From the NCBI RefSeq assembly GCF_002163835.1, contig NZ_CP019331.1:2393001-2457000 (forward strand): DNA of 64,000 nucleotides. The letters are read 5' to 3'. The notes under the pieces are model-generated. The model saw only the letters and a list, made by a program, of their open reading frames with translations. It made no database searches and was not told the origin of the DNA. Shown in pieces: positions 1-64,000 of the stretch (within the stretch, counting starts at the first letter, position 1; every line of letters starts with the position of its first letter). The position numbers were made by a program, and so were the translations under genes. Source of the stretch: Polaribacter sp. SA4-10 (GTDB lineage: Bacteria > Bacteroidota > Bacteroidia > Flavobacteriales > Flavobacteriaceae).

Positions 1-357
1 AAACCAACTTCTATGATTGATATTTCTGATGGACTTTCTTCTGAAATTATGCATATCTGCAGCCAGAGTAAAGTTGGTTGTAAAATATATGAAGACAAGT
101 TACCTTTAGATCCACAAGTAATAACCGCTTCAGAAGAATTTAATATGGATTCTACGATGATTGCATTAAGTGGAGGTGAAGACTACGAATTACTTTTTAC
201 AGTGCCAATTGCAGATTTTGATAAAATAAAAGACAATCCTAATTTTTCTATTATTGGGCATATTACAGCAGAAACTCAAGGTATGAATTTAGTTACAAGA
301 GCAAACCAAGAAATTGAGCTAAAAGCACAAGGTTGGAATGCTTTAAAAGGGGAGTAA
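1..357 (+). CDS. thiL: Thiamine-monophosphate kinase, C-terminal part (cut by window edge)
   Basis: ThiL phosphorylates thiamine monophosphate to thiamine diphosphate in the cytoplasm. The open frame runs in from the left edge, so only about 118 C-terminal residues are present. The reading MIDISDGLSSE matches the DxSDGL motif of the AIR-synthase/ThiL fold, and SGGEDYELLF is the diagnostic ThiL C-terminal motif. The first in-window ATG (13) is internal, not the start. A strong rho-independent terminator follows 20 nt after the stop. The family call is firm; the N-terminal half cannot be judged. Confidence 0.93.
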   Translation, partial: KPTSMIDISDGLSSEIMHICSQSKVGCKIYEDKLPLDPQVITASEEFNMDSTMIALSGGEDYELLFTVPIADFDKIKDNPNFSIIGHITAETQGMNLVTRANQEIELKAQGWNALKGE

Positions 358-376
358 AAAGCATAAAATAACTTAT

Positions 377-411
377 AAAAAAAGCGCAAATTTAAAATTT
401 GCGCTTTTTTG
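377..411 (+). terminator. Rho-independent terminator after thiL
   Basis: Near-perfect dyad AAAAAGCGCAAATTT / AAATTTGCGCTTTTTT with a T-tract. It lies between thiL (+) and a convergent hydrolase gene (-), so it may serve both strands. Confidence 0.85.
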
Positions 412-508
412 TTTTTAATAAAGATTTGTTTCTCTATAAAGAGAACATGAGCTTTAATTCATTTTATCAGAAGTTAAAGGAAGTCAGTAGTTTTTTTAGA
501 AAGTGAAA

Positions 509-1288
509 TCAACAAAGCTTCACAAAACGCTCTAAAATAGTTATCAACTCCTCTTTGTTTTCAATATGACTCATATGTCCATTAGGAAAAACAACAAATT
601 CTGAATTCGTTTTTTTAGCTTCTTCTAAGGAAGTTTGATGGTCTAAAACAGGATCTTTTTCACCAATAATTATCAATTTTTTAAAGTTATTTTCAGCTAA
701 AATAGGACTTCTATTTGGGCGATTTTTCATTCCTTCTTGAGCGGCAATATAACCTTGAATAGGGGTTTGTAAAGCTTCAGCTAAAGCCAATTTCATTTCA
801 TCTTTAAAAACAGTTCTACTTGCTTCACTAAATAAATTAGTAAAAGACATTCTTACCATATTGGTAAAGTTATTTTGTACCATTTTATTGGCACGAGATC
901 TTAACTTTTTTCGCTCATTGTCGTCTTCAATAGAGGTCGAGTTCATTAAACACAACCCTTTTATTTTCTGTGGATTTTTTTCTGCAAAAGCCAACGCAAC
1001 ATAACCGCCTAAAGAATGACCAATTAGAATACATTTTCTAATTCGTAAATGCTTTAAAACAGCTTCAATTGTTTCTGCAAATAATTCCATGGAATGTGTA
1101 TAACCCAAACAATCAGATTTTCCATGACCTAATAAATCAATAGTAATTACTCTATTTTTTTTAGTAAGTTGTGGTGTGATCTCTTTCCACATTGTTGCAT
1201 TTTCTAAAAAACCGTGAATCAGAATAATAGCAGTTCCTTTTCCTTGATCAGAATAAGAAATAGTAGCATTTTTATAATCTAAAACCAT
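509..1288 (-). CDS. Alpha/beta-fold hydrolase
   Basis: A 259-residue cytoplasmic alpha/beta hydrolase. Visible are the oxyanion-hole motif HGF (about residue 25), the nucleophile elbow GHSLGG with Ser92, the likely acid Asp in GEKDPVLD and the catalytic His near NGHMSHIE. There is no signal peptide. The length is typical of the family (esterases, haloperoxidase-like and MenH-like enzymes). It is convergent with thiL and divergent from the serine hydrolase at 1383. The substrate cannot be told from sequence. Confidence 0.85.
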   Translation of the reverse strand: MVLDYKNATISYSDQGKGTAIILIHGFLENATMWKEITPQLTKKNRVITIDLLGHGKSDCLGYTHSMELFAETIEAVLKHLRIRKCILIGHSLGGYVALAFAEKNPQKIKGLCLMNSTSIEDDNERKKLRSRANKMVQNNFTNMVRMSFTNLFSEASRTVFKDEMKLALAEALQTPIQGYIAAQEGMKNRPNRSPILAENNFKKLIIIGEKDPVLDHQTSLEEAKKTNSEFVVFPNGHMSHIENKEELITILERFVKLC

Positions 1289-1382
1289 AGAAACAAATAT
1301 ACCATTTGAATCGCTTTTAGAAACTCAAAAACATGAAAAAGTATTTACTATATTTGATGAGAATTCATTAAAATCTAATCTT

Positions 1383-2927
1383 ATGTTTTTCAAAAAAATA
1401 CTACCTCTTGTTCTTTTTATTTTTTCTTTAACCTTAAGTGCACAAATTGATGAGAAAAATCTCGATAACTTGGTAAAAGAGACGTTAAAAACTTTTGATG
1501 TTCCAGGTATTTCTGTCGGAATTTTAAAAGACGGAAAAATTATTTATGCAAAAGGCCATGGAGTTCGTTCTTTAACCAATAAAAAAGACATGAACGAAAA
1601 TACTTTAGTTGGTGTTGCTTCTAATAGTAAAGGTTTTACGTGTTTTGCTTTGGCGATGATGGTAGATGAAGGAAAACTAAATTGGGATGATAAAGTGAGA
1701 AAACACATTCCAGAATTTCAGCTATATGATGCTTGGGTAACAGAACAATTTACAGTAAGAGATTTAGTAACGCATAGAAGTGGAATGGGTTTAGGAGCTG
1801 GAGATTTAATGTTCTTTCCTGAAGGAAATGATTTTACATCCAAAGATGTGATTAACAATGTAAAACATTTAAAACCAGAAAGTTCTTTTAGAAGCAAATT
1901 TGCTTACAATAACAACATGTTTATTATTGCTGGTGAAGTTTTAAAACGTGTAAGTGGTCTTTCTTGGGAAGAATTTATTGAAACAAAAATTATGAAACCT
2001 GTTGGAATGCTAAACAGTAAAGCATCTTACAATAGAGTTACAGATAGAACGAACATTATTGAGGCACACACAAGAGCAGATGGTAAAGTGATTCAAATTC
2101 CTCATGATTGGAGCGAAACAGCCAATCCTGCAGGTGGAATTATGAGTAATGTAAAAGACATGCTTACTTGGGCAAATTTTTTAATGAATGATGCTGTTAC
2201 TCAAAACGGAAAACGATTATTAAGTGAACTACAATTTCACGAATTATGGCAATTACAAACGCCTTTAAAAGTTAGAAAAAACGACTCTTACAATGCTAAT
2301 TTTAGAGGGTATGGTTTGGGTTGGTTTTTAACGGATGTAAAAGGCGGATATAAGCAAGTGTATCACACAGGTGGTTTGTTAGGCACAGTAACTCAGTTTA
2401 CCATGATTCCAGATTTAGATTTGGCAATTGTAGTGTTAACAAATCAAATGAATGGAAGCGCATTTAATACCATTACCAATACGATAAAAGACACCTATTT
2501 AGGCTATGAAGATAGAGGTTGGTTAAAGAAATACGGAACAAGTAATGCTACCTATTTAAAATATAATGATGATTTAAAAGATAGTATTTATGCAAAAGTT
2601 GAACTTGCTAAAACCAATAAAAACTTACCAAAACCGGCTCAAATTATAGGAACTTATAAAGATGATTGGTTTGGAAATGTTATTATTTCTAATGATGGCA
2701 ACACCTATGCTATAAAATGCGAACGTTCTTCTAATTTGTTTGGTGAATTATTGCCATACAATCAAACAACTTATGTTGTAAAATGGAATAATAGAAGTTA
2801 TGATGCAGATGTTTTTGTTCAGTTTTCTTTTGATGAAAAAGGAATGGCGCAATCTGCAAAAATGAAATACATTGCACCAATTACAGATTTTAGTTTCGAT
2901 TTTCATGACCTAAACCTTAAAAAATAA
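1383..2927 (+). CDS. Secreted serine hydrolase, class C beta-lactamase-like
   Basis: A 514-residue protein with a signal peptide (residues 1 to about 20, ending LSAQ). The beta-lactamase/transpeptidase fold motifs are in order: S80-x-x-K83 (SNSK), Y175-x-N177 (YNN) and H328-T-G-G in place of KTG. After the catalytic domain a roughly 130-residue C-terminal extension resembles the DUF3471-type domain seen in Bacteroidota homologues. Likely periplasmic or outer-membrane esterase/D-aminopeptidase; a true beta-lactamase role is less likely. brnQ starts 8 bp downstream, so they may be co-transcribed. Confidence 0.85.
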   Translation: MFFKKILPLVLFIFSLTLSAQIDEKNLDNLVKETLKTFDVPGISVGILKDGKIIYAKGHGVRSLTNKKDMNENTLVGVASNSKGFTCFALAMMVDEGKLNWDDKVRKHIPEFQLYDAWVTEQFTVRDLVTHRSGMGLGAGDLMFFPEGNDFTSKDVINNVKHLKPESSFRSKFAYNNNMFIIAGEVLKRVSGLSWEEFIETKIMKPVGMLNSKASYNRVTDRTNIIEAHTRADGKVIQIPHDWSETANPAGGIMSNVKDMLTWANFLMNDAVTQNGKRLLSELQFHELWQLQTPLKVRKNDSYNANFRGYGLGWFLTDVKGGYKQVYHTGGLLGTVTQFTMIPDLDLAIVVLTNQMNGSAFNTITNTIKDTYLGYEDRGWLKKYGTSNATYLKYNDDLKDSIYAKVELAKTNKNLPKPAQIIGTYKDDWFGNVIISNDGNTYAIKCERSSNLFGELLPYNQTTYVVKWNNRSYDADVFVQFSFDEKGMAQSAKMKYIAPITDFSFDFHDLNLKK

Positions 2928-2935
2928 TAGTAATT

Positions 2936-4213
2936 TTGATTAAAACAAAAGATATTTGGATTGCAGGTTTTGCACTATTTTCGCTCTTTTTTGGAGCAGG
3001 AAATTTAATTTTACCTCCAACTTTAGGAGCGAAGTCAGGTTCAGATTGGTGGATTGTTGTATTGGGTTTTGTACTAACAGCAGTAACGATTCCTATTTTG
3101 GCAATTTTTGCACACGCAAAATTACAGGGAACTTTATATGATTTTGGTAAAAAAGTTTCTCCGATTTTTAGCACGGTTTATTGTGTACTTATCTATGCAA
3201 TTGCCATCGCAATTCCATCTCCAAGAACAGCAGCAGTTACACATGAGATGGCAGTTCAACCCTTTTTTGAAATAACACCACTTTTAACCAGTATTATTTA
3301 TTTTGTATTGGTGTTTGTTTTTGCCATAAATCGTAATAAAATTATTAGTTTAATTGGTAAGTTTTTAACACCAATTATTGTTTTAATTCTTTTGATAATA
3401 ATTGCAATCGCTATTTTTACATCTTCAGGAACTGTAAATCCATCAACGTTTAAAACTCCTTTTGTAGACGGAATTTTAGAAGGATATCAAACCTTTGATG
3501 CTATTGGAGGCGTTGTTGTTGGAGCCGTAATTATTATCTCTTTAAACTTAAAAGGGAATGACTCTTTTGAAGTTAGAAAAGAACTGATTACAAAAGCAGG
3601 AATTATTGCAGGATCTGGTTTGCTTTTAATTTATGGAGGTTTAATTCTAAGTGGCTCTTTATTTTCTTCAACATTTGTAGAAAATGGATCAAGAACAGAA
3701 GTTTTATCAAGCTTAAGTTCACAAACGTTGGGTAATTTAGGAACTACTTTTTTAAGTGTCTTAGTTGCTTTAGCATGTTTTACAACAGCGGTTGGTATTG
3801 TAACAGGATCAGCAGATTATATAAAAGGAATATGCAAAAACTCTAAAACAGCTTATATTGCTACTGCTGCTATTGCTTCTGTAATTGGGATTGTTGTAGG
3901 GAGTTATCAAGTAGATTTTATTATCACATTAGCGGTACCAGCATTAATGTTTTTATATCCAATAACCATTGTATTAATTCTACTAAATATTGTACCCAAT
4001 AAATATGCTTCAAAATTGGTTTTTAGAGGAGTGGTTTTAGTGACTTTTATCTTTAGTATTACTGACTTTTTAGGCTTTATAATTCCTAGAGAAAACTTAG
4101 TAGGCATTAAAAATATGATTCCCTTAGCAAACTCTAGTTTGGGTTGGGTAATTCCTGCTTTATTGGTTTTTATTGGGTTGAATTTTTTAGGGAAGAAAAC
4201 GACAATTAACTAA
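2936..4213 (+). CDS. brnQ: Branched-chain amino acid : cation symporter (LIVCS family)
   Basis: A 425-residue integral membrane protein with about 12 hydrophobic segments. The start region IAGFALFSLFFGAGNLILPP carries the conserved FGAGN(L/I)I(L/F)PP signature of BrnQ, which imports Leu, Ile and Val with Na+ or H+. The start is a TTG at 2936; no ATG lies in the proper N-terminal region, and the conserved signature begins about 10 residues in. It sits 8 bp after the serine hydrolase. Its stop overlaps the stop of the convergent PIN gene by 4 bp, so there is no room for a separate terminator. Confidence 0.9.
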   Translation: MIKTKDIWIAGFALFSLFFGAGNLILPPTLGAKSGSDWWIVVLGFVLTAVTIPILAIFAHAKLQGTLYDFGKKVSPIFSTVYCVLIYAIAIAIPSPRTAAVTHEMAVQPFFEITPLLTSIIYFVLVFVFAINRNKIISLIGKFLTPIIVLILLIIIAIAIFTSSGTVNPSTFKTPFVDGILEGYQTFDAIGGVVVGAVIIISLNLKGNDSFEVRKELITKAGIIAGSGLLLIYGGLILSGSLFSSTFVENGSRTEVLSSLSSQTLGNLGTTFLSVLVALACFTTAVGIVTGSADYIKGICKNSKTAYIATAAIASVIGIVVGSYQVDFIITLAVPALMFLYPITIVLILLNIVPNKYASKLVFRGVVLVTFIFSITDFLGFIIPRENLVGIKNMIPLANSSLGWVIPALLVFIGLNFLGKKTTIN

Positions 4214-4713
4214 CTGTTTTTCCACAACTCTATTCTTTGTTCAACTTCTCTTTTAGGAAGTCTATTATTGAACAAATAAAGCTCTTTTATCTTTTGTAGA
4301 GCTATCTCATGTGTAATCAAATTTTGATTTAATAACTCATCAAAAATGTATAATATTCCCCGAACTTCTAAATCATCTTTTTTTGCTTGTTTTCTTAATT
4401 GTGCATCACCAGTTAACAAAACTCCAGAGAGTTTTTTACTATAATACCAAACAGAACAATCTTCAAAACTTACACCATTGCTTTTTTCTAAAATGTTATT
4501 TATCCCTGAAAAATCATCAATAGAGGCAGTCTCAATTATATTAAGTTTGTTACTTGATGTTAAAATAGAAATAGCTTCTTTTTGCTCATCGTATATCTCT
4601 TCAAATACAAAATCTGTTGTATGTAATTCAAATTTAAGTTCAGAAAATACTTCAAGAAGTTCTAATTTTACTAAATCGATTAAAATATTAGCATCATTTA
4701 TTATAACTTTCAT
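4210..4713 (-). CDS. PIN-domain protein, candidate toxin of an ImmA/XRE-PIN module
   Basis: A 167-residue protein with the acidic pattern of PIN ribonucleases: Asp7 in INDANILIDL, Glu38/39 in FVFEEIYDE, Glu84/Asp85 in SFEDCSVWYY and Asp103 in LLTGDAQL. These would bind Mg2+ to cut RNA. It lies 12 bp downstream of the XRE-protease gene and must share its transcript. Pairing of an XRE-COG2856 protein with a PIN gene is a recognised predicted toxin-antitoxin arrangement. RNase activity and toxicity are inference. Confidence 0.75.
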   Translation of the reverse strand: MKVIINDANILIDLVKLELLEVFSELKFELHTTDFVFEEIYDEQKEAISILTSSNKLNIIETASIDDFSGINNILEKSNGVSFEDCSVWYYSKKLSGVLLTGDAQLRKQAKKDDLEVRGILYIFDELLNQNLITHEIALQKIKELYLFNNRLPKREVEQRIELWKNS

Positions 4714-4725
4714 AGCAATTGTATC

Positions 4726-5772
4726 TTATAATAATGAAATCTCTTTTAGGTTTGCTATTCTCTCATTAAGTAAAGAAGAAGCTTTACTAATAGAAATATT
4801 TTCTTGAGAAAGTGCTCTGTAAACTAACTGTTCAAATCTATTTGATTTTTCTGGAGTTTCAAATCTTGAATTATCTACTTCCCTTTTTAAGGAAGGGTTT
4901 AAATTCAATCGTTTATAAAAACTGATATGTTTATTCTTACTTAAAATACCAGTATCTACAAGTCTATAAATTATTGCACGAATACTGATTCCGTATTTTT
5001 TTTGAGCATTAATTAATTCAGGAAAAGTAATATTACGTCTTTTTCCCCCAAATTCTTTAATTACAATATCTGCAGGAAAAAGAAATTCTGAAGCAAATTT
5101 ATTACAAAACACTTCTTCCTCTTTAGTTTCACAATCTGGAAGGTTTAGTAAAAGATGTCCTAATTCGTGAAGTAAAGTAAATCTTTTTCTTTCAACAGGG
5201 AAATCCCCATTAACAACAATAACTGGGTATTTATTATTAACATAAGTGGCTAAACCATCAAATTTTTCATCTACATTATATAACTCGATTACTTTTATTT
5301 CTTTATCTTCTAAAAGTTGAATTATGTTGTGAATAGGGTCAATACCAATATTCCAGTCATTTCTTAATTTTAATACAGTTTTTTGAATATCATCTAAAGA
5401 GTTAATTTTTATATTTTCAATTATATTTTTAAAACTATAATCAATTGATAGAGTTTCTTCTATCCAAATATAATTTTCAAGTCTTATCTTTATCTCTTCT
5501 TTTAGTGAGTTTTGTTTTCTTATAGAAAAAGTTGATTTTTTTCTAAAGTTGATTTCACCAAGTTCAATTTGAAAAGAACTAAAAAAGTAATCCATTTTTA
5601 AGCCAAAAAGCTTTGATAATTTTAAAAACCTAGAACTTGTTGGAACCGCTTCACCTTTCTCATATTTACTAACCATTTGTTTAGTAATACCTAATTCATC
5701 AGCAATATTCTGTTGAGACAAACATTTTAATATTCGTGCATTTTTAATTCTATTTGCTATAATATTTTCCAT
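4726..5772 (-). CDS. XRE-type HTH fused to ImmA/IrrE-like metallopeptidase
   Basis: 348 residues. Residues 5-60 form a lambda-repressor/XRE HTH (QQNIADELGITKQMVSKYE). The C-terminal half has the zinc protease motif HELGH (about 202-206) and a downstream Glu in EEVFCNKFASEFLFP, as in ImmA/IrrE (COG2856). I place the start at 5772 (MENIIANRIK); a longer frame to 5823 would run through the promoter. The promoter is bracketed by an inverted repeat, suggesting autorepression. It probably represses its own operon and neutralises or releases the PIN protein next door. The antitoxin role is inference. Confidence 0.82.
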   Translation of the reverse strand: MENIIANRIKNARILKCLSQQNIADELGITKQMVSKYEKGEAVPTSSRFLKLSKLFGLKMDYFFSSFQIELGEINFRKKSTFSIRKQNSLKEEIKIRLENYIWIEETLSIDYSFKNIIENIKINSLDDIQKTVLKLRNDWNIGIDPIHNIIQLLEDKEIKVIELYNVDEKFDGLATYVNNKYPVIVVNGDFPVERKRFTLLHELGHLLLNLPDCETKEEEVFCNKFASEFLFPADIVIKEFGGKRRNITFPELINAQKKYGISIRAIIYRLVDTGILSKNKHISFYKRLNLNPSLKREVDNSRFETPEKSNRFEQLVYRALSQENISISKASSLLNERIANLKEISLL

Positions 5773-5787
5773 ATTTCTACTTTTAAA

Positions 5788-5825
5788 GGTTGACAAAAGT
5801 ATATAAAAATAGGTAAAAGTCAACC
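5788..5825 (-). promoter_or_regulatory. Promoter bracketed by an inverted repeat, upstream of XRE/ImmA gene
   Basis: On the minus strand there is TTG (5823-5821), exactly 19 nt, then TACTTTTG (5801-5794), a full match to the Bacteroidota TTG / TAnnTTTG promoter. GGTTGAC (5788-5794) and GTCAACC (5819-5825) form a perfect 7-bp inverted repeat; one arm covers the -33 element and the other touches the end of the -7 element. This is a classical autorepressor operator layout. Confidence 0.7.
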
Positions 5826-6318
5826 AATAAACAAGATTTTAACTATAATTAAATAGTTTTTTTACGACTAGTAAACCAAACGAAGCTATAATTGTCATTA
5901 CAAAACACTCTTTTAAAGACACCTTTTAAGTATGTGCCGTTCAGTTTGAAAAAGCCTGTACAATAGATCACACAGAACAACAAAATGCTTACTCTTTTTA
6001 TCATTGAAGATTAATTAGTACAAAAACTATTAACCAACTTAATCTCATTCAAAGTTTATCAAACTTCATGTTTAAATTATTTAGCTGAAAATTTAAAAAG
6101 AAGCACTGTTATTTTTACAAAAAAGACTTTTAATTTTTACATTTATAGTAAACCTTTTCTTGGTAGCAAAATGATTGTATGTTTTTACTTCTCCTTCAAA
6201 AAAAGTGGCAACAGTTGTAAAAAACCCAAAAGTTAGCTCTTATTTGTATCAACTATGAGGTATTTTTTTTTTTTCTAATTTTATTCTTAGAATTTAATGT
6301 AGTTGTGTTTGCTGTTAA
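5826..6318. other. About 490 bp without a recognisable gene
   Basis: AT-rich stretch between the toxin-antitoxin-like module and the surface-protein remnant. No open frame with family character, tRNA or strong terminator was seen on either strand. Given the decayed gene beside it, this may be further eroded coding sequence. Confidence 0.5.
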
Positions 6319-6703
6319 TCAAAAGCTAGTATTTACAGTTACTGCAGCGCCAGGATTAACTATTAGTGTATTACAGAATGTAGTATTAGATAGAATTGCA
6401 TTACCTGTATTTATTAAAACATCATCTTCTGCAAATGAAATTTCACTTGGGTCATTTGGTAACCAAGTAGTATTAAAAGTGTAGGTTATTTTTTCGTGCT
6501 GTGGTTGCACGCCTTCAGACAGCGTATTGCTATTACTCCCTGTTAAATTGCATTAAATACTTGCCCTGGCATACGGTATAACGTAGGGTAGGGCAAGTAC
6601 CTGTGGCTTTGCCAGATGAGGGTGAAACGGTTTATTGAGAATACAAGAAATGAGTAGCCAAAAACAGAAAGGCTATTAAAGCTGCTTTTTTCATAGAGTT
6701 CAT
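6319..6703 (-). pseudogene. Remnant of a secreted surface-protein gene
   Basis: Starting at 6703, 3 nt after the stop of the gene at 6707-7519, a good signal peptide (MNSMKKAALIAFLFLATHFL, then YSQ) runs straight into TAA (6634-6632). Coding-like text continues in shifting frames: a short piece ending PGQVFNAI, then after a +1 shift NLTGSNSNTLSEG and a 63-codon piece beginning VQPQHEK and ending NPGAAVTVNTSF. The last piece resembles the start of the repetitive body of large type IX-secreted proteins. At least one nonsense change, one frameshift and a 3' loss make it non-functional. Confidence 0.65.
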
Positions 6704-6706
6704 TTG

Positions 6707-7519
6707 TTAAAAGCGTACACATTTTACATCTACGTAACCTCTAACACCGCCTGCATTATAAGAAGCATATACAAATGCATATTCTGGGTGGCTTAACGTA
6801 ATACGAATTGAAACTTTACCTTCCATAAAACCTTGACTCTCTAGAGCCTTTAAAACCAATGAAGTAATTTTTGTTACTGCCCCTGCAGGAGCGGTCCCTA
6901 TTATACCCAAATCATAATAATTTCCGACAGAATCTACCGCCTCTGCAGTAATATCAGAGTCAGGTAATACGGCACCACCAAACCAACTCGCAGGGTTATT
7001 ACTGATATACATTATTTGGGAACTATTAGAAGAGTAAGGCATATAAGGTATAATATAAGAACTACAATTACATTCTGCAGGGTTAAGAGCAGCTGCACTA
7101 CTACTAGATAAATTACTTGCGGTTTTAGCTTGCAATGCATACGGCACACTTGATAAATCGCTGGTGCCTGTTATGGTATAAATACCATCATTGGTTAAGT
7201 CTGTTTCTGTTTTTATAGCGTATGTACCTTCAGACCAATCTATGGTAGTAATATTGCCACTTACAAGCGTACCTTCTCCTATTTTAAAAGAAACCAAACC
7301 ATTGCCATTGGTTGTTGGTGCTTGGGTTTCTACATAAACGGTAGTATCTGGTACGCCCGCTTTTATAATACTTATTTGCATACCTACTGCTGTGTTGGTT
7401 ACTAATGCATTGCTACTGTTTCTAATTACCCCTTGGTAATTTAATTTATCTGGTGTTTGTCCAAAAGTGCTTGCAGTAATTAATAAGGCAGCAAAAAGAG
7501 TGTTTAATTTTGTATTCAT
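6707..7519 (-). CDS. Secreted Bacteroidota surface/tail-fibre-like protein
   Basis: 270 residues with a signal peptide (residues 1-20, cleavage near STFGQ). The mature N-terminus (DKLNYQGVIRNSSNALVTN) matches a domain widespread at the start of secreted Bacteroidota proteins, which carry QxPxxNxxG-type text followed by variable C-terminal parts. Residues after about 150 are Ser/Asn rich and of no family I recognise. It was probably the first gene of a two-gene unit whose second gene (6319-6703) is broken. Function unknown; export to the envelope is likely. Confidence 0.7.
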   Translation of the reverse strand: MNTKLNTLFAALLITASTFGQTPDKLNYQGVIRNSSNALVTNTAVGMQISIIKAGVPDTTVYVETQAPTTNGNGLVSFKIGEGTLVSGNITTIDWSEGTYAIKTETDLTNDGIYTITGTSDLSSVPYALQAKTASNLSSSSAAALNPAECNCSSYIIPYMPYSSNSSQIMYISNNPASWFGGAVLPDSDITAEAVDSVGNYYDLGIIGTAPAGAVTKITSLVLKALESQGFMEGKVSIRITLSHPEYAFVYASYNAGGVRGYVDVKCVRF

Positions 7520-7839
7520 AAATAGTTGTTTATCGAAAATTTGTTAAAAAGAGATTGTAATTCTTAATAGCTATTATTGCAGGTAAAGGTCTACTTTTAA
7601 TAAAATATAGAAGTCAGTATAATTACCCTTTTTTTATAGAAAAAAGAGGTAATTAAGTAAAAACACTACATTTTAAATAACAAGGACTTTGTACTACCTA
7701 AAATTTAATAAAAAAATTACAGGACTATAAGCTTGTAAGAAGTATTTTTTACATACTAATTTGTTGCCAGGGAGTTCTTTTTAAATAAAAAAGACAAACA
7801 CTTCTGTTCGCCTTTTTCTTACTATTTTAAAATGCGCTA
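7520..7839. other. Intergenic region, 320 bp
   Basis: No gene seen. It contains a probable terminator for ppk2 (7788-7818) at its left-reading end and the unresolved promoter of the secreted protein at 7519. Confidence 0.5.
7788..7818 (-). terminator. Probable terminator after ppk2
   Basis: Imperfect dyad AAAAAGACAAAC / GTTCGCCTTTTT (10 of 12 pairs) with an A/T tract, located 20-50 nt past the ppk2 stop on the minus strand. Confidence 0.55.
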
Positions 7840-8640
7840 TTAAAACTTTTCTGGCACAAATGTTTGGTAAGTAATTGGCGGTCTAATATACGCTTTGTTG
7901 TCTGGTAAAGGAGGAAGTTCTATAGGTTCATGATCTATTTTTTCATAAGGGATTTTACTTAAAACATGGCTAATACAATTTAATCTTGCTTTCTTTTTAT
8001 TGTCAGAATTTACTACATACCAAGGAACTTGTTTGGTATCTGTATGAGCAAACATAGTATCTTTTGCTTTAGAATATTCTAACCAACGAGATCGAGATTC
8101 TAAATCCATTGGACTAAATTTCCAACGTTTTAAAGGATTAGAAATACGGTTTTTAAAACGTTTTTCCTGCTCTTCATCACTTACAGAAAACCAATATTTT
8201 AAAACGATAGTTCCAGATCTCACTAACATGCGTTCAAATTCTGGACAAGAACGTAAAAACTCATCATATTCATCATCTGTACAAAAACCCATTACTTTTT
8301 CTACACCAGCTCTATTGTACCAGCTTCTATCTAGTAAAACAATTTCACCAGCTGCTGGTAAATATTGTACATAACGCTGAAAATACCATTGAGATTTCTC
8401 TCTTTCTGTAGGGATACCCAATGCAACAACTTTACAAATTCTTGGGTTTAAGGGCTCTGTAAAACGTTTTATAGTGCCACCTTTTCCAGAAGCATCTCTT
8501 CCTTCAAAAATGATAACTACTTTTAAACCTTGCTTTTTTACCCATTCTTGTAAATGCACTAATTCTGTGTGCACTTTCGCTAGTTCTTGTTCGTAATTAA
8601 ACTTTTTGCCTTTGTTTTTTTCTGAAGTTGAGTCATTCAT
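7840..8640 (-). CDS. ppk2: Polyphosphate kinase 2 family protein
   Basis: A 266-residue single-domain PPK2 of class I size. The Walker A region FEGRDASGKGGTIKRF (about 45-60), the Walker B/lid text LLDRSWYNRAGVEKVMGFC and the following basic lid are all present. PPK2 transfers phosphate between polyphosphate and nucleoside diphosphates or monophosphates (mainly making GTP/ATP from polyP). It is cytoplasmic and transcribed alone, divergent from the hydrolase at 8790. Nucleotide preference cannot be told from sequence. Confidence 0.93.
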   Translation of the reverse strand: MNDSTSEKNKGKKFNYEQELAKVHTELVHLQEWVKKQGLKVVIIFEGRDASGKGGTIKRFTEPLNPRICKVVALGIPTEREKSQWYFQRYVQYLPAAGEIVLLDRSWYNRAGVEKVMGFCTDDEYDEFLRSCPEFERMLVRSGTIVLKYWFSVSDEEQEKRFKNRISNPLKRWKFSPMDLESRSRWLEYSKAKDTMFAHTDTKQVPWYVVNSDNKKKARLNCISHVLSKIPYEKIDHEPIELPPLPDNKAYIRPPITYQTFVPEKF

Positions 8641-8765
8641 ACATGCAATTTAAGAAAAATCAAAAAAAAAGAGTACTTAAAGAGGGTTAGATTCCCTATT
8701 TTAAATCAATTATAAATAATAAACGACTAATTTTTTGACTAAAATTACATTCAAAATTAAATACC

Positions 8766-8773
8766 TATTTTTG
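8766..8773 (+). promoter_or_regulatory. -7 element upstream of hydrolase 8790
   Basis: TATTTTTG is a full match to TAnnTTTG. It would start transcription near 8777, 13 nt before the TTG codon, which supports that unusual start. No well-spaced -33 TTG was found. Confidence 0.45.
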
Positions 8774-8789
8774 CTTTTCATATTATCTA

Positions 8790-9593
8790 TTGTTAAAAAA
8801 TAAGCCTTTGTTAAACTATTACTCATATCCTCATAAAATCTCTACAAACTGGGTGACTTTTGTTCACGGTGCAGGAGGAAGTAGTTCTATTTGGTACAAA
8901 CAAGTTAGAGATTTTAAAAAGCATTTTAATGTTTTAATTTTAGATTTACGAGGTCATGGAGATAGTACGCCAACGCTAAAAGACACTTTTAATCCTAAAT
9001 ATACCTTTGACTCTATTACAAGTGATATTGTTGAGGTTATTGAGTATTTACAGATTAATAAATCACATTTTATAGGAATCTCTTTAGGAACAATTTTGAT
9101 ACGGAATCTTGCCGAAAAAAGACCTGAATTGGTGGAAAGCTTGATTATGGGTGGTGCAATTATTAAATTAGACTTTCGCTCTCAAATTTTAATGCGAGTT
9201 GGTAATGTTTTTAAATCTGTGGTTCCATACATGTATCTATATAAGCTCTTTGCTTTTATAATCATGCCAAAGAAAAATCATAAGAATTCGCGTTTGTTGT
9301 TTGTAAATGAAGCAAAGAAACTCTATCAAAAAGAATTTTTAAGATGGTTTAAATTAACCTCAGAGATTAATCCTCTATTGCGTTTTTTTAGAGCAACTGA
9401 TATTAAAATTCCTACCTTTTATATTATGGGAGCTGAAGATCATTTGTTTTTACCATCAATAAAAAATATTGTAGCAAAACATACAACTTCTTCTTTATTT
9501 GTTGTTGATAATTCTGGACATGTTGTAAATGTAGAACAGCCGGAAACGTTTAACAATCAAACAATTAAATTTATAAACTCTTTAGCAGTTTAA
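8790..9593 (+). CDS. Alpha/beta hydrolase with TTG start
   Basis: 267 residues. FVHGAGG (about 24-30) is the oxyanion motif; GISLGT holds the nucleophile Ser98; GAEDHLF and DNSGHVVNVEQP hold the likely Asp and His. There is no signal peptide, so it should be cytoplasmic. The start codon is TTG, chosen because the family N-terminus begins there and a -7 element ends 17 nt upstream. It ends 17 bp from the convergent sugar transporter. Substrate unknown. Confidence 0.82.
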   Translation: MLKNKPLLNYYSYPHKISTNWVTFVHGAGGSSSIWYKQVRDFKKHFNVLILDLRGHGDSTPTLKDTFNPKYTFDSITSDIVEVIEYLQINKSHFIGISLGTILIRNLAEKRPELVESLIMGGAIIKLDFRSQILMRVGNVFKSVVPYMYLYKLFAFIIMPKKNHKNSRLLFVNEAKKLYQKEFLRWFKLTSEINPLLRFFRATDIKIPTFYIMGAEDHLFLPSIKNIVAKHTTSSLFVVDNSGHVVNVEQPETFNNQTIKFINSLAV

Positions 9594-9609
9594 AAATAAA
9601 TCTATTTTT

Positions 9610-10923
9610 TTATCCTTTATTAACACCTAATTTATGCCCACTAAAGGCATAATAAAGAATTATAATATAACAAGGTAATAATATCCAATACCCAAAGGAA
9701 GCAGCTTCTGCGAGCGCTGTAGCTTCGTTAATTCCGTTTGTAATTAGTGCTGCTTTTTTGTTATCAACCAAAGCACCATATAAGGGAGGAATAATTGCGC
9801 CACCAGAAATTGCCATAATAAGTAATGCTGAAGCGGTTTTTGTAAATTTTCCCAATCCTGTTAAAGCTAAAGGCCAAATTGCTGGCCAAACCAACGCATT
9901 TGCAATACCTAAAGCTGCAACAAAAAGTACAGAGGTAAATCCACTTGTAAAAACAATACAAAATGAAAATACAATACCTAAAATAGCACTTGCTTTTAAA
10001 GCCAAGGATTGACTTATATATTTAGGAATTAAAAATACACCTAAAGCATAGGTTGCAACCATTGCCATTAGTGTAAATAAGGTAAAAAACTTAGCTTCAT
10101 CAACTGGGATATCTAAAGAAATACCATAAGAAATAATAGTATCTCCAGCGATCACTTCTACTCCTACATATAAAAACAACGCTAAAACACCCAGCCATAA
10201 ATGTGGAAATTGAAAAATACTTGTTTTAGGTTTTCCATCAGTTTCAGAAACTTCAATTGGTTGTGCTTCTACATGAGGTAAAGGAGCTTTTCTAATTAGA
10301 ATTCCTAATAAAAATAAAACAACTGCCATTACAATATAAGGAGTAACAACACTATCTGCCATTGTGTTTAATAAACTCGCTTTTTCAGCATCATTTACAA
10401 CGTTTAATTGTTCTTTAATTTCATCGATTCCAGATAATAAAATAGCACCAAAAATTACAGAACCTAAAGCACCAGCAACTTTGTTAGCAATTCCCATAAT
10501 TGCAATACGTTTTGCAGCACTTTCCATGGGGCCTAAAATAGTAATATAAGGGTTAGAAGCAGTTTGCAGTAAAGTCATACCTGCACCTTGAATAAATATT
10601 GCAACTAAAAACATCCAGTAAGTTCTAGCTTCTGCAGCAGGAATAAAAACCAATGCTCCTATTGCCATAATTATCAAACCTAAAGACATTCCTTTTTTAT
10701 ACCCAATTTTATCTATAATATAAGAAGCTGGTAAAGCCATAATAACAAAAGAAATATAAGATGCTGAAGCCACTAAATAAGATTGTGCATCTGTTAATTC
10801 GTTTATCGTTTTCATAAACGGAATTAATGCGCCATTTATCCAAGTTACAAATCCGAAAATAAAGAAAAGACCTGCAATAATAATTATTGGAACTAATGTT
10901 TTGTTTTTAGTTTGAGTTGACAT
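9610..10923 (-). CDS. Sugar MFS transporter (FucP-type)
   Basis: A 437-residue membrane protein with 12 hydrophobic segments and a central hydrophilic loop (about 210-235). The text FFIFGFVTWINGALIPFMK near the N-terminus and the QGAGMTLLQTASNPYI segment are typical of the FHS/FucP-like family of sugar:H+ symporters. The monosaccharide carried is not deducible. It stands alone, convergent with the upstream hydrolase; the aminopeptidase gene lies upstream on the same strand, separated by a terminator. Confidence 0.88.
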   Translation of the reverse strand: MSTQTKNKTLVPIIIIAGLFFIFGFVTWINGALIPFMKTINELTDAQSYLVASASYISFVIMALPASYIIDKIGYKKGMSLGLIIMAIGALVFIPAAEARTYWMFLVAIFIQGAGMTLLQTASNPYITILGPMESAAKRIAIMGIANKVAGALGSVIFGAILLSGIDEIKEQLNVVNDAEKASLLNTMADSVVTPYIVMAVVLFLLGILIRKAPLPHVEAQPIEVSETDGKPKTSIFQFPHLWLGVLALFLYVGVEVIAGDTIISYGISLDIPVDEAKFFTLFTLMAMVATYALGVFLIPKYISQSLALKASAILGIVFSFCIVFTSGFTSVLFVAALGIANALVWPAIWPLALTGLGKFTKTASALLIMAISGGAIIPPLYGALVDNKKAALITNGINEATALAEAASFGYWILLPCYIIILYYAFSGHKLGVNKG

Positions 10924-10991
10924 TTATATTGGTTTAGTTAAACTTAAAGTTGATTTTTTATAAAAAAGAAAGATATAATTTATTTAATCAT

Positions 10992-11021
10992 AAAAAAAGC
11001 GAGTTTTTAAACTCGCTTTTT
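10992..11021 (-). terminator. Terminator after aminopeptidase P
   Basis: Perfect dyad AAAAAGCGAGTTT / AAACTCGCTTTTT with flanking A and T tracts, 20 nt beyond the stop of the gene at 11040-12332. Confidence 0.85.
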
Positions 11022-11039
11022 AAGTATTTATTTCAAGAT

Positions 11040-12332
11040 TTAACCTTGCATTAAATCTTCAATTTCATCTGCTTCAATAGGAATGTTTCCCATTAAGTTA
11101 AAAGGGGCTCCTTTTTCTTGAATTACAACATCATCTTCTAAACGAATTCCAAAACCTTCACCAGGAATATAAATTCCAGGTTCTACTGTAAATACCATAT
11201 TTGCTTCCATTGGCAAGTGCAACAAACCATAATCATGGGTGTCTAAACCAATATGATGAGAAGTTCCATGCATAAAATATTTTTTATATGCAGGCCAATC
11301 TTTATCCTCATTTTGTACATCAGCTTTATCTAATAAACCTAAGTTTAGTAATTCTGAAGTCATAAGATGCCCAACTTCTACATGATATTCTTTCCATAAA
11401 GTACCTGGAACTAATAATTTTGTAGCTTCTTTTTTAACATGATTTACAGCGTTGTAAACTGCTTTTTGTCTATCAGAAAATTTCCCAGAAACGGGTATTG
11501 TTCTTGTTAAATCACTTTTATAATTTGCGTATTCTGCAGCAGTATCTAATAAGATTAAATCGCCACTTTTACATTCCCGATTATTCTCCATGTAATGTAA
11601 AACATTAGCACTGTTTCCTGAAGCTATAATTGGGGAATAAGCAAACCCTTTAGATCTGTTTCTTACAAACTCATGTATTAATTCTGCTTCAATTTCGTGT
11701 TCCCAAACACCGGGTTTTACAAAATCTAAAATTCTACGAAACCCTTTTTCAGTAATATCACAAGCATTTTGCATTAAGTCTAATTCTATTTGGTCTTTTA
11801 CAGCGCGTAAGCCATGCATAATAGGACTACTTTTTGCAACTGAATGTGCAGGGTATTTTGCTAGCAACCATTTTGTAAAACGGTCTTCTCGTGTTTCTGT
11901 TTCTATGTTGGCTCTATAATGTTCATTTGTATTGATGTAGAAAGTATCGCAATACGTAGAAAGCTCAAAAATTACTTTTTCTAAATCCTGTAACCAATAA
12001 ACTGTTTTGATTCCAGATGTTTTAAAAGCGGCTTCTTTTGTTAATTTAGCGCCTTCCCAAACTGCAATATGATCATTTGTTTCTCTTACAAATAAGATTT
12101 CTCTATGCTTTTCATTTGGGCAATCAGGAAACAAAACCAAGACACTTTCTTCTTGGTCTACTCCACTTAGATATAAAATATCTCTGTGTTGCTCAAAAGG
12201 CATTGTGCTATCTGCACTTATTGGGTAAATGTCATTAGAATTAAAAACGGCTAAACTATTTGGCTTCATATTAGAAGCAAAGTTTTTACGGTTTTTTATA
12301 AAAAGTTGTGAATTTATTTGATGATATTTCAT
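11040..12332 (-). CDS. pepP: Xaa-Pro aminopeptidase (aminopeptidase P)
   Basis: 430 residues with an N-terminal creatinase/AMP_N domain (1-170) and a C-terminal pita-bread metallopeptidase domain. The metal ligands are visible: Asp in LLDTAAEY and KSDLTRTIP, His in MHGTSHHIGLDTHD, Glu in FTVEPGIYI and IRLEDDVV. It removes N-terminal residues preceding proline and needs two Mn2+. Cytoplasmic, single gene with its own terminator. Length is normal for bacterial PepP. Confidence 0.93.
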   Translation of the reverse strand: MKYHQINSQLFIKNRKNFASNMKPNSLAVFNSNDIYPISADSTMPFEQHRDILYLSGVDQEESVLVLFPDCPNEKHREILFVRETNDHIAVWEGAKLTKEAAFKTSGIKTVYWLQDLEKVIFELSTYCDTFYINTNEHYRANIETETREDRFTKWLLAKYPAHSVAKSSPIMHGLRAVKDQIELDLMQNACDITEKGFRRILDFVKPGVWEHEIEAELIHEFVRNRSKGFAYSPIIASGNSANVLHYMENNRECKSGDLILLDTAAEYANYKSDLTRTIPVSGKFSDRQKAVYNAVNHVKKEATKLLVPGTLWKEYHVEVGHLMTSELLNLGLLDKADVQNEDKDWPAYKKYFMHGTSHHIGLDTHDYGLLHLPMEANMVFTVEPGIYIPGEGFGIRLEDDVVIQEKGAPFNLMGNIPIEADEIEDLMQG

Positions 12333-12409
12333 GCTGAATTCTATTTAGAACTCAAAGGTAGGAATAATATACATCAACTTAAAACGAGATGAATTTTCAA
12401 GTGCATAAA

Positions 12410-12443
12410 AAAACCTTTTCTATTTTTTTCAAAATAAAAAAGG
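12410..12443 (-). terminator. Probable terminator after DEAD-box helicase
   Basis: AACCTTTT / AAAAGGTT dyad with an AT-rich loop and flanking A/T tracts, about 30 nt past the helicase stop. Confidence 0.65.
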
Positions 12444-12470
12444 TTCGTTCTATAAAAGGAAACTTATATA

Positions 12471-13775
12471 CTAATAACGTTTCTTTTTAGGTGCTCCAGT
12501 TCTACCTCTTCCAGAAGTAGATCCTGCAGGTTTATTTCCTTTAAAGTGTGGTTTTCTTTTTGGTTTATCTCCTTCAGAAGAAGAATTTTTCTTACCAAAT
12601 GAACCTTTACTTTGAGATGCGGCTCTTTTTGGGCCAGCAGTATCCGTTGGTTCATACCCTGCTAAAACTTCAGTATTTAATTTCTGCTTTAGAATTTTTT
12701 CTATTTCTTTTTGATATTCAGTTTCTTCACTACAAACTAAAGAAATTGCTTCTCCACTTGCACCAGCTCTACCCGTTCTACCAATTCTATGAACATAATC
12801 TTCAGGTACATTTGGTAGCTCAAAATTTATAACGTGAGGTAATAAAGGAATATCTAATCCACGAGCTGCAATATCTGTTGCTACTAAAACTCTAATAGAA
12901 TTGTTTTTAAAATTTGCCAAAGCTTTTGTTCTTGCTCCTTGACTTTTATTTCCATGAATTGCAGCAGCAGTAATACCAGATTTAACTAATTTTTCTGTTA
13001 ACTTATTTGCACCATGTTTTGTTCTTGTAAACATTAAAACCTGACTCCAATTACCTTCACTTATCAAATCGATAACTAATCCTGTCTTTTTCCCTTTGTC
13101 TACTCGATACACTTTTTGCTCTACCATTTCTGCAGTAGAATTTTGTGGAGCAGCTTCTACAGAAACAGGATTTCTTAAAATTCCCGATGCCAATTTCTTA
13201 ATATCATTAGAAAAAGTTGCAGAAAACATTAAGTTTTGACGCTTAGAAGGCATAAAACTAATAATTTTGTTAATATCTCTAACAAAACCCATGTCTAACA
13301 TTCTATCTGCTTCGTCTAAAATAAGAATATCTACTCTTTTAAATGAAACTGCTTTTTGATCATGTAAATCTAATAATCTACCTGGAGTTGCAACTAATAT
13401 ATCTACACCTTGTTTTAGCGTTCTTATTTGACTAGCAGCTTTTACACCACCAAAAACTACAGTAGATCTTATGTCTAAATATTTACTATATTCTCTAACA
13501 TTTTCATGAACTTGTGCTGCTAATTCTCTTGTTGGTGTTAAAACCAATGCACGTAAAGGTCTATATTTTGGGTGTTTTGTTTCTGATAAAATTTGTAAAA
13601 CAGGTAATGTAAAACCTGCAGTTTTTCCAGTTCCTGTTTGTGCAGAAGCTAAAATATCCTTTCCGTCTAATATATGAGGAATTGCTTTTTCTTGTATTGG
13701 TGATGGGGTTGTGTACCCTTTTTCTTGAACGGCTTTTAATAAAGCTTCAGATAATCCTAATGATTTAAACGACAT
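12471..13775 (-). CDS. DEAD-box RNA helicase (RhlE-like)
   Basis: 434 residues with the full helicase core: Q-motif at the N-terminus, motif I AQTGTGKT, Ia [31 protein letters not shown] basic Ser/Gly/Lys-rich tail (about 375-434, ending PKKKRY) likely binds RNA. It unwinds RNA in ribosome assembly or decay. The untranslated leader contains a hairpin (13787-13815) next to the start, as seen for cold-regulated helicases; regulation by it is inference. Confidence 0.93.
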
Positions 13776-13786
13776 AGTTGGTTTTT

Positions 13787-13833
13787 AAGAAACAACGTAG
13801 ATTTTGTCGTTTCTGAATGAATTTGCAAATATA
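13787..13833 (-). promoter_or_regulatory. Helicase -7 element and 5'-leader hairpin
   Basis: On the minus strand TATATTTG (13833-13826) fits TAnnTTTG exactly. The transcript would then contain the dyad AGAAACGAC / GTTGTTTCT (8 of 9 pairs, 13815-13787), ending about 11 nt before the start codon. No clear -33 TTG. Confidence 0.45.
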
Positions 13834-13881
13834 CATGGAATTCTATTGGTATTACTAATGTTTTAACCTTTCTTAAAAATG

Positions 13882-13909
13882 AAAAAACCATCAATTTTGA
13901 TGGTTTTTA
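13882..13909. terminator. Terminator-like hairpin in a divergent intergenic region
   Basis: Perfect dyad AAAAACCATCAA / TTGATGGTTTTT with T-tracts on both strands. It lies between two divergent genes, where no terminator is expected. Confidence 0.6.
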
Positions 13910-14129
13910 ATTCTGGCTGTGTTGCTCTTTTAAATTTTTTATAATTTCAATTTTTCTTAAAAAAACGAGGAACTATAAAGATGTAAAGAATTGTATTTTA
14001 AGGTGTTAACACTTATTTGTTGAGGTTTTGTTAATCGATTAATAGATGTATTATAGTTTTTTTAACGTTAAAATTTTTGTGAAGGTCCTTACAAATAGTA
14101 AATTCAACACTTCTAAACCAAAAGACCTA

Positions 14130-16970
14130 ATGAAAACTTTATCAACAATTCTTACGTTAGTAGTGTGTTTTTTTTCAATAAATTTTGAAGCACAACAAAC
14201 TGTAACAAAATCAAGTAATATTCAAGATGCTTTAAAACAAAAAGCAATTCTAACAAAAAATTCACGTGTAAAAAACATTTCATTTACAAATATAGGACCA
14301 ACTGTTATGAGTGGTAGAGTTGTAGATGTTGATGTTAATCCAGAAAATACAACCGAGTTTTATGTTGGTTATGCTTCTGGTGGTTTATGGCATACAAATA
14401 ATAACGGAACAACTTTTACACCCGTTTTAGACAAATCTCCAACACAAAATATTGGAGATATTGCTGTTGATTGGAAAAGTGGAACTATTTGGGTAGGAAC
14501 TGGTGAGAAGAATTCTTCTAGATCAAGTTATGCAGGAATAGGAATGTTGAAATCTACGGATAAAGGAAAAAGTTGGACAAATGTTGGGTTGCTAGATTCA
14601 CATCACATAAGTAGAATTTTAATCAATCCAAATAATACTGATGAAGTTGTAGTTGGTGTAATTGGTCATTTGTATTCTTCAAATCAAGAACGTGGAATTT
14701 TTAAAACTACTGATGGAGGAAAAACATGGAAAAAATCATTGTTTATTGATGAAAACACAGGAATTATTGATGTTGCCCAATCTCCAAATAATTTTAATAT
14801 TTTGTACGCGGCTTCTTGGGAAAGAAATAGAAAAGCGTGGGATTTTGTTGGAAACGGAAAAGGTTCTGCCATTTATAAAAGTACAGATGCGGGAAATTCT
14901 TGGGATAAAATTTCTGATAAAAGCGGATTCCCAACCGGAGATGGAGTTGGTAGAATTGGTTTAGCAGTTTATGATGAAAATACAGTATATGCTTTTCATG
15001 ATAACCAATTTAGAAGAAAGGAAGACAAGGATAAAAAGGCGTTAAATTCATTGACAAAAGATGATTTTAAAACCATGTCTGCAGAAGTGTTTTTAAATCT
15101 TACAGATAAAAAATTGAATACCTATTTAAAAACAAACGGATTTCAAGAAAAATATAGAGCAGAAAATGTAAAGCAAATGGTGCGTTCAGGAAACGTGAAA
15201 CCAATAGATTTAGCTAACTATTTAGAAGATGCAAACTCAATGTTATTTGACACGCCAGTTATAGGTGCAGAAGTTTTTAAAACGACAAATGGAGGGAAAT
15301 CTTGGAAAAAAACACACGAAGGTTATTTAGATGATTTATATTATTCTTACGGATATTATTTTGGTGAAATTAGAGTAGATCCACAAGATGAAAATGGTAT
15401 TTACGTACAAGGAGTTCCTATTTTAAAATCAAAAGATGGTGGAAAAACCTTTGCATCTATTAGTAGAGAAAATGTACATGCAGATCATCAAACATTATGG
15501 GTAAACCCTAAAAAACAAGGTCATTTAATTGACGGAAATGATGGTGGTTTAAACATTTCTTATGATGATGGAGAGAGCTGGATAAAATTAAACGACCCTG
15601 CAGTTGGTCAGTTTTATGCTGTGTATGCAGACAATCAAAAAAACTATAAAGTGTATGGAGGTTTGCAAGATAATGGCGTTTGGGTTGCATCAAATAATGC
15701 AAAAATAGATAAACGTTGGCAACAAACGGGTCAAAATCCTTATGAGTCAATTATGGGTGGAGATGGAATGCAAGTTCAGGTAGATGACAGAAATCCTAAT
15801 ATTGTTTACACAGGGTATCAATTTGGAAATTATTATAGAATTAATAGAGAAACAGAAGAAAACACCTACATTCAACCAAAACATACTTTAGGCGAAAATC
15901 CTTATCGATTTAATTGGCAAACACCAATTCATTTATCAAAACATAATCAAGATATTTTATATTTAGGAGGAAATAAATTGCATCGTTCTCTAGATAAAGG
16001 AGATCATTGGGAAACTATTTCAGGCGATTTAACAAATGGTGGAAAAAAAGGAAATGTTGCGTATGGAACATTAACTTCAATTTCTGAAAGTCCGTTTCAA
16101 TTTGGATTAATTTATACAGGTTCAGATGATGGATTTGTAAATGTTACCAAAAACGGAGGAGGAAGTTGGACACGTATTTCTAATAATTTGCCACAAAATT
16201 TATGGGTTTCTAGAGTTATTGCATCAAAATATAAAAAAGAACGTGTTTATGTAACGTTAAACGGTTACAGGTTTGATGATTTTACACCTTATGTTTTTAT
16301 GTCTGATGATTTTGGACAAACATGGAAAAATATTGGTGGTACAATTCCTACATCAGCAGTAAATGTAATAAAAGAAGATGCTGAGAATGAAAATCTAGTA
16401 TATCTAGGTACAGATAATGGATTGTATGTTTCTTTTAATCAAGGAGATTCGTGGGAAGCTTTTAGTAAAAATTTACCAAATGTTGCCGTGCATGACTTGG
16501 TGATTCAACCTGCAGCAAAACATTTAATTATTGGTACACATGGAAGAAGTTTATACAAAGCAAATATTGCGCCTTTACAATTATTAACAGATGAATTAGC
16601 TGCAAAATCAGTTCATATTTTTGAAATTAATTCGATTAAAAAAAGAAGTTCTTGGGGAAGTTCTTGGAGTAAATGGTTAGAACCAAATACGCCAGAAGTA
16701 ACAATTCCTTTTTATGTAAATTCTGATAAAAAAGTTACTATTGATGTGTTTTCTGATGATGTAAAAGTGAATTCATTTTCTATAGACGCAGACAAAGGTT
16801 TTAATGAGGCAGTTTTTGATGTTTCTTTTTCTAAGAAAGGAAGAGAAGATTTTGAAAAAGCAAACAAAGAAGTAGATATAGAGAAAGCTAAAAATGATAA
16901 GTATTATTTACCAAAAGGGAAATATACCATTAAAATTGGTGAAGTTTCAGGAGAATTAGAAGTGAAATAA
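14130..16970 (+). CDS. Secreted sortilin/BNR-repeat beta-propeller protein
   Basis: 946 residues from the chosen ATG at 14130, which begins a good signal peptide (MKTLSTILTLVVCFFSINFE, then AQQ); the frame is open back to 14046 but without signal-peptide character. The body has many BNR/Asp-box and sortilin-N style repeats (TTDGGKTWKK, STDKGKSWTN, STDAGNSWDK, DDFGQTWKN), predicting one or two beta-propellers. Such proteins are often annotated glycosyl hydrolase or VPS10-like. A short C-terminal beta domain follows about residue 830. Envelope-located; substrate unknown. A terminator hairpin follows the stop. Confidence 0.85.
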   Translation: MKTLSTILTLVVCFFSINFEAQQTVTKSSNIQDALKQKAILTKNSRVKNISFTNIGPTVMSGRVVDVDVNPENTTEFYVGYASGGLWHTNNNGTTFTPVLDKSPTQNIGDIAVDWKSGTIWVGTGEKNSSRSSYAGIGMLKSTDKGKSWTNVGLLDSHHISRILINPNNTDEVVVGVIGHLYSSNQERGIFKTTDGGKTWKKSLFIDENTGIIDVAQSPNNFNILYAASWERNRKAWDFVGNGKGSAIYKSTDAGNSWDKISDKSGFPTGDGVGRIGLAVYDENTVYAFHDNQFRRKEDKDKKALNSLTKDDFKTMSAEVFLNLTDKKLNTYLKTNGFQEKYRAENVKQMVRSGNVKPIDLANYLEDANSMLFDTPVIGAEVFKTTNGGKSWKKTHEGYLDDLYYSYGYYFGEIRVDPQDENGIYVQGVPILKSKDGGKTFASISRENVHADHQTLWVNPKKQGHLIDGNDGGLNISYDDGESWIKLNDPAVGQFYAVYADNQKNYKVYGGLQDNGVWVASNNAKIDKRWQQTGQNPYESIMGGDGMQVQVDDRNPNIVYTGYQFGNYYRINRETEENTYIQPKHTLGENPYRFNWQTPIHLSKHNQDILYLGGNKLHRSLDKGDHWETISGDLTNGGKKGNVAYGTLTSISESPFQFGLIYTGSDDGFVNVTKNGGGSWTRISNNLPQNLWVSRVIASKYKKERVYVTLNGYRFDDFTPYVFMSDDFGQTWKNIGGTIPTSAVNVIKEDAENENLVYLGTDNGLYVSFNQGDSWEAFSKNLPNVAVHDLVIQPAAKHLIIGTHGRSLYKANIAPLQLLTDELAAKSVHIFEINSIKKRSSWGSSWSKWLEPNTPEVTIPFYVNSDKKVTIDVFSDDVKVNSFSIDADKGFNEAVFDVSFSKKGREDFEKANKEVDIEKAKNDKYYLPKGKYTIKIGEVSGELEVK

Positions 16971-16994
16971 TTTTGTTTCAAGTCTAATTTTATT

Positions 16995-17034
16995 AAAAAC
17001 ACTACTTTTGAAAAATGAAAAAGGTAGTGTTTTT
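16995..17034 (+). terminator. Terminator whose loop holds the next gene's start codon
   Basis: AAAAACACTAC (16995-17005) pairs perfectly with GTAGTGTTTTT (17024-17034), extended inward by TTTT/AAAA around one bulge. It lies 24 nt past the sortilin-like gene. The ATG at 17015 falls in the loop, and the 3' arm and T-tract are codons 4-7 of the next gene. Confidence 0.75.
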
Positions 17035-17632
17035 ATTTTGTCTGATATTTACGTTTCAAACATATTCTCAACCTAGTCTAAGTAGCTTTTTTAAGCTCTC
17101 AGGACCAAAACGTACATGGGTGATGTTTCATCCTTTTAAAGCAAAAAAATCTCTTAAAATTTCTAAGGAAGCAAAAAAAGTTGCAGATTCTATTAAAAGA
17201 ACCAACTTGTTAGATGGTGATGCTTCTGGTGGGCAAGTAGATGCTTTTCGTCATGCATATTGGATGGCGCGTTTGCGTCAAGAAATAGGAAAATCTGCAG
17301 CAAAATCTTTAGGTAAAGCACATGAAAAAGAGAATTACCTAACCTTTAAAGCGCGTAAATTAGAAGATGGTATTGTGCCAGATAGAATCTCTTCTGAAAT
17401 GGATTTATATAATAATGAACAAGGATTAAAATTAATTTCTAAAGGTAGTTTATCATCAAAAAGTGGATTAATTTTTAGAATTGTTAATGCAATTCAGAAA
17501 GGTAAAATGAAAATTATTTTGAAAGATAAAAAAGGTAATTTTTTAACGTGTGATGGAAAAATTATCTTAAAAGAAGCACTTACTGGAAAGTGGAAAAACA
17601 ATAAGTGTCTTGTAGATTCTAATATTTATTAA
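17015..17632 (+). CDS. Secreted DUF6973-like protein
   Basis: 205 residues with a signal peptide (1 to about 18, FQTYSQ). The core carries VDAFRHAYWMARL, KAHEKENY and SEMDLYNNEQG, the conserved His/Glu/Asn pattern of a DUF6973-type family whose function is not established; the spacing suggests a small hydrolase-like active site, but that is inference. The start codon at 17015 lies in the loop of the upstream gene's terminator, so expression may be weak or need a separate promoter. Followed by its own terminator. Confidence 0.65.
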   Translation: MKKVVFLFCLIFTFQTYSQPSLSSFFKLSGPKRTWVMFHPFKAKKSLKISKEAKKVADSIKRTNLLDGDASGGQVDAFRHAYWMARLRQEIGKSAAKSLGKAHEKENYLTFKARKLEDGIVPDRISSEMDLYNNEQGLKLISKGSLSSKSGLIFRIVNAIQKGKMKIILKDKKGNFLTCDGKIILKEALTGKWKNNKCLVDSNIY

Positions 17633-17645
17633 CTAGTAGTTTTTT

Positions 17646-17681
17646 TAAAAAACAACACTTCTTGTTGTCGTTTTTGTTTAA
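17646..17681 (+). terminator. Terminator after the DUF6973-like gene
   Basis: AAAAAACAACA / TGTTGT-CG-TTTTT hairpin with a short bulge and T-tract, about 15 nt past the stop. Confidence 0.6.
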
Positions 17682-17730
17682 GTATTTATTTAAATTTATT
17701 CTAAATACGGGTTAAAATAATCTACTTTCG

Positions 17731-17761
17731 TTGTAAACGAAATAGTTTAGCCCTATTTTTG
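17731..17761 (+). promoter_or_regulatory. Promoter of sdhCAB
   Basis: TTG (17731-17733), 20 nt, then TATTTTTG (17754-17761). Both elements fit the Bacteroidota consensus and the gene starts 28 nt downstream. Confidence 0.65.
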
Positions 17762-17789
17762 TTGTCAACAATTATAACCAAAATATACA

Positions 17790-18467
17790 ATGAGCGGATT
17801 TTTTAAATCTTCGATTGGAAGAAAGGTAGCAATGGCGCTTTCGGCATTCTTCTTAATGTTCTTCTTACTACAGCATTTAGCAATTAATATTTTATCGGTT
17901 TTTAGCCCAGATACTTTTAACGAAGTATCTCATTTTATGGGAACAAATCCATTGGTTCAATTTGCATTACAACCTGTATTAATTTTTGCAGTTGTTTTTC
18001 ACTTTGTAATGGGTTTTATTTTAGAGCTAAAAAACAAAAAAGCAAACGGTGTTTCTTATGCTAAAAATAATGGTGCTGCAAATTCTACTTGGTTTAGTAG
18101 AAATATGATTTGGAGCGGAATTACAATTTTAGCTTTTATCGTTTTACACTTTATCGATTTTTGGTTTCCAGAAATCAACACAAAATTTATTCAAGGCGAT
18201 TGGTCTGGTGTTGTTGAAGGTTTAGAAGGATATCGTTATCATGAAGAATTAGTACACAAGTTTGTAAACCCAATTAGAGTAGGTGCTTATGTACTTGCAT
18301 TTATCTTCTTAGGCTTGCATTTAGCACATGGTTTTACTTCTGCATTTCAATCAATGGGAGGTACTGCAGGAAGAAAGAAAACATTACAAAATATTGGTAA
18401 AGCATATTCTATTATAGTTCCTTTAGGATTTATTTTTATTGCATTATATCATCACTTAAACCATTAA
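17790..18467 (+). CDS. sdhC: Succinate dehydrogenase / quinol:fumarate reductase cytochrome b subunit
   Basis: 225 residues, five membrane helices, of the single-subunit (SdhC/FrdC, di-heme B-type) kind used by Bacteroidota. Histidines in [24 protein letters not shown] and GLHLAHGF sit within helices as expected for two heme b groups. It anchors SdhAB and passes electrons between succinate and menaquinone. First gene of sdhCAB, 10 bp before sdhA, with a clear promoter upstream. Confidence 0.92.
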
Positions 18468-18477
18468 TAGTAAAATT

Positions 18478-20475
18478 ATGGCTTTAGATTCAAAAATACC
18501 AAAAGGTCCATTAAAAGATAAATGGACAGATTATAAAAACCATATTAATTTGGTAAACCCAGCAAACAAGCGTCACATAGATGTTATTGTTGTTGGTACA
18601 GGTTTAGCAGGTGGTTCTGCTTCTGCAACTTTAGCAGAATTGGGTTACAATGTAAAATCATTTGCTTATCAAGATTCTCCACGTAGAGCGCATTCTATTG
18701 CAGCACAAGGAGGTATTAATGCAGCAAAAAACTACCAAGGAGATGGAGATTCTACCTACAGGTTATTTTACGATACCGTAAAAGGTGGTGATTACCGATC
18801 TCGAGAATCAAACGTATATAGATTAGCAGAAGTTTCTGCAAACATTATAGATCAATGTGTGGCACAAGGAGTTCCTTTTGCAAGAGATTATGGTGGTCTT
18901 TTAGACAACCGTTCTTTTGGTGGAGTTTTAGTTTCTAGAACTTTTTATGCGAAAGGTCAAACAGGTCAACAATTATTATTAGGCGCATATTCTGCAATGA
19001 ATCGTCAAATTGCTCGTGGAAAGATAGAAATGTTTAACCGTCACGAAATGTTAGATGTTGTTATTGTTGATGGAAAAGCGAGAGGAATTATTGCAAGAAA
19101 CTTAGTTACAGGAGAAATCGAAAGACATTCTGCACATGCAGTTGTTATTGCTTCTGGTGGGTATGGAAATGTATATTTCTTATCTACTAATGCAATGGGT
19201 TCTAATGTAACTGCAGGTTGGAAAGTACATAAAAAAGGAGCGTATTTCGCAAACCCTTGTTATACACAAATTCACCCAACATGTATTCCACGTTCTGGAG
19301 ATTATCAGTCAAAACTAACGTTAATGTCTGAGTCTTTAAGAAATGATGGACGTATTTGGGTTCCTAAAAACATGGAAGATGTTTTGGCTATTCGCGAAGG
19401 GAAATTAAAACCAACGCAATTATCAGAAGAAGAAAGAGACTATTATTTAGAAAGACGTTATCCTGCATTTGGTAACTTAGTGCCACGTGATGTTGCATCT
19501 AGAGCTGCAAAAGAGCGTTGTGATGCTGGTTACGGTGTAAATGCAACAGGAGAAGCGGTATATTTAGATTTTGCTGCCTCTTTTGAACGTTATGGAAAAG
19601 AGCAAGCGAAGGTTCAAAATATTTCAAATCCTTCTGAAGCAAAAATTAAAGAATTAGGACAAGAAATTGTAAGAGCAAAGTATGGAAACTTATTTCAGAT
19701 GTATGAGAAAATCATAGATGAAAATCCGTATGAAACACCAATGATGATTTATCCGGCAGTACACTATACAATGGGTGGTGTTTGGGTTGATTATAATTTG
19801 ATGACTACTATTCCTGGTTGTTACGCAATTGGAGAGGCTAATTTCTCTGATCATGGAGCAAACAGATTAGGAGCATCTGCATTAATGCAAGGTTTAGCAG
19901 ATGGTTATTTTGTACTACCATATACAATTGGAGATTACTTATCAGATGATATTCGTACTGGGAAAATACCAACAGATACACCAGAATTTGATGCTGCAGA
20001 AAAAGAAGTTTCTGAAAGAATTGAGTTCTTTGTTAATAATAAAGGAACGAATTCTGTAGATTATTACCACAAGAAATTAGGGAAAATCATGTGGGATAAA
20101 TGTGGAATGTCTAGAAATGAAGCTGGTTTAAAAGAAGCCGTTGAGGAAATTTCTGAATTAAGAAAAGATTTCTGGAAAAATGTACTTGTTCCCGGAACAG
20201 ATACAGAATATAACGAGCAATTAGCAAAGGCAGGTAGAGTTGCAGATTTCTTAGAATTAGGAGAATTGTTTGCAAAAGATGCTTTGGTAAGAGAAGAATC
20301 TGCAGGAGGACACTTTAGAGAAGAGCACCAAACAGAAGACGGAGAAGCAAAGAGAATGAAAGAATTTCAATTTGTTTCAGCTTGGGAATATAAAGGAGAA
20401 CCTAAAGATGCTGTTTTACATAAAGAAGCATTGGTTTACGAGAATATAGAAGTTAAAGAAAGAAGTTATAAATAA
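18478..20475 (+). CDS. sdhA: Succinate dehydrogenase flavoprotein subunit
   Basis: 665 residues. The N-terminal dinucleotide fold ([19 protein letters not shown]) is followed by [12 protein letters not shown], whose His carries covalent FAD in this family. The catalytic stretch with HPT and R residues ([11 protein letters not shown]) and the C-terminal [12 protein letters not shown] are intact. It oxidises succinate to fumarate, or the reverse, at the inner face of the membrane. Spaced 10 bp on both sides from sdhC and sdhB. Confidence 0.96.
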
Positions 20476-20485
20476 AAAAGATAGA

Positions 20486-21226
20486 ATGAATTTAACACTT
20501 AAAATTTGGAGACAAAAAGACTCAACATCAAAGGGTCAAATGGTGGATTATAAAGTTACTGAGATTTCAGAACATATGTCTTTTTTAGAAATGATGGATG
20601 TTCTAAACGAACAATTAGTTAATACTGGTGAAGAACCAGTTGCTTTCGATCATGACTGTAGAGAAGGTATTTGTGGTATGTGTTCTATGTATATTAATGG
20701 AGAAGCACATGGACCAGATAGAGGTGTAACAACTTGCCAATTACACATGCGTATGTTTAAAGATGGTGATACAATTACGATTGAGCCATTTAGAGCAGCT
20801 TCTTTTCCTGTAATTAAAGATTTAGTAGTAGATAGAACTGCTTTTGATAGAATACAGCATTCTGGTGGTTATATTTCTGTAAATACTTCTGGTAATACTC
20901 AAGATGCAAATAACATACCTATTTCAAAACACGCAGCAGATGAAGCTATGGATGCAGCAACCTGTATTGGTTGTGGTGCCTGTGTAGCAACTTGTAAAAA
21001 TAGTTCTGCTATGTTATTTGTTGGTGCAAAAGTATCTCAGTTTGCATTATTGCCACAAGGACAAGTAGAAGCTGCAGACAGAGTTAGAAATATGGTTGCA
21101 CAAATGGATTTAGAAGGTTTTGGAAACTGTACTAATACAGGTGCTTGTGAGGTAGAATGTCCTAAAGGAATTTCTTTAGACAACATTGCAAGAATGAATA
21201 GAGAATTGATGAAAGCGTCTATATAA
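20486..21226 (+). CDS. sdhB: Succinate dehydrogenase iron-sulfur subunit
   Basis: 246 residues. The [2Fe-2S] ligands are in [15 protein letters not shown]...TTC, the [4Fe-4S] ligands in [13 protein letters not shown] and the [3Fe-4S] ligands in [15 protein letters not shown]. It relays electrons from FAD in SdhA to heme in SdhC. Last gene of the operon; a dispersed repeat and a strong terminator follow. Confidence 0.96.
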
Positions 21227-21235
21227 ATATAGAAA

Positions 21236-21282
21236 TTGTCAGTTCGAGTGATTTTTTTTTTGAAAAATTGTATCGAGAATCT
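21236..21282. repeat. Probable dispersed flavobacterial repeat (TTCGAGTG ... TATCGAGAA)
   Basis: The text GTCAGTTCGAGTGATTTT ... TGTATCGAGAATCT looks like a short intergenic element that I recall as recurring in many flavobacterial genomes. Only one copy was seen in this window, so its repeat status rests on memory rather than on this sequence. Confidence 0.45.
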
Positions 21283-21291
21283 ATATATAAT

Positions 21292-21328
21292 AAAACTCAA
21301 AACTAATTTAGTTTTGGGTTTTATTTTT
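21292..21328 (+). terminator. Terminator after sdhCAB
   Basis: 15-bp stem AAAACTCAAAACTAA / TTAGTTTTGGGTTTT (one G-T pair) followed by ATTTTTTT. Confidence 0.85.
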
Positions 21329-21364
21329 TTTACTGCAAACTGAAACTGTTCATTGCAAACTATT

Positions 21365-21719
21365 TTATTTTCTCCCAAAATCAGCAGGAATTTCTCCCCA
21401 AGCTTTGGTTTCCCATTTTAGAATTGGGTTTTTATAGGTGTTTCCTTTAACCATTTTTCAGCTATTTTTCTGAGTGCTAATAAGTCTTTATTAGAATTAT
21501 CAAAAGTGATATTTGTTCTACAAGTTTCTTTTTTACCCAACTCATTGCAATTCTAGAATCAGAATAAATAGGAATATCTTCTTTATTTTTACTTTTTAAA
21601 AGTGTAATACCATATATTAAAGTAAGGAATTCCCCAATATTATTTGCGCCATTTTTAAATGGACCTTTTATAAAAATTTCTTGTTTATTATGTGTTAAAA
21701 CACCTCTGTATTCATACAA
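21365..21719 (-). pseudogene. Decayed partial copy of the RNase HI gene
   Basis: About 355 bp closely matching 25441-25793, the 3' half of rnhA, in the same orientation. It includes the end PADFGRK-stop and the middle YSDSRIAMSWVKKK, but frameshifts break it after that point, and the 5' part with the first catalytic Asp is missing. It is a duplication remnant and cannot make an active enzyme. Confidence 0.85.
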
Positions 21720-21812
21720 ATTTTAATGGGTTTGGAAAATACTCTTGCATATTTTTTTGAGGATAAAAAGACATCTCTATTTGTTGTTTTCCAGACCGTA
21801 AAAAGACTCTCT

Positions 21813-22124
21813 CTATAAGTCTCTGGCCACAACCATATAAGTAATTAAAGCGGCCAATATTTTATCAATATTTTTTTGTGAGTCAATAGCTCTAAAATAA
21901 GTTAGGCCGTTTACTTCATTTACTAATGATTTATAGCTTGAGTTTTCTGAAGTTAAAACCTCATATGCCACTGGGTGATAAAATATCATGAATCATAATT
22001 TTAGCTAATTTAGCTACTGTTTTATAACCATCATCTGAAGTAATCACAATTATTTTTTATTCTTTTTGACAAGAAATAATCAAACAAATGGAGAGAAAGG
22101 AAAGTGTTTTCGTAAAAAAGACAT
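21813..22124 (-). pseudogene. Decayed lipoprotein gene
   Basis: Begins 3 nt after the stop of the VCBS gene. Read on the minus strand, pieces in different frames make sense as one protein: a lipoprotein signal LSFLSICLIISCQKE, then KIIVITSDDGYKTVAKLAKI, then after a frameshift HPVAYEVLTSENSSYKSLV and DKILAALITYMVVARDL followed by a stop. At least two stops or frameshifts separate them. Family not recognised; it was probably the second gene of a VCBS-lipoprotein operon. Confidence 0.5.
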
Positions 22125-22127
22125 TAT

Positions 22128-25100
22128 TTATTTTTTATAAGAATACATTTGTAAAGAATCATTATTAGAAACTACTAATAACAGTTTTTTGTTTTTCATT
22201 TCAATGCTTTTTACTGCCTTAACTTGAGTGTTAAAAGGTGAAATTCCATAATCAGAAACAAAGTTATAATCAGAAATTGATTTTAGTAAAACGCCTTTTA
22301 AAGAACTATACCCGCCATGATATGTGTTTACATTGAATGAATTACCTGATATGATAATTGCATCTTTAGAATTAAATTCGATATTATTAAAGTTAGATAT
22401 TGGCGCATATTGTAATTCTTTTGGGAATCTTTTAAAGGTTTTAAAAGCACCATTATTGTTCTCTAAATATCCAGAAGCTAATGTGTTTACGGTAAATTTG
22501 GTGGCTTTGTGCAGGGCTTCGGGCGTTAAAACTTCTTCAACTGTTTTTAAAGCGTAGTTCTTATGTTCTACAAATCGCTTGCTAATAATGTTCATTTGAG
22601 CTGCTAATTCATCTTTTGAATTTACAGGATATTCTTTCCCGTTCTTAGAGTACGCAATTATAGTTTCTTTTCTATTATTGGCATCAAAATCACCATAATA
22701 CAATGTTAATGGATTTTCTGGAGTTGGATTAAACTTGGTGTTTAGTCCCCAATTTCCTAGTAAAATATCTTTATCTCCATCTTTATCAATATCAAAAGTG
22801 GTGATAGATTGCCATAAACCTTCTAAGTTTTCAGGAATTTCCATCAAAGATAATTTTCCGTTATTATTTATAAAAATTTGTGGGTTTCCCCATTCTGTGG
22901 CTATTAACAAATCTTTTTGATTGTCATTATTAATGTCTACCCATGTTGCGTCCGTAACTTTCGAGCTGAGTTTAAAATTTAAATCTGCAGTAAAATTACC
23001 TTTTCCGTTATTTATTAAAATTGCAGAATTCACATTCGAGCCAAAATTTACAGGGTTTGACAAGTTTCCAATAAACAAATCGTCATCTCCATCATTATCA
23101 TAATCGTAAGCTGCAACGCAAGAAGTGTTTAGTGGATTTAATAGCGTTTGTTTTTCAGATTTTAAAAATTTTCCATTTTTATTAATATATAAACGATCTA
23201 CTTCAAACCGCCTATTTCTTATTTTGTGTATACCGGTTGCAACATATAAATCTAAATCTCCGTCATTGTCAGCATCAAAAAAAACGGCATCATTATCTTC
23301 ATAATCTGCATCTTCTTTGAATTGTCTTTGAGTACTTTTTTTGAAATATTTACCATTGTTTAAATATAATTCTGCAGCTTTTCCAGAGCTATTTCCTAAA
23401 TAAATGTCATCAAAACCATTTCCATCAACATCACCAATGGCAACAGCTGGTCCTAGTTTAGAGACTTGATACGGAATAATTTTCTCTCTATTAAAGTCGT
23501 AATAACTATCTTCTTTATGGTTAAATTTGATGCTATTATCAGTTTTAAAAATGGGTTCTTTTTCACTTAAAGTATAATCATAAATGAGGTTTTTACTTAT
23601 ATAATTAACTAAAAGGTTTTTGTTTATTTTAGGGTTTTTAAGGTTCTGAAACGTATTATCTGGCCAAACTATTTTAATAGAATCAATGCTAGAAAGAGTG
23701 TCTATACCGAAATAAATTTTTTGTTCTACAGAAGAAATAAAACCCCTAGAAACAAATAATTGTTTTAGTTGACTTTTACCATTATTGTATAATATTGCTT
23801 TAGTTCCAATTCCATTTTTATTTCCGTTCTTATAATTGAAACTTAAACTAATTGAGTTCTTTTTCTTATTTGTAGTGTTTTCGTAAATTCCTGCATAATT
23901 ATTTAAATTGTTGGTAATAATGTCTAAATCACCATCTAAATCTAAGTCGGCATAAATTGCTCCGTTAGATAGTGACGGCTTTTGTTCAATCCAATTACCA
24001 GTTTTCTTTATAAAATTGTCAGAATTCCCCTTATAAATTTCATTTGAAACTTTTCCAGAAGGCATCTCATCAATAGACTTAAAAAGCCATTCTAAACCCT
24101 CTGCATGACTTTTTTGTTTAAAAGTGCTAGAGACATATTTCTTGAAATCTAAACCGTTTGGCCTTCGATTAATTCCGTTACTGATAAATAAATCTTGATG
24201 ACCATCATTATTAAAATCGGCAAAAAGTGGCGCCCAACTCCAGTCTGTATCCGCAACATTATTTTGTAAAGCAGTTTCATAGAAATAGCTTCCTTTTTCA
24301 CTTATTTGAAGCATATTTCTAGAATACTGGTCTTTATATCCTTGTTTTCGTAACTTTTCTTGCATGGTGTACATGGCGTCATCACCTTCGGTTTCCTTTA
24401 AAACGCGTTCGTCATTTGGTAGCATATCTAGAGTGATAAGATCCTGAAAACCATCACCATTAATATCTGCAACATCACTTCCCATAGAAAATCTTGAAAT
24501 GGTAGAAAATGATTTTTTTAGTTCTTCTCTAAAGGTTCCATCTTGATTATTGAGGTAATAATAATCATCTTCATGAAAATCATTACAAACATAAATATCA
24601 TCCCATCCATCGTTGTTAAAATCGGCAATAGAAGCACTTAGACCGTAGCCATTTGCGCCCCCAAAAATATTGGCTTCTTCACTAATATCAATAAATTTTC
24701 CATTGGTGTTTTTTAGTAAAACATCACCAACAAACGGAACGCGTTCCTTTCTTAAAGAAGCTTTTCCATGAGAAGTTACGGTGTGTGTTGCATGATTTAC
24801 AATGTATACATCTAAGTCATTGTCTTTATCGAAATCAAAAAAGTAAGCCTGTGTAGAATAACCTGAGAAATCCAATCCATATTCTTTCGCTTTTTCGGTA
24901 AAAGTGTTATCACCATTATTGATGAAAAGCTCATTGGTCCCTTTAAAATCTAATAAACCAGAAACTGCACAAACATAAATATCTAAAAACCCGTCGTTAT
25001 TAATGTCGACCATTGTAACACCAGTATTCCAATCTGCAGAACTATTGATGTTCGCATTTTCAGAAATATCCTCAAACTTTAAGTTTCCCTTATTAAGAAA

Positions 25101-25379
25101 AAGTTTGTTATCACCTTGATTAGATACAAAGTAAAGATCTGATAAACCATCATTATTAATATCACCAGCGCTTACGCCACCTCCATTATAAAAATAAATG
25201 TAATTAATAATACTATGCTTTGCATCTTCATGTAATGTGTTTTTAAAATTTATTCCAGTAGTTTTTTGGGATAATTTATTTAAAAGGAAGTTTTTTTTTG
25301 TTTCTTTATTTTTTGTAGTACAACTTATGCATAGAAAAAGTAAAGTAAACAATATCAAAAATGTTGGGTTTTTTAACAT
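22128..25379 (-). CDS. VCBS/FG-GAP repeat lipoprotein with ASPIC/UnbV domain
   Basis: 1083 residues with a lipoprotein signal peptide (LLFLCISC, Cys20). Numerous FG-GAP/VCBS calcium-binding blades follow (DINNDGLSDLYFVSN, DFNNDGWDDIYVCND, DVDGNGFDDIYLGN, DYDNDGDDDLFIGN), forming two beta-propellers with an ASPIC/UnbV domain between them (about 510-590, FVSRGFISSVEQKIYFGI). Such proteins sit on the outer membrane of Bacteroidota and often accompany SusCD-type uptake genes, but none is nearby. Direct copies of rnhA sequence flank it on both sides. Confidence 0.9.
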   Translation of the reverse strand: MLKNPTFLILFTLLFLCISCTTKNKETKKNFLLNKLSQKTTGINFKNTLHEDAKHSIINYIYFYNGGGVSAGDINNDGLSDLYFVSNQGDNKLFLNKGNLKFEDISENANINSSADWNTGVTMVDINNDGFLDIYVCAVSGLLDFKGTNELFINNGDNTFTEKAKEYGLDFSGYSTQAYFFDFDKDNDLDVYIVNHATHTVTSHGKASLRKERVPFVGDVLLKNTNGKFIDISEEANIFGGANGYGLSASIADFNNDGWDDIYVCNDFHEDDYYYLNNQDGTFREELKKSFSTISRFSMGSDVADINGDGFQDLITLDMLPNDERVLKETEGDDAMYTMQEKLRKQGYKDQYSRNMLQISEKGSYFYETALQNNVADTDWSWAPLFADFNNDGHQDLFISNGINRRPNGLDFKKYVSSTFKQKSHAEGLEWLFKSIDEMPSGKVSNEIYKGNSDNFIKKTGNWIEQKPSLSNGAIYADLDLDGDLDIITNNLNNYAGIYENTTNKKKNSISLSFNYKNGNKNGIGTKAILYNNGKSQLKQLFVSRGFISSVEQKIYFGIDTLSSIDSIKIVWPDNTFQNLKNPKINKNLLVNYISKNLIYDYTLSEKEPIFKTDNSIKFNHKEDSYYDFNREKIIPYQVSKLGPAVAIGDVDGNGFDDIYLGNSSGKAAELYLNNGKYFKKSTQRQFKEDADYEDNDAVFFDADNDGDLDLYVATGIHKIRNRRFEVDRLYINKNGKFLKSEKQTLLNPLNTSCVAAYDYDNDGDDDLFIGNLSNPVNFGSNVNSAILINNGKGNFTADLNFKLSSKVTDATWVDINNDNQKDLLIATEWGNPQIFINNNGKLSLMEIPENLEGLWQSITTFDIDKDGDKDILLGNWGLNTKFNPTPENPLTLYYGDFDANNRKETIIAYSKNGKEYPVNSKDELAAQMNIISKRFVEHKNYALKTVEEVLTPEALHKATKFTVNTLASGYLENNNGAFKTFKRFPKELQYAPISNFNNIEFNSKDAIIISGNSFNVNTYHGGYSSLKGVLLKSISDYNFVSDYGISPFNTQVKAVKSIEMKNKKLLLVVSNNDSLQMYSYKK

Positions 25380-25440
25380 TTGAATATATAGATAGAAGGT
25401 AAGTGTAAAGATACAAAAACATTAACAAAATAGTAATTGT

Positions 25441-26076
25441 TTATTTCCGACCAAAATCTGCAGGAATTTCTCCCCAAGCTTTGGTTTCCCATTTTAGAAT
25501 TGGGTTGTTATACGTGTTTTCTTTTAACCATTTTTCAGCTCTTTTTATGAGTTCTAATAAGTCTTTATTAGAAGCATCAAAATGCATGTTTGTTTTGCAT
25601 CTTTTTTGTTTCACCCAACTCATGGCGATTCTAGAATCCGAATAAATAGGAATATCTTCTTTATTTTTACTTTTTAAAAGTGCAATACCATGCACTAAAG
25701 CAAGGAATTCACCAATATTATTTGTGCCATTTTTAAATGGACCTTTTATAAAAATTTCTTTTTTATTGTGTGTTAAAACACCTCTGTATTCCATTTTTCC
25801 AGGATTTCCAGAACAAGCAGCATCTACAGAAATACTTTCTAAATTAGGAGTGCCATAGGTAGCTTTTTCATCAGCTGATAAAGTGGGTTTTTTAGTATTT
25901 TTACCTTTGTAATCTTCGTAGTTTTTGGTGGATGCAATTTCAGCTTCATTTAAATCTGCAAAAGATTTATACTGTGCGCCTTCAAAACCATCAATTTGTG
26001 CTTTACAAACTTTCCAAGAAGTAAAAACTCCTTTTTTACGACCGTTCCAAACTACATAAAACTTTTTTTTACTCAT
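25441..26076 (-). CDS. rnhA: Ribonuclease HI with N-terminal viroplasmin domain
   Basis: 211 residues. Residues 1-50 are a viroplasmin/RNase H N-terminal domain (KFYVVWNGRKKGVFTSW) that binds RNA-DNA hybrids. The RNase H fold follows with the acidic set Asp in VDAACSGNPG, Glu in NNIGEFLALVHG, Asp in YSDSRIAMSW and the final Asp in PADFGRK. It degrades RNA in hybrids. The start overlaps the end of purN by 8 bp, so both are co-transcribed. A broken copy lies 4 kb away. Confidence 0.92.
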   Translation of the reverse strand: MSKKKFYVVWNGRKKGVFTSWKVCKAQIDGFEGAQYKSFADLNEAEIASTKNYEDYKGKNTKKPTLSADEKATYGTPNLESISVDAACSGNPGKMEYRGVLTHNKKEIFIKGPFKNGTNNIGEFLALVHGIALLKSKNKEDIPIYSDSRIAMSWVKQKRCKTNMHFDASNKDLLELIKRAEKWLKENTYNNPILKWETKAWGEIPADFGRK

Positions 26077-26641
26077 TTACTTTTAAAATTACATCTTCAA
26101 TAACTCTTGGGAAGTAGCGTTGCTCTAAAATATGGATCTTTTCTGCAATAATTTCTGGAGAATCTTCTTCTAAAAGTGCAGTTTTTGCTTGAAAAATGAT
26201 GGCGCCTTCATCATAATTGGCATTTACATAGTGAATAGTAATACCAGTTTCTGTTTCTTTATTTTCCTTTACGGCTCTATGAACGTTCATTCCATACATT
26301 CCTTTTCCTCCATAATTTGGTAATAATGCAGGATGAATGTTAATAATTTTATTAGGAAAAGCTGCTATAATTTTTTCAGGAATTTTCCATAAAAAACCCG
26401 CTAACACAATAATATCTGCATTTTCTTTTAAGAGATTTAATACCATTTCTGTAGTAGAGAAATCATTTCTATTAAAGTGTATACACTTGGTATTTAAATT
26501 TTTACATTTATCAAAGACTTTAGCGTGTTCATTGTTACATAGAACACTGGTGACCTTAGCGGTTTTAGTATGATTAAAAAATTTAATAATATTCTCTGCG
26601 TTCGTTCCAGAACCAGATGCAAAAATAACAATACGCTTCAT
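26069..26641 (-). CDS. purN: Phosphoribosylglycinamide formyltransferase
   Basis: 190 residues. The N-terminal FASGSGTNAENI binds the phosphoribosyl substrate, NIHPALLPNYGG holds the catalytic Asn and His, and NYDEGAIIF holds the catalytic Asp. It transfers formyl from 10-formyl-THF to GAR in purine synthesis. It is divergent from acpP, the usual Bacteroidota arrangement, and overlaps rnhA downstream. Confidence 0.95.
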   Translation of the reverse strand: MKRIVIFASGSGTNAENIIKFFNHTKTAKVTSVLCNNEHAKVFDKCKNLNTKCIHFNRNDFSTTEMVLNLLKENADIIVLAGFLWKIPEKIIAAFPNKIINIHPALLPNYGGKGMYGMNVHRAVKENKETETGITIHYVNANYDEGAIIFQAKTALLEEDSPEIIAEKIHILEQRYFPRVIEDVILKVNE

Positions 26642-26700
26642 AAACTACATTTCTAGGGTGCAAAAAAAAGAATAATTATTAACAAATTGATTATTTTTAT

Positions 26701-26723
26701 TAAAGATAAAACTTTTATCTTTA
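26701..26723. promoter_or_regulatory. 23-bp palindrome between purN and acpP
   Basis: TAAAGATAAAA-C-TTTTATCTTTA is a perfect 11-bp inverted repeat around one base, midway between the divergent starts. It may be an operator or a hairpin in the purN leader. No family assignment. Confidence 0.5.
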
Positions 26724-26774
26724 CATTTAGCAATCATTTTAGGGACAAATATTAGTTATAATTAATAAGATTTG

Positions 26775-26782
26775 TATTTTTG
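26775..26782 (+). promoter_or_regulatory. -7 element of acpP
   Basis: TATTTTTG, a full match to TAnnTTTG, 30 nt before the acpP start. No convincing -33 TTG. Confidence 0.45.
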
Positions 26783-26812
26783 CCCTGATTTAAAATTTAA
26801 AATTAAAAAATT

Positions 26813-27049
26813 ATGTCAGACATTGCATCAAGAGTAAAAGCGATTATCGTAGACAAATTAGGCGTTGACGATAACGAAGTAACAACAGAAGCTAGCTTCA
26901 CAAATGATTTAGGAGCAGATTCTTTGGATACTGTTGAGTTAATTATGGAATTCGAAAAAGAATTTGATATTCAAATTCCAGATGATCAAGCTGAAAACAT
27001 CGGTACAGTTGGTCAAGCAGTTAGTTATATAGAAGAAGCAAAAAAGTAA
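26813..27049 (+). CDS. acpP: Acyl carrier protein
   Basis: A 78-residue acidic four-helix protein with the phosphopantetheine site [16 protein letters not shown] (Ser in DSL). It carries acyl chains in fatty-acid synthesis. First gene of acpP-fabF-rnc, 7 bp before fabF, an order common across Bacteroidota. Confidence 0.97.
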
Positions 27050-27056
27050 AATTTAT

Positions 27057-28310
27057 ATGCAATTAAAACGAGTTGTAGTCACTGGACTTGGCGCATTAAC
27101 GCCAATTGGTAATAATATTGAAGAATATTGGAACGCATTAGTTAACGGAGTTAGCGGTGCAGCGCCTATCACAAGTTTTGACGCTGCCAAGTTCAAAACT
27201 CGTTTTGCATGTGAATTAAAAAACTTTAACGTCACCGATTTTATTAATAAAAAGGATGCACGTAAAATGGATAGATTTACGCAGTATGCTATGGTTGCTT
27301 CAGATGAAGCAATTGCAGATTCTGAGTTAAATCTTGACACTATTAACAAATTACGCGTTGGTGTAATTTGGGGAGCAGGAATTGGAGGTTTAGAAACTTT
27401 TCAAAACGAAGCAATAAATTTTGGAGCTGGAGACGGTACACCAAGATTTAATCCGTTCTTTATCCCAAAAATGATTGCAGATATTGCTCCAGGAAACATT
27501 TCTATTAAGAATGGATTTATGGGACCAAATTATACTACAGTTTCGGCATGTGCATCATCTGCTAACGCGATGATAGATGCTTTAAATTATATTCGTTTAG
27601 GTACTTGTGATGTAATTGTAACTGGTGGTTCGGAAGCTGCAGTTGTTATTTCTGGTGTTGGTGGCTTTAATGCCATGCACGCTTTATCTACAAGAAACGA
27701 AACTCCAACAACGGCGTCAAGACCTTTTGATTCAGAAAGAGACGGATTCGTTTTAGGTGAAGGAGCAGGTGCTCTTGTTCTTGAGGAATACGAACACGCC
27801 AAAGCAAGAGGCGCAAAAATCTATGCAGAAGTTATTGGAGGAGGAATGTCTTCTGATGCGTATCACATGACAGCACCTCACCCAGAAGGAATAGGAGTGA
27901 TTGCTGTAATGAAAAACTGTTTAGAAAATTCAGGAATTAAGCCAGAAGATGTAGACCATATTAATACACATGGTACTTCTACGCCGCTTGGAGATGTTGC
28001 AGAATTAAAAGCAATTTCAGAAGTTTTTGGAGATCATGCTAAAAATATTAATATTAATTCTACAAAATCTATGACTGGCCACTTACTAGGTGCTGCTGGT
28101 GCTATAGAGTCTATTGCTGCAATTTTAGCAATGAAACATGGTATTGTACCACCTACAATTAATCATACAAGCGTAGATGAAAACATTAACCCAGAACTAA
28201 ACTTAACGCTTAATAAAGCTCAGAAAAGAGACATTAAAGTTGCGATGAGTAATACTTTTGGTTTCGGAGGGCATAATGCTTGTGTTGCATTTAAGAAATT
28301 AGATGAATAA
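27057..28310 (+). CDS. fabF: Beta-ketoacyl-ACP synthase II
   Basis: 417 residues with the Cys-His-His triad: Cys in VSACASSANAM, His in NTHGTSTPLGD and His in FGFGGHNAC. It condenses malonyl-ACP with acyl-ACP in chain elongation. It lies between acpP and rnc with gaps of 7 and 3 bp, so it is one operon. Confidence 0.97.
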   Translation: MQLKRVVVTGLGALTPIGNNIEEYWNALVNGVSGAAPITSFDAAKFKTRFACELKNFNVTDFINKKDARKMDRFTQYAMVASDEAIADSELNLDTINKLRVGVIWGAGIGGLETFQNEAINFGAGDGTPRFNPFFIPKMIADIAPGNISIKNGFMGPNYTTVSACASSANAMIDALNYIRLGTCDVIVTGGSEAAVVISGVGGFNAMHALSTRNETPTTASRPFDSERDGFVLGEGAGALVLEEYEHAKARGAKIYAEVIGGGMSSDAYHMTAPHPEGIGVIAVMKNCLENSGIKPEDVDHINTHGTSTPLGDVAELKAISEVFGDHAKNININSTKSMTGHLLGAAGAIESIAAILAMKHGIVPPTINHTSVDENINPELNLTLNKAQKRDIKVAMSNTFGFGGHNACVAFKKLDE

Positions 28311-28313
28311 CCT

Positions 28314-29054
28314 ATGAATTTCATTCGTAAAATAATTAAACCTCATTCAGAAGAGGATGCACAATTATATAACGAATTAAAAATATTGCTTAATTTTTCT
28401 CCAAGAAATATAAATAAATACAAAAAAGCATTTACACACAGATCTGTGCAAATGTTAGATAAAAGTGGAATTCCTATAAATTATGAACGTTTAGAGTTCT
28501 TAGGAGATTCTATTTTAGGGTCTGTAATTGCAGCTTATTTGTACAAAAAAGTGCCACAAGGATCAGAAGGTTATCTTACTCAAATGCGCTCTAAAATTGT
28601 TAGTAGAGAGCACTTAAACGAGTTAGGTAAAGACTTAAACTTAATTAGATTTGTAAAAAGTAACATAGATCAAGCTAATGTTGGCGATAACATTCATGGA
28701 AATATTTTCGAAGCTTTAGTTGGCGCAATTTACTTAGATAGAGGTTATAATTCTTGCCAAAAATTTATTTATGAAAAAGTAATTGTACCCTATGTTGATA
28801 TAGAAAAATTAGAAGGTAAAATTACTAGTTATAAAGGTCTAATTATAGAGTGGTGCCAAAAACAAAAGAAAAAATACTCGTTTGATACTTATGAAGATTC
28901 TGGAAATGAACCTATTAAGCATTTTAGTGTAAAGATTAGTATTGATGGTGAGCAAATAGCCAAAGGAAGAGCTACTTCAAAGAAAAAAGCAGAAGAACAA
29001 GCTTCAAAAAGAGTGTACTTTGCATTTCAAAACGAAATTTCTGTAACTAACTAA
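28314..29054 (+). CDS. rnc: Ribonuclease III
   Basis: 246 residues. The signature ERLEFLGDSILGS (about 60-72) and the second acidic cluster GNIFEALVGAIYLDRG form the dsRNA-cutting site. The C-terminal dsRNA-binding domain ends in KGRATSKKKAEEQASKRVY. It processes rRNA precursors and regulatory RNA duplexes. Last gene of the acpP-fabF-rnc operon. Confidence 0.95.
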   Translation: MNFIRKIIKPHSEEDAQLYNELKILLNFSPRNINKYKKAFTHRSVQMLDKSGIPINYERLEFLGDSILGSVIAAYLYKKVPQGSEGYLTQMRSKIVSREHLNELGKDLNLIRFVKSNIDQANVGDNIHGNIFEALVGAIYLDRGYNSCQKFIYEKVIVPYVDIEKLEGKITSYKGLIIEWCQKQKKKYSFDTYEDSGNEPIKHFSVKISIDGEQIAKGRATSKKKAEEQASKRVYFAFQNEISVTN

Positions 29055-29133
29055 CGATATCGTTTTCGTTAAAAATAGCAGTAAACCTCATAAACTATTA
29101 GTAATTTAGCATACTTAAAATGGTTTAAGTTTT

Positions 29134-29604
29134 ATGCAAGTATATGCCCTCGGCTTTGATGATTTTTGTGATGAAGACTTTTCCTTAATAGGAATTCACA
29201 CAACATTAGAAGATTATAAACTTGCCTATTTAATTAATAAAAACTTAAATACTCGTTTTTATAAATCAAAAGATAATTTAGAATTTGATAGCGAAAAAAA
29301 GAAAGCTTCGTTTTCTATTTATAATTTCTCAAATGACAAATATGACTTTGATTGGTTTTTAATTGCGAATAGCTTTAGAAGAGAGAATCAAACAGAATCA
29401 AATGAACTGTTATTAACAACAGAAACTAAAACTTATTTAATTCCGGAGAAGAAGAAAGTAGACTTTTTTATAAAAATATCTGGAGAAGTAAGTTATGATT
29501 TTGTTTTAAAAACAATAGATAAAATAAAAAGTATTGAGCAAGTAATTACCTCATACTCTATAGATAAGAACACACTAAAGTCAAAAGACTTTTTAATATT
29601 TTAA
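29134..29604 (+). CDS. IPExxxVDY family protein
   Basis: A 156-residue protein of a Bacteroidota-specific family named for the motif I-P-E-x3-V-D-Y; here it reads LIPEKKKVDFF, with Phe in place of Tyr. It stands 2 bp before pyk, as usual for this family. Function unknown; the constant link to pyruvate kinase hints at a glycolytic or regulatory role. No signal peptide or membrane segments. Confidence 0.85.
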   Translation: MQVYALGFDDFCDEDFSLIGIHTTLEDYKLAYLINKNLNTRFYKSKDNLEFDSEKKKASFSIYNFSNDKYDFDWFLIANSFRRENQTESNELLLTTETKTYLIPEKKKVDFFIKISGEVSYDFVLKTIDKIKSIEQVITSYSIDKNTLKSKDFLIF

Positions 29605-29606
29605 AA

Positions 29607-31034
29607 ATGAATTCATACAAAAAAACCAAGATAGTTGCAACTTTAGGGCCAGCAACAGATAGTAAAGAAATTTTAACAAGGTTAGCAAAAGAAGGAGTTA
29701 ATGTTTTTAGAATTAATTTCTCTCACGCAGATTATGACAATGTAAGAAAGACTGTAAAAACGATTAGAGAGATTAATGAAGAAAACGGTTATAATGTTGC
29801 CATTTTAGCAGATTTACAAGGTCCAAAATTACGTGTTGGCGTTATGGAAGATGGTGTGGTTTTAGAAGATGGAAGTACATTTATTTTTACAACAGAGAAA
29901 TGTATTGGTACTAAAGAGAAAGCATTTATGACGTACCAACGTTTTCCTAAAGATGTAAAAGTAGGAGAACAAATAATGGTAGATGATGGAAAATTATTAT
30001 TTGAAGTAATTTCTACAGACAAAGACAAACAAGTAGTAGTAAAAGTAATTGTAGGAGGTCCATTAAATTCTAAAAAGGGAGTTAATTTACCAAATACAGC
30101 GATTTCTTTACCAGCTTTAACTGAAAAAGATAAAGAAGACGCAATTTTTGCTTTAGGTTTAGAAGTAGATTGGATGGCACTTTCTTTTGTAAGAACACCA
30201 GAAGATTTAAGAATGTTACGTGATTTAATTGATGAACATTCAGAATATAGAGTTCCAGTAATTGCAAAAATTGAAAAGCCAGAAGCAGTTGCAAATATAG
30301 ATGCATTAATTCCTTATTGTGATGGATTAATGGTTGCTCGTGGAGACTTAGGTGTAGAAATACCAATGCAAGACGTTCCGTTAATTCAGAAAAAATTAGT
30401 GAGACGTGCAAAAAGAGCAAGAATTCCTGTGATTATTGCAACTCAAATGATGGAAACAATGATTGATAATGCTGTTCCAACAAGAGCAGAGGTTAATGAT
30501 GTTGCGAATTCTATTATGGATGGTGCAGATGCAGTAATGCTTTCTGGAGAAACATCTGTAGGAAAACATCCAATTAGAGTAATTCAAAAAATGGCTGAAA
30601 TTATTAACGCTGTTGAAAATTCTAGAATGATTAAAGTACCCCATGAAGCACCACATATTAGAACAGATAGATTTATAACAAAATCTGTTTGTCATCATGC
30701 GGCTTTAATGGCAAATGATATAGATGCAACAGCAATTTCTACACTTACAAATAGTGGGTATACTGCTTTTCAGATATCTGCTTGGAGACCACAATCTAAA
30801 ATATTAGCATTTTCATCTGAAAGAAGAATTTTAGGAAAACTAAATTTACTTTGGGGAGTTAAAGCTTTTTATTATGATAAAAATTTAAGTACGGATGATA
30901 CCGTTGTAGATATCAACAAAATCTCTAAAGAAAAAGGGTTTGTAAAACAAGGAGATTTAATGATTAATCTTACTTCTATGCCCGTTGAAGCAAAAGGAAT
31001 GGTTAATACATTAAGAGTTTCTGAAATAGATTAA
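29607..31034 (+). CDS. pyk: Pyruvate kinase
   Basis: 475 residues of the typical bacterial form. Visible are the N-terminal KIVATLGPATDS, the catalytic IAKIEKPEAVANIDAL with Lys and Glu, the Mg-binding DGLMVARGDLGVEI and the ATQMMETM signature. It makes pyruvate and ATP from phosphoenolpyruvate and ADP. It is translated together with the IPExxxVDY gene and ends at a strong terminator. Confidence 0.97.
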   Translation: MNSYKKTKIVATLGPATDSKEILTRLAKEGVNVFRINFSHADYDNVRKTVKTIREINEENGYNVAILADLQGPKLRVGVMEDGVVLEDGSTFIFTTEKCIGTKEKAFMTYQRFPKDVKVGEQIMVDDGKLLFEVISTDKDKQVVVKVIVGGPLNSKKGVNLPNTAISLPALTEKDKEDAIFALGLEVDWMALSFVRTPEDLRMLRDLIDEHSEYRVPVIAKIEKPEAVANIDALIPYCDGLMVARGDLGVEIPMQDVPLIQKKLVRRAKRARIPVIIATQMMETMIDNAVPTRAEVNDVANSIMDGADAVMLSGETSVGKHPIRVIQKMAEIINAVENSRMIKVPHEAPHIRTDRFITKSVCHHAALMANDIDATAISTLTNSGYTAFQISAWRPQSKILAFSSERRILGKLNLLWGVKAFYYDKNLSTDDTVVDINKISKEKGFVKQGDLMINLTSMPVEAKGMVNTLRVSEID

Positions 31035-31053
31035 AACTTAATATAATAGACTT

Positions 31054-31088
31054 TAAAAAGCATTCTAATTTTTAGAATGCTTTTTTTT
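31054..31088 (+). terminator. Terminator after pyk
   Basis: AAAAAGCATTCTAA / TTAGAATGCTTTTT perfect stem followed by further T residues, 20 nt past the stop. Confidence 0.9.
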
Positions 31089-31118
31089 GGTTATAATTTT
31101 TAAGGTTATTTTTTTTAG

Positions 31119-31196
31119 AAGCTATTTCCTGCTTTCCACTGTATCTTTTCTTCATTCTTCATAAAAGGATGTCATTTCAATCAGTGCTAAACCACC
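31119..31196. repeat. Probable dispersed flavobacterial intergenic element
   Basis: Text of the form GCTATTTCCTGCTTTCCACT ... GTATCTTTTC ... GTCATTTCAATCAGTGCTAA resembles a degenerate intergenic element I recall from many flavobacterial genomes. It is one copy only within this window, so the call depends on memory. Confidence 0.4.
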
Positions 31197-31207
31197 TTAT
31201 TAATTAT

Positions 31208-31235
31208 TTGTCATTACAAGACACAAAGCAAATTG
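31208..31235. repeat. Possible degenerate GTCATTNCGAG-type repeat
   Basis: TTGTCATTACAAGACACAAAGC resembles the widespread GTCATTGCGAG...GAAGCAA family of short intergenic repeats, but with several mismatches. Single copy in the window. Confidence 0.3.
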
Positions 31236-31247
31236 TTCATTTAACTT

Positions 31248-33545
31248 TTATAACTTCAGTTTTTTAGAAATAATAATAGCATCATTAGTAACAAAGGGCA
31301 TAGGCATCATTTCATCCGTTCTTGGAGTTAGATTAAAATTAGGGTTCTCTAATAAATCATAAGAGATTTCATTTAAAATAACATCCAATTGGTACTCTTT
31401 TAAAACGCTAAAAGAAATTGCAACCTCTTTGTCTTGATTTCCTAAATGATACACTAAAAAAGTACCGCTTTTCACGTTATAACGCTTCCCATCATTTACC
31501 AAAACATCATTTACTTTAAATTGATGTAATTCAAGTTCTTTTTCTGTACTAAATTCTAATTTATTTACTTTTCGTTTTGGAGAGACTATAACTTCTAAAA
31601 AACGCTTATTACCAATAATAGTATCTATTTCTATTTGGATTTCTGATGATGAAATATTCTTATTGTCTGTCTTTTTATAAAACTTAAAGCGCGTGTTATA
31701 TTTACTCTTTGTTTCTGCATTTGATATACTTCCTTTGTTTGAATTTGCATCAAAAATTTGCTTTGTATAATCGTCTAAAGTGGAATTGTAAGTTCCAAAA
31801 AAGGCAGTATTATGATCAGAATTCTGAATATATACAATACTGTTTGGTTTTTTATTATCAATAGAAAAACTGCTATTAAAAGTTGCTAATCCAAAGAAAA
31901 TAATAGCGAATAAACCCACTAATTTTTGCATCCAGAAAGATTTTTTTTGATAAAAAGTTAAGATCATCAACCCAAAAATTAAGGCAATAATTACACCACT
32001 AATAAATAAGTTTTTAAGACCTAAACCAACAGGAAACATTTTTATCATTGGCGCAAAAATGTAAATTGCAGGAATTGATAAAATTGTAAATAAAATACGT
32101 TTAGACCTCTCTTCTAAATTCATAAAAACAGCAATTGCAAGAATTAACAAAGCAGAAAAAACCGGAATTATAAAAAAGCCAGCTCCTTTTAAGTTTGTAG
32201 CAATTATTAAATTTATAAGCAGCCAAATAAAGATTGGCGCAATTAACAAGTCGGTAGTTTTATCTTGTTTTAAAAAGTATTTGTAAACCTTAAATGAAAT
32301 CCAAAGATTTAGGAATACAAAAGCGGCTATATATTGATAACCATTGTAAGTAAAACCTTGTAAAATATCATTGTACTGAGGATGCATAATTAAAAGTAAT
32401 TTCCACAACCCAAATGAGGTTCCACCACATAAAATTATAGAAATTAAAAAGGGTAGAAAACCTTTTAAAACACCTTTTACAGTAATTTTATTTAATGAAA
32501 AACCGAAGAAAAGTAATATTATAAAAATAACAAATGCGATAATCAACATTGGATTAACCCAAGAAAAAGGGTAGGTTGCCAATTTTACAAACGGAAAGTT
32601 TACGTAAACAAAATCTTTATCAGAATTAAAATTTGATAAATCTGAATTTGCAAAATAATTTAAAGAGGTAGTAAAGTAATCTGCTTGATGTAGCAAGGTT
32701 TCTTTATCTAACCTTTGATAAGAATCTTGTGCTGTATGATAATCAAAATGATCTCCAATAAAAGCAAAATTGAATCCATTTATATTTCCACTTTCTCTAA
32801 AAACGGTTAAATCTGTATCATTTGGTAGCTTTTTATAGATGCTATACATTAAAGAATTTGCAGCAGGAAAATTAGGCTTTGCAGCCATAAATTCTGATAA
32901 TAATTTGCTGTTTTTACCATTCGTTTCCATTAACATATAACTTGGGCCACCACTTCCTCTAGCCTCAAAATTTAAAACTAAACCCACATCTTTAGACCAA
33001 GGATGGGCATCTACAAAAGCTTGTGCGCCTAATAAACCTAACTCTTCAGCATCAGAAATTAGAATAATAATATCATTTTTTGGTTGCTCATTCTTTGCTA
33101 AAAAGGCTCTTATTCCTTCTAAAATAGTAACAACACCAGAACCGGCATCACTTGCCCCTAAAGAAGAATGAGGATTAGAATCATAATGAGTGAGTACCAT
33201 TAATGCTTTTCCATTTTCAGACCCTTTTAAACGAGCAATAATATTTTCTGCAGTTGTAGCTGCAAACCATTTTTTATTAATAGCAGTTTGAGTTTGAATT
33301 TCAACTTCAAAATCCATTTTTTTAAGTTCATCAGCTATATAATTCTGAACAAATTTATGCTCATCAGAACCAACATGATGTGCTGTTTCGCTAATTTTCT
33401 TTAAATGAAATAGCGCATTATCAATTGAAAAGTCTGTCTTTTGAATTGTTTTTTCTGATGATAAAGAAGGCTTTAAATCAGAAAAACTCCAATAAATTAC
33501 ACCAAGAATTATAAGGATAGAAACAAGGGAAGAAAAGGCTTTCAT
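31248..33545 (-). CDS. Membrane-anchored M28 family metallopeptidase
   Basis: 765 residues: an N-terminal membrane anchor (3-20), an M28 peptidase domain (about 40-300), then about nine membrane helices and a C-terminal beta domain. The zinc site is visible: His120 in LTHYDSNPHS, Asp133 in GASDAGSG, Glu167/168 in SDAEELGLLG and His in DYHTAQDSYQ. The catalytic domain should face the periplasm. It resembles ER-type Fxna/M28 proteins fused to helices. It likely trims peptides. Transcribed alone. Confidence 0.87.
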   Translation of the reverse strand: MKAFSSLVSILIILGVIYWSFSDLKPSLSSEKTIQKTDFSIDNALFHLKKISETAHHVGSDEHKFVQNYIADELKKMDFEVEIQTQTAINKKWFAATTAENIIARLKGSENGKALMVLTHYDSNPHSSLGASDAGSGVVTILEGIRAFLAKNEQPKNDIIILISDAEELGLLGAQAFVDAHPWSKDVGLVLNFEARGSGGPSYMLMETNGKNSKLLSEFMAAKPNFPAANSLMYSIYKKLPNDTDLTVFRESGNINGFNFAFIGDHFDYHTAQDSYQRLDKETLLHQADYFTTSLNYFANSDLSNFNSDKDFVYVNFPFVKLATYPFSWVNPMLIIAFVIFIILLFFGFSLNKITVKGVLKGFLPFLISIILCGGTSFGLWKLLLIMHPQYNDILQGFTYNGYQYIAAFVFLNLWISFKVYKYFLKQDKTTDLLIAPIFIWLLINLIIATNLKGAGFFIIPVFSALLILAIAVFMNLEERSKRILFTILSIPAIYIFAPMIKMFPVGLGLKNLFISGVIIALIFGLMILTFYQKKSFWMQKLVGLFAIIFFGLATFNSSFSIDNKKPNSIVYIQNSDHNTAFFGTYNSTLDDYTKQIFDANSNKGSISNAETKSKYNTRFKFYKKTDNKNISSSEIQIEIDTIIGNKRFLEVIVSPKRKVNKLEFSTEKELELHQFKVNDVLVNDGKRYNVKSGTFLVYHLGNQDKEVAISFSVLKEYQLDVILNEISYDLLENPNFNLTPRTDEMMPMPFVTNDAIIISKKLKL

Positions 33546-33598
33546 TTTATAAATAAGTTTTTATAAATATATGAAATAAAAAAAACGTAGATTATAAG

Positions 33599-33628
33599 TT
33601 GTTTAAAACTGAAAAATTGTTACTTTTA
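33599..33628 (+). promoter_or_regulatory. Promoter of the CBS-domain gene
   Basis: TTG (33599-33601), 19 nt, then TACTTTTA (33621-33628, 7 of 8). It has an ordinary -33 element and lacks the dyad found at the stress promoters to the right. Confidence 0.55.
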
Positions 33629-33651
33629 GTTAAATTAAAGACTAAACTATT

Positions 33652-34122
33652 ATGGCTATTAAAAGTTTCCAAGGAAAAAGAGATGCATCACAAGGAAAAG
33701 AAGATGCTCAAATTTTAGTTTCTGATTATATGACTACAAAATTGATAACTTTTAAAGCAGAAGATTCTTTAGATCATGTAATTAATCAATTAATTACATA
33801 TAAAATTTCTGGAGGACCCGTTGTAAATGATAAAAATGAATTAATAGGAATTATTTCTGAAACCGATTGTATTAAGCATATTTCTGAAAGTAAGTATTAC
33901 AACATGCCTTCAGACACAAATAATACGGTTGGAAAATATATGGTTACTGATGTTGATACAATTGATAAAAACATGAATATTTTTGATGCTGCTTTTAAAT
34001 TTATAAGCTCGCACAGAAGAAGGTTTCCCGTTGTAGAAAACGGAAAACTTATTGGTCAATTGAGCCAAAAAGATGTTTTAAAAGCGGCTATTAAAGTGCA
34101 AGGAAATACTTGGAATAGTTAA
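33652..34122 (+). CDS. Two-CBS-domain protein
   Basis: 156 residues with two CBS modules: about 25-75 (VSDYMTTKLITFKAEDSL) and about 95-150 (VGKYMVTDVDTIDKNMNIFDA), each ending with the typical GxxSExD/GQLSQKD turn. Such pairs bind adenosine nucleotides and regulate partners. It resembles the CBS proteins that accompany universal stress proteins, but its promoter is of the ordinary type. Partner unknown. Confidence 0.88.
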   Translation: MAIKSFQGKRDASQGKEDAQILVSDYMTTKLITFKAEDSLDHVINQLITYKISGGPVVNDKNELIGIISETDCIKHISESKYYNMPSDTNNTVGKYMVTDVDTIDKNMNIFDAAFKFISSHRRRFPVVENGKLIGQLSQKDVLKAAIKVQGNTWNS

Positions 34123-34124
34123 TT

Positions 34125-34478
34125 TTAAGATTCTTTTTTTATTAATAAAAAAGTTTCATTTTCTAACGGTAAATAGCCTTCATCATAAATATAAAAATAG
34201 GTATTTCCTGTTTTGGTTTTATAGATGGATGTAAAAAACTGAAAATCGAAACCTTTGTCATATAATTTTGTTCTTGTTACTTTTGTTTTACCAGAAGTGT
34301 TTAATTCAGATAAAATTTTATAATTTTTTCTAAGTCGGTTATTAATATTTCTGATGAGGTTTTTACTATCTTTATTTACTTTATTATTGTATGCATTTCT
34401 ACAATAATCTGAACAGAATTTTTTATCTACTCTACCTATTAAAGTCTCAGTACATTCTAAACATTCTTTTTTTTCCAT
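34125..34478 (-). CDS. Small zinc-ribbon protein
   Basis: 117 residues from the ATG at 34478, chosen because the zinc site starts there (MEKKECLECTETL; the frame stays open to 34520). CxxC and a CSDYCRNAYNN motif together give four cysteines, probably one zinc. The helix DYCRNAYNNK is typical of small flavobacterial proteins annotated DUF2116-like. Function unknown, nucleic-acid binding likely. It is convergent with the CBS gene with 2 bp between them. Confidence 0.65.
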   Translation of the reverse strand: MEKKECLECTETLIGRVDKKFCSDYCRNAYNNKVNKDSKNLIRNINNRLRKNYKILSELNTSGKTKVTRTKLYDKGFDFQFFTSIYKTKTGNTYFYIYDEGYLPLENETFLLIKKES

Positions 34479-34638
34479 AGTAACCTTCTTTTTACACTTT
34501 AATTTCTCCCCAATTTTCAACAGATTTTATTCTTCTTAATTGCATTGTGTTTATACTATATTACTTGCAATTATTCTTAACCTTCTTCTATTGGGGTCTA
34601 GTAACTTTTTCTTCATTCAATTTTGCACCTAGTTTTAT

Positions 34639-35022
34639 TCAAAATTTTACAATTATTTTTGGGTTAGAAATTTGATGTGCTGTCAATTCTTTTTCATTTA
34701 CCCATTTTAAATTTTCGTAAAAATTATCAGTTAAATCATGATTTTTATGAATCACAAACTTCTGACCTTCCTTTTTATCTAAAAATAAAAATAAAAAGGC
34801 AACTGCTCTATGAACAGAATAGCTTCTTATTTTATTATTACTGTTTAAATAAAGAAAGGTTTCAAACTTATTAATGATTCTATTTTTTTTGAGTTTAAAT
34901 TCTTCATCTCCTTTTTTCTTCTTTAAAACCCTACCGTAATTAGATATTTGTGTTTCTTCTTTTTCAAAATTGCAATCAGCTAAATCGAAAGTTTTCCAGC
35001 TTTCATTTCTATATGACTTCAT
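34639..35022 (-). CDS. NUMOD4/HNH-like DNA-binding protein
   Basis: 127 residues. The N-terminus EETQISNYGRVLKKKKG matches the NUMOD4 motif of homing-type endonucleases, and the C-terminal YSVHRAVAFLF...VIHKNHDLTDNFYENLKWV is the HNH-like fold with His-Asn-His spacing. Chromosomal copies of such proteins are common in flavobacteria beside housekeeping genes and need not be mobile. It is divergent from ssb. Nuclease activity is unproven. Confidence 0.7.
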   Translation of the reverse strand: MKSYRNESWKTFDLADCNFEKEETQISNYGRVLKKKKGDEEFKLKKNRIINKFETFLYLNSNNKIRSYSVHRAVAFLFLFLDKKEGQKFVIHKNHDLTDNFYENLKWVNEKELTAHQISNPKIIVKF

Positions 35023-35192
35023 AATTTTGATGTTTTTCGGAACAAATATAAGGGAATTTATCCGTTTACAAACGATTACAAGTAATTACAACCGAAAGTA
35101 ATTGCTTGTTAACCGAATAAAGTTGGAATGATGTCTCAACTTTGCAGTGTCAAAATGAGTTGACAAATAATAATAATTTAAAACCTTATCTT

Positions 35193-35531
35193 ATGAGTAC
35201 GTTAAGAAACAAAGTACAGTTAATTGGAAATTTAGGAAACAACCCAGAAATTATCACTTTAGAAAGCGGTAAAAAGTTAGCAAAATTTTCTATTGCTACC
35301 AATGAAAGTTACAAAAATGCACAAGGAGAAAAAGTAACAGATACACAATGGCATAATATTGTAGCTTGGAATAAAACAGCAGAAATAATTGAGAAATATT
35401 TAGAAAAAGGAAGTGAAGTAGCGGTTGAAGGAAAACTGACTTCTAGATCTTACGAGACTAAAGAAGGAGAAAAAAGATACATTACAGAAATTGTTTGTAA
35501 TGAATTGTTGATGTTAGGAAATAAGCAGTAA
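35193..35531 (+). CDS. ssb: Single-stranded DNA-binding protein
   Basis: 112 residues from ATG 35193 (MSTLRNKVQLIGNLGNNPE); the open frame reaches back to 35142 but the family starts here. OB-fold text (WHNIVAWNKTAEIIEKYLEKGS, VEGKLTSRSYE) is typical. It lacks the acidic DDDIPF-like tail of standard SSB, so it is a short variant, probably a second paralogue. A strong terminator follows. Confidence 0.9.
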   Translation: MSTLRNKVQLIGNLGNNPEIITLESGKKLAKFSIATNESYKNAQGEKVTDTQWHNIVAWNKTAEIIEKYLEKGSEVAVEGKLTSRSYETKEGEKRYITEIVCNELLMLGNKQ

Positions 35532-35553
35532 AGTATATTATATTTTAAAGATG

Positions 35554-35586
35554 AAACCCACTTGTAAAAGAGTGGGTTTTTATTTT
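35554..35586 (+). terminator. Terminator after ssb
   Basis: AAACCCACT / AGTGGGTTT stem with loop TGTAAAAG and T-tract. Confidence 0.85.
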
Positions 35587-35613
35587 TAATTTAATAGATG
35601 TTAAGAGGTTTAA

Positions 35614-35657
35614 CTGATTGAAGTCATTGGTGTACGCTTATACTTTTAATAATTTAG
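35614..35657 (+). promoter_or_regulatory. FNR-like dyad + -7 box, promoter of lipoprotein-ldhA
   Basis: Dyad CTGATTGAAGTCAT (35614-35627), 22 bp, TAATTTAG (35650-35657, 7 of 8 to TAnnTTTG). The start site would be near 35661, just before the lipoprotein ATG at 35676. First of twelve promoters with this exact layout. Confidence 0.7.
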
Positions 35658-35675
35658 GAGTTGAAAATAAATATT

Positions 35676-36314
35676 ATGAAAAATCTAATATACATTTTAA
35701 CTCTAATAACCTTCTTTAGTTGTTCATCCATTAAAACAGTAGATCGTTGGAAAAGTAAAAACCATGCAGATTTTAAACCCCAAAAAGTATTAATTGTTGG
35801 AATTACGGAAAACTTAATCGCAAGAAGAATCTTTGAAGAGGAATTAAAAGAAGAACTAAACTTGAGCGGTGTTGAGGCTATGGAAAGCTATGAAATACTT
35901 ACACCTAAATTTACAAGTGAAAAACAAACTGAGGAAAATATTCAGGAAGAAATAGAAAAAATAACTAAAAATGGTTTTGATGCAATCTTAATTTCTGCGG
36001 TTAAAGGAATAGATGAAAAAGTAATTCACAATAATAATTATTATACAGATTATTACTACAGAAGACACCCTTTTAGACATTATTATTACTTACACCAAGA
36101 GGTGTATTTTGATACCGGTTATTATAATAAATATAAAATTTATCACGTAGAAACTTCATTATACAAACTAAAAGAAAATAATGATAAATCATTGGTTTGG
36201 GTTATTTCTAATAAAATAGTAGAACCTAGTTCAATAAATACAACGGTTAATGACTATGTAAGCGTTATTATAAAATCCTTAAAAAAAGAAGGCATCATTG
36301 TATCTAACAAATAA
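35676..36314 (+). CDS. DUF4136-like lipoprotein, paralogue 1
   Basis: 212 residues from ATG 35676, which starts the lipoprotein signal (LITFFSCSS, Cys16); a TTG at 35661 would lie at the transcription start and is rejected. The mature part (KVLIVGITENLIARRIFEEE, then DAILISAVKGIDEK) has the alternating pattern of DUF4136-like envelope proteins. A His/Tyr-rich loop (about 122-140, YYYRRHPFRHYYYL) may bind metal. A paralogue lies at 57529. ldhA starts 6 bp downstream. Role in the island unknown. Confidence 0.7.
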   Translation: MKNLIYILTLITFFSCSSIKTVDRWKSKNHADFKPQKVLIVGITENLIARRIFEEELKEELNLSGVEAMESYEILTPKFTSEKQTEENIQEEIEKITKNGFDAILISAVKGIDEKVIHNNNYYTDYYYRRHPFRHYYYLHQEVYFDTGYYNKYKIYHVETSLYKLKENNDKSLVWVISNKIVEPSSINTTVNDYVSVIIKSLKKEGIIVSNK

Positions 36315-36320
36315 TTACTC

Positions 36321-37331
36321 ATGAAAACACTTGTATACAGTGCTAAAGATTTTGAAATTCCTTATTTAGAAAAAGCGAATTGCAAAAAACATGAATTCAC
36401 TTTTTTAGAAGCGTCATTGTCATCAGAATCTGCAGTGAAAGCTATAGGATATGAGGCAGTTTCTATATCTTCATCAGGTAAAGCTTCAACAATTGTAATT
36501 GAAAAATTAAAAGATTTTGGTGTAAAATATATTACATTAAGAGCTGTTGGACATGATAATGTAAATTTAAAGGCTGCAAATACATTTGGAATAAAAGTGG
36601 CAAATGTGCCAGCTTATTCTCCATGCGCAATCGCAGAACATGCTGTAGGTTTATTATTAACATTAAATAGAAAGTTAATTGAAGCTAATAAAAGAGCAAA
36701 GTCTTTCAATTTTAACTTAAATAACCTGATTGGTTTCGATTTAAATAATAAAACAATAGGTATTGTAGGAACTGGTAAAATAGGTGCTATTATGACTAAA
36801 ATAATGCATGGTTTTGGATGTGAATTATTAGGGTATGATATTGTTGAAAATGAAGAATTAATCAAAAAATATGGAATGCAATATCAGTCTTTGGAAGCGC
36901 TATGTAAAAAGGCAGATATTATTTCATTACACGTGCCTTTAAATAGTGAAACGCATCATTTAATTGATGAAGATTTAATTGACAAAATGAAACCTGGTGT
37001 TGTAATAATAAATACTGCAAGAGGTGCAGTTTTAAATACAGAAGATGTCATTAAAGGTTTAAGAAGTGGAATTATTGGCGCTTTAGGAATAGATGTGTAT
37101 GAAAAAGAAAGAGGTCTATTTTTTACAAATCATTCTAATGATATTATTACAGATGAAATGATTATTAAATTAAACGCAATGCCGAATGTACTAATTACAG
37201 GTCATCAAGCTTTTTTAACTGAAGAAGCGCTAACAAATATTGCAGAAACAACAATTTATAATTTAGATTGCTGGAGTAAAAATAGAGAAACAGAAAACGA
37301 ATTAACGAAAACCGTTACAGAAACGGTATAA
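36321..37331 (+). CDS. ldhA: Fermentative D-lactate dehydrogenase
   Basis: 336 residues of the D-2-hydroxyacid dehydrogenase family, close in detail to E. coli LdhA. NAD-binding GTGKIGAIM, catalytic Arg in NTARGAVLNTED, Glu in the DVYEKERGLFF region and catalytic His in GHQAFLTEEALTNI. It regenerates NAD+ by reducing pyruvate to D-lactate under low oxygen. Co-transcribed with the lipoprotein from the FNR-like promoter at 35614. Its stop codon abuts the stop of the convergent L,D-transpeptidase. Confidence 0.92.
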   Translation: MKTLVYSAKDFEIPYLEKANCKKHEFTFLEASLSSESAVKAIGYEAVSISSSGKASTIVIEKLKDFGVKYITLRAVGHDNVNLKAANTFGIKVANVPAYSPCAIAEHAVGLLLTLNRKLIEANKRAKSFNFNLNNLIGFDLNNKTIGIVGTGKIGAIMTKIMHGFGCELLGYDIVENEELIKKYGMQYQSLEALCKKADIISLHVPLNSETHHLIDEDLIDKMKPGVVIINTARGAVLNTEDVIKGLRSGIIGALGIDVYEKERGLFFTNHSNDIITDEMIIKLNAMPNVLITGHQAFLTEEALTNIAETTIYNLDCWSKNRETENELTKTVTETV

Positions 37332-38261
37332 TCATTCTTTCTTCTTATAACCATAAATATCTTTTAAAATTAGGTTATTTCCATTACCCAAATCATTAAC
37401 TATTAAATCGTATCTAATCGTTATTTTAGTATTAATTGGTGCGTAATAATAAATAACCCAAGCAGCTGATTCATTTGTGCCAATACAGCCATTAGAAGAT
37501 GCTTTTCCTAGTGTAACTGGATTTGTTGTTGGATGAATTAATTGACCATAACGTACACCGTTTATTTCAGTTTCTATAAACGGAATTTGAGGTAATTTTG
37601 TTACTTTTTTATCATCTCTTTTTGTTACATAATATTGATATCCGTTAACAGGATTATAGAAATCTGGAAAACGTTCATGTCTTACAATTTTACCCTTTCC
37701 TGTTTTGGTTCTTAAATCTAAAATTCTTCCTGCCATTTTAAGATATTTTTTTTCATTTCTTCCAACTCTAACAGAAAAATTAAAAAGTTCTTTAGAGTTT
37801 TCAAAAATTCTGAGTTTATACTCAGGGATATTTACATCAATTTTTGTGTTTTCAAATGAGGTGAGCATCTTTTTTACTGAATTAATACTTGGTAAAATTA
37901 AAGTAGCTCCTTTTTTTAAAACAACCATTTTTTTCTGATTATAAACAAAAGAATCTTTTTCTTTCATTGTATAATAATCGGTATTTTTTAGGCTGTCAAT
38001 AATCCAAGGATTAGCTCTCACTAAAAGATGTTCTGTTAATTTGTAAGAGGTTATAGAATCGTATTTTAGAACAATTGAATCTAAGAATTGAAAGTAATTT
38101 TCTACAGAAATATCAGAATTAATAGGAATATTTTTTCTTAAATCAGTATTAAAAATCATTGTTTTCTCTTTTAGAGGAGTAAAAACATTTGAATAACTTA
38201 TACCAATAATTACTATCAAGAAAAAGACGATTAAAACCCCTAAATTAACCTTGTATTTCAT
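37332..38261 (-). CDS. L,D-transpeptidase (YkuD domain)
   Basis: 309 residues with an N-terminal membrane anchor (about 7-26). The YkuD catalytic core IHPTTNPVTLGK...SSNGCIGTNESAAW holds His and the nucleophile Cys. It forms 3-3 peptidoglycan cross-links or attaches proteins to the wall in the periplasm, a modification linked to stationary-phase hardening. It has its own FNR-like dyad promoter at 38292-38335. Confidence 0.88.
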   Translation of the reverse strand: MKYKVNLGVLIVFFLIVIIGISYSNVFTPLKEKTMIFNTDLRKNIPINSDISVENYFQFLDSIVLKYDSITSYKLTEHLLVRANPWIIDSLKNTDYYTMKEKDSFVYNQKKMVVLKKGATLILPSINSVKKMLTSFENTKIDVNIPEYKLRIFENSKELFNFSVRVGRNEKKYLKMAGRILDLRTKTGKGKIVRHERFPDFYNPVNGYQYYVTKRDDKKVTKLPQIPFIETEINGVRYGQLIHPTTNPVTLGKASSNGCIGTNESAAWVIYYYAPINTKITIRYDLIVNDLGNGNNLILKDIYGYKKKE

Positions 38262-38291
38262 TGATTAAATTTTTGATAAATTTTTGTTTCA

Positions 38292-38335
38292 TAAAGTTAT
38301 GTTTCCTAAAATAGAATTCAAATGATACTCATCAG
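38292..38335 (-). promoter_or_regulatory. FNR-like dyad + -7 box, promoter of L,D-transpeptidase
   Basis: Read on the minus strand: dyad CTGATGAGTATCAT (38335-38322), 22 bp, TAACTTTA (38299-38292, 7 of 8). Predicted start near 38288, 27 nt before the gene. Confidence 0.65.
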
Positions 38336-38347
38336 CTTAAATTACAT

Positions 38348-38391
38348 ATGATTAATATCATTTCATTTTTATAGAATTTTAACTTCTTTTA
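38348..38391 (+). promoter_or_regulatory. FNR-like dyad, promoter of gene 38416
   Basis: Dyad ATGATTAATATCAT (38348-38361) then, 22 bp on, TTCTTTTA (38384-38391, 6 of 8, the weakest of the set). It is divergent from the transpeptidase promoter; the two dyads lie 26 bp apart centre to centre. Confidence 0.55.
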
Positions 38392-38415
38392 CATAAGGGT
38401 TTAGGAAGTACTATT

Positions 38416-38919
38416 ATGAAAATAGAACATTTAGAAGAACGCGTTAATGATTACAAAGAATCTATAAAAACAGTTGTAGATAAAAAAACGCTGTGGCAAA
38501 GTAAGTCTAAAAAATTAATTATTAGAACTTTAAATAAAGTTGCTAAAAGTTATAATATTGGTTGGAGAGTGCAAGAACTTAATTGGATTTATAATAATGA
38601 AGCCATAAATATTACTTTTGATTCTTTTCCAAAAGATTTAATTGATTGTACAAATAAGATTCCTACGTATCAATTTATTCAAGGAGGCGCGTTGGTTTTT
38701 TCACAATCTTATAGTGGAGATGTGTATGTTCTTGCTCTTTTCCCTTATGTAGAACAATTGCAAGTAGAAAATAGTAGTTTAGACCTTGGTGTTTATAATC
38801 CTGAAGAAATTACAGAGAAACTTGTTATAGAAAAAGTAGATGAGTTTTTAAAAGAAATGATAAAATGGGAAGTTCCATCTTATAGAACCAAGTTAGGTTT
38901 TCAAAACAAAGAGATCTAA
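38416..38919 (+). CDS. Protein of unknown function in the stress island
   Basis: 167 residues, no signal peptide or membrane segment. An N-terminal helical part (1-50, EERVNDYKESIKTVVDKKTLW) is followed by a mixed alpha/beta part with aromatic residues (GWRVQELNWIYNN, YQFIQGGALVFSQS). I do not recognise the family. It carries its own FNR-like dyad promoter, so it belongs to the same response as its neighbours. It is convergent with the PNPOx-like gene, 13 bp apart. Confidence 0.7.
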   Translation: MKIEHLEERVNDYKESIKTVVDKKTLWQSKSKKLIIRTLNKVAKSYNIGWRVQELNWIYNNEAINITFDSFPKDLIDCTNKIPTYQFIQGGALVFSQSYSGDVYVLALFPYVEQLQVENSSLDLGVYNPEEITEKLVIEKVDEFLKEMIKWEVPSYRTKLGFQNKEI

Positions 38920-38932
38920 ACTATTATTTTCT

Positions 38933-39388
38933 TTAACGTAATCTTCTTTTTCCGGTAACTTCATCTATCGTTATTTTAAAAACTACAGGAAGCTTATCTG
39001 TATATGTTTTACTAGAAAATTCACTAATAAAATGTAAATTCTTTTCTTCTTTCCTTAAGATAAGATCTTTTATTCCATTGGTAAATTCATGTAAATATCT
39101 TTTTGCATCACTACCAGTAAGTTCTTTAAAAAATCCATGAGCCATTACAGAAGTCCAATTCTCATTTTTTTTTATTTCTGAAATTTGTATTGATACATTA
39201 TTGTTTTTTCGCATCGCCATCGTTTTATGACCTTCTGTAGAATAGCCAATAATATAAATATTTTTACCGTCAAAATAATAGGTAATGGGAACAATAAATG
39301 GTCTGCCTTTATATATATAAGCAAGTTGACCAATATAATTATCTGATAAAAGACTTATGCATTCTTTTTCGTTTAAACTTGTTAACAT
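38933..39388 (-). CDS. Pyridoxamine 5'-phosphate oxidase-like flavin protein
   Basis: 151 residues with the split-barrel fold of the PNPOx/NimA-like superfamily: CISLLSDNYIGQLAYI near the N-terminus, FIVPITYYFDGKNIYIIGYSTEGHKTMAMRKN in the centre, and SVMAHGFFKEL. It probably binds FMN or F420-like cofactor; an FMN oxidoreductase is most likely. Such proteins also recur in mycobacterial dormancy (DosR) clusters. Controlled by the FNR-like promoter at 39411-39454. Confidence 0.82.
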   Translation of the reverse strand: MLTSLNEKECISLLSDNYIGQLAYIYKGRPFIVPITYYFDGKNIYIIGYSTEGHKTMAMRKNNNVSIQISEIKKNENWTSVMAHGFFKELTGSDAKRYLHEFTNGIKDLILRKEEKNLHFISEFSSKTYTDKLPVVFKITIDEVTGKRRLR

Positions 39389-39410
39389 GATTTTAGCTTT
39401 TAATGAAAAA

Positions 39411-39454
39411 CAAAGCTATTTATAATTAAAGTTAAAAAGCATGACATGTATCAG
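39411..39454 (-). promoter_or_regulatory. FNR-like dyad + perfect -7 box, promoter of PNPOx-like gene
   Basis: Minus strand: dyad CTGATACATGTCAT (39454-39441), 22 bp, TAGCTTTG (39418-39411, 8 of 8). Predicted start about 19 nt before the gene. Confidence 0.75.
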
Positions 39455-39463
39455 TTAGAACAT

Positions 39464-40681
39464 CTATTTTTTAAGTAATTCAAACACTGTAATTTCAGGT
39501 CTCATTCCTAATCTTCCAGGAAAACCGAGCCAACCTAAACCACGATTAACGTACAAATATTGTTCTTTCTCATTATACAATCCTGCCCAATGTTTGTATT
39601 TGTATTTAATTGGGCTCCATTTCATTTTTTTGTATTGAAAACCAGCTTGCATTCCATGCGTATGACCAGAAAAAGTAAATGAAATATCAGTATTTTTAAT
39701 CACTTCCTCGCTCCAATGTGAAGGATCATGAGATAACAATAATTTAAAGGGAATTTCAGTTACACTTTTTAGTGCTTTTTGTAAATTTCCATATTGTTTA
39801 AAAGGGGGTTTTCCCCAATTTTCTACTCCAATAATTGCTATACTATCCTCATTTTTTTTAATTATTTCTGATTCATTTAGCAAGAGTTTAAAATCGATAT
39901 TTTTATAAAATTGTTTTATTTTTTCGAAATTTTCTTTTTTTTCTTCATCAGAATTCCAACTACTATAATCTCCATAATCATGATTTCCTAAGATGGCATA
40001 TTTACCCTTTTTTGCAATTAAATTTTTAAAAACCTTTTCCCATCCAATTAATTCCCAGGCATAATTATTAACTAAATCTCCAGTAAAAAATATAAAGTCT
40101 GGGGATGAATTATTAATTATTTTAATAGCTTTATCTAAGATGTGGTATTTATAATTAAAGCTACCAAGATGAATATCAGAAATTTGAATAATTTTTAATC
40201 CGTTAAAAGAAGCTGGTAATTTTGGGTGTTTAACTGTAATGTGATGGACTTTAAATCGGTATAAAGTTCTAAAAAAACCAAATAGTATTACAAAAAAAGG
40301 GAGAAACCCAGAAAGCAAACCAAAAAGAGGAACAACAATTAAGGATTCTTGTTCTGAGAAAACATAGTTAGAGAAAAACAATATTGAAAAAATAATAACA
40401 AATATAAATTTAGGAATAAAAGAAGAAATTGCCAATCCGTATAAAGAAGAAATTAGTAGGTGTTTTCGTCTAGGATTAATATCGTCTAAAGTAACTTTAA
40501 GAAGTATTATTAATGTAATTAAACCAACTGTGAAGACCCAGAAAAACACATTTATTATAGTTATTAAAGTTTCTGAAGTTATAAGTTGCGTAATAGATTG
40601 TAACCAATAATACGCTAAAATATCTACAATTAAAATTGCCAAACATAAGAGCAAAATTGTAAATAGAGAGTAGCTTTTCAT
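39464..40681 (-). CDS. Membrane metallophosphoesterase
   Basis: 405 residues. Four to five membrane helices occupy residues 1-145, then a calcineurin-like phosphoesterase domain with the full metal motif set: ISDIHLG, FTGDLVN, GNHDYGD, SHDPSHW and SGHTHGM. It resembles YkuE/YaeI-like enzymes, which act on phospholipids or UDP-sugars; substrate uncertain. Last gene of the dnaJ-cbpM-mscS-phosphatidyltransferase operon, 6 bp after its neighbour. Confidence 0.87.
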   Translation of the reverse strand: MKSYSLFTILLLCLAILIVDILAYYWLQSITQLITSETLITIINVFFWVFTVGLITLIILLKVTLDDINPRRKHLLISSLYGLAISSFIPKFIFVIIFSILFFSNYVFSEQESLIVVPLFGLLSGFLPFFVILFGFFRTLYRFKVHHITVKHPKLPASFNGLKIIQISDIHLGSFNYKYHILDKAIKIINNSSPDFIFFTGDLVNNYAWELIGWEKVFKNLIAKKGKYAILGNHDYGDYSSWNSDEEKKENFEKIKQFYKNIDFKLLLNESEIIKKNEDSIAIIGVENWGKPPFKQYGNLQKALKSVTEIPFKLLLSHDPSHWSEEVIKNTDISFTFSGHTHGMQAGFQYKKMKWSPIKYKYKHWAGLYNEKEQYLYVNRGLGWLGFPGRLGMRPEITVFELLKK

Positions 40682-40687
40682 TGGTGG

Positions 40688-41287
40688 TTATTTTTGTTTT
40701 CTTCGCTCATCTTTAAGTGCCCAAAAAATACTTTTTACATCAGAAACCCAGTTTTTATACATAAAAACTAAAGAAATTTCTTCTATAGTTTCTAAAATTC
40801 CTATAACAATCATTATATAAAATAATGAATATTCTGGATTAAAAAATAAAGACCAAAGTATAAATACACTTTGTAAAATAGCAGATGTTTTTGCTAAATA
40901 GGTATGAAAAGAGGTTGCTTTTCCATATTTGTAAAACGCTATTATCATTTGAATTATATAAGGAATAAATGCTATTAATATTAGTGTAAGATTTGTTTTC
41001 ACAAACTCATTTTCAAAATAAAACAAACCAATAAGCCCAATAATTAAAGTTATTTGATCTCCAATAGAATCTAATTGTGATCCTCTTGCACTTGTAATTT
41101 TTAGTTTTCTGGCTAAATAACCATCTATTGCATCTGTTAAATAACTAATTAATAAAAACCAAGTGAAAATTAATTGAGCATCAAACCAAATTAATAAAAG
41201 TAAAAACGGAGCCGCTAATATCCTATAAAAAGAAAACCAGTCTGCTATATTATAATTTTTGAATGTGAGTATTTTTTTAGTGTCCAT
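40688..41287 (-). CDS. CDP-alcohol phosphatidyltransferase family protein
   Basis: 199 residues from the ATG at 41287 (MDTKKILTF), one base after the upstream stop; a start at 41305 would overlap the mscS gene. The family motif D-x2-DG-x2-AR-x8-G-x3-D-x3-D is complete in LTDAIDGYLARKL...GSQLDSIGD. About six membrane helices. It transfers a phosphatidyl group from CDP-diacylglycerol, as PgsA or PssA do; the acceptor alcohol is unknown. Lying inside a chaperone/mechanosensitive-channel operon, it suggests membrane remodelling under stress. Confidence 0.88.
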   Translation of the reverse strand: MDTKKILTFKNYNIADWFSFYRILAAPFLLLLIWFDAQLIFTWFLLISYLTDAIDGYLARKLKITSARGSQLDSIGDQITLIIGLIGLFYFENEFVKTNLTLILIAFIPYIIQMIIAFYKYGKATSFHTYLAKTSAILQSVFILWSLFFNPEYSLFYIMIVIGILETIEEISLVFMYKNWVSDVKSIFWALKDERRKQK

Positions 41288-41288
41288 T

Positions 41289-42188
41289 TTATTTGTTTTG
41301 ATCAATATTTATTTCAGGAATTTCAATAATTTCTATAGTAGCAGAAGCCAGAATTATTTTACCCTTTGTTTTGTCTATTTCTTTTCTAATCTCATTATGT
41401 AAAGTGTGTTTTGTAAGCCTTCTTTTTTTATAATCTACAATATATCTGATGTTAAATTGAATCCAATTATCTGTTAATGTTATTGCTAAAGTTGGATCTA
41501 CCAGTGCATCTTCTATGTAGTATTTATTTACAACTTCTTTCCACTTTTTTTTAGAATTAATGGTATAATCAGAAAGAATTTTAGCAGCAGTTTTAATAAT
41601 TATTAATTTTGCTAACTCAATATTAGAACCATATCTAATGGGTAAATTAAACTCATCCCAAATAAAAGGAAAGTGTTGTGAGTAATTATAAATAGGGCCT
41701 TTAAATACAAAAGCATTGCTCAATTTTACAATTCTACCACTATAATTATCGCTTGTTACCCATTCGCCAATTTCCATCATTGTTGTGTAAACGCTATCAA
41801 CATCAATCACATCTCCTTTTATTCCGTTAATTTCTATTCGATCTCCTGGTTGATATACTTTTACCATAAAAATATATACAGAGCCTGCTATACTTAAAAT
41901 GAGTTCTTGAAGCGTAAAAGCAATACCTGCTGTAAATAAGCCAATGAGAACTGTAAAGTCTTTTATGTTTCCAGTAAAAAAGGAGAAAGACAGAACAACT
42001 AATAGGATATAACCAATAATTTCTACCCCTTTTTGTGTTTTATACCTTACCGTTGTATTGTCTATTTTCTTTCTTAAAAAACGTCTTAAAATCTGAATTA
42101 TAAAAAGAACAGAAATAATTAACAACAAGTATTTCAGAATACCATATTCAGATAAAACCTCCCAAAAATTTTTTTCAATTTGTTCCAT
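41289..42188 (-). CDS. Small-conductance mechanosensitive channel (MscS family)
   Basis: 299 residues: three membrane helices in 15-110, then the MscS beta domain with GDRIEINGIKGDVIDVDSVYTTM typical of the pore-following region, and a C-terminal cytoplasmic part. It releases solutes on membrane tension. Co-transcribed with cbpA-cbpM upstream (8 bp) and the phosphatidyltransferase downstream (1 bp). Confidence 0.9.
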   Translation of the reverse strand: MEQIEKNFWEVLSEYGILKYLLLIISVLFIIQILRRFLRKKIDNTTVRYKTQKGVEIIGYILLVVLSFSFFTGNIKDFTVLIGLFTAGIAFTLQELILSIAGSVYIFMVKVYQPGDRIEINGIKGDVIDVDSVYTTMMEIGEWVTSDNYSGRIVKLSNAFVFKGPIYNYSQHFPFIWDEFNLPIRYGSNIELAKLIIIKTAAKILSDYTINSKKKWKEVVNKYYIEDALVDPTLAITLTDNWIQFNIRYIVDYKKRRLTKHTLHNEIRKEIDKTKGKIILASATIEIIEIPEINIDQNK

Positions 42189-42196
42189 TTTAATTG

Positions 42197-42502
42197 TTAT
42201 AGATTTTTAAAATGCTCGTAAAAAAGAAGTTTATTTTGTAAATCTGTTATTTCTTTTTTTAAGGAATCAACTTGATCTAATAAATTATAAATTACATCAA
42301 CTCCTTCTAAATTTATGTTGAGGTCATAATGCAAACGAATCATTTTTTCTACCTCGTTAATTTCTGTAATTTTAATATAATCTTGACTATCTGTTACAAT
42401 AATTTCTATTAATTCATACTCTCTTAATTCGTTGATGAATTTAACAGGAATACTGTAATGCTCACAAAAGCGCTGTATAGATATTAAGTTTTGAGTTTCC
42501 AT
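42197..42502 (-). CDS. cbpM: Chaperone modulator CbpM
   Basis: 101 residues with a MerR-like N-terminal fold (ISIQRFCEHYSIPVKFINELREYELIEI) and a C-terminal helix ending in coiled coil (DQVDSLKKEITDLQNKLLF). CbpM binds the J-domain of CbpA and blocks its action. It lies 2 bp after cbpA, the usual order. Confidence 0.87.
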   Translation of the reverse strand: METQNLISIQRFCEHYSIPVKFINELREYELIEIIVTDSQDYIKITEINEVEKMIRLHYDLNINLEGVDVIYNLLDQVDSLKKEITDLQNKLLFYEHFKNL

Positions 42503-42504
42503 AA

Positions 42505-43389
42505 TTAGCGTTGTTTTTGTAGTTCTTTAATTAACTCTTTCTCTTTTTCGTTTAAATTTGTAGGTATTTTAAGTTGGTAGGTTATAAATAAATCACCAAA
42601 CTGACCTTCTTTTTTATACTTAGGAAATCCTTTTCCTTTCAGTTTTACTTTTGTTCCGTTTTGTGTTTCTGGCTTAATCGTAAGTTTTACTTTTCCTTCA
42701 AAAGTAGCCACCATAAGGTGCCCACCTAACAAAGCTGTGTAAATATCTAAATCTATATTAATGTGAAGATTCTCTTTGTCTCGTTTAAATTTAGAATTAT
42801 TTATAATAGAAAACTGAATGTATAAATCGCCATTTGGACCGTTATTTACACCTTTTCCTCCATGTCCTTTTATTTTGATGATTTGTCCGTTTTCTACTCC
42901 TGCAGGAATTGTAATTCGGATGTTTTTTCCATTAACCGTTATTACTTGTTTTTGCGTTTTATAAACATCGCTTAAATTTAATTGGATCTCAGAATTATAA
43001 TCTTGACCTCTAAATTTTGCACTTGTTCTTCTGCCAGAAGAAGCGCCGCCAAACATGTTTCCAAAAATATTAGAAAAATCTTCTTGAGAATATCCTCCAG
43101 AAGAGCCTTGAGAACTTCTTTGGTATTTTTGTTGTCTTTGTTTTTCTTGTTCATAAGCTTCAGCATTTTGCCAATGCTCGCCATATTTATCGTATTTTTT
43201 TCTATTTACAGCATCACTTAAAACTTCATTAGCTTCATTAATTTCCTTAAATTTTTTTTCTGCATTTTTATCATTAGGATTTAAATCTGGATGATATTTT
43301 CGCGCCAATTTTCTATAAGCTTTTTTAATATCAGCTTGAGAAGCACTTTTGGTAAGTCCTAAAATTTTATAATAATCTATAAATGCCAT
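42505..43389 (-). CDS. cbpA: DnaJ-like co-chaperone CbpA
   Basis: 294 residues: J-domain (1-70) with the HPD motif in [12 protein letters not shown], a G/S-rich linker (85-125), then two substrate-binding beta domains. The zinc-finger domain of full DnaJ is absent, the hallmark of CbpA. It stimulates DnaK ATPase and binds curved DNA in E. coli, where it is a stationary-phase protein. First gene of a five-gene operon under the FNR-like promoter at 43421-43464. Confidence 0.92.
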
Positions 43390-43420
43390 TACTTGTTTTT
43401 TATATTTAAATAAGCCTTAA

Positions 43421-43464
43421 TAAAAGTATTGGAAATAGCTTTCAGATAAAATGAGATTCATCAG
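43421..43464 (-). promoter_or_regulatory. FNR-like dyad + -7 box, promoter of cbpA operon
   Basis: Minus strand: dyad CTGATGAATCTCAT (43464-43451), 22 bp, TACTTTTA (43428-43421, 7 of 8). Predicted start about 28 nt before cbpA; drives five genes. Confidence 0.7.
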
Positions 43465-43494
43465 GTTGCTATAAAAATTAACGAGCTATTTTTT

Positions 43495-44583
43495 TTAATA
43501 CGCTAGTTTAGCTTGTAATAAAAAGAATTCGTTAATGTTTGCTAAATCAATTGCTCCAATAAGTTTGTTTTTATCTACAACAGGTAAAAATGGTTTGTTA
43601 TCACTATATATTAATCGATACACTTCATTAATATCTGCATTTATATCAATCGTCTTAAAAGATGTTTTCATTATTTCCTTAATTTTTAAAGCTCTTTCTT
43701 TCGACTTTTCAATAATATCTTTATGATATAATAAGCCTACAATTTTATCATTATCTACAACAACAAAATTGTTTTCACTTCCAGCCAACAATACATCTAT
43801 AACATCTTGAATGGAGTTTTCTGAGTTAAATTTAGTAATACTTGTTAGCATAACATCTTTTATTTTATGACCTTTTAATAGTGATAATTGTTTCACCATT
43901 AAATTTTCTGTGTAAGCTCCTATAAAAACAAACAGTGCAATAAAAATTAAAATAGGATTATATAAGAGACCTATTAAAAGAAAGATTACAGCAATAGTTA
44001 AACCAATACTTGAAGCTATTCTTGTTGCTTTTACACGATCTAATTTCATGGCTAATAAAGCTCTTAAAATTCTACCTCCATCCATTGGAAAAGCAGGGAT
44101 AAGATTAAAAACAACCAATCCTATATTTACAAAAAAGAGGTATATAAGGAAGTTTTGTAACGTAAAATTATTTATAAATGCTATTTCTTCGCCTAAGCTT
44201 AAGTGCATTAAATTTTGGTGAGGAATTACAAAATAAAGTAGTAAAGCAATAACAACATTTACTAAAGGACCTGCAATTGTTACTAAAAACTCTTGCTTAG
44301 GAGATGCTGGAATTTTATCTAAACTAGCCATTCCACCAATTGGCAACAAGGTTATATTCTTAGTATTTATGCCAAAACGTTTTGCTGTTAATGCATGACC
44401 TAATTCATGTAAAACAACACAAGCAAAAACAGCGAGAACAAAAGCAATATTGTACAAAACACTTTCAGTTGTTCCGCCTTCTTTAACTTCATTAAAAGCA
44501 ACCCAAACAATTAGAAAGAAAAAAGTCCAATGAATTTTAATTTTGATACCAGAAACACTTCCTAAATTTAAATTTGCTTTCAT
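43495..44583 (-). CDS. Site-2-type membrane protease (M50) with two CBS domains
   Basis: 362 residues. Six membrane helices in 1-225 with the zinc motif HELGHALTAKRFG (about 60-72) and the second ligand region NLIPAFPMDGGRILRAL. Two CBS domains follow (about 240-355). It belongs to the SpoIVFB/Rip3-like group with CBS regulation, which cuts membrane-bound regulators or remnants, possibly gated by ATP or AMP. Downstream of the WG-repeat gene (35 bp) and likely co-transcribed. The substrate is unknown. Confidence 0.9.
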   Translation of the reverse strand: MKANLNLGSVSGIKIKIHWTFFFLIVWVAFNEVKEGGTTESVLYNIAFVLAVFACVVLHELGHALTAKRFGINTKNITLLPIGGMASLDKIPASPKQEFLVTIAGPLVNVVIALLLYFVIPHQNLMHLSLGEEIAFINNFTLQNFLIYLFFVNIGLVVFNLIPAFPMDGGRILRALLAMKLDRVKATRIASSIGLTIAVIFLLIGLLYNPILIFIALFVFIGAYTENLMVKQLSLLKGHKIKDVMLTSITKFNSENSIQDVIDVLLAGSENNFVVVDNDKIVGLLYHKDIIEKSKERALKIKEIMKTSFKTIDINADINEVYRLIYSDNKPFLPVVDKNKLIGAIDLANINEFFLLQAKLAY

Positions 44584-44618
44584 CTATTTAGAATTTATTG
44601 TTAACTGATTGGTTTTGT

Positions 44619-45221
44619 TTATTCTATAAGTTTTTTAATGATTTGCTTATTATCATCTCCTAATGTAGAATACAAATTTTGAGCAATAATTTTGCTATAT
44701 ATTTTTGGAGGTTTAGTGATATAGTTTATTGAAAGTGCAAGACCTTTTGGTGCTGTTAAATTGTGTTTAATAACACCAAATTTATCTATTAAAACCTCCG
44801 TAGATTCATACCTTACTACATGTTTATTTAGCACATTATTTTCGCCTAAAACTTCCTTGTACATTTTAAGAACTACTGCATGGTTGTTCTCAAAATTAGT
44901 AGCATTTAAAAATTTAGGTTCAATTACCGTTTTTCCGGATATATCAATATATCCAAAAAAAGAAATACCCTCTTTTTTTACAGAAATTAAACACCTACCA
45001 TTCTTAAAAACAGGATACTTTTCATTGTCAATTTCTGTTAAAACTAAATCTTTTCTAAAGTTGATAATAATGCTTCCCTGCTCATTAATAAATGCCCATT
45101 CACTTCCTTTTTTTATGGCAGAAAAACCTTCATTAAATGGTGAGATATAATCAAGTTTATCTATTGTTTGAGAAAAACTTAAAAGAGGAATTAAAATAAA
45201 TAATAGAATTAGTTTTTTCAT
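44619..45221 (-). CDS. Secreted WG-repeat protein
   Basis: 200 residues with a signal peptide (1-17, LLSFSQ). The body holds about two or three WG-like (KWG_Leptospira type) repeats: NEGFSAIKKGSEWAFINEQG, then PVFKNGRCLISVKKEGISFFGYIDISGK. Such repeats form short beta-hairpins of unknown binding role. First gene of the unit with the CBS-protease; it has the FNR-like promoter 45246-45289. Confidence 0.75.
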   Translation of the reverse strand: MKKLILLFILIPLLSFSQTIDKLDYISPFNEGFSAIKKGSEWAFINEQGSIIINFRKDLVLTEIDNEKYPVFKNGRCLISVKKEGISFFGYIDISGKTVIEPKFLNATNFENNHAVVLKMYKEVLGENNVLNKHVVRYESTEVLIDKFGVIKHNLTAPKGLALSINYITKPPKIYSKIIAQNLYSTLGDDNKQIIKKLIE

Positions 45222-45245
45222 GACTACAGTATTTTAAGTTAACAA

Positions 45246-45289
45246 TAAATGTATTTTAAAATACGACCTAGTGAAATGATATTCATCAT
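45246..45289 (-). promoter_or_regulatory. FNR-like dyad + -7 box, promoter of WG gene and CBS-protease
   Basis: Minus strand: dyad ATGATGAATATCAT (45289-45276), 22 bp, TACATTTA (45253-45246, 7 of 8). Predicted start about 21 nt before the gene. Confidence 0.7.
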
Positions 45290-45329
45290 GTTAATACTAA
45301 AAATTAGTATTTTTTTTATCTACTAAAAT

Positions 45330-45707
45330 TTAGATATTTAAAAGCACCTTTTTTAATTTTTTACTCACCTCTTCAGCAATATTTTCTAGTTGCTTATTTT
45401 TAACAGATTGCATAGAAACTAGAGGGTTAATTGCAGCAATTTCTATCTTGTTATTATCAATTTATTGCACAATAATATTACAGGGTAACATGGTTCCTAT
45501 TTTATCTTCAGCTTGTAAAGCTTTGTATGCAAAGGCAGGATTACAAGCACCTAATATTTTATATTTTTTAAAATCTACGTCTAGTTTTTCCTTTAGCGTT
45601 TGTTGGATACCAATTTGGGTTAATACTCCAAAGCCTTGTTCTTTTAATAATTGGGTTACTTTTTGAACAATAGTATCAAAATCACCTGCTACAATTTTGT
45701 TATGATA
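45330..45707 (-). pseudogene. DUF302 gene broken by one stop and a lost start
   Basis: 126 codons in one frame spell a DUF302 protein: GDFDTIVQKVTQLLKEQGFG, then VDFKKYKILGACNPAFAYKA, then KIGTMLPCNIIVQ. A TAA at 45464-45462 interrupts before IDNNKIEIAAINPLVSMQSV and a normal end. The frame is otherwise intact. No start codon is available: TAG lies directly before the first residue. It follows the TerB-like gene by 8 bp and was probably co-transcribed from the promoter at 46153. The damage looks recent. Confidence 0.85.
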
Positions 45708-45715
45708 CTAATTTA

Positions 45716-46129
45716 TTATTTGGTTTTTTTAAGTTCAATACTAAGTTTTGCAAGTATCATTAATTCAGATTTGTTTAAACCATGAAAAGAAGCCGCAATT
45801 TTAGTAGCCGTGCTTAAAATAAGACGCTTAATTTCTTCTGTAAATAATGATGGATGCGCTCTTTTAAAATCTAAAAACTCTTTATAACACGTTTCTGAAT
45901 CAGAAAAACTTTCACTGTTTAACCAATCAAAAACAGTTTCAATTTGATAGGCAGCATCTGTGTGAAAATCATCATCAACAGGATCAATTTTTGTCCATTT
46001 AGTTTTTACAATTTCTTTTAAAGCAGTGTATTCTGCTTCTTCTACATGTTTGTCTACAGCTGCAATTGCATAAAATAGTTTGCCAAGGTTTTGATAAAAA
46101 GCGATTATTATATCTTGTGAAGGTCTCAT
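45716..46129 (-). CDS. TerB-like helical protein
   Basis: 137 residues, all-helical by pattern. The N-terminus NLGKLFYAIAAVDKHVEEAEYTALKEIV has the acidic D-x5-E-x3-L arrangement of the TerB/tellurite-resistance fold, which binds metal. Length and charge fit. The function of TerB-like proteins here is unknown; they occur in stress clusters. Expressed from the FNR-like promoter at 46153-46196, which is divergent from the kinase gene. Confidence 0.75.
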   Translation of the reverse strand: MRPSQDIIIAFYQNLGKLFYAIAAVDKHVEEAEYTALKEIVKTKWTKIDPVDDDFHTDAAYQIETVFDWLNSESFSDSETCYKEFLDFKRAHPSLFTEEIKRLILSTATKIAASFHGLNKSELMILAKLSIELKKTK

Positions 46130-46152
46130 AACAAGTGATTTATAAATAGATC

Positions 46153-46196
46153 TAAAAATAGAATAATGAATGGTGTTAAATAATGATATTAATCAG
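46153..46196 (-). promoter_or_regulatory. FNR-like dyad + -7 box, promoter of TerB-like gene
   Basis: Minus strand: dyad CTGATTAATATCAT (46196-46183), 22 bp, TATTTTTA (46160-46153, 7 of 8). The dyad lies within the 140-bp gap to the kinase gene, so it could also affect kinase expression, but no box at the right spacing was found on the plus strand. Confidence 0.7.
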
Positions 46197-46269
46197 TATT
46201 CGTATTAATATTTGCCTAAAATGTAGTATTTTTATTTCCTTATTTAATCTAAATAATTAATTATTAAAA

Positions 46270-47514
46270 ATGCTAAATAACGAGAAAGATGTTTTTAACG
46301 TACTTTTTGAAGCTGTTTCAGAGGGTGTATTAGTTGTTAACGATCTACAAAAGATTGTTTCTGTTAATTCATCAATAGAAAAAATGTTTGGGTACAATAA
46401 AGATGAACTTATACATGAAAAGCTAGAGATTTTAATACCAAAAAGGTATCACCCAAATCATGGTTCTCATTTTAAGGGTTTTATGAAGCAAAAAGAGAAA
46501 AGGCAAATGGGTAAAGGGCGAGATCTTTATGGAGCTCGTAAAGACGGAACTGTTTTTCCTTTAGAAATTGGCTTAAATCCGTTTGAAATTCATGAAGAAA
46601 CTTTTGTAATGGCCTTGGTTATAGATGTTTCAATACGTAAACAACAAGAATTTGAAATTCTGAAACTAAATGAAGAACTAGAAATAAAGGTTGCTGAAAG
46701 AACAAGAGAATTAAGTAAAACGGTTCATGAATTAAAGGTTGTAAATGTTGAGTTAGATGCAGAAAATCAAAAAAGAATAGAAGCAGAAAATCATATTAAA
46801 GATGCGCTAAAAAAAGAAATAGAACTCAATGAATTAAAGACAAAATTTTTATCCTTAGTTTCTCATGAATTTAAAACACCTTTAAGCGGAATATTAACAT
46901 CTACTATGTTGTTAGGTAAATATAAATTAACTGAGCAACAAGAAAAAAGAGACAAGCACTTAGAAACAATCACAAATAAAATTCATTACTTAAATAATAT
47001 TTTAAATGACTTTTTATCAGTTGAAAAACTAGATTCAGGTCAAATAAATTATAAATTTCATACTTTTAAATTAAGTAAAGTTGTAAACGAAGTAATTTAT
47101 AATGCAAATATGCTTTTAAAAGAAGGTCAAAAAATTAATTACCCAGAAGATATTGATGAAATTTCATTAACCCAAGATGAAAAAATCATAGAATTATCAC
47201 TTTCTAATTTGCTAAACAATGCTATAAAATATTCGCCAGAAAATGCGGTAATTAATATTGAAGTAAAACAAGATAAAACATACACCACTTTTAAAGTAAA
47301 AGATAACGGAATTGGGATTCCAGAAGTTGATCAAAAAAATATTTTTAACCGTTATTTTAGAGCTGAAAATGCTTTACTAACCCAAGGTACGGGAATCGGT
47401 TTAAACATTATTAAGAGTCATTTAAAAAACTTAGGAGGAACCGTAACTTTTGAAAGTACAGAACATATTGGGTCAATTTTTACTATGAAAATTATTAATA
47501 AAGGAAAAAAATGA
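46270..47514 (+). CDS. PAS-domain sensor histidine kinase
   Basis: 414 residues: PAS domain (about 5-125), coiled coil (130-185), dimerisation helices with phospho-acceptor His199 in SLVSHEFKTPLSGI, and an ATPase domain (N-box NLLNNAIKYS, G1 KDNGIGIP, G2 GTGIGLNI). No membrane segments, so a cytoplasmic signal is sensed. The PAS resembles FixL: His64 (RYHPNHGSH) aligns with the FixL heme ligand His200 and Arg84 (GKGRDLYGARKDG) with FixL Arg220. Many non-heme PAS domains share these, so heme binding is only possible. Overlaps the regulator gene by 4 bp. Confidence 0.93.
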   Translation: MLNNEKDVFNVLFEAVSEGVLVVNDLQKIVSVNSSIEKMFGYNKDELIHEKLEILIPKRYHPNHGSHFKGFMKQKEKRQMGKGRDLYGARKDGTVFPLEIGLNPFEIHEETFVMALVIDVSIRKQQEFEILKLNEELEIKVAERTRELSKTVHELKVVNVELDAENQKRIEAENHIKDALKKEIELNELKTKFLSLVSHEFKTPLSGILTSTMLLGKYKLTEQQEKRDKHLETITNKIHYLNNILNDFLSVEKLDSGQINYKFHTFKLSKVVNEVIYNANMLLKEGQKINYPEDIDEISLTQDEKIIELSLSNLLNNAIKYSPENAVINIEVKQDKTYTTFKVKDNGIGIPEVDQKNIFNRYFRAENALLTQGTGIGLNIIKSHLKNLGGTVTFESTEHIGSIFTMKIINKGKK

Positions 47515-48551
47515 AAAAAATACTATTAATTGAAGATGATGTTGTTTTAAGAGAAAATACTTCAGAACTTTTAGAATTATCAAATTACAATGTAATTAAT
47601 GCCCCTAATGGAAAAAAGGGAGTAGAATTAGCACAAAAAGCGTTGCCAGATATTATTGTCTGTGACATTATGATGCCAGAACTAGATGGTTATGGCGTAC
47701 TTGAAGCTTTAACAAAAAACGACACAACAAAACACATCCCTTTTATATTTTTATCTGCAAAAACAGAGCGAAAAGATGTTAGAAAAGGAATGGATTTAGG
47801 TGCAGATGATTATATTACAAAGCCTTTTAGTGAAGAAGAGTTAATAAGTGCTATTGAAAGTAGATTAGCAAAAGCATCAATATTAAAAGATCTTAGAGAA
47901 AAACATGAAGAAGATGAAGAAGAAATAAGAAATCTTAATGATTTAAAAAATTTCTTTGATGATAATGGAAAAATATTTAATTTTTCAAGAGATAAATTAA
48001 TCTATAAAGAAGGAAACAATTCTAATTATATTTTTTTGATAAATAAAGGGCTTGTAAAATGCCATAAGTTAGATGAACAAGGTAAAGAACTTACAACTGC
48101 TTTGTTTAAAGAAGATGATTTATTTGGCTATACCTCTTTTACTCAAAATTTAGCGTATCAAGAATCTGCAACTGCAGTTAAAGACACGGAGTTAGTTGGC
48201 CTTTCTAAGCAAGAACTTACAAATGTTCTACACAGTAACCATAAAGTTACGTTAGAGCTAATACAACTGCTAACAGAAGATTTGGCAGGCGTAAAAAACC
48301 AGCTTTTACAAATGGCTTATAGTTCTGTAAATAAAAAAACAGCAACTACAATTTTACAATTTGCAGAAAAATTAAATCGTAAACCAAAAGATATAATAAG
48401 AATTTCTAGAAACGATTTAGCAAGTGTTGCAGGTATTGCAACAGAGACATTAATTAGAACAATGTCTAACTTTAAAAAACAAGGTATTATAGAAATTGAA
48501 GGTAGAAATATTAGAATTTTAGACTTAGAAAAACTTCAAGAAATCTGCTAA
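47511..48551 (+). CDS. Response regulator with CRP/FNR-type output domain
   Basis: 346 residues: receiver domain (1-122; acidic pair Asp9/Asp10, phospho-Asp52 in CDIMMP, Lys104), short acidic linker, cyclic-nucleotide-like beta-roll (about 150-260) and a CRP-type winged HTH (about 275-345). In the recognition helix (ATETLIRTMSNF, 310-321) Glu312 and Arg316 match FNR Glu209/Arg213 and CRP Glu181/Arg185, residues that read TGA half-sites; the FNR Ser212 position is Ile315. No FNR cysteines are present, so signal input is by phosphorylation. It is the likely activator of the dyad promoters around it. Confidence 0.92.
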   Translation: MKKILLIEDDVVLRENTSELLELSNYNVINAPNGKKGVELAQKALPDIIVCDIMMPELDGYGVLEALTKNDTTKHIPFIFLSAKTERKDVRKGMDLGADDYITKPFSEEELISAIESRLAKASILKDLREKHEEDEEEIRNLNDLKNFFDDNGKIFNFSRDKLIYKEGNNSNYIFLINKGLVKCHKLDEQGKELTTALFKEDDLFGYTSFTQNLAYQESATAVKDTELVGLSKQELTNVLHSNHKVTLELIQLLTEDLAGVKNQLLQMAYSSVNKKTATTILQFAEKLNRKPKDIIRISRNDLASVAGIATETLIRTMSNFKKQGIIEIEGRNIRILDLEKLQEIC

Positions 48552-48572
48552 AGTTCTCTAAATAGTGTTAAT

Positions 48573-48616
48573 ATGACCAATATCATATTTTAAAAAGCGT
48601 TCAAACAATAGATTTG
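48573..48616 (+). promoter_or_regulatory. FNR-like dyad + perfect -7 box, promoter of USP 1
   Basis: Dyad ATGACCAATATCAT (48573-48586), 22 bp, TAGATTTG (48609-48616, 8 of 8). Predicted start about 19 nt before the gene. Confidence 0.75.
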
Positions 48617-48638
48617 TCTTCTATTAAGATGAATTTAA

Positions 48639-49481
48639 ATGAAAACTATTTTATTACCCACAGATTTTTCAGATAACTCTTGGAACGCCATTGAGTACGC
48701 AATTAATTTTTTTAAAGATTCTAATTGCAACTTTTATTTATTGCACGTTAATAAATTAAGTAACATTGTAACTAATGATTACCCATATATTCCTACGCAA
48801 GATATAATTGAAGATGTTTACATAAAACCAGCAAAGACAGAATTAAAGAAAATACTTAAAAAAATAGCAACAAAATTTCCCAATAATAAAAAGCATAAAT
48901 TTTACACTTTAACAGATTATAACTTTTTTATAGATTCTCTTAGAAAACATATAGAAGAGAAAAAAGTAGATATGATTGTTATGGGAACAAAAGGTGCCTC
49001 TGGATTAAGTAAATATATTATTGGAAGCAATACTGGTGATGTTATTACAAAAGTAAAATGCACCACTTTAGTTGTACCAGAGAATGCGAAATTTAAAAAA
49101 ATAGAAGAAGTTGCTTTCCCTACAGATTTTAGTTTAACTAATGATTTACAATTATTACATCCAATTGCAGAAATTTTAGAAGAGAACGATTCCTCATTAA
49201 GAATAGTAAATATTAGTAAAAGATCTGCAAAATTAAATATTGAGCAACAAAAAAACAAAGAATTACTAGAAGATTATTTTTTTAATTATAAACACAGTTT
49301 TCATTTTTTAACAAATAAAAAAGTAGAAGCTGCAATACAGTGTTTTGTAGAAAGCAGAGATATAGACATTATTACAATGGTGGCAAAAAATCTCAATTAT
49401 TTTCAACAAATATTATTTCACACAAAGGTAGAAGAAATTAGTTATCATACAGATGTTCCTTTTTTAGTTCTGCATGAATAA
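48639..49481 (+). CDS. Universal stress protein, tandem-domain 1
   Basis: 280 residues with two USP folds. The first (1-150) keeps the ATP-binding pattern VMGTKGASGLSKYIIGSNTG...VVP; the second (150-280) is degenerate. The N-terminus ILLPTDFSDNSWNAIEYAI is typical of Bacteroidota USPs. They bind ATP and support survival in growth arrest. Followed after 12 bp by a small membrane protein in the same unit. First of four USP genes in 4.6 kb. Confidence 0.9.
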   Translation: MKTILLPTDFSDNSWNAIEYAINFFKDSNCNFYLLHVNKLSNIVTNDYPYIPTQDIIEDVYIKPAKTELKKILKKIATKFPNNKKHKFYTLTDYNFFIDSLRKHIEEKKVDMIVMGTKGASGLSKYIIGSNTGDVITKVKCTTLVVPENAKFKKIEEVAFPTDFSLTNDLQLLHPIAEILEENDSSLRIVNISKRSAKLNIEQQKNKELLEDYFFNYKHSFHFLTNKKVEAAIQCFVESRDIDIITMVAKNLNYFQQILFHTKVEEISYHTDVPFLVLHE

Positions 49482-49493
49482 AAACAAGAAATT

Positions 49494-49880
49494 ATGGATT
49501 ATTCAATTTTTTTAGCAAAGTTTTGGGGTTATTATTTACTTATTTTTTTTGTTATTTTAAGTTTTAATCCAAAAAGAATAAGACAAATTTTTAATGATTT
49601 AAATGATGAAAAATTCCTTATCATTTTATCGTTTTTATCAATAATTATAGGATTACTCAATATTCTATTTCATAACATTTGGGAATCTAACTGGAAACTA
49701 ATAATAACACTAATTGGTTGGGTTTCATTATTTATAGGTTTAGCGCTTTTTATTTTTCCAAAAAGAACAATAGATTGGTTAAAATTTATAAACATAAAAT
49801 TTGTTCAGGTAATTTATACGCTACTTTTTCTTATCGGTTTATTTCTACTGAATATTGCATATTCAATAATTCCTTTTTAA
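49494..49880 (+). CDS. Small four-helix membrane protein
   Basis: 128 residues with four hydrophobic segments (about 8-22, 42-60, 68-88, 102-124) and basic loops (NPKRIRQIF, PKRTIDWLKF). Family not recognised. It lies 12 bp after USP 1 and likely shares its FNR-like promoter. Confidence 0.7.
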   Translation: MDYSIFLAKFWGYYLLIFFVILSFNPKRIRQIFNDLNDEKFLIILSFLSIIIGLLNILFHNIWESNWKLIITLIGWVSLFIGLALFIFPKRTIDWLKFINIKFVQVIYTLLFLIGLFLLNIAYSIIPF

Positions 49881-49890
49881 ATTTTTAAAA

Positions 49891-49934
49891 CTGATATATG
49901 TCATTTTACATCAATTGGATACCCTGTAAATTAG
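49891..49934 (+). promoter_or_regulatory. FNR-like dyad + -7 box, promoter of leader/small RNA
   Basis: Dyad CTGATATATGTCAT (49891-49904), 22 bp, TAAATTAG (49927-49934, 7 of 8). Unlike the other eleven, the next gene starts 220 bp downstream. Confidence 0.7.
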
Positions 49935-49937
49935 TAC

Positions 49938-50100
49938 AATAAATAAAGCGCTCTTTTCTTTGAATTGCCATTATTAAAAAGAGACCTAGATTATTTATAA
50001 AATAGTTTAGGTTAAGAGATTTCGTTGTTATTAAATTTTTTGGGTTTATTAATAATTTAAAGCTCTTCTAAAACGGGGGGATTTTTCTTCCTGTTTTTTG
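49938..50100 (+). ncRNA. Candidate small RNA or structured leader before hpf
   Basis: Transcript predicted from the dyad promoter. Contents: a 13-bp hairpin with a 3-nt loop (ACCTAGATTATTT / AAATAGTTTAGGT, 49984-50012, two wobble pairs), and a terminator-like hairpin AAAACGGGGGGA / TCTTCCTGTTTT (50070-50097, 12 pairs including wobbles) followed by T residues. No start codon or convincing small ORF was found inside. It could end as an independent RNA, or read through into hpf. Confidence 0.45.
50070..50099 (+). terminator. Terminator/attenuator-like hairpin before hpf
   Basis: 12-pair stem (three G-U) with a TTTT loop and TTTTTT at its 3' end, located 56 bp before the hpf start. Confidence 0.55.
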
Positions 50101-50154
50101 CAATTAAAGTACTTCGCTTTTTTTTTATAAAATAACCATTTAAAATTATATAAA

Positions 50155-50457
50155 ATGACAATAAATATTCAATTTGTAAATATGTCTACAAGTGATACTA
50201 TGGAGACATACACAGTAAAAAAATTAGATAACTTATTTAAAAAATTCGATTGGATACTAAAAGCCAAGGTCTTTTTTAAAAGAGAGATTACTCATAAAGA
50301 AAAAGAAGTAATTTGTGAAATAGAATTAAGCATTCCTGGACCAAGAGTATTTGCTTCTTCTAATGAAAAAAATTATGAACTTGCTGTAAAAAACACAATA
50401 ATAGATTTACAAACACAATTAAAAAAGAGAAAAGGAATTGTAAAACCTTATATGTAG
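50155..50457 (+). CDS. hpf: Ribosome hibernation promoting factor (short HPF/RaiA)
   Basis: 100 residues of the S30AE fold: INIQFVNMSTSDTMETYTVKKL at the N-terminus, then a beta strand with EVICEIELSIPGPRVFASS and a C-terminal helix LQTQLKKRKG. Short HPF inactivates ribosomes by forming 100S dimers (with RMF) or by blocking the A/P sites. It follows the FNR-like promoter and small-RNA candidate at 49891-50100. The length matches short HPF; the C-terminal dimerisation domain of long HPF is absent. Confidence 0.9.
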   Translation: MTINIQFVNMSTSDTMETYTVKKLDNLFKKFDWILKAKVFFKREITHKEKEVICEIELSIPGPRVFASSNEKNYELAVKNTIIDLQTQLKKRKGIVKPYM

Positions 50458-50481
50458 AATTATCTAGTTGCTGTTTTCTAG

Positions 50482-50525
50482 ATGATGTATGTCATTGTGT
50501 TTTGTTAAACTCAAATGTAATTTTG
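50482..50525 (+). promoter_or_regulatory. FNR-like dyad + perfect -7 box, promoter of USP 2-3
   Basis: Dyad ATGATGTATGTCAT (50482-50495), 22 bp, TAATTTTG (50518-50525, 8 of 8). Predicted start near 50529 decides the USP 2 start (ATG 50549), ruling out an upstream ATG at 50489. Confidence 0.78.
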
Positions 50526-50548
50526 AGCAAACCTTTAAAAAACACCCA

Positions 50549-51397
50549 ATGAAAAAAATATTAATTCCAATTGATTTTTCAGAAAACGCTAACAATGCTA
50601 TAAAATATGCATTAGAATTGTTTAAAGAGGAGTTTTGCAAGTTTTACTTTTTACATGCATATCAAGAAGGTATTTATAGAAGTGATGCTCCAATTAGCAA
50701 AGAAACAATTAATGAGATTATTAGAACTGTTGGAAAAGAATCTCAATTAAACCTAAAACTAGCGTTAAAGAAAATTAAAAATTTTTCTCCCAATTTAAAA
50801 CACACCTATAAAATTTTATCTGCCAATAACATTCTTGTAGATGAAGCAGAAAAGGTTGTAGATGAAGAAAACATAGATATTGTTGTAATGGGAACTCGCG
50901 GTAAAACAAATGATAAAAAGTTAACCTTTGGCAGTCATACTTTACAAGTTTTAAAATATGTAAAATGTCCTGTTTTGGCGATTCCAGAAAATTATGAGTT
51001 TAAAGAACCTAATGATATTCTTTTTGCAACAGACTATAGCATGTCTTATCAACAAAGAGAATTAGAACTTTTAAGTAAAATAGCTACTGATAATAAATCT
51101 AAAATAGATGTACTTTATATTTCAGACAGCAATTATTTATCTCTTAGACAAGAACAGAACAAATCTGTTATAAAAGAAAATTTAAAAAATACCAAGATTC
51201 ATTTTATAGTTACTAATGATAAAAATATTTCAAATGAAATCTATAATTATATAAGAAATTATGAGGCAGATATTTTAGTTATGATAAATAGAAGGCATTC
51301 TTTTTTAGAAAATATTCTATTTCAAGATACTGTAGATAAAATTAGTTTGTCTATTGATATTCCGTTTTTAGCATTACAAAACATGAGACGTAATTAA
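50549..51397 (+). CDS. Universal stress protein, tandem-domain 2
   Basis: 282 residues from ATG 50549 (MKKILIPIDFSENANNAIKY), placed by the promoter. Two USP folds; the first has VVMGTRGKTNDKKLTFGSHT...VLAIP, keeping the ATP-site Gly pattern with GSHT in place of the usual GSNT. The second fold lacks the ATP-site motif. Followed by USP 3 after 23 bp, likely one unit. Confidence 0.88.
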   Translation: MKKILIPIDFSENANNAIKYALELFKEEFCKFYFLHAYQEGIYRSDAPISKETINEIIRTVGKESQLNLKLALKKIKNFSPNLKHTYKILSANNILVDEAEKVVDEENIDIVVMGTRGKTNDKKLTFGSHTLQVLKYVKCPVLAIPENYEFKEPNDILFATDYSMSYQQRELELLSKIATDNKSKIDVLYISDSNYLSLRQEQNKSVIKENLKNTKIHFIVTNDKNISNEIYNYIRNYEADILVMINRRHSFLENILFQDTVDKISLSIDIPFLALQNMRRN

Positions 51398-51420
51398 TGT
51401 AGAAATTAAAAAACAGGAAC

Positions 51421-52263
51421 ATGAAAAAAATACTATTACCAACAGATTTTTCAGATAATGCATGGAATGCAATACAGTATGCTCTCAAGTTATTTAAAAA
51501 TGAAAAATGCACTTTTTATTTATTAAATAATTGTTATCCAGTAATTTATGGTGTAGATTATATGGAGGTTTATAGTGCGCAATCTGGTTTAATGGATGCA
51601 GTATTAAGTGCATCAAAAGAAAAATTAGAAGCGCTTCATCAAAAAATTAGTAAACAATTTAAAAACCCAAACCATACATTTAGCAAAATATCTTCTGTTA
51701 ATACATTGGTTAGCGAAATAGAAGAGTTACAACTTGGCAATCTAATGGATTATGTTGTGATGGGAACCAAAGGCGCATCTGGACTTAAAGAGGTTTTATT
51801 GGGTTCAAATACAGTTCGTGTAATTAATAATGTAAGGTGCCCAGTTTTGGCGATTCCAAGTGATTTTGATTTTGAACCTCCTCGTGAAATTTTATTTCCC
51901 TCAGATTATGAAGTGTCTTTTAATGATAAACACATAGCGCCAATATTAGAAATTGTAAAAGCTAATAATTCAAGAATTAACATTTTAAATGTGTTAAAAG
52001 GAGCTGAATTAACAAGCAATCAAAAATTAAACCAACAAAAACTTAAAGAATATTTTAAAAATACAGCACATCTATTTCATAGTGATGATAAACAGCATGT
52101 AACAGAGGCAATTACTAATTTTCAATTAAAAGCCCGTGTTAATTTATTAGTTATGATTAACAATAAAAATTCGTTTTTAGAAAAATTGTTTTTTAAATCT
52201 ACTGTAAATCAAATGGGCTACCATTTAAATATTCCGTTTTTAGTAATTCCTTCAGTAATTTAA
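51421..52263 (+). CDS. Universal stress protein, tandem-domain 3
   Basis: 280 residues, two USP folds. First fold motif VVMGTKGASGLKEVLLGSNT...VLAIP is intact; the second is degenerate. The N-terminus ILLPTDFSDNAWNAIQYAL is close to USP 1. No dyad of its own was found, so it is probably read from the USP 2 promoter. Confidence 0.88.
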   Translation: MKKILLPTDFSDNAWNAIQYALKLFKNEKCTFYLLNNCYPVIYGVDYMEVYSAQSGLMDAVLSASKEKLEALHQKISKQFKNPNHTFSKISSVNTLVSEIEELQLGNLMDYVVMGTKGASGLKEVLLGSNTVRVINNVRCPVLAIPSDFDFEPPREILFPSDYEVSFNDKHIAPILEIVKANNSRINILNVLKGAELTSNQKLNQQKLKEYFKNTAHLFHSDDKQHVTEAITNFQLKARVNLLVMINNKNSFLEKLFFKSTVNQMGYHLNIPFLVIPSVI

Positions 52264-52273
52264 ATGTATTAGT

Positions 52274-52317
52274 TTGATTTATATCATTTTAACATATTTA
52301 ATTTCGGGTTAAATTTA
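52274..52317 (+). promoter_or_regulatory. FNR-like dyad + -7 box, promoter of USP 4 operon
   Basis: Dyad TTGATTTATATCAT (52274-52287), 22 bp, TAAATTTA (52310-52317, 7 of 8). Predicted start about 23 nt before the gene; drives at least USP 4, the eRF1-like, the ATP-cone nuclease, the beta-CASP nuclease and the helical gene. Confidence 0.72.
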
Positions 52318-52343
52318 TATCAAAATAGTTAATAATTCATAGT

Positions 52344-53198
52344 ATGAAACGTAAAATATTAGTACCAACAGATTTCTCAAAAAATTCTTGGAATGCTATA
52401 AAGTATGCGTTAGAATTATATAAAAGTGATGAATGTATTTTTTACTTTTTAAATGCTTTTTCGGCAACACAAAATGTTTTTGATAATCTAATAAATTTTG
52501 AACCTGGAAGCGAATTATATGAGCTTTCAAAAGCAAAATCAGAACAAGGTTTAGTAAGAATTTTAGACCTGTTAGATATTGAAGATCAAGAAAACCCAAA
52601 ACATCATTTTGAAACAATTTCAATGTTTAATTATCCTTTAGAAGCAATAAAAAATAGTGTCGAGAAAAAAGATATAGAAATGATTGTAATGGGCACAAAA
52701 GGAGAAACAGATTCAAGACACATTCCTTATGGAAGTACCGCAATTTATGTGATGGAAAAAGTTAGAAATTGTCCTGTAATTGTTGTTCCAGAAAAAGCAA
52801 AACACACGTTGCCAAAAGAAATTGTTTTTCCAACAAGTTATAAAACACATTATAAAAGAAGAGAATTAATCTACCTGATAGATATCGCTAAAAAATGTGA
52901 TGCTAAAATTGAAATACTACATATTTCGGAAGAAGAAAAATTAGATAAAAATCAAAAAGAAAACAAACAACTGCTTAAAGAAATTTTTGAAGATGTTTCC
53001 TATTCTTTTCATGAGCTAAGTTATAACTCAGTTGAAGCTGCAATAAACATTTTTATTGAAAGTAGAGATAGTGATATGGTTGCATTTATTAATAAAAAGC
53101 ATTTCTTCTTTGGTAGTGTTTTAACACAACCTCTTGTTAAAGAAGTGGGCTTTCATTCTAAAGTTCCAATACTAGTAATGCACGATTTAAGAAACTAA
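52344..53198 (+). CDS. Universal stress protein, tandem-domain 4
   Basis: 284 residues, two USP folds. The first has VMGTKGETDSRHIPYGSTAIYVM...VVVP with the GST form of the ATP site. It is the most divergent of the four. First gene of a five-gene unit (52344-56303), gaps 3-22 bp. Confidence 0.88.
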   Translation: MKRKILVPTDFSKNSWNAIKYALELYKSDECIFYFLNAFSATQNVFDNLINFEPGSELYELSKAKSEQGLVRILDLLDIEDQENPKHHFETISMFNYPLEAIKNSVEKKDIEMIVMGTKGETDSRHIPYGSTAIYVMEKVRNCPVIVVPEKAKHTLPKEIVFPTSYKTHYKRRELIYLIDIAKKCDAKIEILHISEEEKLDKNQKENKQLLKEIFEDVSYSFHELSYNSVEAAINIFIESRDSDMVAFINKKHFFFGSVLTQPLVKEVGFHSKVPILVMHDLRN

Positions 53199-53211
53199 AA
53201 ACATAAAAAAG

Positions 53212-53613
53212 ATGAAAAATATAGGAATTTGGTTAGACAAAAGTAAAGCACTTATTGTAACAATAACAGCAGAAACAGAAACATTAGAAACCGTTATTTC
53301 AAATGTAGAAAATTTTCATATTCATGGAGGATCAGGAACCCGTTTTAAAGGAGGTCCACAAGATGTAGTACAAGACAGCAGGTATTTAGAAAGAGAAAAA
53401 AATCAATTTAAAGTTTATTTTGATGAATTAGCTTTAAAAATAAAAGAGGCAGATGGTATCATAATTTTTGGTCCTGCAGAGGTAAAGGATAAATTAAAAA
53501 GTGAGTTAGAAGCTTCTTATAGTGAAATAAATGCAAAAGTAAAAGCGGTACAAGTTGCAGATAGTATGACAGAGAACCAAGTAAAAGCTTGGGTGAGAGA
53601 TTTCTTTAAATAA
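53212..53613 (+). CDS. eRF1/Pelota-like domain protein
   Basis: 133 residues. The start NIGIWLDKSKALIV and the later ADGIIIFGPAEVKDKLKSEL resemble the bacterial eRF1-like (baeRF / translational-machinery) domain family, which in some members releases or rescues stalled ribosomes. The central HGGSGTRFKGGPQDVV loop is Gly-rich. It lacks the GGQ motif, so peptide release is doubtful. Located between USP 4 and the nuclease genes. Family call is moderate, function inferred. Confidence 0.55.
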   Translation: MKNIGIWLDKSKALIVTITAETETLETVISNVENFHIHGGSGTRFKGGPQDVVQDSRYLEREKNQFKVYFDELALKIKEADGIIIFGPAEVKDKLKSELEASYSEINAKVKAVQVADSMTENQVKAWVRDFFK

Positions 53614-53635
53614 AAACAATTTTTTATTTTTCAAT

Positions 53636-54487
53636 ATGAATGATCAAGACATTAGTATCATTAAGTATTCTGGTGAAAAAGTAAAGTTTTCTGTGAACAA
53701 ACTTTATACTTCATTAAAAAGAACGGGTGCTGAAGATGCAATTGTAAATCAGATCATAGAAAAAGTAATAGACGAACTTTACCAAGGAATTACCACTAAA
53801 GAAATTTACAACAGAGCTTTTTCACTACTTAAAAAAAAGAAAAGCTTTTTAGCCTCTAAATACAAGTTAAAAAAAGCAATTTATGAATTAGGACCAACTG
53901 GTTTTCCTTTTGAAAGATTTGTTGCTGCTATTTTAAAATATTCTGGATACAATGTTGAAGTTGGAAAAACTTTAAACGGAAAATGTGTAAAACACGAAAT
54001 AGATGTTTTTGCAAATAAAAATAATGAAACCACAATTATAGAATGTAAATTTCATAGCGAGCAAGGTTTTAATTGTAATGTAAAAGTTCCTTTATACATT
54101 AATTCTCGCTATCTAGATGTAAAATTTCATTGGGAAGAAAAAAATAAAACTAAAAGTAAATTAACAAAAGGTTGGCTTGTTACAAATACAAGATTTACAG
54201 AAGATGCATTGCAATATGGAAACTGCTGTGGGTTGTATTTATTAAGTTGGGATTATCCTAAAAACGATGGATTAAAAGACAGAATAGATCGTTTAGGGTT
54301 ATATCCAATTACAGTTTCTACGTTGCTTACAAATAGAGAAAAGCAGTTTATTTTAAACAGAAATGTTGTGTTATGTAGAGACTTAATAGATGATGCTTTT
54401 TACTTAGATCATTTAGGTGTTTCTAATAGTAGAAAGGAAAAAATACTTAATGAAATAAAACAATTATGTAACACCAAAAATTATTAA
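53636..54487 (+). CDS. ATP-cone plus Mrr-like restriction endonuclease fold
   Basis: 283 residues. Residues 1-90 form an ATP-cone (IIKYSGEKVKFSVNKLYTSL), known as a nucleotide sensor in ribonucleotide reductases. Residues about 95-180 carry a PD-(D/E)XK nuclease core: KHEIDVFANKNN then TTIIECKFHS, with Asp and E-x-K. So a nucleotide-gated nuclease is likely; DNA or RNA target unknown. There is no methylase nearby, so it is not a classical restriction system. Adjacent to a beta-CASP nuclease (3 bp). Confidence 0.78.
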   Translation: MNDQDISIIKYSGEKVKFSVNKLYTSLKRTGAEDAIVNQIIEKVIDELYQGITTKEIYNRAFSLLKKKKSFLASKYKLKKAIYELGPTGFPFERFVAAILKYSGYNVEVGKTLNGKCVKHEIDVFANKNNETTIIECKFHSEQGFNCNVKVPLYINSRYLDVKFHWEEKNKTKSKLTKGWLVTNTRFTEDALQYGNCCGLYLLSWDYPKNDGLKDRIDRLGLYPITVSTLLTNREKQFILNRNVVLCRDLIDDAFYLDHLGVSNSRKEKILNEIKQLCNTKNY

Positions 54488-54490
54488 AAT

Positions 54491-55864
54491 ATGGAACATT
54501 TTGCTAAAATAAAATTTTTGGGAGCTTCAGGAGTGGTAACAGGTTCTAAATTTCTTATTGAAACTTCAGAGAAAAACATACTTATAGATTGTGGTATGTT
54601 TCAAGGGTTAAAAGAACTTAGAGAACTTAATTGGAAAGACCTTTCTGTAAATGTTAAAGAGATTGATGTTGTTCTTTTAACACATGGTCATTTAGATCAT
54701 GTTGGCTATTTACCAAGATTAGTAAAGCAAGGTTTTAAAGGGAAAATTATTGGCACAGCACCCACTTTATCAATTGCACAAATTATATTGAAGGATAGTG
54801 CTAAAATTAATGAAGAAGAAGCAGAAAAAGCAAACAAAGAACAGTATACAGAATATAACCCAGCAATCCCTTTTTATACAATTAAAGAAGCAGAAAGTAC
54901 AATTAATCAATTTGAAGTAGAAATTGAAGGAAAGTGGATCGTTTTATCAGAAAATATAACGTATCGTTTTCAGTATAATGGACATATTATTGGTGCCACA
55001 TTTATAGAAATAGATATGAACGGTAAACGCTTTGTATTTTCTGGAGACATTGGCAGAAGTAATGATTATTTACTTGATGATCCAAAAACTCCTGAATGGG
55101 CAGATTTTTTATTTATTGAAAGTACTTATGGAAGTAAATTACACTCAGATGAAGATGTAGAAGAGAAATTAGCAGGTATTATTATTGATACAATTCATCA
55201 AAAAGGAAACCTTATTATACCAAGTTTTGCCGTAGAGCGCTTGCAGACCCTAATGTATATTCTTTGGAAATTATACAAGGAAAATAAGATTCCGGATATT
55301 CCTATTTTTATAGATAGCCCAATGGGCAACAATGTTTTAGAGGTTTTTAAACGTTTTCCAAAATGGCATAAATTACCATTGGAAGAATATAATGCCATGT
55401 GTGATCATGTAAATATTATTCAATCTTACAAAGAAACTTGGGAAACGATAGACAATAAAAGATCTAAGATAGTAATTGCAGGAAGTGGAATGGTAACAGG
55501 AGGTAGAGTACTTACTTATTTACAGCAATTGATAGATGAACCGTCTACAACAGTTTTATTAGTTGGTTATCAAGCAGAGGGAACACGTGGAAGACAGCTT
55601 CAGGAGGGCGCACATGAAATACGTTTTTATGGTAAATATTATCCAGTAAAAGCTGCTGTAAAAACCTTAGAGGGTTTATCTGCACATGCAGATCAGCAAG
55701 ATTTAATAAATTGGATGAGAAATATTAAAAACATTCCAGAAAAAGTATATTTAATTCATGGAGAACCAACAGCTTTAGATGCTTTTCGAGTAAAAATAAA
55801 AGATACTTATAATTGGAATGCAACGATTCCGAAACTTGAATCTGTAGAAGAGGTAGTCATTTAA
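54491..55864 (+). CDS. MBL-fold beta-CASP nuclease (Ysh1-like)
   Basis: 457 residues. Metallo-beta-lactamase core with LLTHGHLDHVGYLPRL (zinc ligands), the FSGDIG motif, then the beta-CASP insert and the RMMBL C-terminus with LSAHADQQDLINWM and IHGEPTALDAF. This is the RNA-processing endonuclease/exonuclease family (COG1236/YSH1 type). It would cut or trim RNA in the cytoplasm. In the USP 4 operon between the ATP-cone nuclease and the helical gene. Confidence 0.9.
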   Translation: MEHFAKIKFLGASGVVTGSKFLIETSEKNILIDCGMFQGLKELRELNWKDLSVNVKEIDVVLLTHGHLDHVGYLPRLVKQGFKGKIIGTAPTLSIAQIILKDSAKINEEEAEKANKEQYTEYNPAIPFYTIKEAESTINQFEVEIEGKWIVLSENITYRFQYNGHIIGATFIEIDMNGKRFVFSGDIGRSNDYLLDDPKTPEWADFLFIESTYGSKLHSDEDVEEKLAGIIIDTIHQKGNLIIPSFAVERLQTLMYILWKLYKENKIPDIPIFIDSPMGNNVLEVFKRFPKWHKLPLEEYNAMCDHVNIIQSYKETWETIDNKRSKIVIAGSGMVTGGRVLTYLQQLIDEPSTTVLLVGYQAEGTRGRQLQEGAHEIRFYGKYYPVKAAVKTLEGLSAHADQQDLINWMRNIKNIPEKVYLIHGEPTALDAFRVKIKDTYNWNATIPKLESVEEVVI

Positions 55865-55880
55865 TTAATATCTAAATAAA

Positions 55881-56303
55881 ATGGAAACAATACATTCTTA
55901 TAAAAGCTTTAATGAAAAAAAATCTATTGAAGAATTAAAGTATAATATGCTTCAATACAAAACAAGATTAGAAGAAGTAATTATAGAAAATAATTTTTAT
56001 AAAAACCTTCTAAAAGCATCAATTTACAAATCAAATACAATCAATTTATTTGAAAACTTAGAACAATTTAAAAGGAACCTTACTAATATTGAGACAGCAG
56101 TTTCAGAATTAGTACTTGAAATAAACGCACACTCACATTCAATTACTAATAAAATTGAATGTGATGATTTATTTTGTGATAATTTCTTTATAAAAATACA
56201 GGATGATTTAGAAGAGAAAATTTACCAATTCTTTCTTAAATCAACAGCCTTTAAAAGACAAATGCTTCAATATTTAGAAAGTGTCTTAAAAAAGAATAAT
56301 TAA
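55881..56303 (+). CDS. Helical protein of unknown function 1
   Basis: 140 residues, largely helical (SIEELKYNMLQYKTRLEEVI, FKRNLTNIETAVSELVLEIN). No signal peptide. Size and pattern weakly resemble the protein at 57068, suggesting paralogy, but I am not sure. It ends the USP 4 operon, 101 bp before hsp20. Confidence 0.6.
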   Translation: METIHSYKSFNEKKSIEELKYNMLQYKTRLEEVIIENNFYKNLLKASIYKSNTINLFENLEQFKRNLTNIETAVSELVLEINAHSHSITNKIECDDLFCDNFFIKIQDDLEEKIYQFFLKSTAFKRQMLQYLESVLKKNN

Positions 56304-56324
56304 TTTTATATTTTTTGTAACAGA

Positions 56325-56368
56325 CTGACTGTCGTCATTTTGATAAACGTTTTACATCTATAAATTTG
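56325..56368 (+). promoter_or_regulatory. FNR-like dyad + perfect -7 box, promoter of hsp20
   Basis: Dyad CTGACTGTCGTCAT (56325-56338), 22 bp, TAAATTTG (56361-56368, 8 of 8). Predicted start about 33 nt before the gene. Confidence 0.78.
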
Positions 56369-56404
56369 TATCATAATTAATGTTTAATCTAAATCCATAA
56401 AATT

Positions 56405-56854
56405 ATGTCACTTATTAAATTTAACATTCAAAACAGATTTTTTCCATGGACTTCTGAAAGGTTAAACAACTTTTTGAATGTTGATTTTTTCTTTAAGAGT
56501 GATTTATTAGAAGAAGATAGTTTAATGCCAGCAATGAATGTAAAAGAGCACAAAAAAGATTTTGAAATCGAATTTGCAGCTCCTGGCTTTTTAAAAAAAG
56601 ATTTTGAAGTAACAATTAATGATAATACCCTTACTGTTAGTGCTGATAAAAAACATAAAGAGGAAGAAGTAGAAGAAGATTACACTCGTAAAGAGTTTAG
56701 CTACAATTCTTTTAAAAGATCTTTCACATTGCCAAAAACGGTTAATAAAAAAGAAGATGTAAAAGCAACTTACAAGAATGGTATTTTGAAATTAAATATT
56801 CATAAAATTGAACAAGAAGAAGAACAACCAAAAAAAATAATTGAGGTTGTTTAA
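56405..56854 (+). CDS. Small heat shock protein (Hsp20 / alpha-crystallin)
   Basis: 149 residues with a short N-terminal arm and an alpha-crystallin domain (about 40-135): VKEHKKDFEIEFAAPGFLKK, SFTLPKTVNKKEDVKATYKN, GILKLNIHK. It holds unfolded proteins against aggregation. Controlled by the FNR-like promoter at 56325. Its last 17 codons and the hairpin after it are duplicated immediately downstream. Confidence 0.92.
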   Translation: MSLIKFNIQNRFFPWTSERLNNFLNVDFFFKSDLLEEDSLMPAMNVKEHKKDFEIEFAAPGFLKKDFEVTINDNTLTVSADKKHKEEEVEEDYTRKEFSYNSFKRSFTLPKTVNKKEDVKATYKNGILKLNIHKIEQEEEQPKKIIEVV

Positions 56855-57051
56855 TTTACCTTTAAGCAGTTAGCAATTTGGGGGGGTTACTTTCTGCTTA
56901 AAGGTTTTAAAAAAAAAAGAATAACAAAACACCCACAAATTTAATCTTGATAAAATTGAAGAAGAAAAAGGGCAACCAAAAAAGAATTGAGGTTGTTTTA
57001 ATTTGCCTTTAAGCAGTTAGTAATTTGGGGGGGTTACTTTCTGCTTAAAGG
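56802..57051 (+). repeat. Imperfect tandem duplication: hsp20 3' end plus G7-loop hairpin
   Basis: Two copies offset by 147-148 bp. Each has ATAAAATTGAA...GAGGTTGTTT (the end of hsp20 in copy 1; untranslated and changed in copy 2), then a 46-nt hairpin: CCTTTAAGCAG / CTGCTTAAAGG perfect 11-bp stem (56859-56904 and 57006-57051) whose loop carries seven G in a row. Both hairpins are nearly identical and followed by T/A runs, consistent with terminators or stabilisers. Confidence 0.85.
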
Positions 57052-57067
57052 TTTAAAATAAAATAAT

Positions 57068-57517
57068 ATGAAAACAACACAAACACACACAAATTTCACA
57101 GAATGGTTAAGTGTAGAGGATATACATAATGATTCTAAAGAATGGCTTTTAGAACTAGCGTTTTTAAAAGATGAGTATCTTTTTTTTGAAGATTTAATGA
57201 AATCATATACACTTCAACTAATTGATTTACAAGATTACTCTAAGAATAAGAAAATTATTGATACAATAAGTAATTATAAAAAGGAAAACGACAATTTAAT
57301 TAAACTGGTTCAAGAACATGAAAATAAACTTGAAATATTAGTTGATGGTATCAATAAACCAAAAGAAGAGGAAGCTTATAAAAAAGGACATAAAGGTCTA
57401 AAAGTTTTGGTAAAAAACTTTTTAAAAGAAAACAAAGTACTTAAGTTAAAGTTATTTAATATCATTAAGAAAATCAAGAAAACAGAAAAACAGAAAAGGT
57501 TAATAGATTTAGAATAA
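57068..57517 (+). CDS. Helical protein of unknown function 2
   Basis: 149 residues, helical and highly charged with a Lys-rich C-terminal coiled coil (LVKNFLKENKVLKLKLFNII). No signal peptide. The mid-part (WLLELAFLKDEYLFFEDLM) shows weak likeness to the protein at 55881. Preceded by the second G7 hairpin, so it may be read through from hsp20 or have a separate promoter. Unknown function. Confidence 0.6.
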   Translation: MKTTQTHTNFTEWLSVEDIHNDSKEWLLELAFLKDEYLFFEDLMKSYTLQLIDLQDYSKNKKIIDTISNYKKENDNLIKLVQEHENKLEILVDGINKPKEEEAYKKGHKGLKVLVKNFLKENKVLKLKLFNIIKKIKKTEKQKRLIDLE

Positions 57518-57528
57518 AAGCAAATAAG

Positions 57529-58170
57529 ATGAAAAAAATTCTTTTTTTAATAACAGCATTATTATTAATGAATTGTACTTCTACAGAGCTTATAGAGAGT
57601 TGGAAAAACCCAGAAATAGATTCATTTTCAATATCTAAAGTTTTAATTGTTGGTATGTCTTCTAATATTGAAGCAAGAAAACAATTTGAAGAAAAATTAA
57701 AAAAAGAATATGAGTCTAGAGGTATTGAAGCAGTAATGAGTTTAGATTTATTTGAACCTTCATTTACTGGTGAAGAAAAATCTAAAGAAGAGTTAAGGAT
57801 TGTTGCACAGATCTTAGGAGCTAGTTTTTTTGATGCCATTTTATTCACCAAAGTAAAAGGAGTAGAAGACAAAAGAGTTTATACAGAAACATTTAGGGAC
57901 AAAGAATATTTAGACATTAAGTTTAAAGATGATTATTATGCTAACCAAGAAATTTTTTACAATCCAGATTATTACAAAGATTTTAAAATTTACCATACAG
58001 AAACCTCTTTATATTGTATTTGTCCTGTAAAAGAAAGAACGTTAATTTGGAAAGGATATATAGATATTATAGATCCTTCTTCTGCAGAAGAAACCGTTGA
58101 TGATTATATAAATTTATTGGTTTTAGTTTTAGAAGAAGAAAACCTTTTGAATAAAAAAGAAATAAAATAA
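57529..58170 (+). CDS. DUF4136-like lipoprotein, paralogue 2
   Basis: 213 residues; lipoprotein signal with Cys16 (ALLLMNCTS). Clearly related to the protein at 35676: IESWKNPEIDSFSISKVLIV, SRGIEAVMSLDLFEPSF, KIYHTETSLY and DPSSAEETVDDYI all have counterparts there (KVLIVG, SGVEAMESYEIL, YKIYHVETSLY, EPSSINTTVNDYV). The His/Tyr loop of paralogue 1 is replaced by an acidic/aromatic one. Follows the helical gene by 11 bp. Function unknown. Confidence 0.72.
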   Translation: MKKILFLITALLLMNCTSTELIESWKNPEIDSFSISKVLIVGMSSNIEARKQFEEKLKKEYESRGIEAVMSLDLFEPSFTGEEKSKEELRIVAQILGASFFDAILFTKVKGVEDKRVYTETFRDKEYLDIKFKDDYYANQEIFYNPDYYKDFKIYHTETSLYCICPVKERTLIWKGYIDIIDPSSAEETVDDYINLLVLVLEEENLLNKKEIK

Positions 58171-58514
58171 AAGAGTGAAAAAGAAGAAGAATAGTTAATG
58201 GTTAGTTTAGTGCAATAAATTGCTGTGAAAAGAAGAACCTGCTCCAAAAGAGTGGGTTTTTCTTTTGCTATTTATAGCAACCAAAGTCTTACAAAACCAG
58301 GTCCGTACCTCTATGTTTGTTTTTCTTTTGTGAATTCGGGGTCAATTTAAAACGGAACACTCTCAACTTTTATTATCTCAAATTATTAAATATTTTTATT
58401 TTAAAAAGTATTTTTTTTTGTTAAAAACTTCACAAATATTTTTTATTTAACTTTCAAATAAAGAAGCAAAAACATTTTTTTGTAACTTACAACATCAATT
58501 CTAAATAACTTTCT
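58171..58514. other. Intergenic region, 344 bp, with terminator
   Basis: No gene was seen. It holds the terminator at 58229-58262 and an AT-rich stretch before the molybdenum hydroxylase genes; none of the FNR-like dyads occurs here, marking the right border of the regulon. Confidence 0.55.
58229..58262 (+). terminator. Terminator at the right end of the stress island
   Basis: AACCTGCTC / GAGTGGGTT stem (two G-U) with loop CAAAA and T-tract; the loop and 3' arm resemble the ssb terminator at 35554. Confidence 0.75.
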
Positions 58515-58976
58515 ATGCCAAATTACAATTTAAACATCAATGGAGAACAACGTTCTGTATCAGTTGATGCAGATACTCCTTTATTATGGGTTTTAAGAGA
58601 TGAGCTCAATTTAGTAGGTACAAAATTTGGTTGTGGAATTGCACAATGTGGTGCTTGTACAGTTCATATAGATGGTATAGCAACTAGAAGTTGCCAAATG
58701 CAAGTTTCTATTTTAGATGATGTAAAAATCACTACAATAGAAGGTCTTTCTGAAGATGGAAAGCACCCAGTACAAGAAGCTTGGAAAGAAATTGATGTTC
58801 CTCAATGTGGTTATTGTCAAGCCGGACAAATTATGACAGCTACAGCCTTTTTAGAGGAGAATAAAAATCCTTCAGAAGAAGAAATTAGAGCAGCAATGAA
58901 TGGAAATATTTGCAGATGTGCTTCCTACAATAGAATTGAAAAAGCGGTTAAAGTTGCCGCACAAAAAATGTCATAA
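58515..58976 (+). CDS. [2Fe-2S] subunit of a molybdenum hydroxylase
   Basis: 153 residues. First cluster ligands in FGCGIAQCGACTVHIDG; second in PQCGYCQAGQIM and NICRCASYNRIEKA. It passes electrons from the molybdenum subunit. It lies 19 bp before the large subunit. The FAD subunit typical of xanthine dehydrogenases is absent here, the IorAB-type two-subunit arrangement. Confidence 0.92.
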   Translation: MPNYNLNINGEQRSVSVDADTPLLWVLRDELNLVGTKFGCGIAQCGACTVHIDGIATRSCQMQVSILDDVKITTIEGLSEDGKHPVQEAWKEIDVPQCGYCQAGQIMTATAFLEENKNPSEEEIRAAMNGNICRCASYNRIEKAVKVAAQKMS

Positions 58977-58995
58977 TTAACTAAACTACTAAAAA

Positions 58996-61212
58996 ATGAA
59001 ATCTCAATTAAATACAAATTTTAGCAGAAGAAATTTCTTAAAAACTTCGGTTTTAGCAAGTGGAGGAATATTAATAGGGTTTAACTTACTTACAGCATGC
59101 AAACCAGGAGCAGTAATGCCTGTAGATATTGAAAATTTAAATTTCAATGATTTTAATGCTTTTATTAAGATTTCTGAGGATGGGTATGTTACTATTTTTT
59201 CTCCAAATCCAGAAATTGGTCAAGGTGTAAAAACATCAATGCCAATGATTATTGCAGAAGAATTAGATGTAGAATGGAGTAAAGTTAATGTTGTACAAGG
59301 TGCTTTAGATACCAAAAATTTTAAAAGACAACTTGCAGGTGGAAGTCAATCTATACGTTTTGGTTGGGATGCTTTGCGTCAAACAGGAGCAACTGCAAAA
59401 CAAATGTTGGTAAATGCTGCTGCTGTAAAATGGAACGTGGCTGCAAACACTTGTAAAGCTTCAAAAGGAATTATTACAAATTCAAAAGGAGATAAATTAG
59501 GCTATGGAGATGTTGTAAAAGAAGCAGCTTTGTTAGCAATTCCTGAAAATGTAAAGCTGAAGAAAACAAAAGAATATACAATTATTGGTCAAGAAATTGT
59601 AAATGTAGATATTGATAAAATTATTACAGGAAAACCTCTTTTTGGGTTGGATTATAAGGCTGAAGGAATGGTATATGCATCCGTTTTAAGACCACCAGCT
59701 TTTGGACAGAAATTAGCCTCTTTTGATGCTTCTGAAGCCAAAAAAGTAAAAGGAGTAATAGACGTTATAAAAATAGGAGATAAAGTAAGGAACTATGTGA
59801 AATCTGGTAAGAATAACTGGACATTCAAACTATCAGAAACAGACAAAGTAGTTGTTATTGCTACAAATACATGGGCAGCATTAAAAGGTAAAAAAGCACT
59901 TTCCGCAGTTTGGGTAACTGATACCAAATTAGAATCTACAGAAGACCATGATAAAATTCTGACAAAAGTTTTAGACGGAAAAGAGCAGAACGTTAGACGA
60001 GAAGATGGTGATATTTATAAAGCTTTTTCAACGGCAGATAAAGTAATTGAGAAAACCTATCATTCGCCCTTTTTACCTCACAATTGCATGGAGCCAATGA
60101 ACTTTTATGCAAATGTAACTCCTGAAAAAGTGCATTTAGTGGGGCCTGTTCAAACACCAGAATTTGCAGCTTCAGTTGTTGCAGATATGTTAGGCTACGA
60201 TTTAGATAAAGTCTCTTTAGAAATGACAAGAATGGGTGGTGGTTTTGGTAGAAGACTGTATGGAGATTTCGTTTATGAAGCTGCAGAAATATCGAATGCA
60301 ATTAAAAAACCTGTAAAAGTTATTTCTTCTAGAGAAGGTGATATGACAACAGGTGTTTATCGTCCTTCCATAAAATATAGAATAAAAGCATCTATCAAAA
60401 ACGGAAAAATTACTGGATATCATTTAAAAGAGGCTGCTATAAATGGAAATATGTATGGTTCAATTCCTAACTTTTTTCCTGCAGGCTGTATTCCTAATTA
60501 TAAAGTCGAATCAGGTAATTATAGAGGCAATATTACTACAGGAGCTTGGAGAGCGCCATATACTAATTTTTTAGCTTTTGCAGAACAAAGTTTCTTTGAT
60601 GAGTTAGCAACTGAATTAAATGTAGATCCAATTCAATTACGTTTAGATTTACTTCAAAATGTAAAAGGAACAATAGATAAGAGCATAGAATATTCTGGAC
60701 AAAGAATGGAAGACACTATTAAATTAGTAAGAGAAAAAGCAAATTGGGGAATAACAGAAGAAGGAGTATTTCAAGGGTTTTCTGCTTATTACAGTCACAA
60801 TACACATGTTGCAGAAGTTGCTGATATTGTTTTAAAAGACGGCTTTCCTGTAGTTAAAAAAGTAGTTGTTGCTGTAGATTGTGGAGTTGTAGTAAACCCA
60901 ACAGGAGCAAGAAATCAAGTTGAAGGAGGCGTTTTAGATGGAATTGGACATGCTATGTATGCTGATTTTTCTTTTAAAGACGGAAAACCATCACACAAAA
61001 ACTTTGATACATACAGATTAATTAGAATGCAAGAAACGCCAAAAGTTACCGTTCATTTTGTAGAAAATGAGTTGTCTCCAACAGGTTTAGGAGAACCAGG
61101 TTTACCACCTGCTGGAGGTGCTGTTGCAAATGCAATTAACGCTGCTTTGGGTAAAAGAATCTATAGTCAACCTTTTATTAAGGAATTGAAAAAGAGTGGT
61201 GTTTTGGGATAA
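58996..61212 (+). CDS. Molybdopterin-binding subunit, IorB/aldehyde oxidoreductase-like
   Basis: 738 residues with a Tat signal (SRRNFLKTSV, Arg11-Arg12) followed by a lipobox-like LLTAC (Cys35), so it is exported folded and may be lipid-anchored. Moco-binding text MGGGFGRRLYGD and TGAWRAPYTNFLAF, and the catalytic Glu in GLGEPGLPPAGG. Oxidises aldehydes or N-heterocycles in the periplasm; substrate unknown. The exported small subunit must hitchhike with it. Confidence 0.9.
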   Translation: MKSQLNTNFSRRNFLKTSVLASGGILIGFNLLTACKPGAVMPVDIENLNFNDFNAFIKISEDGYVTIFSPNPEIGQGVKTSMPMIIAEELDVEWSKVNVVQGALDTKNFKRQLAGGSQSIRFGWDALRQTGATAKQMLVNAAAVKWNVAANTCKASKGIITNSKGDKLGYGDVVKEAALLAIPENVKLKKTKEYTIIGQEIVNVDIDKIITGKPLFGLDYKAEGMVYASVLRPPAFGQKLASFDASEAKKVKGVIDVIKIGDKVRNYVKSGKNNWTFKLSETDKVVVIATNTWAALKGKKALSAVWVTDTKLESTEDHDKILTKVLDGKEQNVRREDGDIYKAFSTADKVIEKTYHSPFLPHNCMEPMNFYANVTPEKVHLVGPVQTPEFAASVVADMLGYDLDKVSLEMTRMGGGFGRRLYGDFVYEAAEISNAIKKPVKVISSREGDMTTGVYRPSIKYRIKASIKNGKITGYHLKEAAINGNMYGSIPNFFPAGCIPNYKVESGNYRGNITTGAWRAPYTNFLAFAEQSFFDELATELNVDPIQLRLDLLQNVKGTIDKSIEYSGQRMEDTIKLVREKANWGITEEGVFQGFSAYYSHNTHVAEVADIVLKDGFPVVKKVVVAVDCGVVVNPTGARNQVEGGVLDGIGHAMYADFSFKDGKPSHKNFDTYRLIRMQETPKVTVHFVENELSPTGLGEPGLPPAGGAVANAINAALGKRIYSQPFIKELKKSGVLG

Positions 61213-61261
61213 AATAATTTAGTTGATAATAAACCAACATCATACAAGAGTAGTATAAAAA

Positions 61262-61298
61262 AAAGTTCCTTTTATCGATTTATGATAAAAAGAACTTT
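61262..61298. terminator. Bidirectional terminator between iorB-like gene and metG
   Basis: AAAGTTC-C-TTTTATC / GATAAAA-A-GAACTTT stem with one mismatch, flanked by A and T tracts, between convergent genes. Confidence 0.75.
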
Positions 61299-61368
61299 AC
61301 TTTTTTTAAAGAAGTAATTAAATATGTTTATTTTTTCTCTTCAAACTTATATTAGAGTTTAAGATGAA

Positions 61369-63423
61369 CTAACTCACTTGTTGTCCGTTTTTAACTTCTT
61401 TTGTAGGTGCTACAAAAGCTAACTTACCATCAGGTGTATCTGTCATTAAAATCATTCCTTGGCTTTCTACTCCACGTATTTTTCTTGGCGCTAAATTTAC
61501 CAAGACAGAAACTTGCTGACCAATAATATCTTCAGGAGAAAAACTTTCTGCAATACCAGAAACAATTGTTCTTACATCAATACCAACATCAACCTTTAGT
61601 TTTAAAAGCTTTTTAGTTTTAGCAACTTTTTCAGCTTCTAAAATAGTACCAATTCTAATATCTAGTTTTGTAAAGTCATCAAATTCAATAGTTTCTTTTT
61701 GAGGTTCTAAAACTTTGTTTTCTTGCTCGTTTGCAATTTTTGTTGCTTCAAGCTTTTCAATTTGAGTTTCAATGGTTTTATCTTCAATTTTAGAAAATAA
61801 CAATTCGGCCTTATTTATTTGGTGATTTGCATCAATTAAAACATTTTTTTCAGAAATATCTTCCCAATAAAGGTTTTTATCAATATTTAAAATACCTTTT
61901 AATTTCGTTGAGGTAAATGGTAAAAAAGGTTTAGAAACTACTGCTAAAGCTGCAGAAATTTGCAAAGCAACATACATAATTGTTTTTACACGTTCTGCAT
62001 CCACCTTTATAACTTTCCAAGGCTCTTCATCTGCTAAGTACTTGTTTCCAAGTCTGGCTAAGCTCATTAATTCTTGGCTAGCTTCTCTAAATCTATATCT
62101 TTCTATAGATTTACCAATAGTAATAGGAAACTCTTTTATTGCAGCCAAAACATCTTCATCTACTTCTGTAAAATCAGTTGGTTCTGGTACAATTCCCTCA
62201 TAATATTTATTAGTTAAAACAACAACTCTGTTTATAAAATTACCAAAAATGGCAACCAATTCGTTATTATTTTTTGCCTGAAAATCTTTCCAAGTAAAAT
62301 CATTGTCTTTACTTTCTGGCGCGTTTGCAGTTAATGTATAACGTAAAACGTCTTGCTGATTTGGAAATTCTTCTAAATACTCATGCAACCAAACCGCCCA
62401 GTTTTTAGAAGTCGATAATTTATTTCCTTCTAAATTTAAAAACTCATTTGCAGGTACATTGTCTGGTAAAATATAATCTCCATGCGCTTTTAACATTGCA
62501 GGAAATATAATACAGTGAAAAACAATATTGTCTTTCCCTATAAAATGAACCAATTTAGTATCGTCTTTTTTCCAATAATCTTCCCAGTTTTTTCCTTCTC
62601 TTTCTGCCCATTCTTTTGTTGATGAGATGTAACCAATAGGCGCATCAAACCAAACATATAAAACTTTTCCTTCTGCATCTTTTAAAGGAACAGGAATTCC
62701 CCAATCTAAATCTCTAGTTACCGCTCTTGGTCTTAAACCATCTTCTACCCAAGATTTTACTTGACCATAAACATTTGGTTTCCAGTCTTTTTTATGACCT
62801 TCTAAAATCCATTCACGTAAAAAATCTTCATGTTTATCTAAAGGTAAAAACCAATGTTTTGTTTCTTTTACAGTTGGTACATTACCTGTAATTGCAGATT
62901 TAGGGTTAATTAAATCTGTTGCGTTATGAGAAGTTCCGCAGTTTTCACATTGATCTCCATAACTTTCTTCAAAACCACACCTAGGGCAAGTTCCTACAAC
63001 AAACCTGTCTGCTAAAAACTGATTCGCTTCTGCATCATATAATTGCGCAGAAACCTCTTCAATAAATTCACCTTTTTCATGTAAATTAGTAAAAAAATCA
63101 GAGGCTGTTTTATGGTGAATTTCAGATGAAGTTCTAGAATAATTATCAAAAGAAATACCAAATTCTTCAAATGATTTTTTAATCATTCCATGATATTTAT
63201 CAATAATAACTTGTGGAGAAACACCTTCTTTTTTTGCTCTCATTGGTATTGCAGCACCATGTTCATCAGAACCAGAAATGTAAGCAACATCTTTACCAAT
63301 TAAACGTAAATAACGTGCGTAAATATCTGCTGGAACGTAAACTCCTGCTAAATGCCCAATATGAATGGGACCATTTGTATAAGGTAATGCTGCTGTAATT
63401 GTATATCTTTTTGGAGTATTCAT
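61369..63423 (-). CDS. metG: Methionyl-tRNA synthetase
   Basis: 684 residues from ATG 63423 ([20 protein letters not shown]); the frame extends to 63477 but the family starts here. HIGH-type motif HIGHLAG, zinc knuckle [22 protein letters not shown]-type motif in [13 protein letters not shown] and a C-terminal tRNA-binding (EMAPII-like) domain starting near [12 protein letters not shown]. It charges tRNA-Met. Convergent with the molybdenum hydroxylase genes. Confidence 0.96.
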
Positions 63424-63563
63424 TGAATTTTCCTTAAATTTAGTTTGTGGACTGATCTTTGAGTGACAAAAGTACAAAAAACGGAGTTTTAAATTCCATT
63501 GAAATTAGATACATTTACATTCATTTATTTTTAAATTTTAGAATCAAAAAAAAAGACACTATT

Positions 63564-64000
63564 TTGAATATTAAAATATTTTTTATTATTTTTTTTCTGA
63601 TGATTTTTTCATCAATAAAAGCACAAGAAAAAACAGGTAAATTAATAACGCCACCTTATTTACATAAAGGAGATACTATTGTAATTATAGCACCAGCAGG
63701 AATTTTAAAAAACAGAGAAGCAACCATAGAAAAGGCTAAAAATCTAGCTGAAAGTTGGGGTTTAGAAGTAGTGTATGGTAAAAGTTTATTTAACCAAAAT
63801 AATCATTTCTCTGGTACAGACAATGAACGTTTTAAAGACTTTCAAGAAGCATTAGACAATAAAAATATAAAAGCTATTTGGTCTGCAAGAGGAGGTTATG
63901 GCTCTGTTAGAATTTTAGATAAACTAAATTTTATAAAATTTAAGAAAAACCCAAAATGGATAATTGGCTATTCAGATATTACTGCGTTTCACAATCATAT
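63564..64000 (+). CDS. LD-carboxypeptidase (S66 family), N-terminal part (cut by window edge)
   Basis: About 145 residues are in the window. TTG at 63564 starts a signal peptide (FFIIFFLMIFSSIKAQ); an ATG at 63600 lies within the hydrophobic core and would shorten it. The mature part PPYLHKGDTIVIIAPAG and WSARGGYGSVRILDKL is typical S66, and GYSDIT near the edge resembles the segment after the catalytic Ser region. It removes the terminal D-Ala from tetrapeptides of peptidoglycan. Divergent from metG. Confidence 0.85.
   Translation, partial: MNIKIFFIIFFLMIFSSIKAQEKTGKLITPPYLHKGDTIVIIAPAGILKNREATIEKAKNLAESWGLEVVYGKSLFNQNNHFSGTDNERFKDFQEALDNKNIKAIWSARGGYGSVRILDKLNFIKFKKNPKWIIGYSDITAFHNH

Follow-up and report, generated by a model that had tools for sequence, protein, structure and literature searches.

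The DNA analysed here, referred to below as the window, is a stretch of 64,000 nt from Polaribacter sp. SA4-10 (GCF_002163835.1, NZ_CP019331.1, positions 2,393,001–2,457,000 of the forward strand); its GC content is 29%, and all coordinates are those of the window. It contains an island with genes for several Usp proteins, Hsp20 and DnaJ-type chaperones, a hibernation factor-like protein and, adjacent to each other, a histidine kinase and a response regulator (Table 1). Twelve dyads, listed as promoter elements in a preliminary description of this DNA, were all recovered at the positions given there.

Table 1. Operators, boxes, genes and the predicted RNA of the island; the number of constant box bases is given in brackets after each box.
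Feature	Position	Strand	Box	Downstream genes or basis of assignment
Operator	35614–35627	+	TAATTTAG 35650–35657 (5/6)	Gene starting at ATG 35676 (on inspection lipoprotein-like), then D-2-hydroxyacid dehydrogenase 36321–37331 (Pfam 2-Hacid_dh)
Operator	38322–38335	-	TAACTTTA 38292–38299 (5/6)	L,D-transpeptidase (YkuD) 37332–38261 (Pfam)
Operator	38348–38361	+	TTCTTTTA 38384–38391 (weak, 4/6)	Gene 38416–38919
Operator	39441–39454	-	TAGCTTTG 39411–39418 (perfect, 6/6)	PPOX-family gene 38933–39388 (Pfam Pyridox_ox_2)
Operator	43451–43464	-	TACTTTTA 43421–43428 (5/6)	DnaJ-type gene 42505–43389, MerR_2-type gene 42197–42502 (Pfam)
Operator	45276–45289	-	TACATTTA 45246–45253 (5/6)	Gene 44619–45221, M50 peptidase with CBS domain 43495–44583 (Pfam)
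Operator	46183–46196	-	TATTTTTA 46153–46160 (5/6)	Gene 45716–46129, start codon 24 nt past box
Histidine kinase, FixL/DosP-like PAS (His64, Arg84)	46270–47514	+		Pfam, PDB phmmer, fold, residues
Response regulator REC-cNMP_binding-HTH_Crp_2 (Asp52; reading helix ATETLIR)	47511–48551	+		Pfam, residues
Operator	48573–48586	+	TAGATTTG 48609–48616 (perfect, 6/6)	Usp1 48639–49481
Operator	49891–49904	+	TAAATTAG 49927–49934 (5/6)	No ORF; structured RNA
Predicted non-coding RNA	49939–50098	+		Start taken as box end +5; terminator-like hairpin at end
S30EA / ribosome hibernation factor-like protein	50155–50457	+		Pfam Ribosomal_S30AE
Operator	50482–50495	+	TAATTTTG 50518–50525 (perfect, 6/6)	Usp2 50549–51397 (Pfam Usp), Usp-like gene 51421–52263
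Operator	52274–52287	+	TAAATTTA 52310–52317 (5/6)	Usp4 52344–53198, gene 53212–53613, ATP-cone/Mrr-like 53636–54487, beta-CASP metallo-hydrolase 54491–55864 (Pfam)
Operator	56325–56338	+	TAAATTTG 56361–56368 (perfect, 6/6)	Hsp20 56405–56854 (Pfam)

The window has 15 matches to the consensus TGAY-N4-RTCA, compared with 3.27 ± 1.75 expected ones, and at least 15 were reached in none of 100 shuffles. Eleven of these exact dyads belong to the sites described previously; the twelfth site, at 43451 (CTGATGAATCTCAT), is one base off the consensus. A box was present 22 bp past each of the twelve dyads, as had been proposed; in the better orientation, all six constant bases were found at four sites, five at seven sites and four at 38348 (+) alone. 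The positions of the four perfect boxes (39411, 48609, 50518 and 56361) agree with those given in the preliminary description. The remaining four exact dyads of the 64-kb window, all outside the island, showed just 0–4 of the six box bases in both orientations. A position-wise estimate for the window gave P ~1e-16 for at least 11 of 12 sites with at least 5/6 box bases; this value takes no account of the fact that the sites were picked with the layout in mind, and therefore the spacing tests on the own genome and on relatives weigh more.

In the scan of the own genome, 24 of 34 matches with spacers of 8–38 had the 22-bp spacing. Among 80 loci of many genera, 362 matches were obtained at 22 bp versus 6–25 at each other spacing, and the layout was kept at orthologous promoters of relatives. 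That the dyads might be chance inverted repeats beside ordinary promoters is a thought suggested by the AT-richness of the window, but the shuffles argue against it, and the prominence of spacing 22 in every set tested has already refuted it; such an origin is hardly conceivable. Two tests which had been proposed as able to refute the layout, on dyads elsewhere and on orthologous promoters, did not do so, and a rigid promoter layout common to many marine flavobacteria is real. Elsewhere in the genome of strain SA4-10, 20 more perfect sites were found, including those before genes for cbb3 oxidase, pyruvate-formate lyase, phosphotransacetylase and an fnr homologue; some sites precede genes without evident low-oxygen role, e.g., a glycoside hydrolase family 3 gene.

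Predicted leaders measured 14–32 nt to the start codon at 11 of the 12 sites, where about 15–35 nt had been predicted earlier; from 49891, the nearest downstream gene start is 216 nt away. Most dyads face a gene of the island as had been described, with two amendments: the dyad at 46183 faces the divergent gene 45716–46129, its box fitting on the minus strand only (towards the kinase it would be AAATGTAG, 3/6), and the dyad at 49891 faces a structured RNA without ORF.

The operator reads [AC]TGAY-N4-RTCAT, with 22 bp to a -7 box TAnnTTT(G/A). Sigma-A boxes of F. psychrophilum are placed at -12..-5 in PMC9723704; with the 22-bp spacer, the dyad centre would therefore be at about -41.5, at a fixed distance from the sigma-A box, as in class II promoters of the CRP/FNR type. 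Positions 15–19 past the dyad were T/A-rich, with no fixed TTTG among the 362 sites, and a -35/-33 element would be dispensable. The consensus of the FNR operator is TTGAT-N4-ATCAA. Its outer bases were not matched, the upstream T occurring in 12 and the downstream A in 3 of the 362 sites; the flavobacterial operators, unlike that of FNR, carry A/C upstream and T downstream. Hence the earlier assignment to FNR-type class II dyads stands for layout and centre and has to be modified for the operator, which differs at both outer bases. A background for the outer bases, taken from dyads without box, was dropped, since these were mostly true sites read backwards.

For the PAS domain of the kinase, phmmer searches of the PDB and fold comparison gave FixL and DosP as best matches. 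His64, whose position we take to be that of the proximal heme ligand, was kept in 14/14 and 75/75 kinases; Arg84, the distal arginine, is found in the kinase of the window; of 75 relatives, 68 have it and seven carry another residue. The counts on 75 kinases refer to the first PAS domain, longer kinases carrying a second one. The 80 loci yielded 76 kinases (four gave none, one of these being without regulator ORF), and L077, a short ORF with no PAS match, was left out (n = 75). The PAS domain would accordingly possess both the proximal His and the distal Arg of FixL-type heme-PAS kinases. Two kinases encoded near a fusion of the second type (see below) were aligned as well, and both lacked the His in the alignment; one of these ORFs starts past that position.

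The island regulator consists of a receiver (Response_reg, E 4.8e-29, residues 4–116) and an output part with cNMP_binding and HTH_Crp_2 domains. In Pfam searches it lacked the LuxR-type HTH output of FixJ, having HTH_Crp_2 instead, and, by virtue of its receiver, it is not a stand-alone protein such as FixK. Structure prediction for this REC-Crp fusion gave a mean pLDDT of 78 and a pTM of 0.38. A second receiver-Crp fusion is encoded elsewhere in the genome. The lone Crp/Fnr protein of the genome has Cys4, 7, 29 and 106, which were conserved in 26/26 homologues (distinct proteins, collected by BLAST alone); this would be the N-terminal and central Cys set of an Fe-S FNR with a putative cluster. 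The Cys spacing of E. coli FNR is different.

An E-x-x-I-R reading helix is common to three Crp/Fnr proteins of the genome, i.e., the FNR homologue, the island fusion and the second fusion. With three such proteins and the 20 perfect sites outside the island, the notion of a single activator for about 25 genes is too simple and is not supported. The operators of island genes and of FNR-core genes look alike; therefore the sequence does not tell which protein occupies which site.

The FNR homologue alone could perhaps activate all promoters, those of the island included, with the kinase and the receiver-Crp protein controlling something else. FNR has the same reading-helix residues as the fusion, and the layout is unchanged in genomes without fusion: it occurs at cbb3-oxidase genes where the island-type regulator is lacking, and in fusion-lacking genomes 4 of 30 Usp loci had a site, three of them 26–32 nt before the Usp match, so that Usp control without the fusion exists. 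On the other hand, of 79 loci, 75 have a 22-spaced site 3' of the gene for the fusion regulator, and the number of sites rises with the presence of the fusion regulator, in counts which ignore phylogeny. Genome G053, with 17 sites, has no island-type fusion and carries the second type. Action of FNR by itself seems unlikely to us. The operon of kinase and regulator mostly goes without such a promoter: of 76 regions 5' of the kinase, 5 had a site facing the kinase, which leaves 71 operons with none, and 49 had one facing the divergent side.

The tight linkage between site and fusion-regulator gene would also suit a fusion protein which is the sole activator of the island and responds to a cue other than oxygen (redox, NO or another PAS ligand), FNR having no role here; moreover, Arg84 is not universal and heme binding is putative. 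Yet the best matches are heme-PAS domains, His64 is invariant, and reading helix and operator type are common to FNR and fusion, which makes this explanation quite improbable. We consider it likely that all twelve sites belong to a low-oxygen regulon and are promoters of class II, which depend on an activator; their readers would be Crp/Fnr proteins of the E-x-x-I-R type, in the kinase-fusion relay as well as FNR. Points against this reading are the replaced Arg84, the two kinases lacking the His, the scarcity of sites before the kinase-regulator operon, the many sites in G053, the Usp sites in fusion-lacking genomes and the sites at genes without evident low-oxygen role.

Behind the operator at 49891, an RNA model built without the window copy (R2) matched 49932–50098 with 37.2 bits and E 1.9e-8 (2 kb, filters off); with default filters, the window copy was missed by R2 as well as by R1. 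The latter contains the window sequence and matches it by construction; 150 of 5895 first-look candidates were scored. Clustering of sites without ORF (61 sites, overlapping loci, one mixed cluster of 24) served for finding candidates only. The RNA is about 160–220 nt long, with four helices in the model and tandem copies in several genomes; the family has covariation support and stands behind the same promoters. Rfam 15 at gathering thresholds gave no match for 49939–50098, the only one in the window being Flavo-1, elsewhere. Weak Rfam matches in a related array (L050, 4200–7100) were terminator-like, far below the gathering scores of their families, and were judged to be due to chance. The RNA at 49939–50098 is apparently undescribed. 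In the part of the open-access literature that was searched, no description of operator rule, fusion circuit or RNA was found.

Taken together, it seems that this layout switches on a programme for survival at low oxygen. The programme is probably controlled by the kinase, which is predicted to sense oxygen by means of heme, and by a partner joining two normally separate regulators. An activator bound to [AC]TGAY-N4-RTCAT would cover the -35 region, with its centre at about -41.5; candidate readers are the Cys-containing FNR homologue, the island fusion and the second fusion. Most likely, oxygen would leave the heme-PAS domain of the kinase, phosphate would be passed to the adjacent fusion protein and the latter would be switched on, i.e., a FixL-FixJ-FixK cascade cut to two proteins. 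The fusion would then drive the Usp, Hsp20, DnaJ, hibernation-factor and redox genes and the structured RNA, and FNR may read the same type of site at genes for cbb3 oxidase, pyruvate-formate lyase and at pta. Layout, spacing, conservation, domain architecture and the conserved His at the position of the heme ligand come out of the computation itself; from these we infer that the proteins bind, in which direction they act, and that heme and an oxygen signal take part. With some reservation, we lean towards the broader view that Flavobacteriaceae possess a compressed FixL-FixJ-FixK circuit, in which a heme-PAS kinase acts on a receiver-Crp fusion. The class II operator code of this circuit ([AC]TGAY-N4-RTCAT, 22 bp, TAnnTTTR) would also be used by a Cys-containing FNR. 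The circuit would control a DosR-like dormancy island, and the undescribed, tandemly repeatable structured RNA of this island would be that part of the hypoxia response which does not code for protein. Operator and spacing rule should make likely low-oxygen regulons of this large, poorly studied marine family readable from sequence alone; the likely sensor and activators of such a regulon can be named, and the same promoters lead to a family of structured RNAs that is supported by covariation.

In class II FNR/CRP-dependent promoters of E. coli, the dyad is centred at -41.5 and the activator site replaces the -35 region. The flavobacterial sites resemble them in both respects, but they use the Bacteroidetes -7 box TAnnTTT(G/A), and in loci from many genera their spacer has a constant length of 22 bp. 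The dormancy regulon of Mycobacterium DosR comprises a heme-sensor kinase, a NarL-type regulator and Usp, Hsp20, CBS and redox genes; the island is likewise rich in such genes and has a predicted heme-sensor kinase, whereas its regulator is a Crp/Fnr fusion instead of a NarL-type protein and the operator differs. The small RNA FnrS of E. coli (PMC8595263) is similarly a non-coding RNA behind an FNR-type promoter; the island RNA differs by its length, its four helices and tandem copies and its lack of an Rfam match. With the rhizobial FixL-FixJ-FixK and hFixL-FxkR-FixK systems with FnrN (PMC7888657), the island would share a kinase of heme-PAS type, a two-component relay and a Crp/Fnr activator that lacks the cysteine set for an Fe-S cluster; in both cases, there is in addition an FNR protein of the Fe-S type whose reading-helix residues are identical. 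Unlike these systems, it has receiver and Crp/Fnr activator in one polypeptide with no separate FixJ step, its hosts are Flavobacteriaceae, and the targets in the island are mainly Usp and chaperone genes.

All 12 dyads of the preliminary description (35614–56325), each with a TAnnTTTG-type box 22 bp away, are present in the window, and computation establishes the promoter layout. The window holds 15 exact TGAY-N4-RTCA dyads, with 3.27 expected; 11 of these are described sites, and 43451, the remaining described site, departs from the consensus at one base. Read in whichever orientation fits better, four boxes match at 6/6, seven at 5/6 and one at 4/6; boxes of 5/6 or better in 11 or more of 12 sites would arise by chance with an estimated probability of about 1e-16, uncorrected for the choice of sites. 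Outside the island, the window's four exact dyads match the box at 0–4/6 only.

Loci of 20 kb around the regulator gene were compared in 13 genus relatives, allowing at most one box mismatch: 72 sites had the 22-bp spacing, versus 0–8 at each other spacing, and a site lies upstream of the gene following the regulator in all 13. In the best 80 of 410 loci (Polaribacter, Kordia, Olleya, Winogradskyella, Tenacibaculum and others, close relatives not being independent), 362 sites were spaced by 22 bp versus 6–25 at each other spacing, with 130 perfect boxes versus 0–4 elsewhere. A start codon followed 10–39 nt downstream in 276 of these 362 sites, compared to 93 of 412 at control spacings.

The layout is not restricted to the island, where it had been placed, since the genome of strain SA4-10 carries sites elsewhere too. 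A dyad followed by TAnnTTTG after 8–38 N was found 34 times, 24 of them with the exact described spacing (four in the island); the backwards control of this variable pattern gave 11 matches. At least one fixed-spacing site occurs in 48 of 58 genus genomes, a search in which the backwards control of the fixed pattern gave 1. Outside the island, sites of SA4-10 precede genes for pyruvate-formate lyase, phosphotransacetylase and the Cys-containing FNR homologue itself, a cbb3-type oxidase operon (a small ccoS-like ORF, then an ORF with COX1 and FixO domains), and genes for a Usp, a CBS protein, YceI, two pyridine-nucleotide oxidoreductases and others. A glycoside hydrolase family 3 gene is likewise preceded by a site, whose outer bases are T and A, so a low-oxygen theme does not cover all sites. 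The genome also encodes a fourth Crp/Fnr protein, whose reading helix differs; a neighbouring gene contains CxxCH motifs, and one perfect site lies upstream and one downstream.

In Flavobacterium psychrophilum, sigma-A boxes occupy −12 to −5 (PMC9723704). With the box so placed and a spacer of 22 bp, the 14-bp dyad would extend from −48 to −35 and be centred at −41.5, in agreement with the class II placement suggested before. The operator is asymmetric: in the 362 sites of the 80 loci, chosen with at most one box mismatch, the upstream outer base was A (176), C (160), G (14) or T (12), the downstream one T in 345, and the final box base G (200) or A (156). By these outer bases it departs from the FNR consensus, TTGAT-N4-ATCAA, to which it had been likened. 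In the reading helix of FNR, the residue at the position of I in E-x-x-I-R touches the outer T, and an I there would suit the changed outer base.

The fusion regulator of the island, a receiver-Crp/Fnr protein, has Asp52 and E-x-x-I-R in 79/79 sequences, and no Cys cluster was found in the sequence of the window protein; FNR homologues possess Cys4, 7, 29 and 106 and E-x-x-I-R in 26/26. A second fusion regulator of SA4-10, at 1301 kb, has the reading helix ETAIR. Island-type fusions occur in 14 of 58 genus genomes. In genomes lacking the fusion (20 stretches, 6 genomes), the same operator, outer bases and spacing stand upstream of what we take from sequence to be ccoS/N, CcoI-like ATPase, pta, MoaA-like and copper-nitrite-reductase-like genes; 4 of 30 Usp loci retrieved from fusion-lacking genomes have a site, three of these 26–32 nt before the Usp match. 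Thus, a non-fusion protein suffices for the layout, which most simply would be FNR. Yet a site lies 3' of the fusion gene in 75/79 loci, and among genus genomes at least 90% complete the median number of sites was 13.5 with the fusion (n = 14) versus 6 without (n = 31; P 7e-7), or 3.3 versus 1.7 per Mb. Since the layout exists without the fusion, yet sites track its gene and increase in number with it, genome comparison favours overlapping control by fusion regulator and FNR; of the single Crp/Fnr-type activator proposed earlier, the type is supported and the singleness is not. The two proteins may differ in oxygen sensitivity. Binding, direction of control and signal, as proposed for the layout, are what we infer.

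The island kinase is a PAS-HisKA-HATPase protein, whose gene overlaps that of the receiver-cNMP-Crp protein by 4 bases. The 13 best PDB sequence matches of its PAS domain are FixL and DosP heme domains. The PAS model (mean pLDDT 80, lowest around residues 61–83) found its closest structural matches in FixL, DosP and another heme PAS. Heme PAS domains fill the 19 top structural rows, followed by a LOV domain at Z 15.1, Z differences below 1 being ties. The His which ligates heme in FixL and DosP has an aligned His in 14/14 and 75/75 kinases, and Arg is found in 68/75. Another PAS kinase (606 aa; locus L054), with a site 183 nt upstream of its gene, keeps the His, with Met replacing Arg; it is possibly the partner of the second fusion regulator.

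Site 49891 had been described as oriented toward a gene, but no ORF of at least 15 codons lies between it and the next gene. Other genera have predicted ORF-less transcripts behind the same operator, with a common 5' stretch and terminator. Their 14-sequence alignment, from which the window copy was left out, had 42 supported pairs and 92.8% of cells paired, the structure being biased toward this alignment, from which it was derived; slid controls gave 39–52%. Both-side changes affected 15 pairs, with 26 such cells versus 8.2 when shuffled (0/500). The model built without the window copy found it with filters off and missed it with default filters. Copies outside training start 1 nt past the box in L077 and 4 nt past it in all five promoter units of the L050 array, which adjoins the second fusion regulator gene; each unit has its own CTGATCTAGATCAT operator, box TATCTTAG and structured-RNA matches. 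A first model, with the window copy in training and 150 of 5895 candidates scored, had eight SA4-10 matches among those listed, in two places, the window and this array. Two to four tandem copies (E <1e-7) were present in six loci (L095, L119, L129, L130, L131, L140). Rfam gave no family match to the structured RNA in the window or the L050 array.

A second type of predicted ORF-less transcript, about 100 nt with a terminator, follows the same operator in L110, L114, L119 (after 12066), L123 and L146 (after 12016); L101 and L137 resemble the shorter ORF-less type, and GCTATTAATC occurs in five of these seven loci. In L149, L157 and L160, from genus genomes without the fusion, a conserved ORF-less stretch with terminator lies behind ATGATAATTATCAT-N22-TAATTTTG, possibly an FNR-driven small RNA or leader.

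Coordinates of features in the window, in numbered loci (L) and on the SA4-10 contig (G000:C1)
Feature	Location	Strand	Remarks
Flavo-1 RNA, RF01705	window 31121–31192	(-)	54 bits
Kinase	window 46270–47514	(+)	
Fusion regulator	window 47511–48551	(+)	
Structured RNA	window 49932–50098		37.2 bits, model match with filters off
Tandem array	L050 4425–6907 (G000:C1 about 1298.4–1300.9 kb)		TRF 5.1 copies, 95% matches, five near-identical 490-bp units
PAS kinase	L054 654–2474		
Fourth Crp/Fnr protein	L059 (G000:C1 2601–2612 kb)		

Within the material searched, the structured RNA family seems to have no earlier description. Class II Crp/Fnr promoters are an already known class, to which, judging from sequence, the flavobacterial operator code and the pairing of a fused regulator with a putative heme-type kinase add a new variation.
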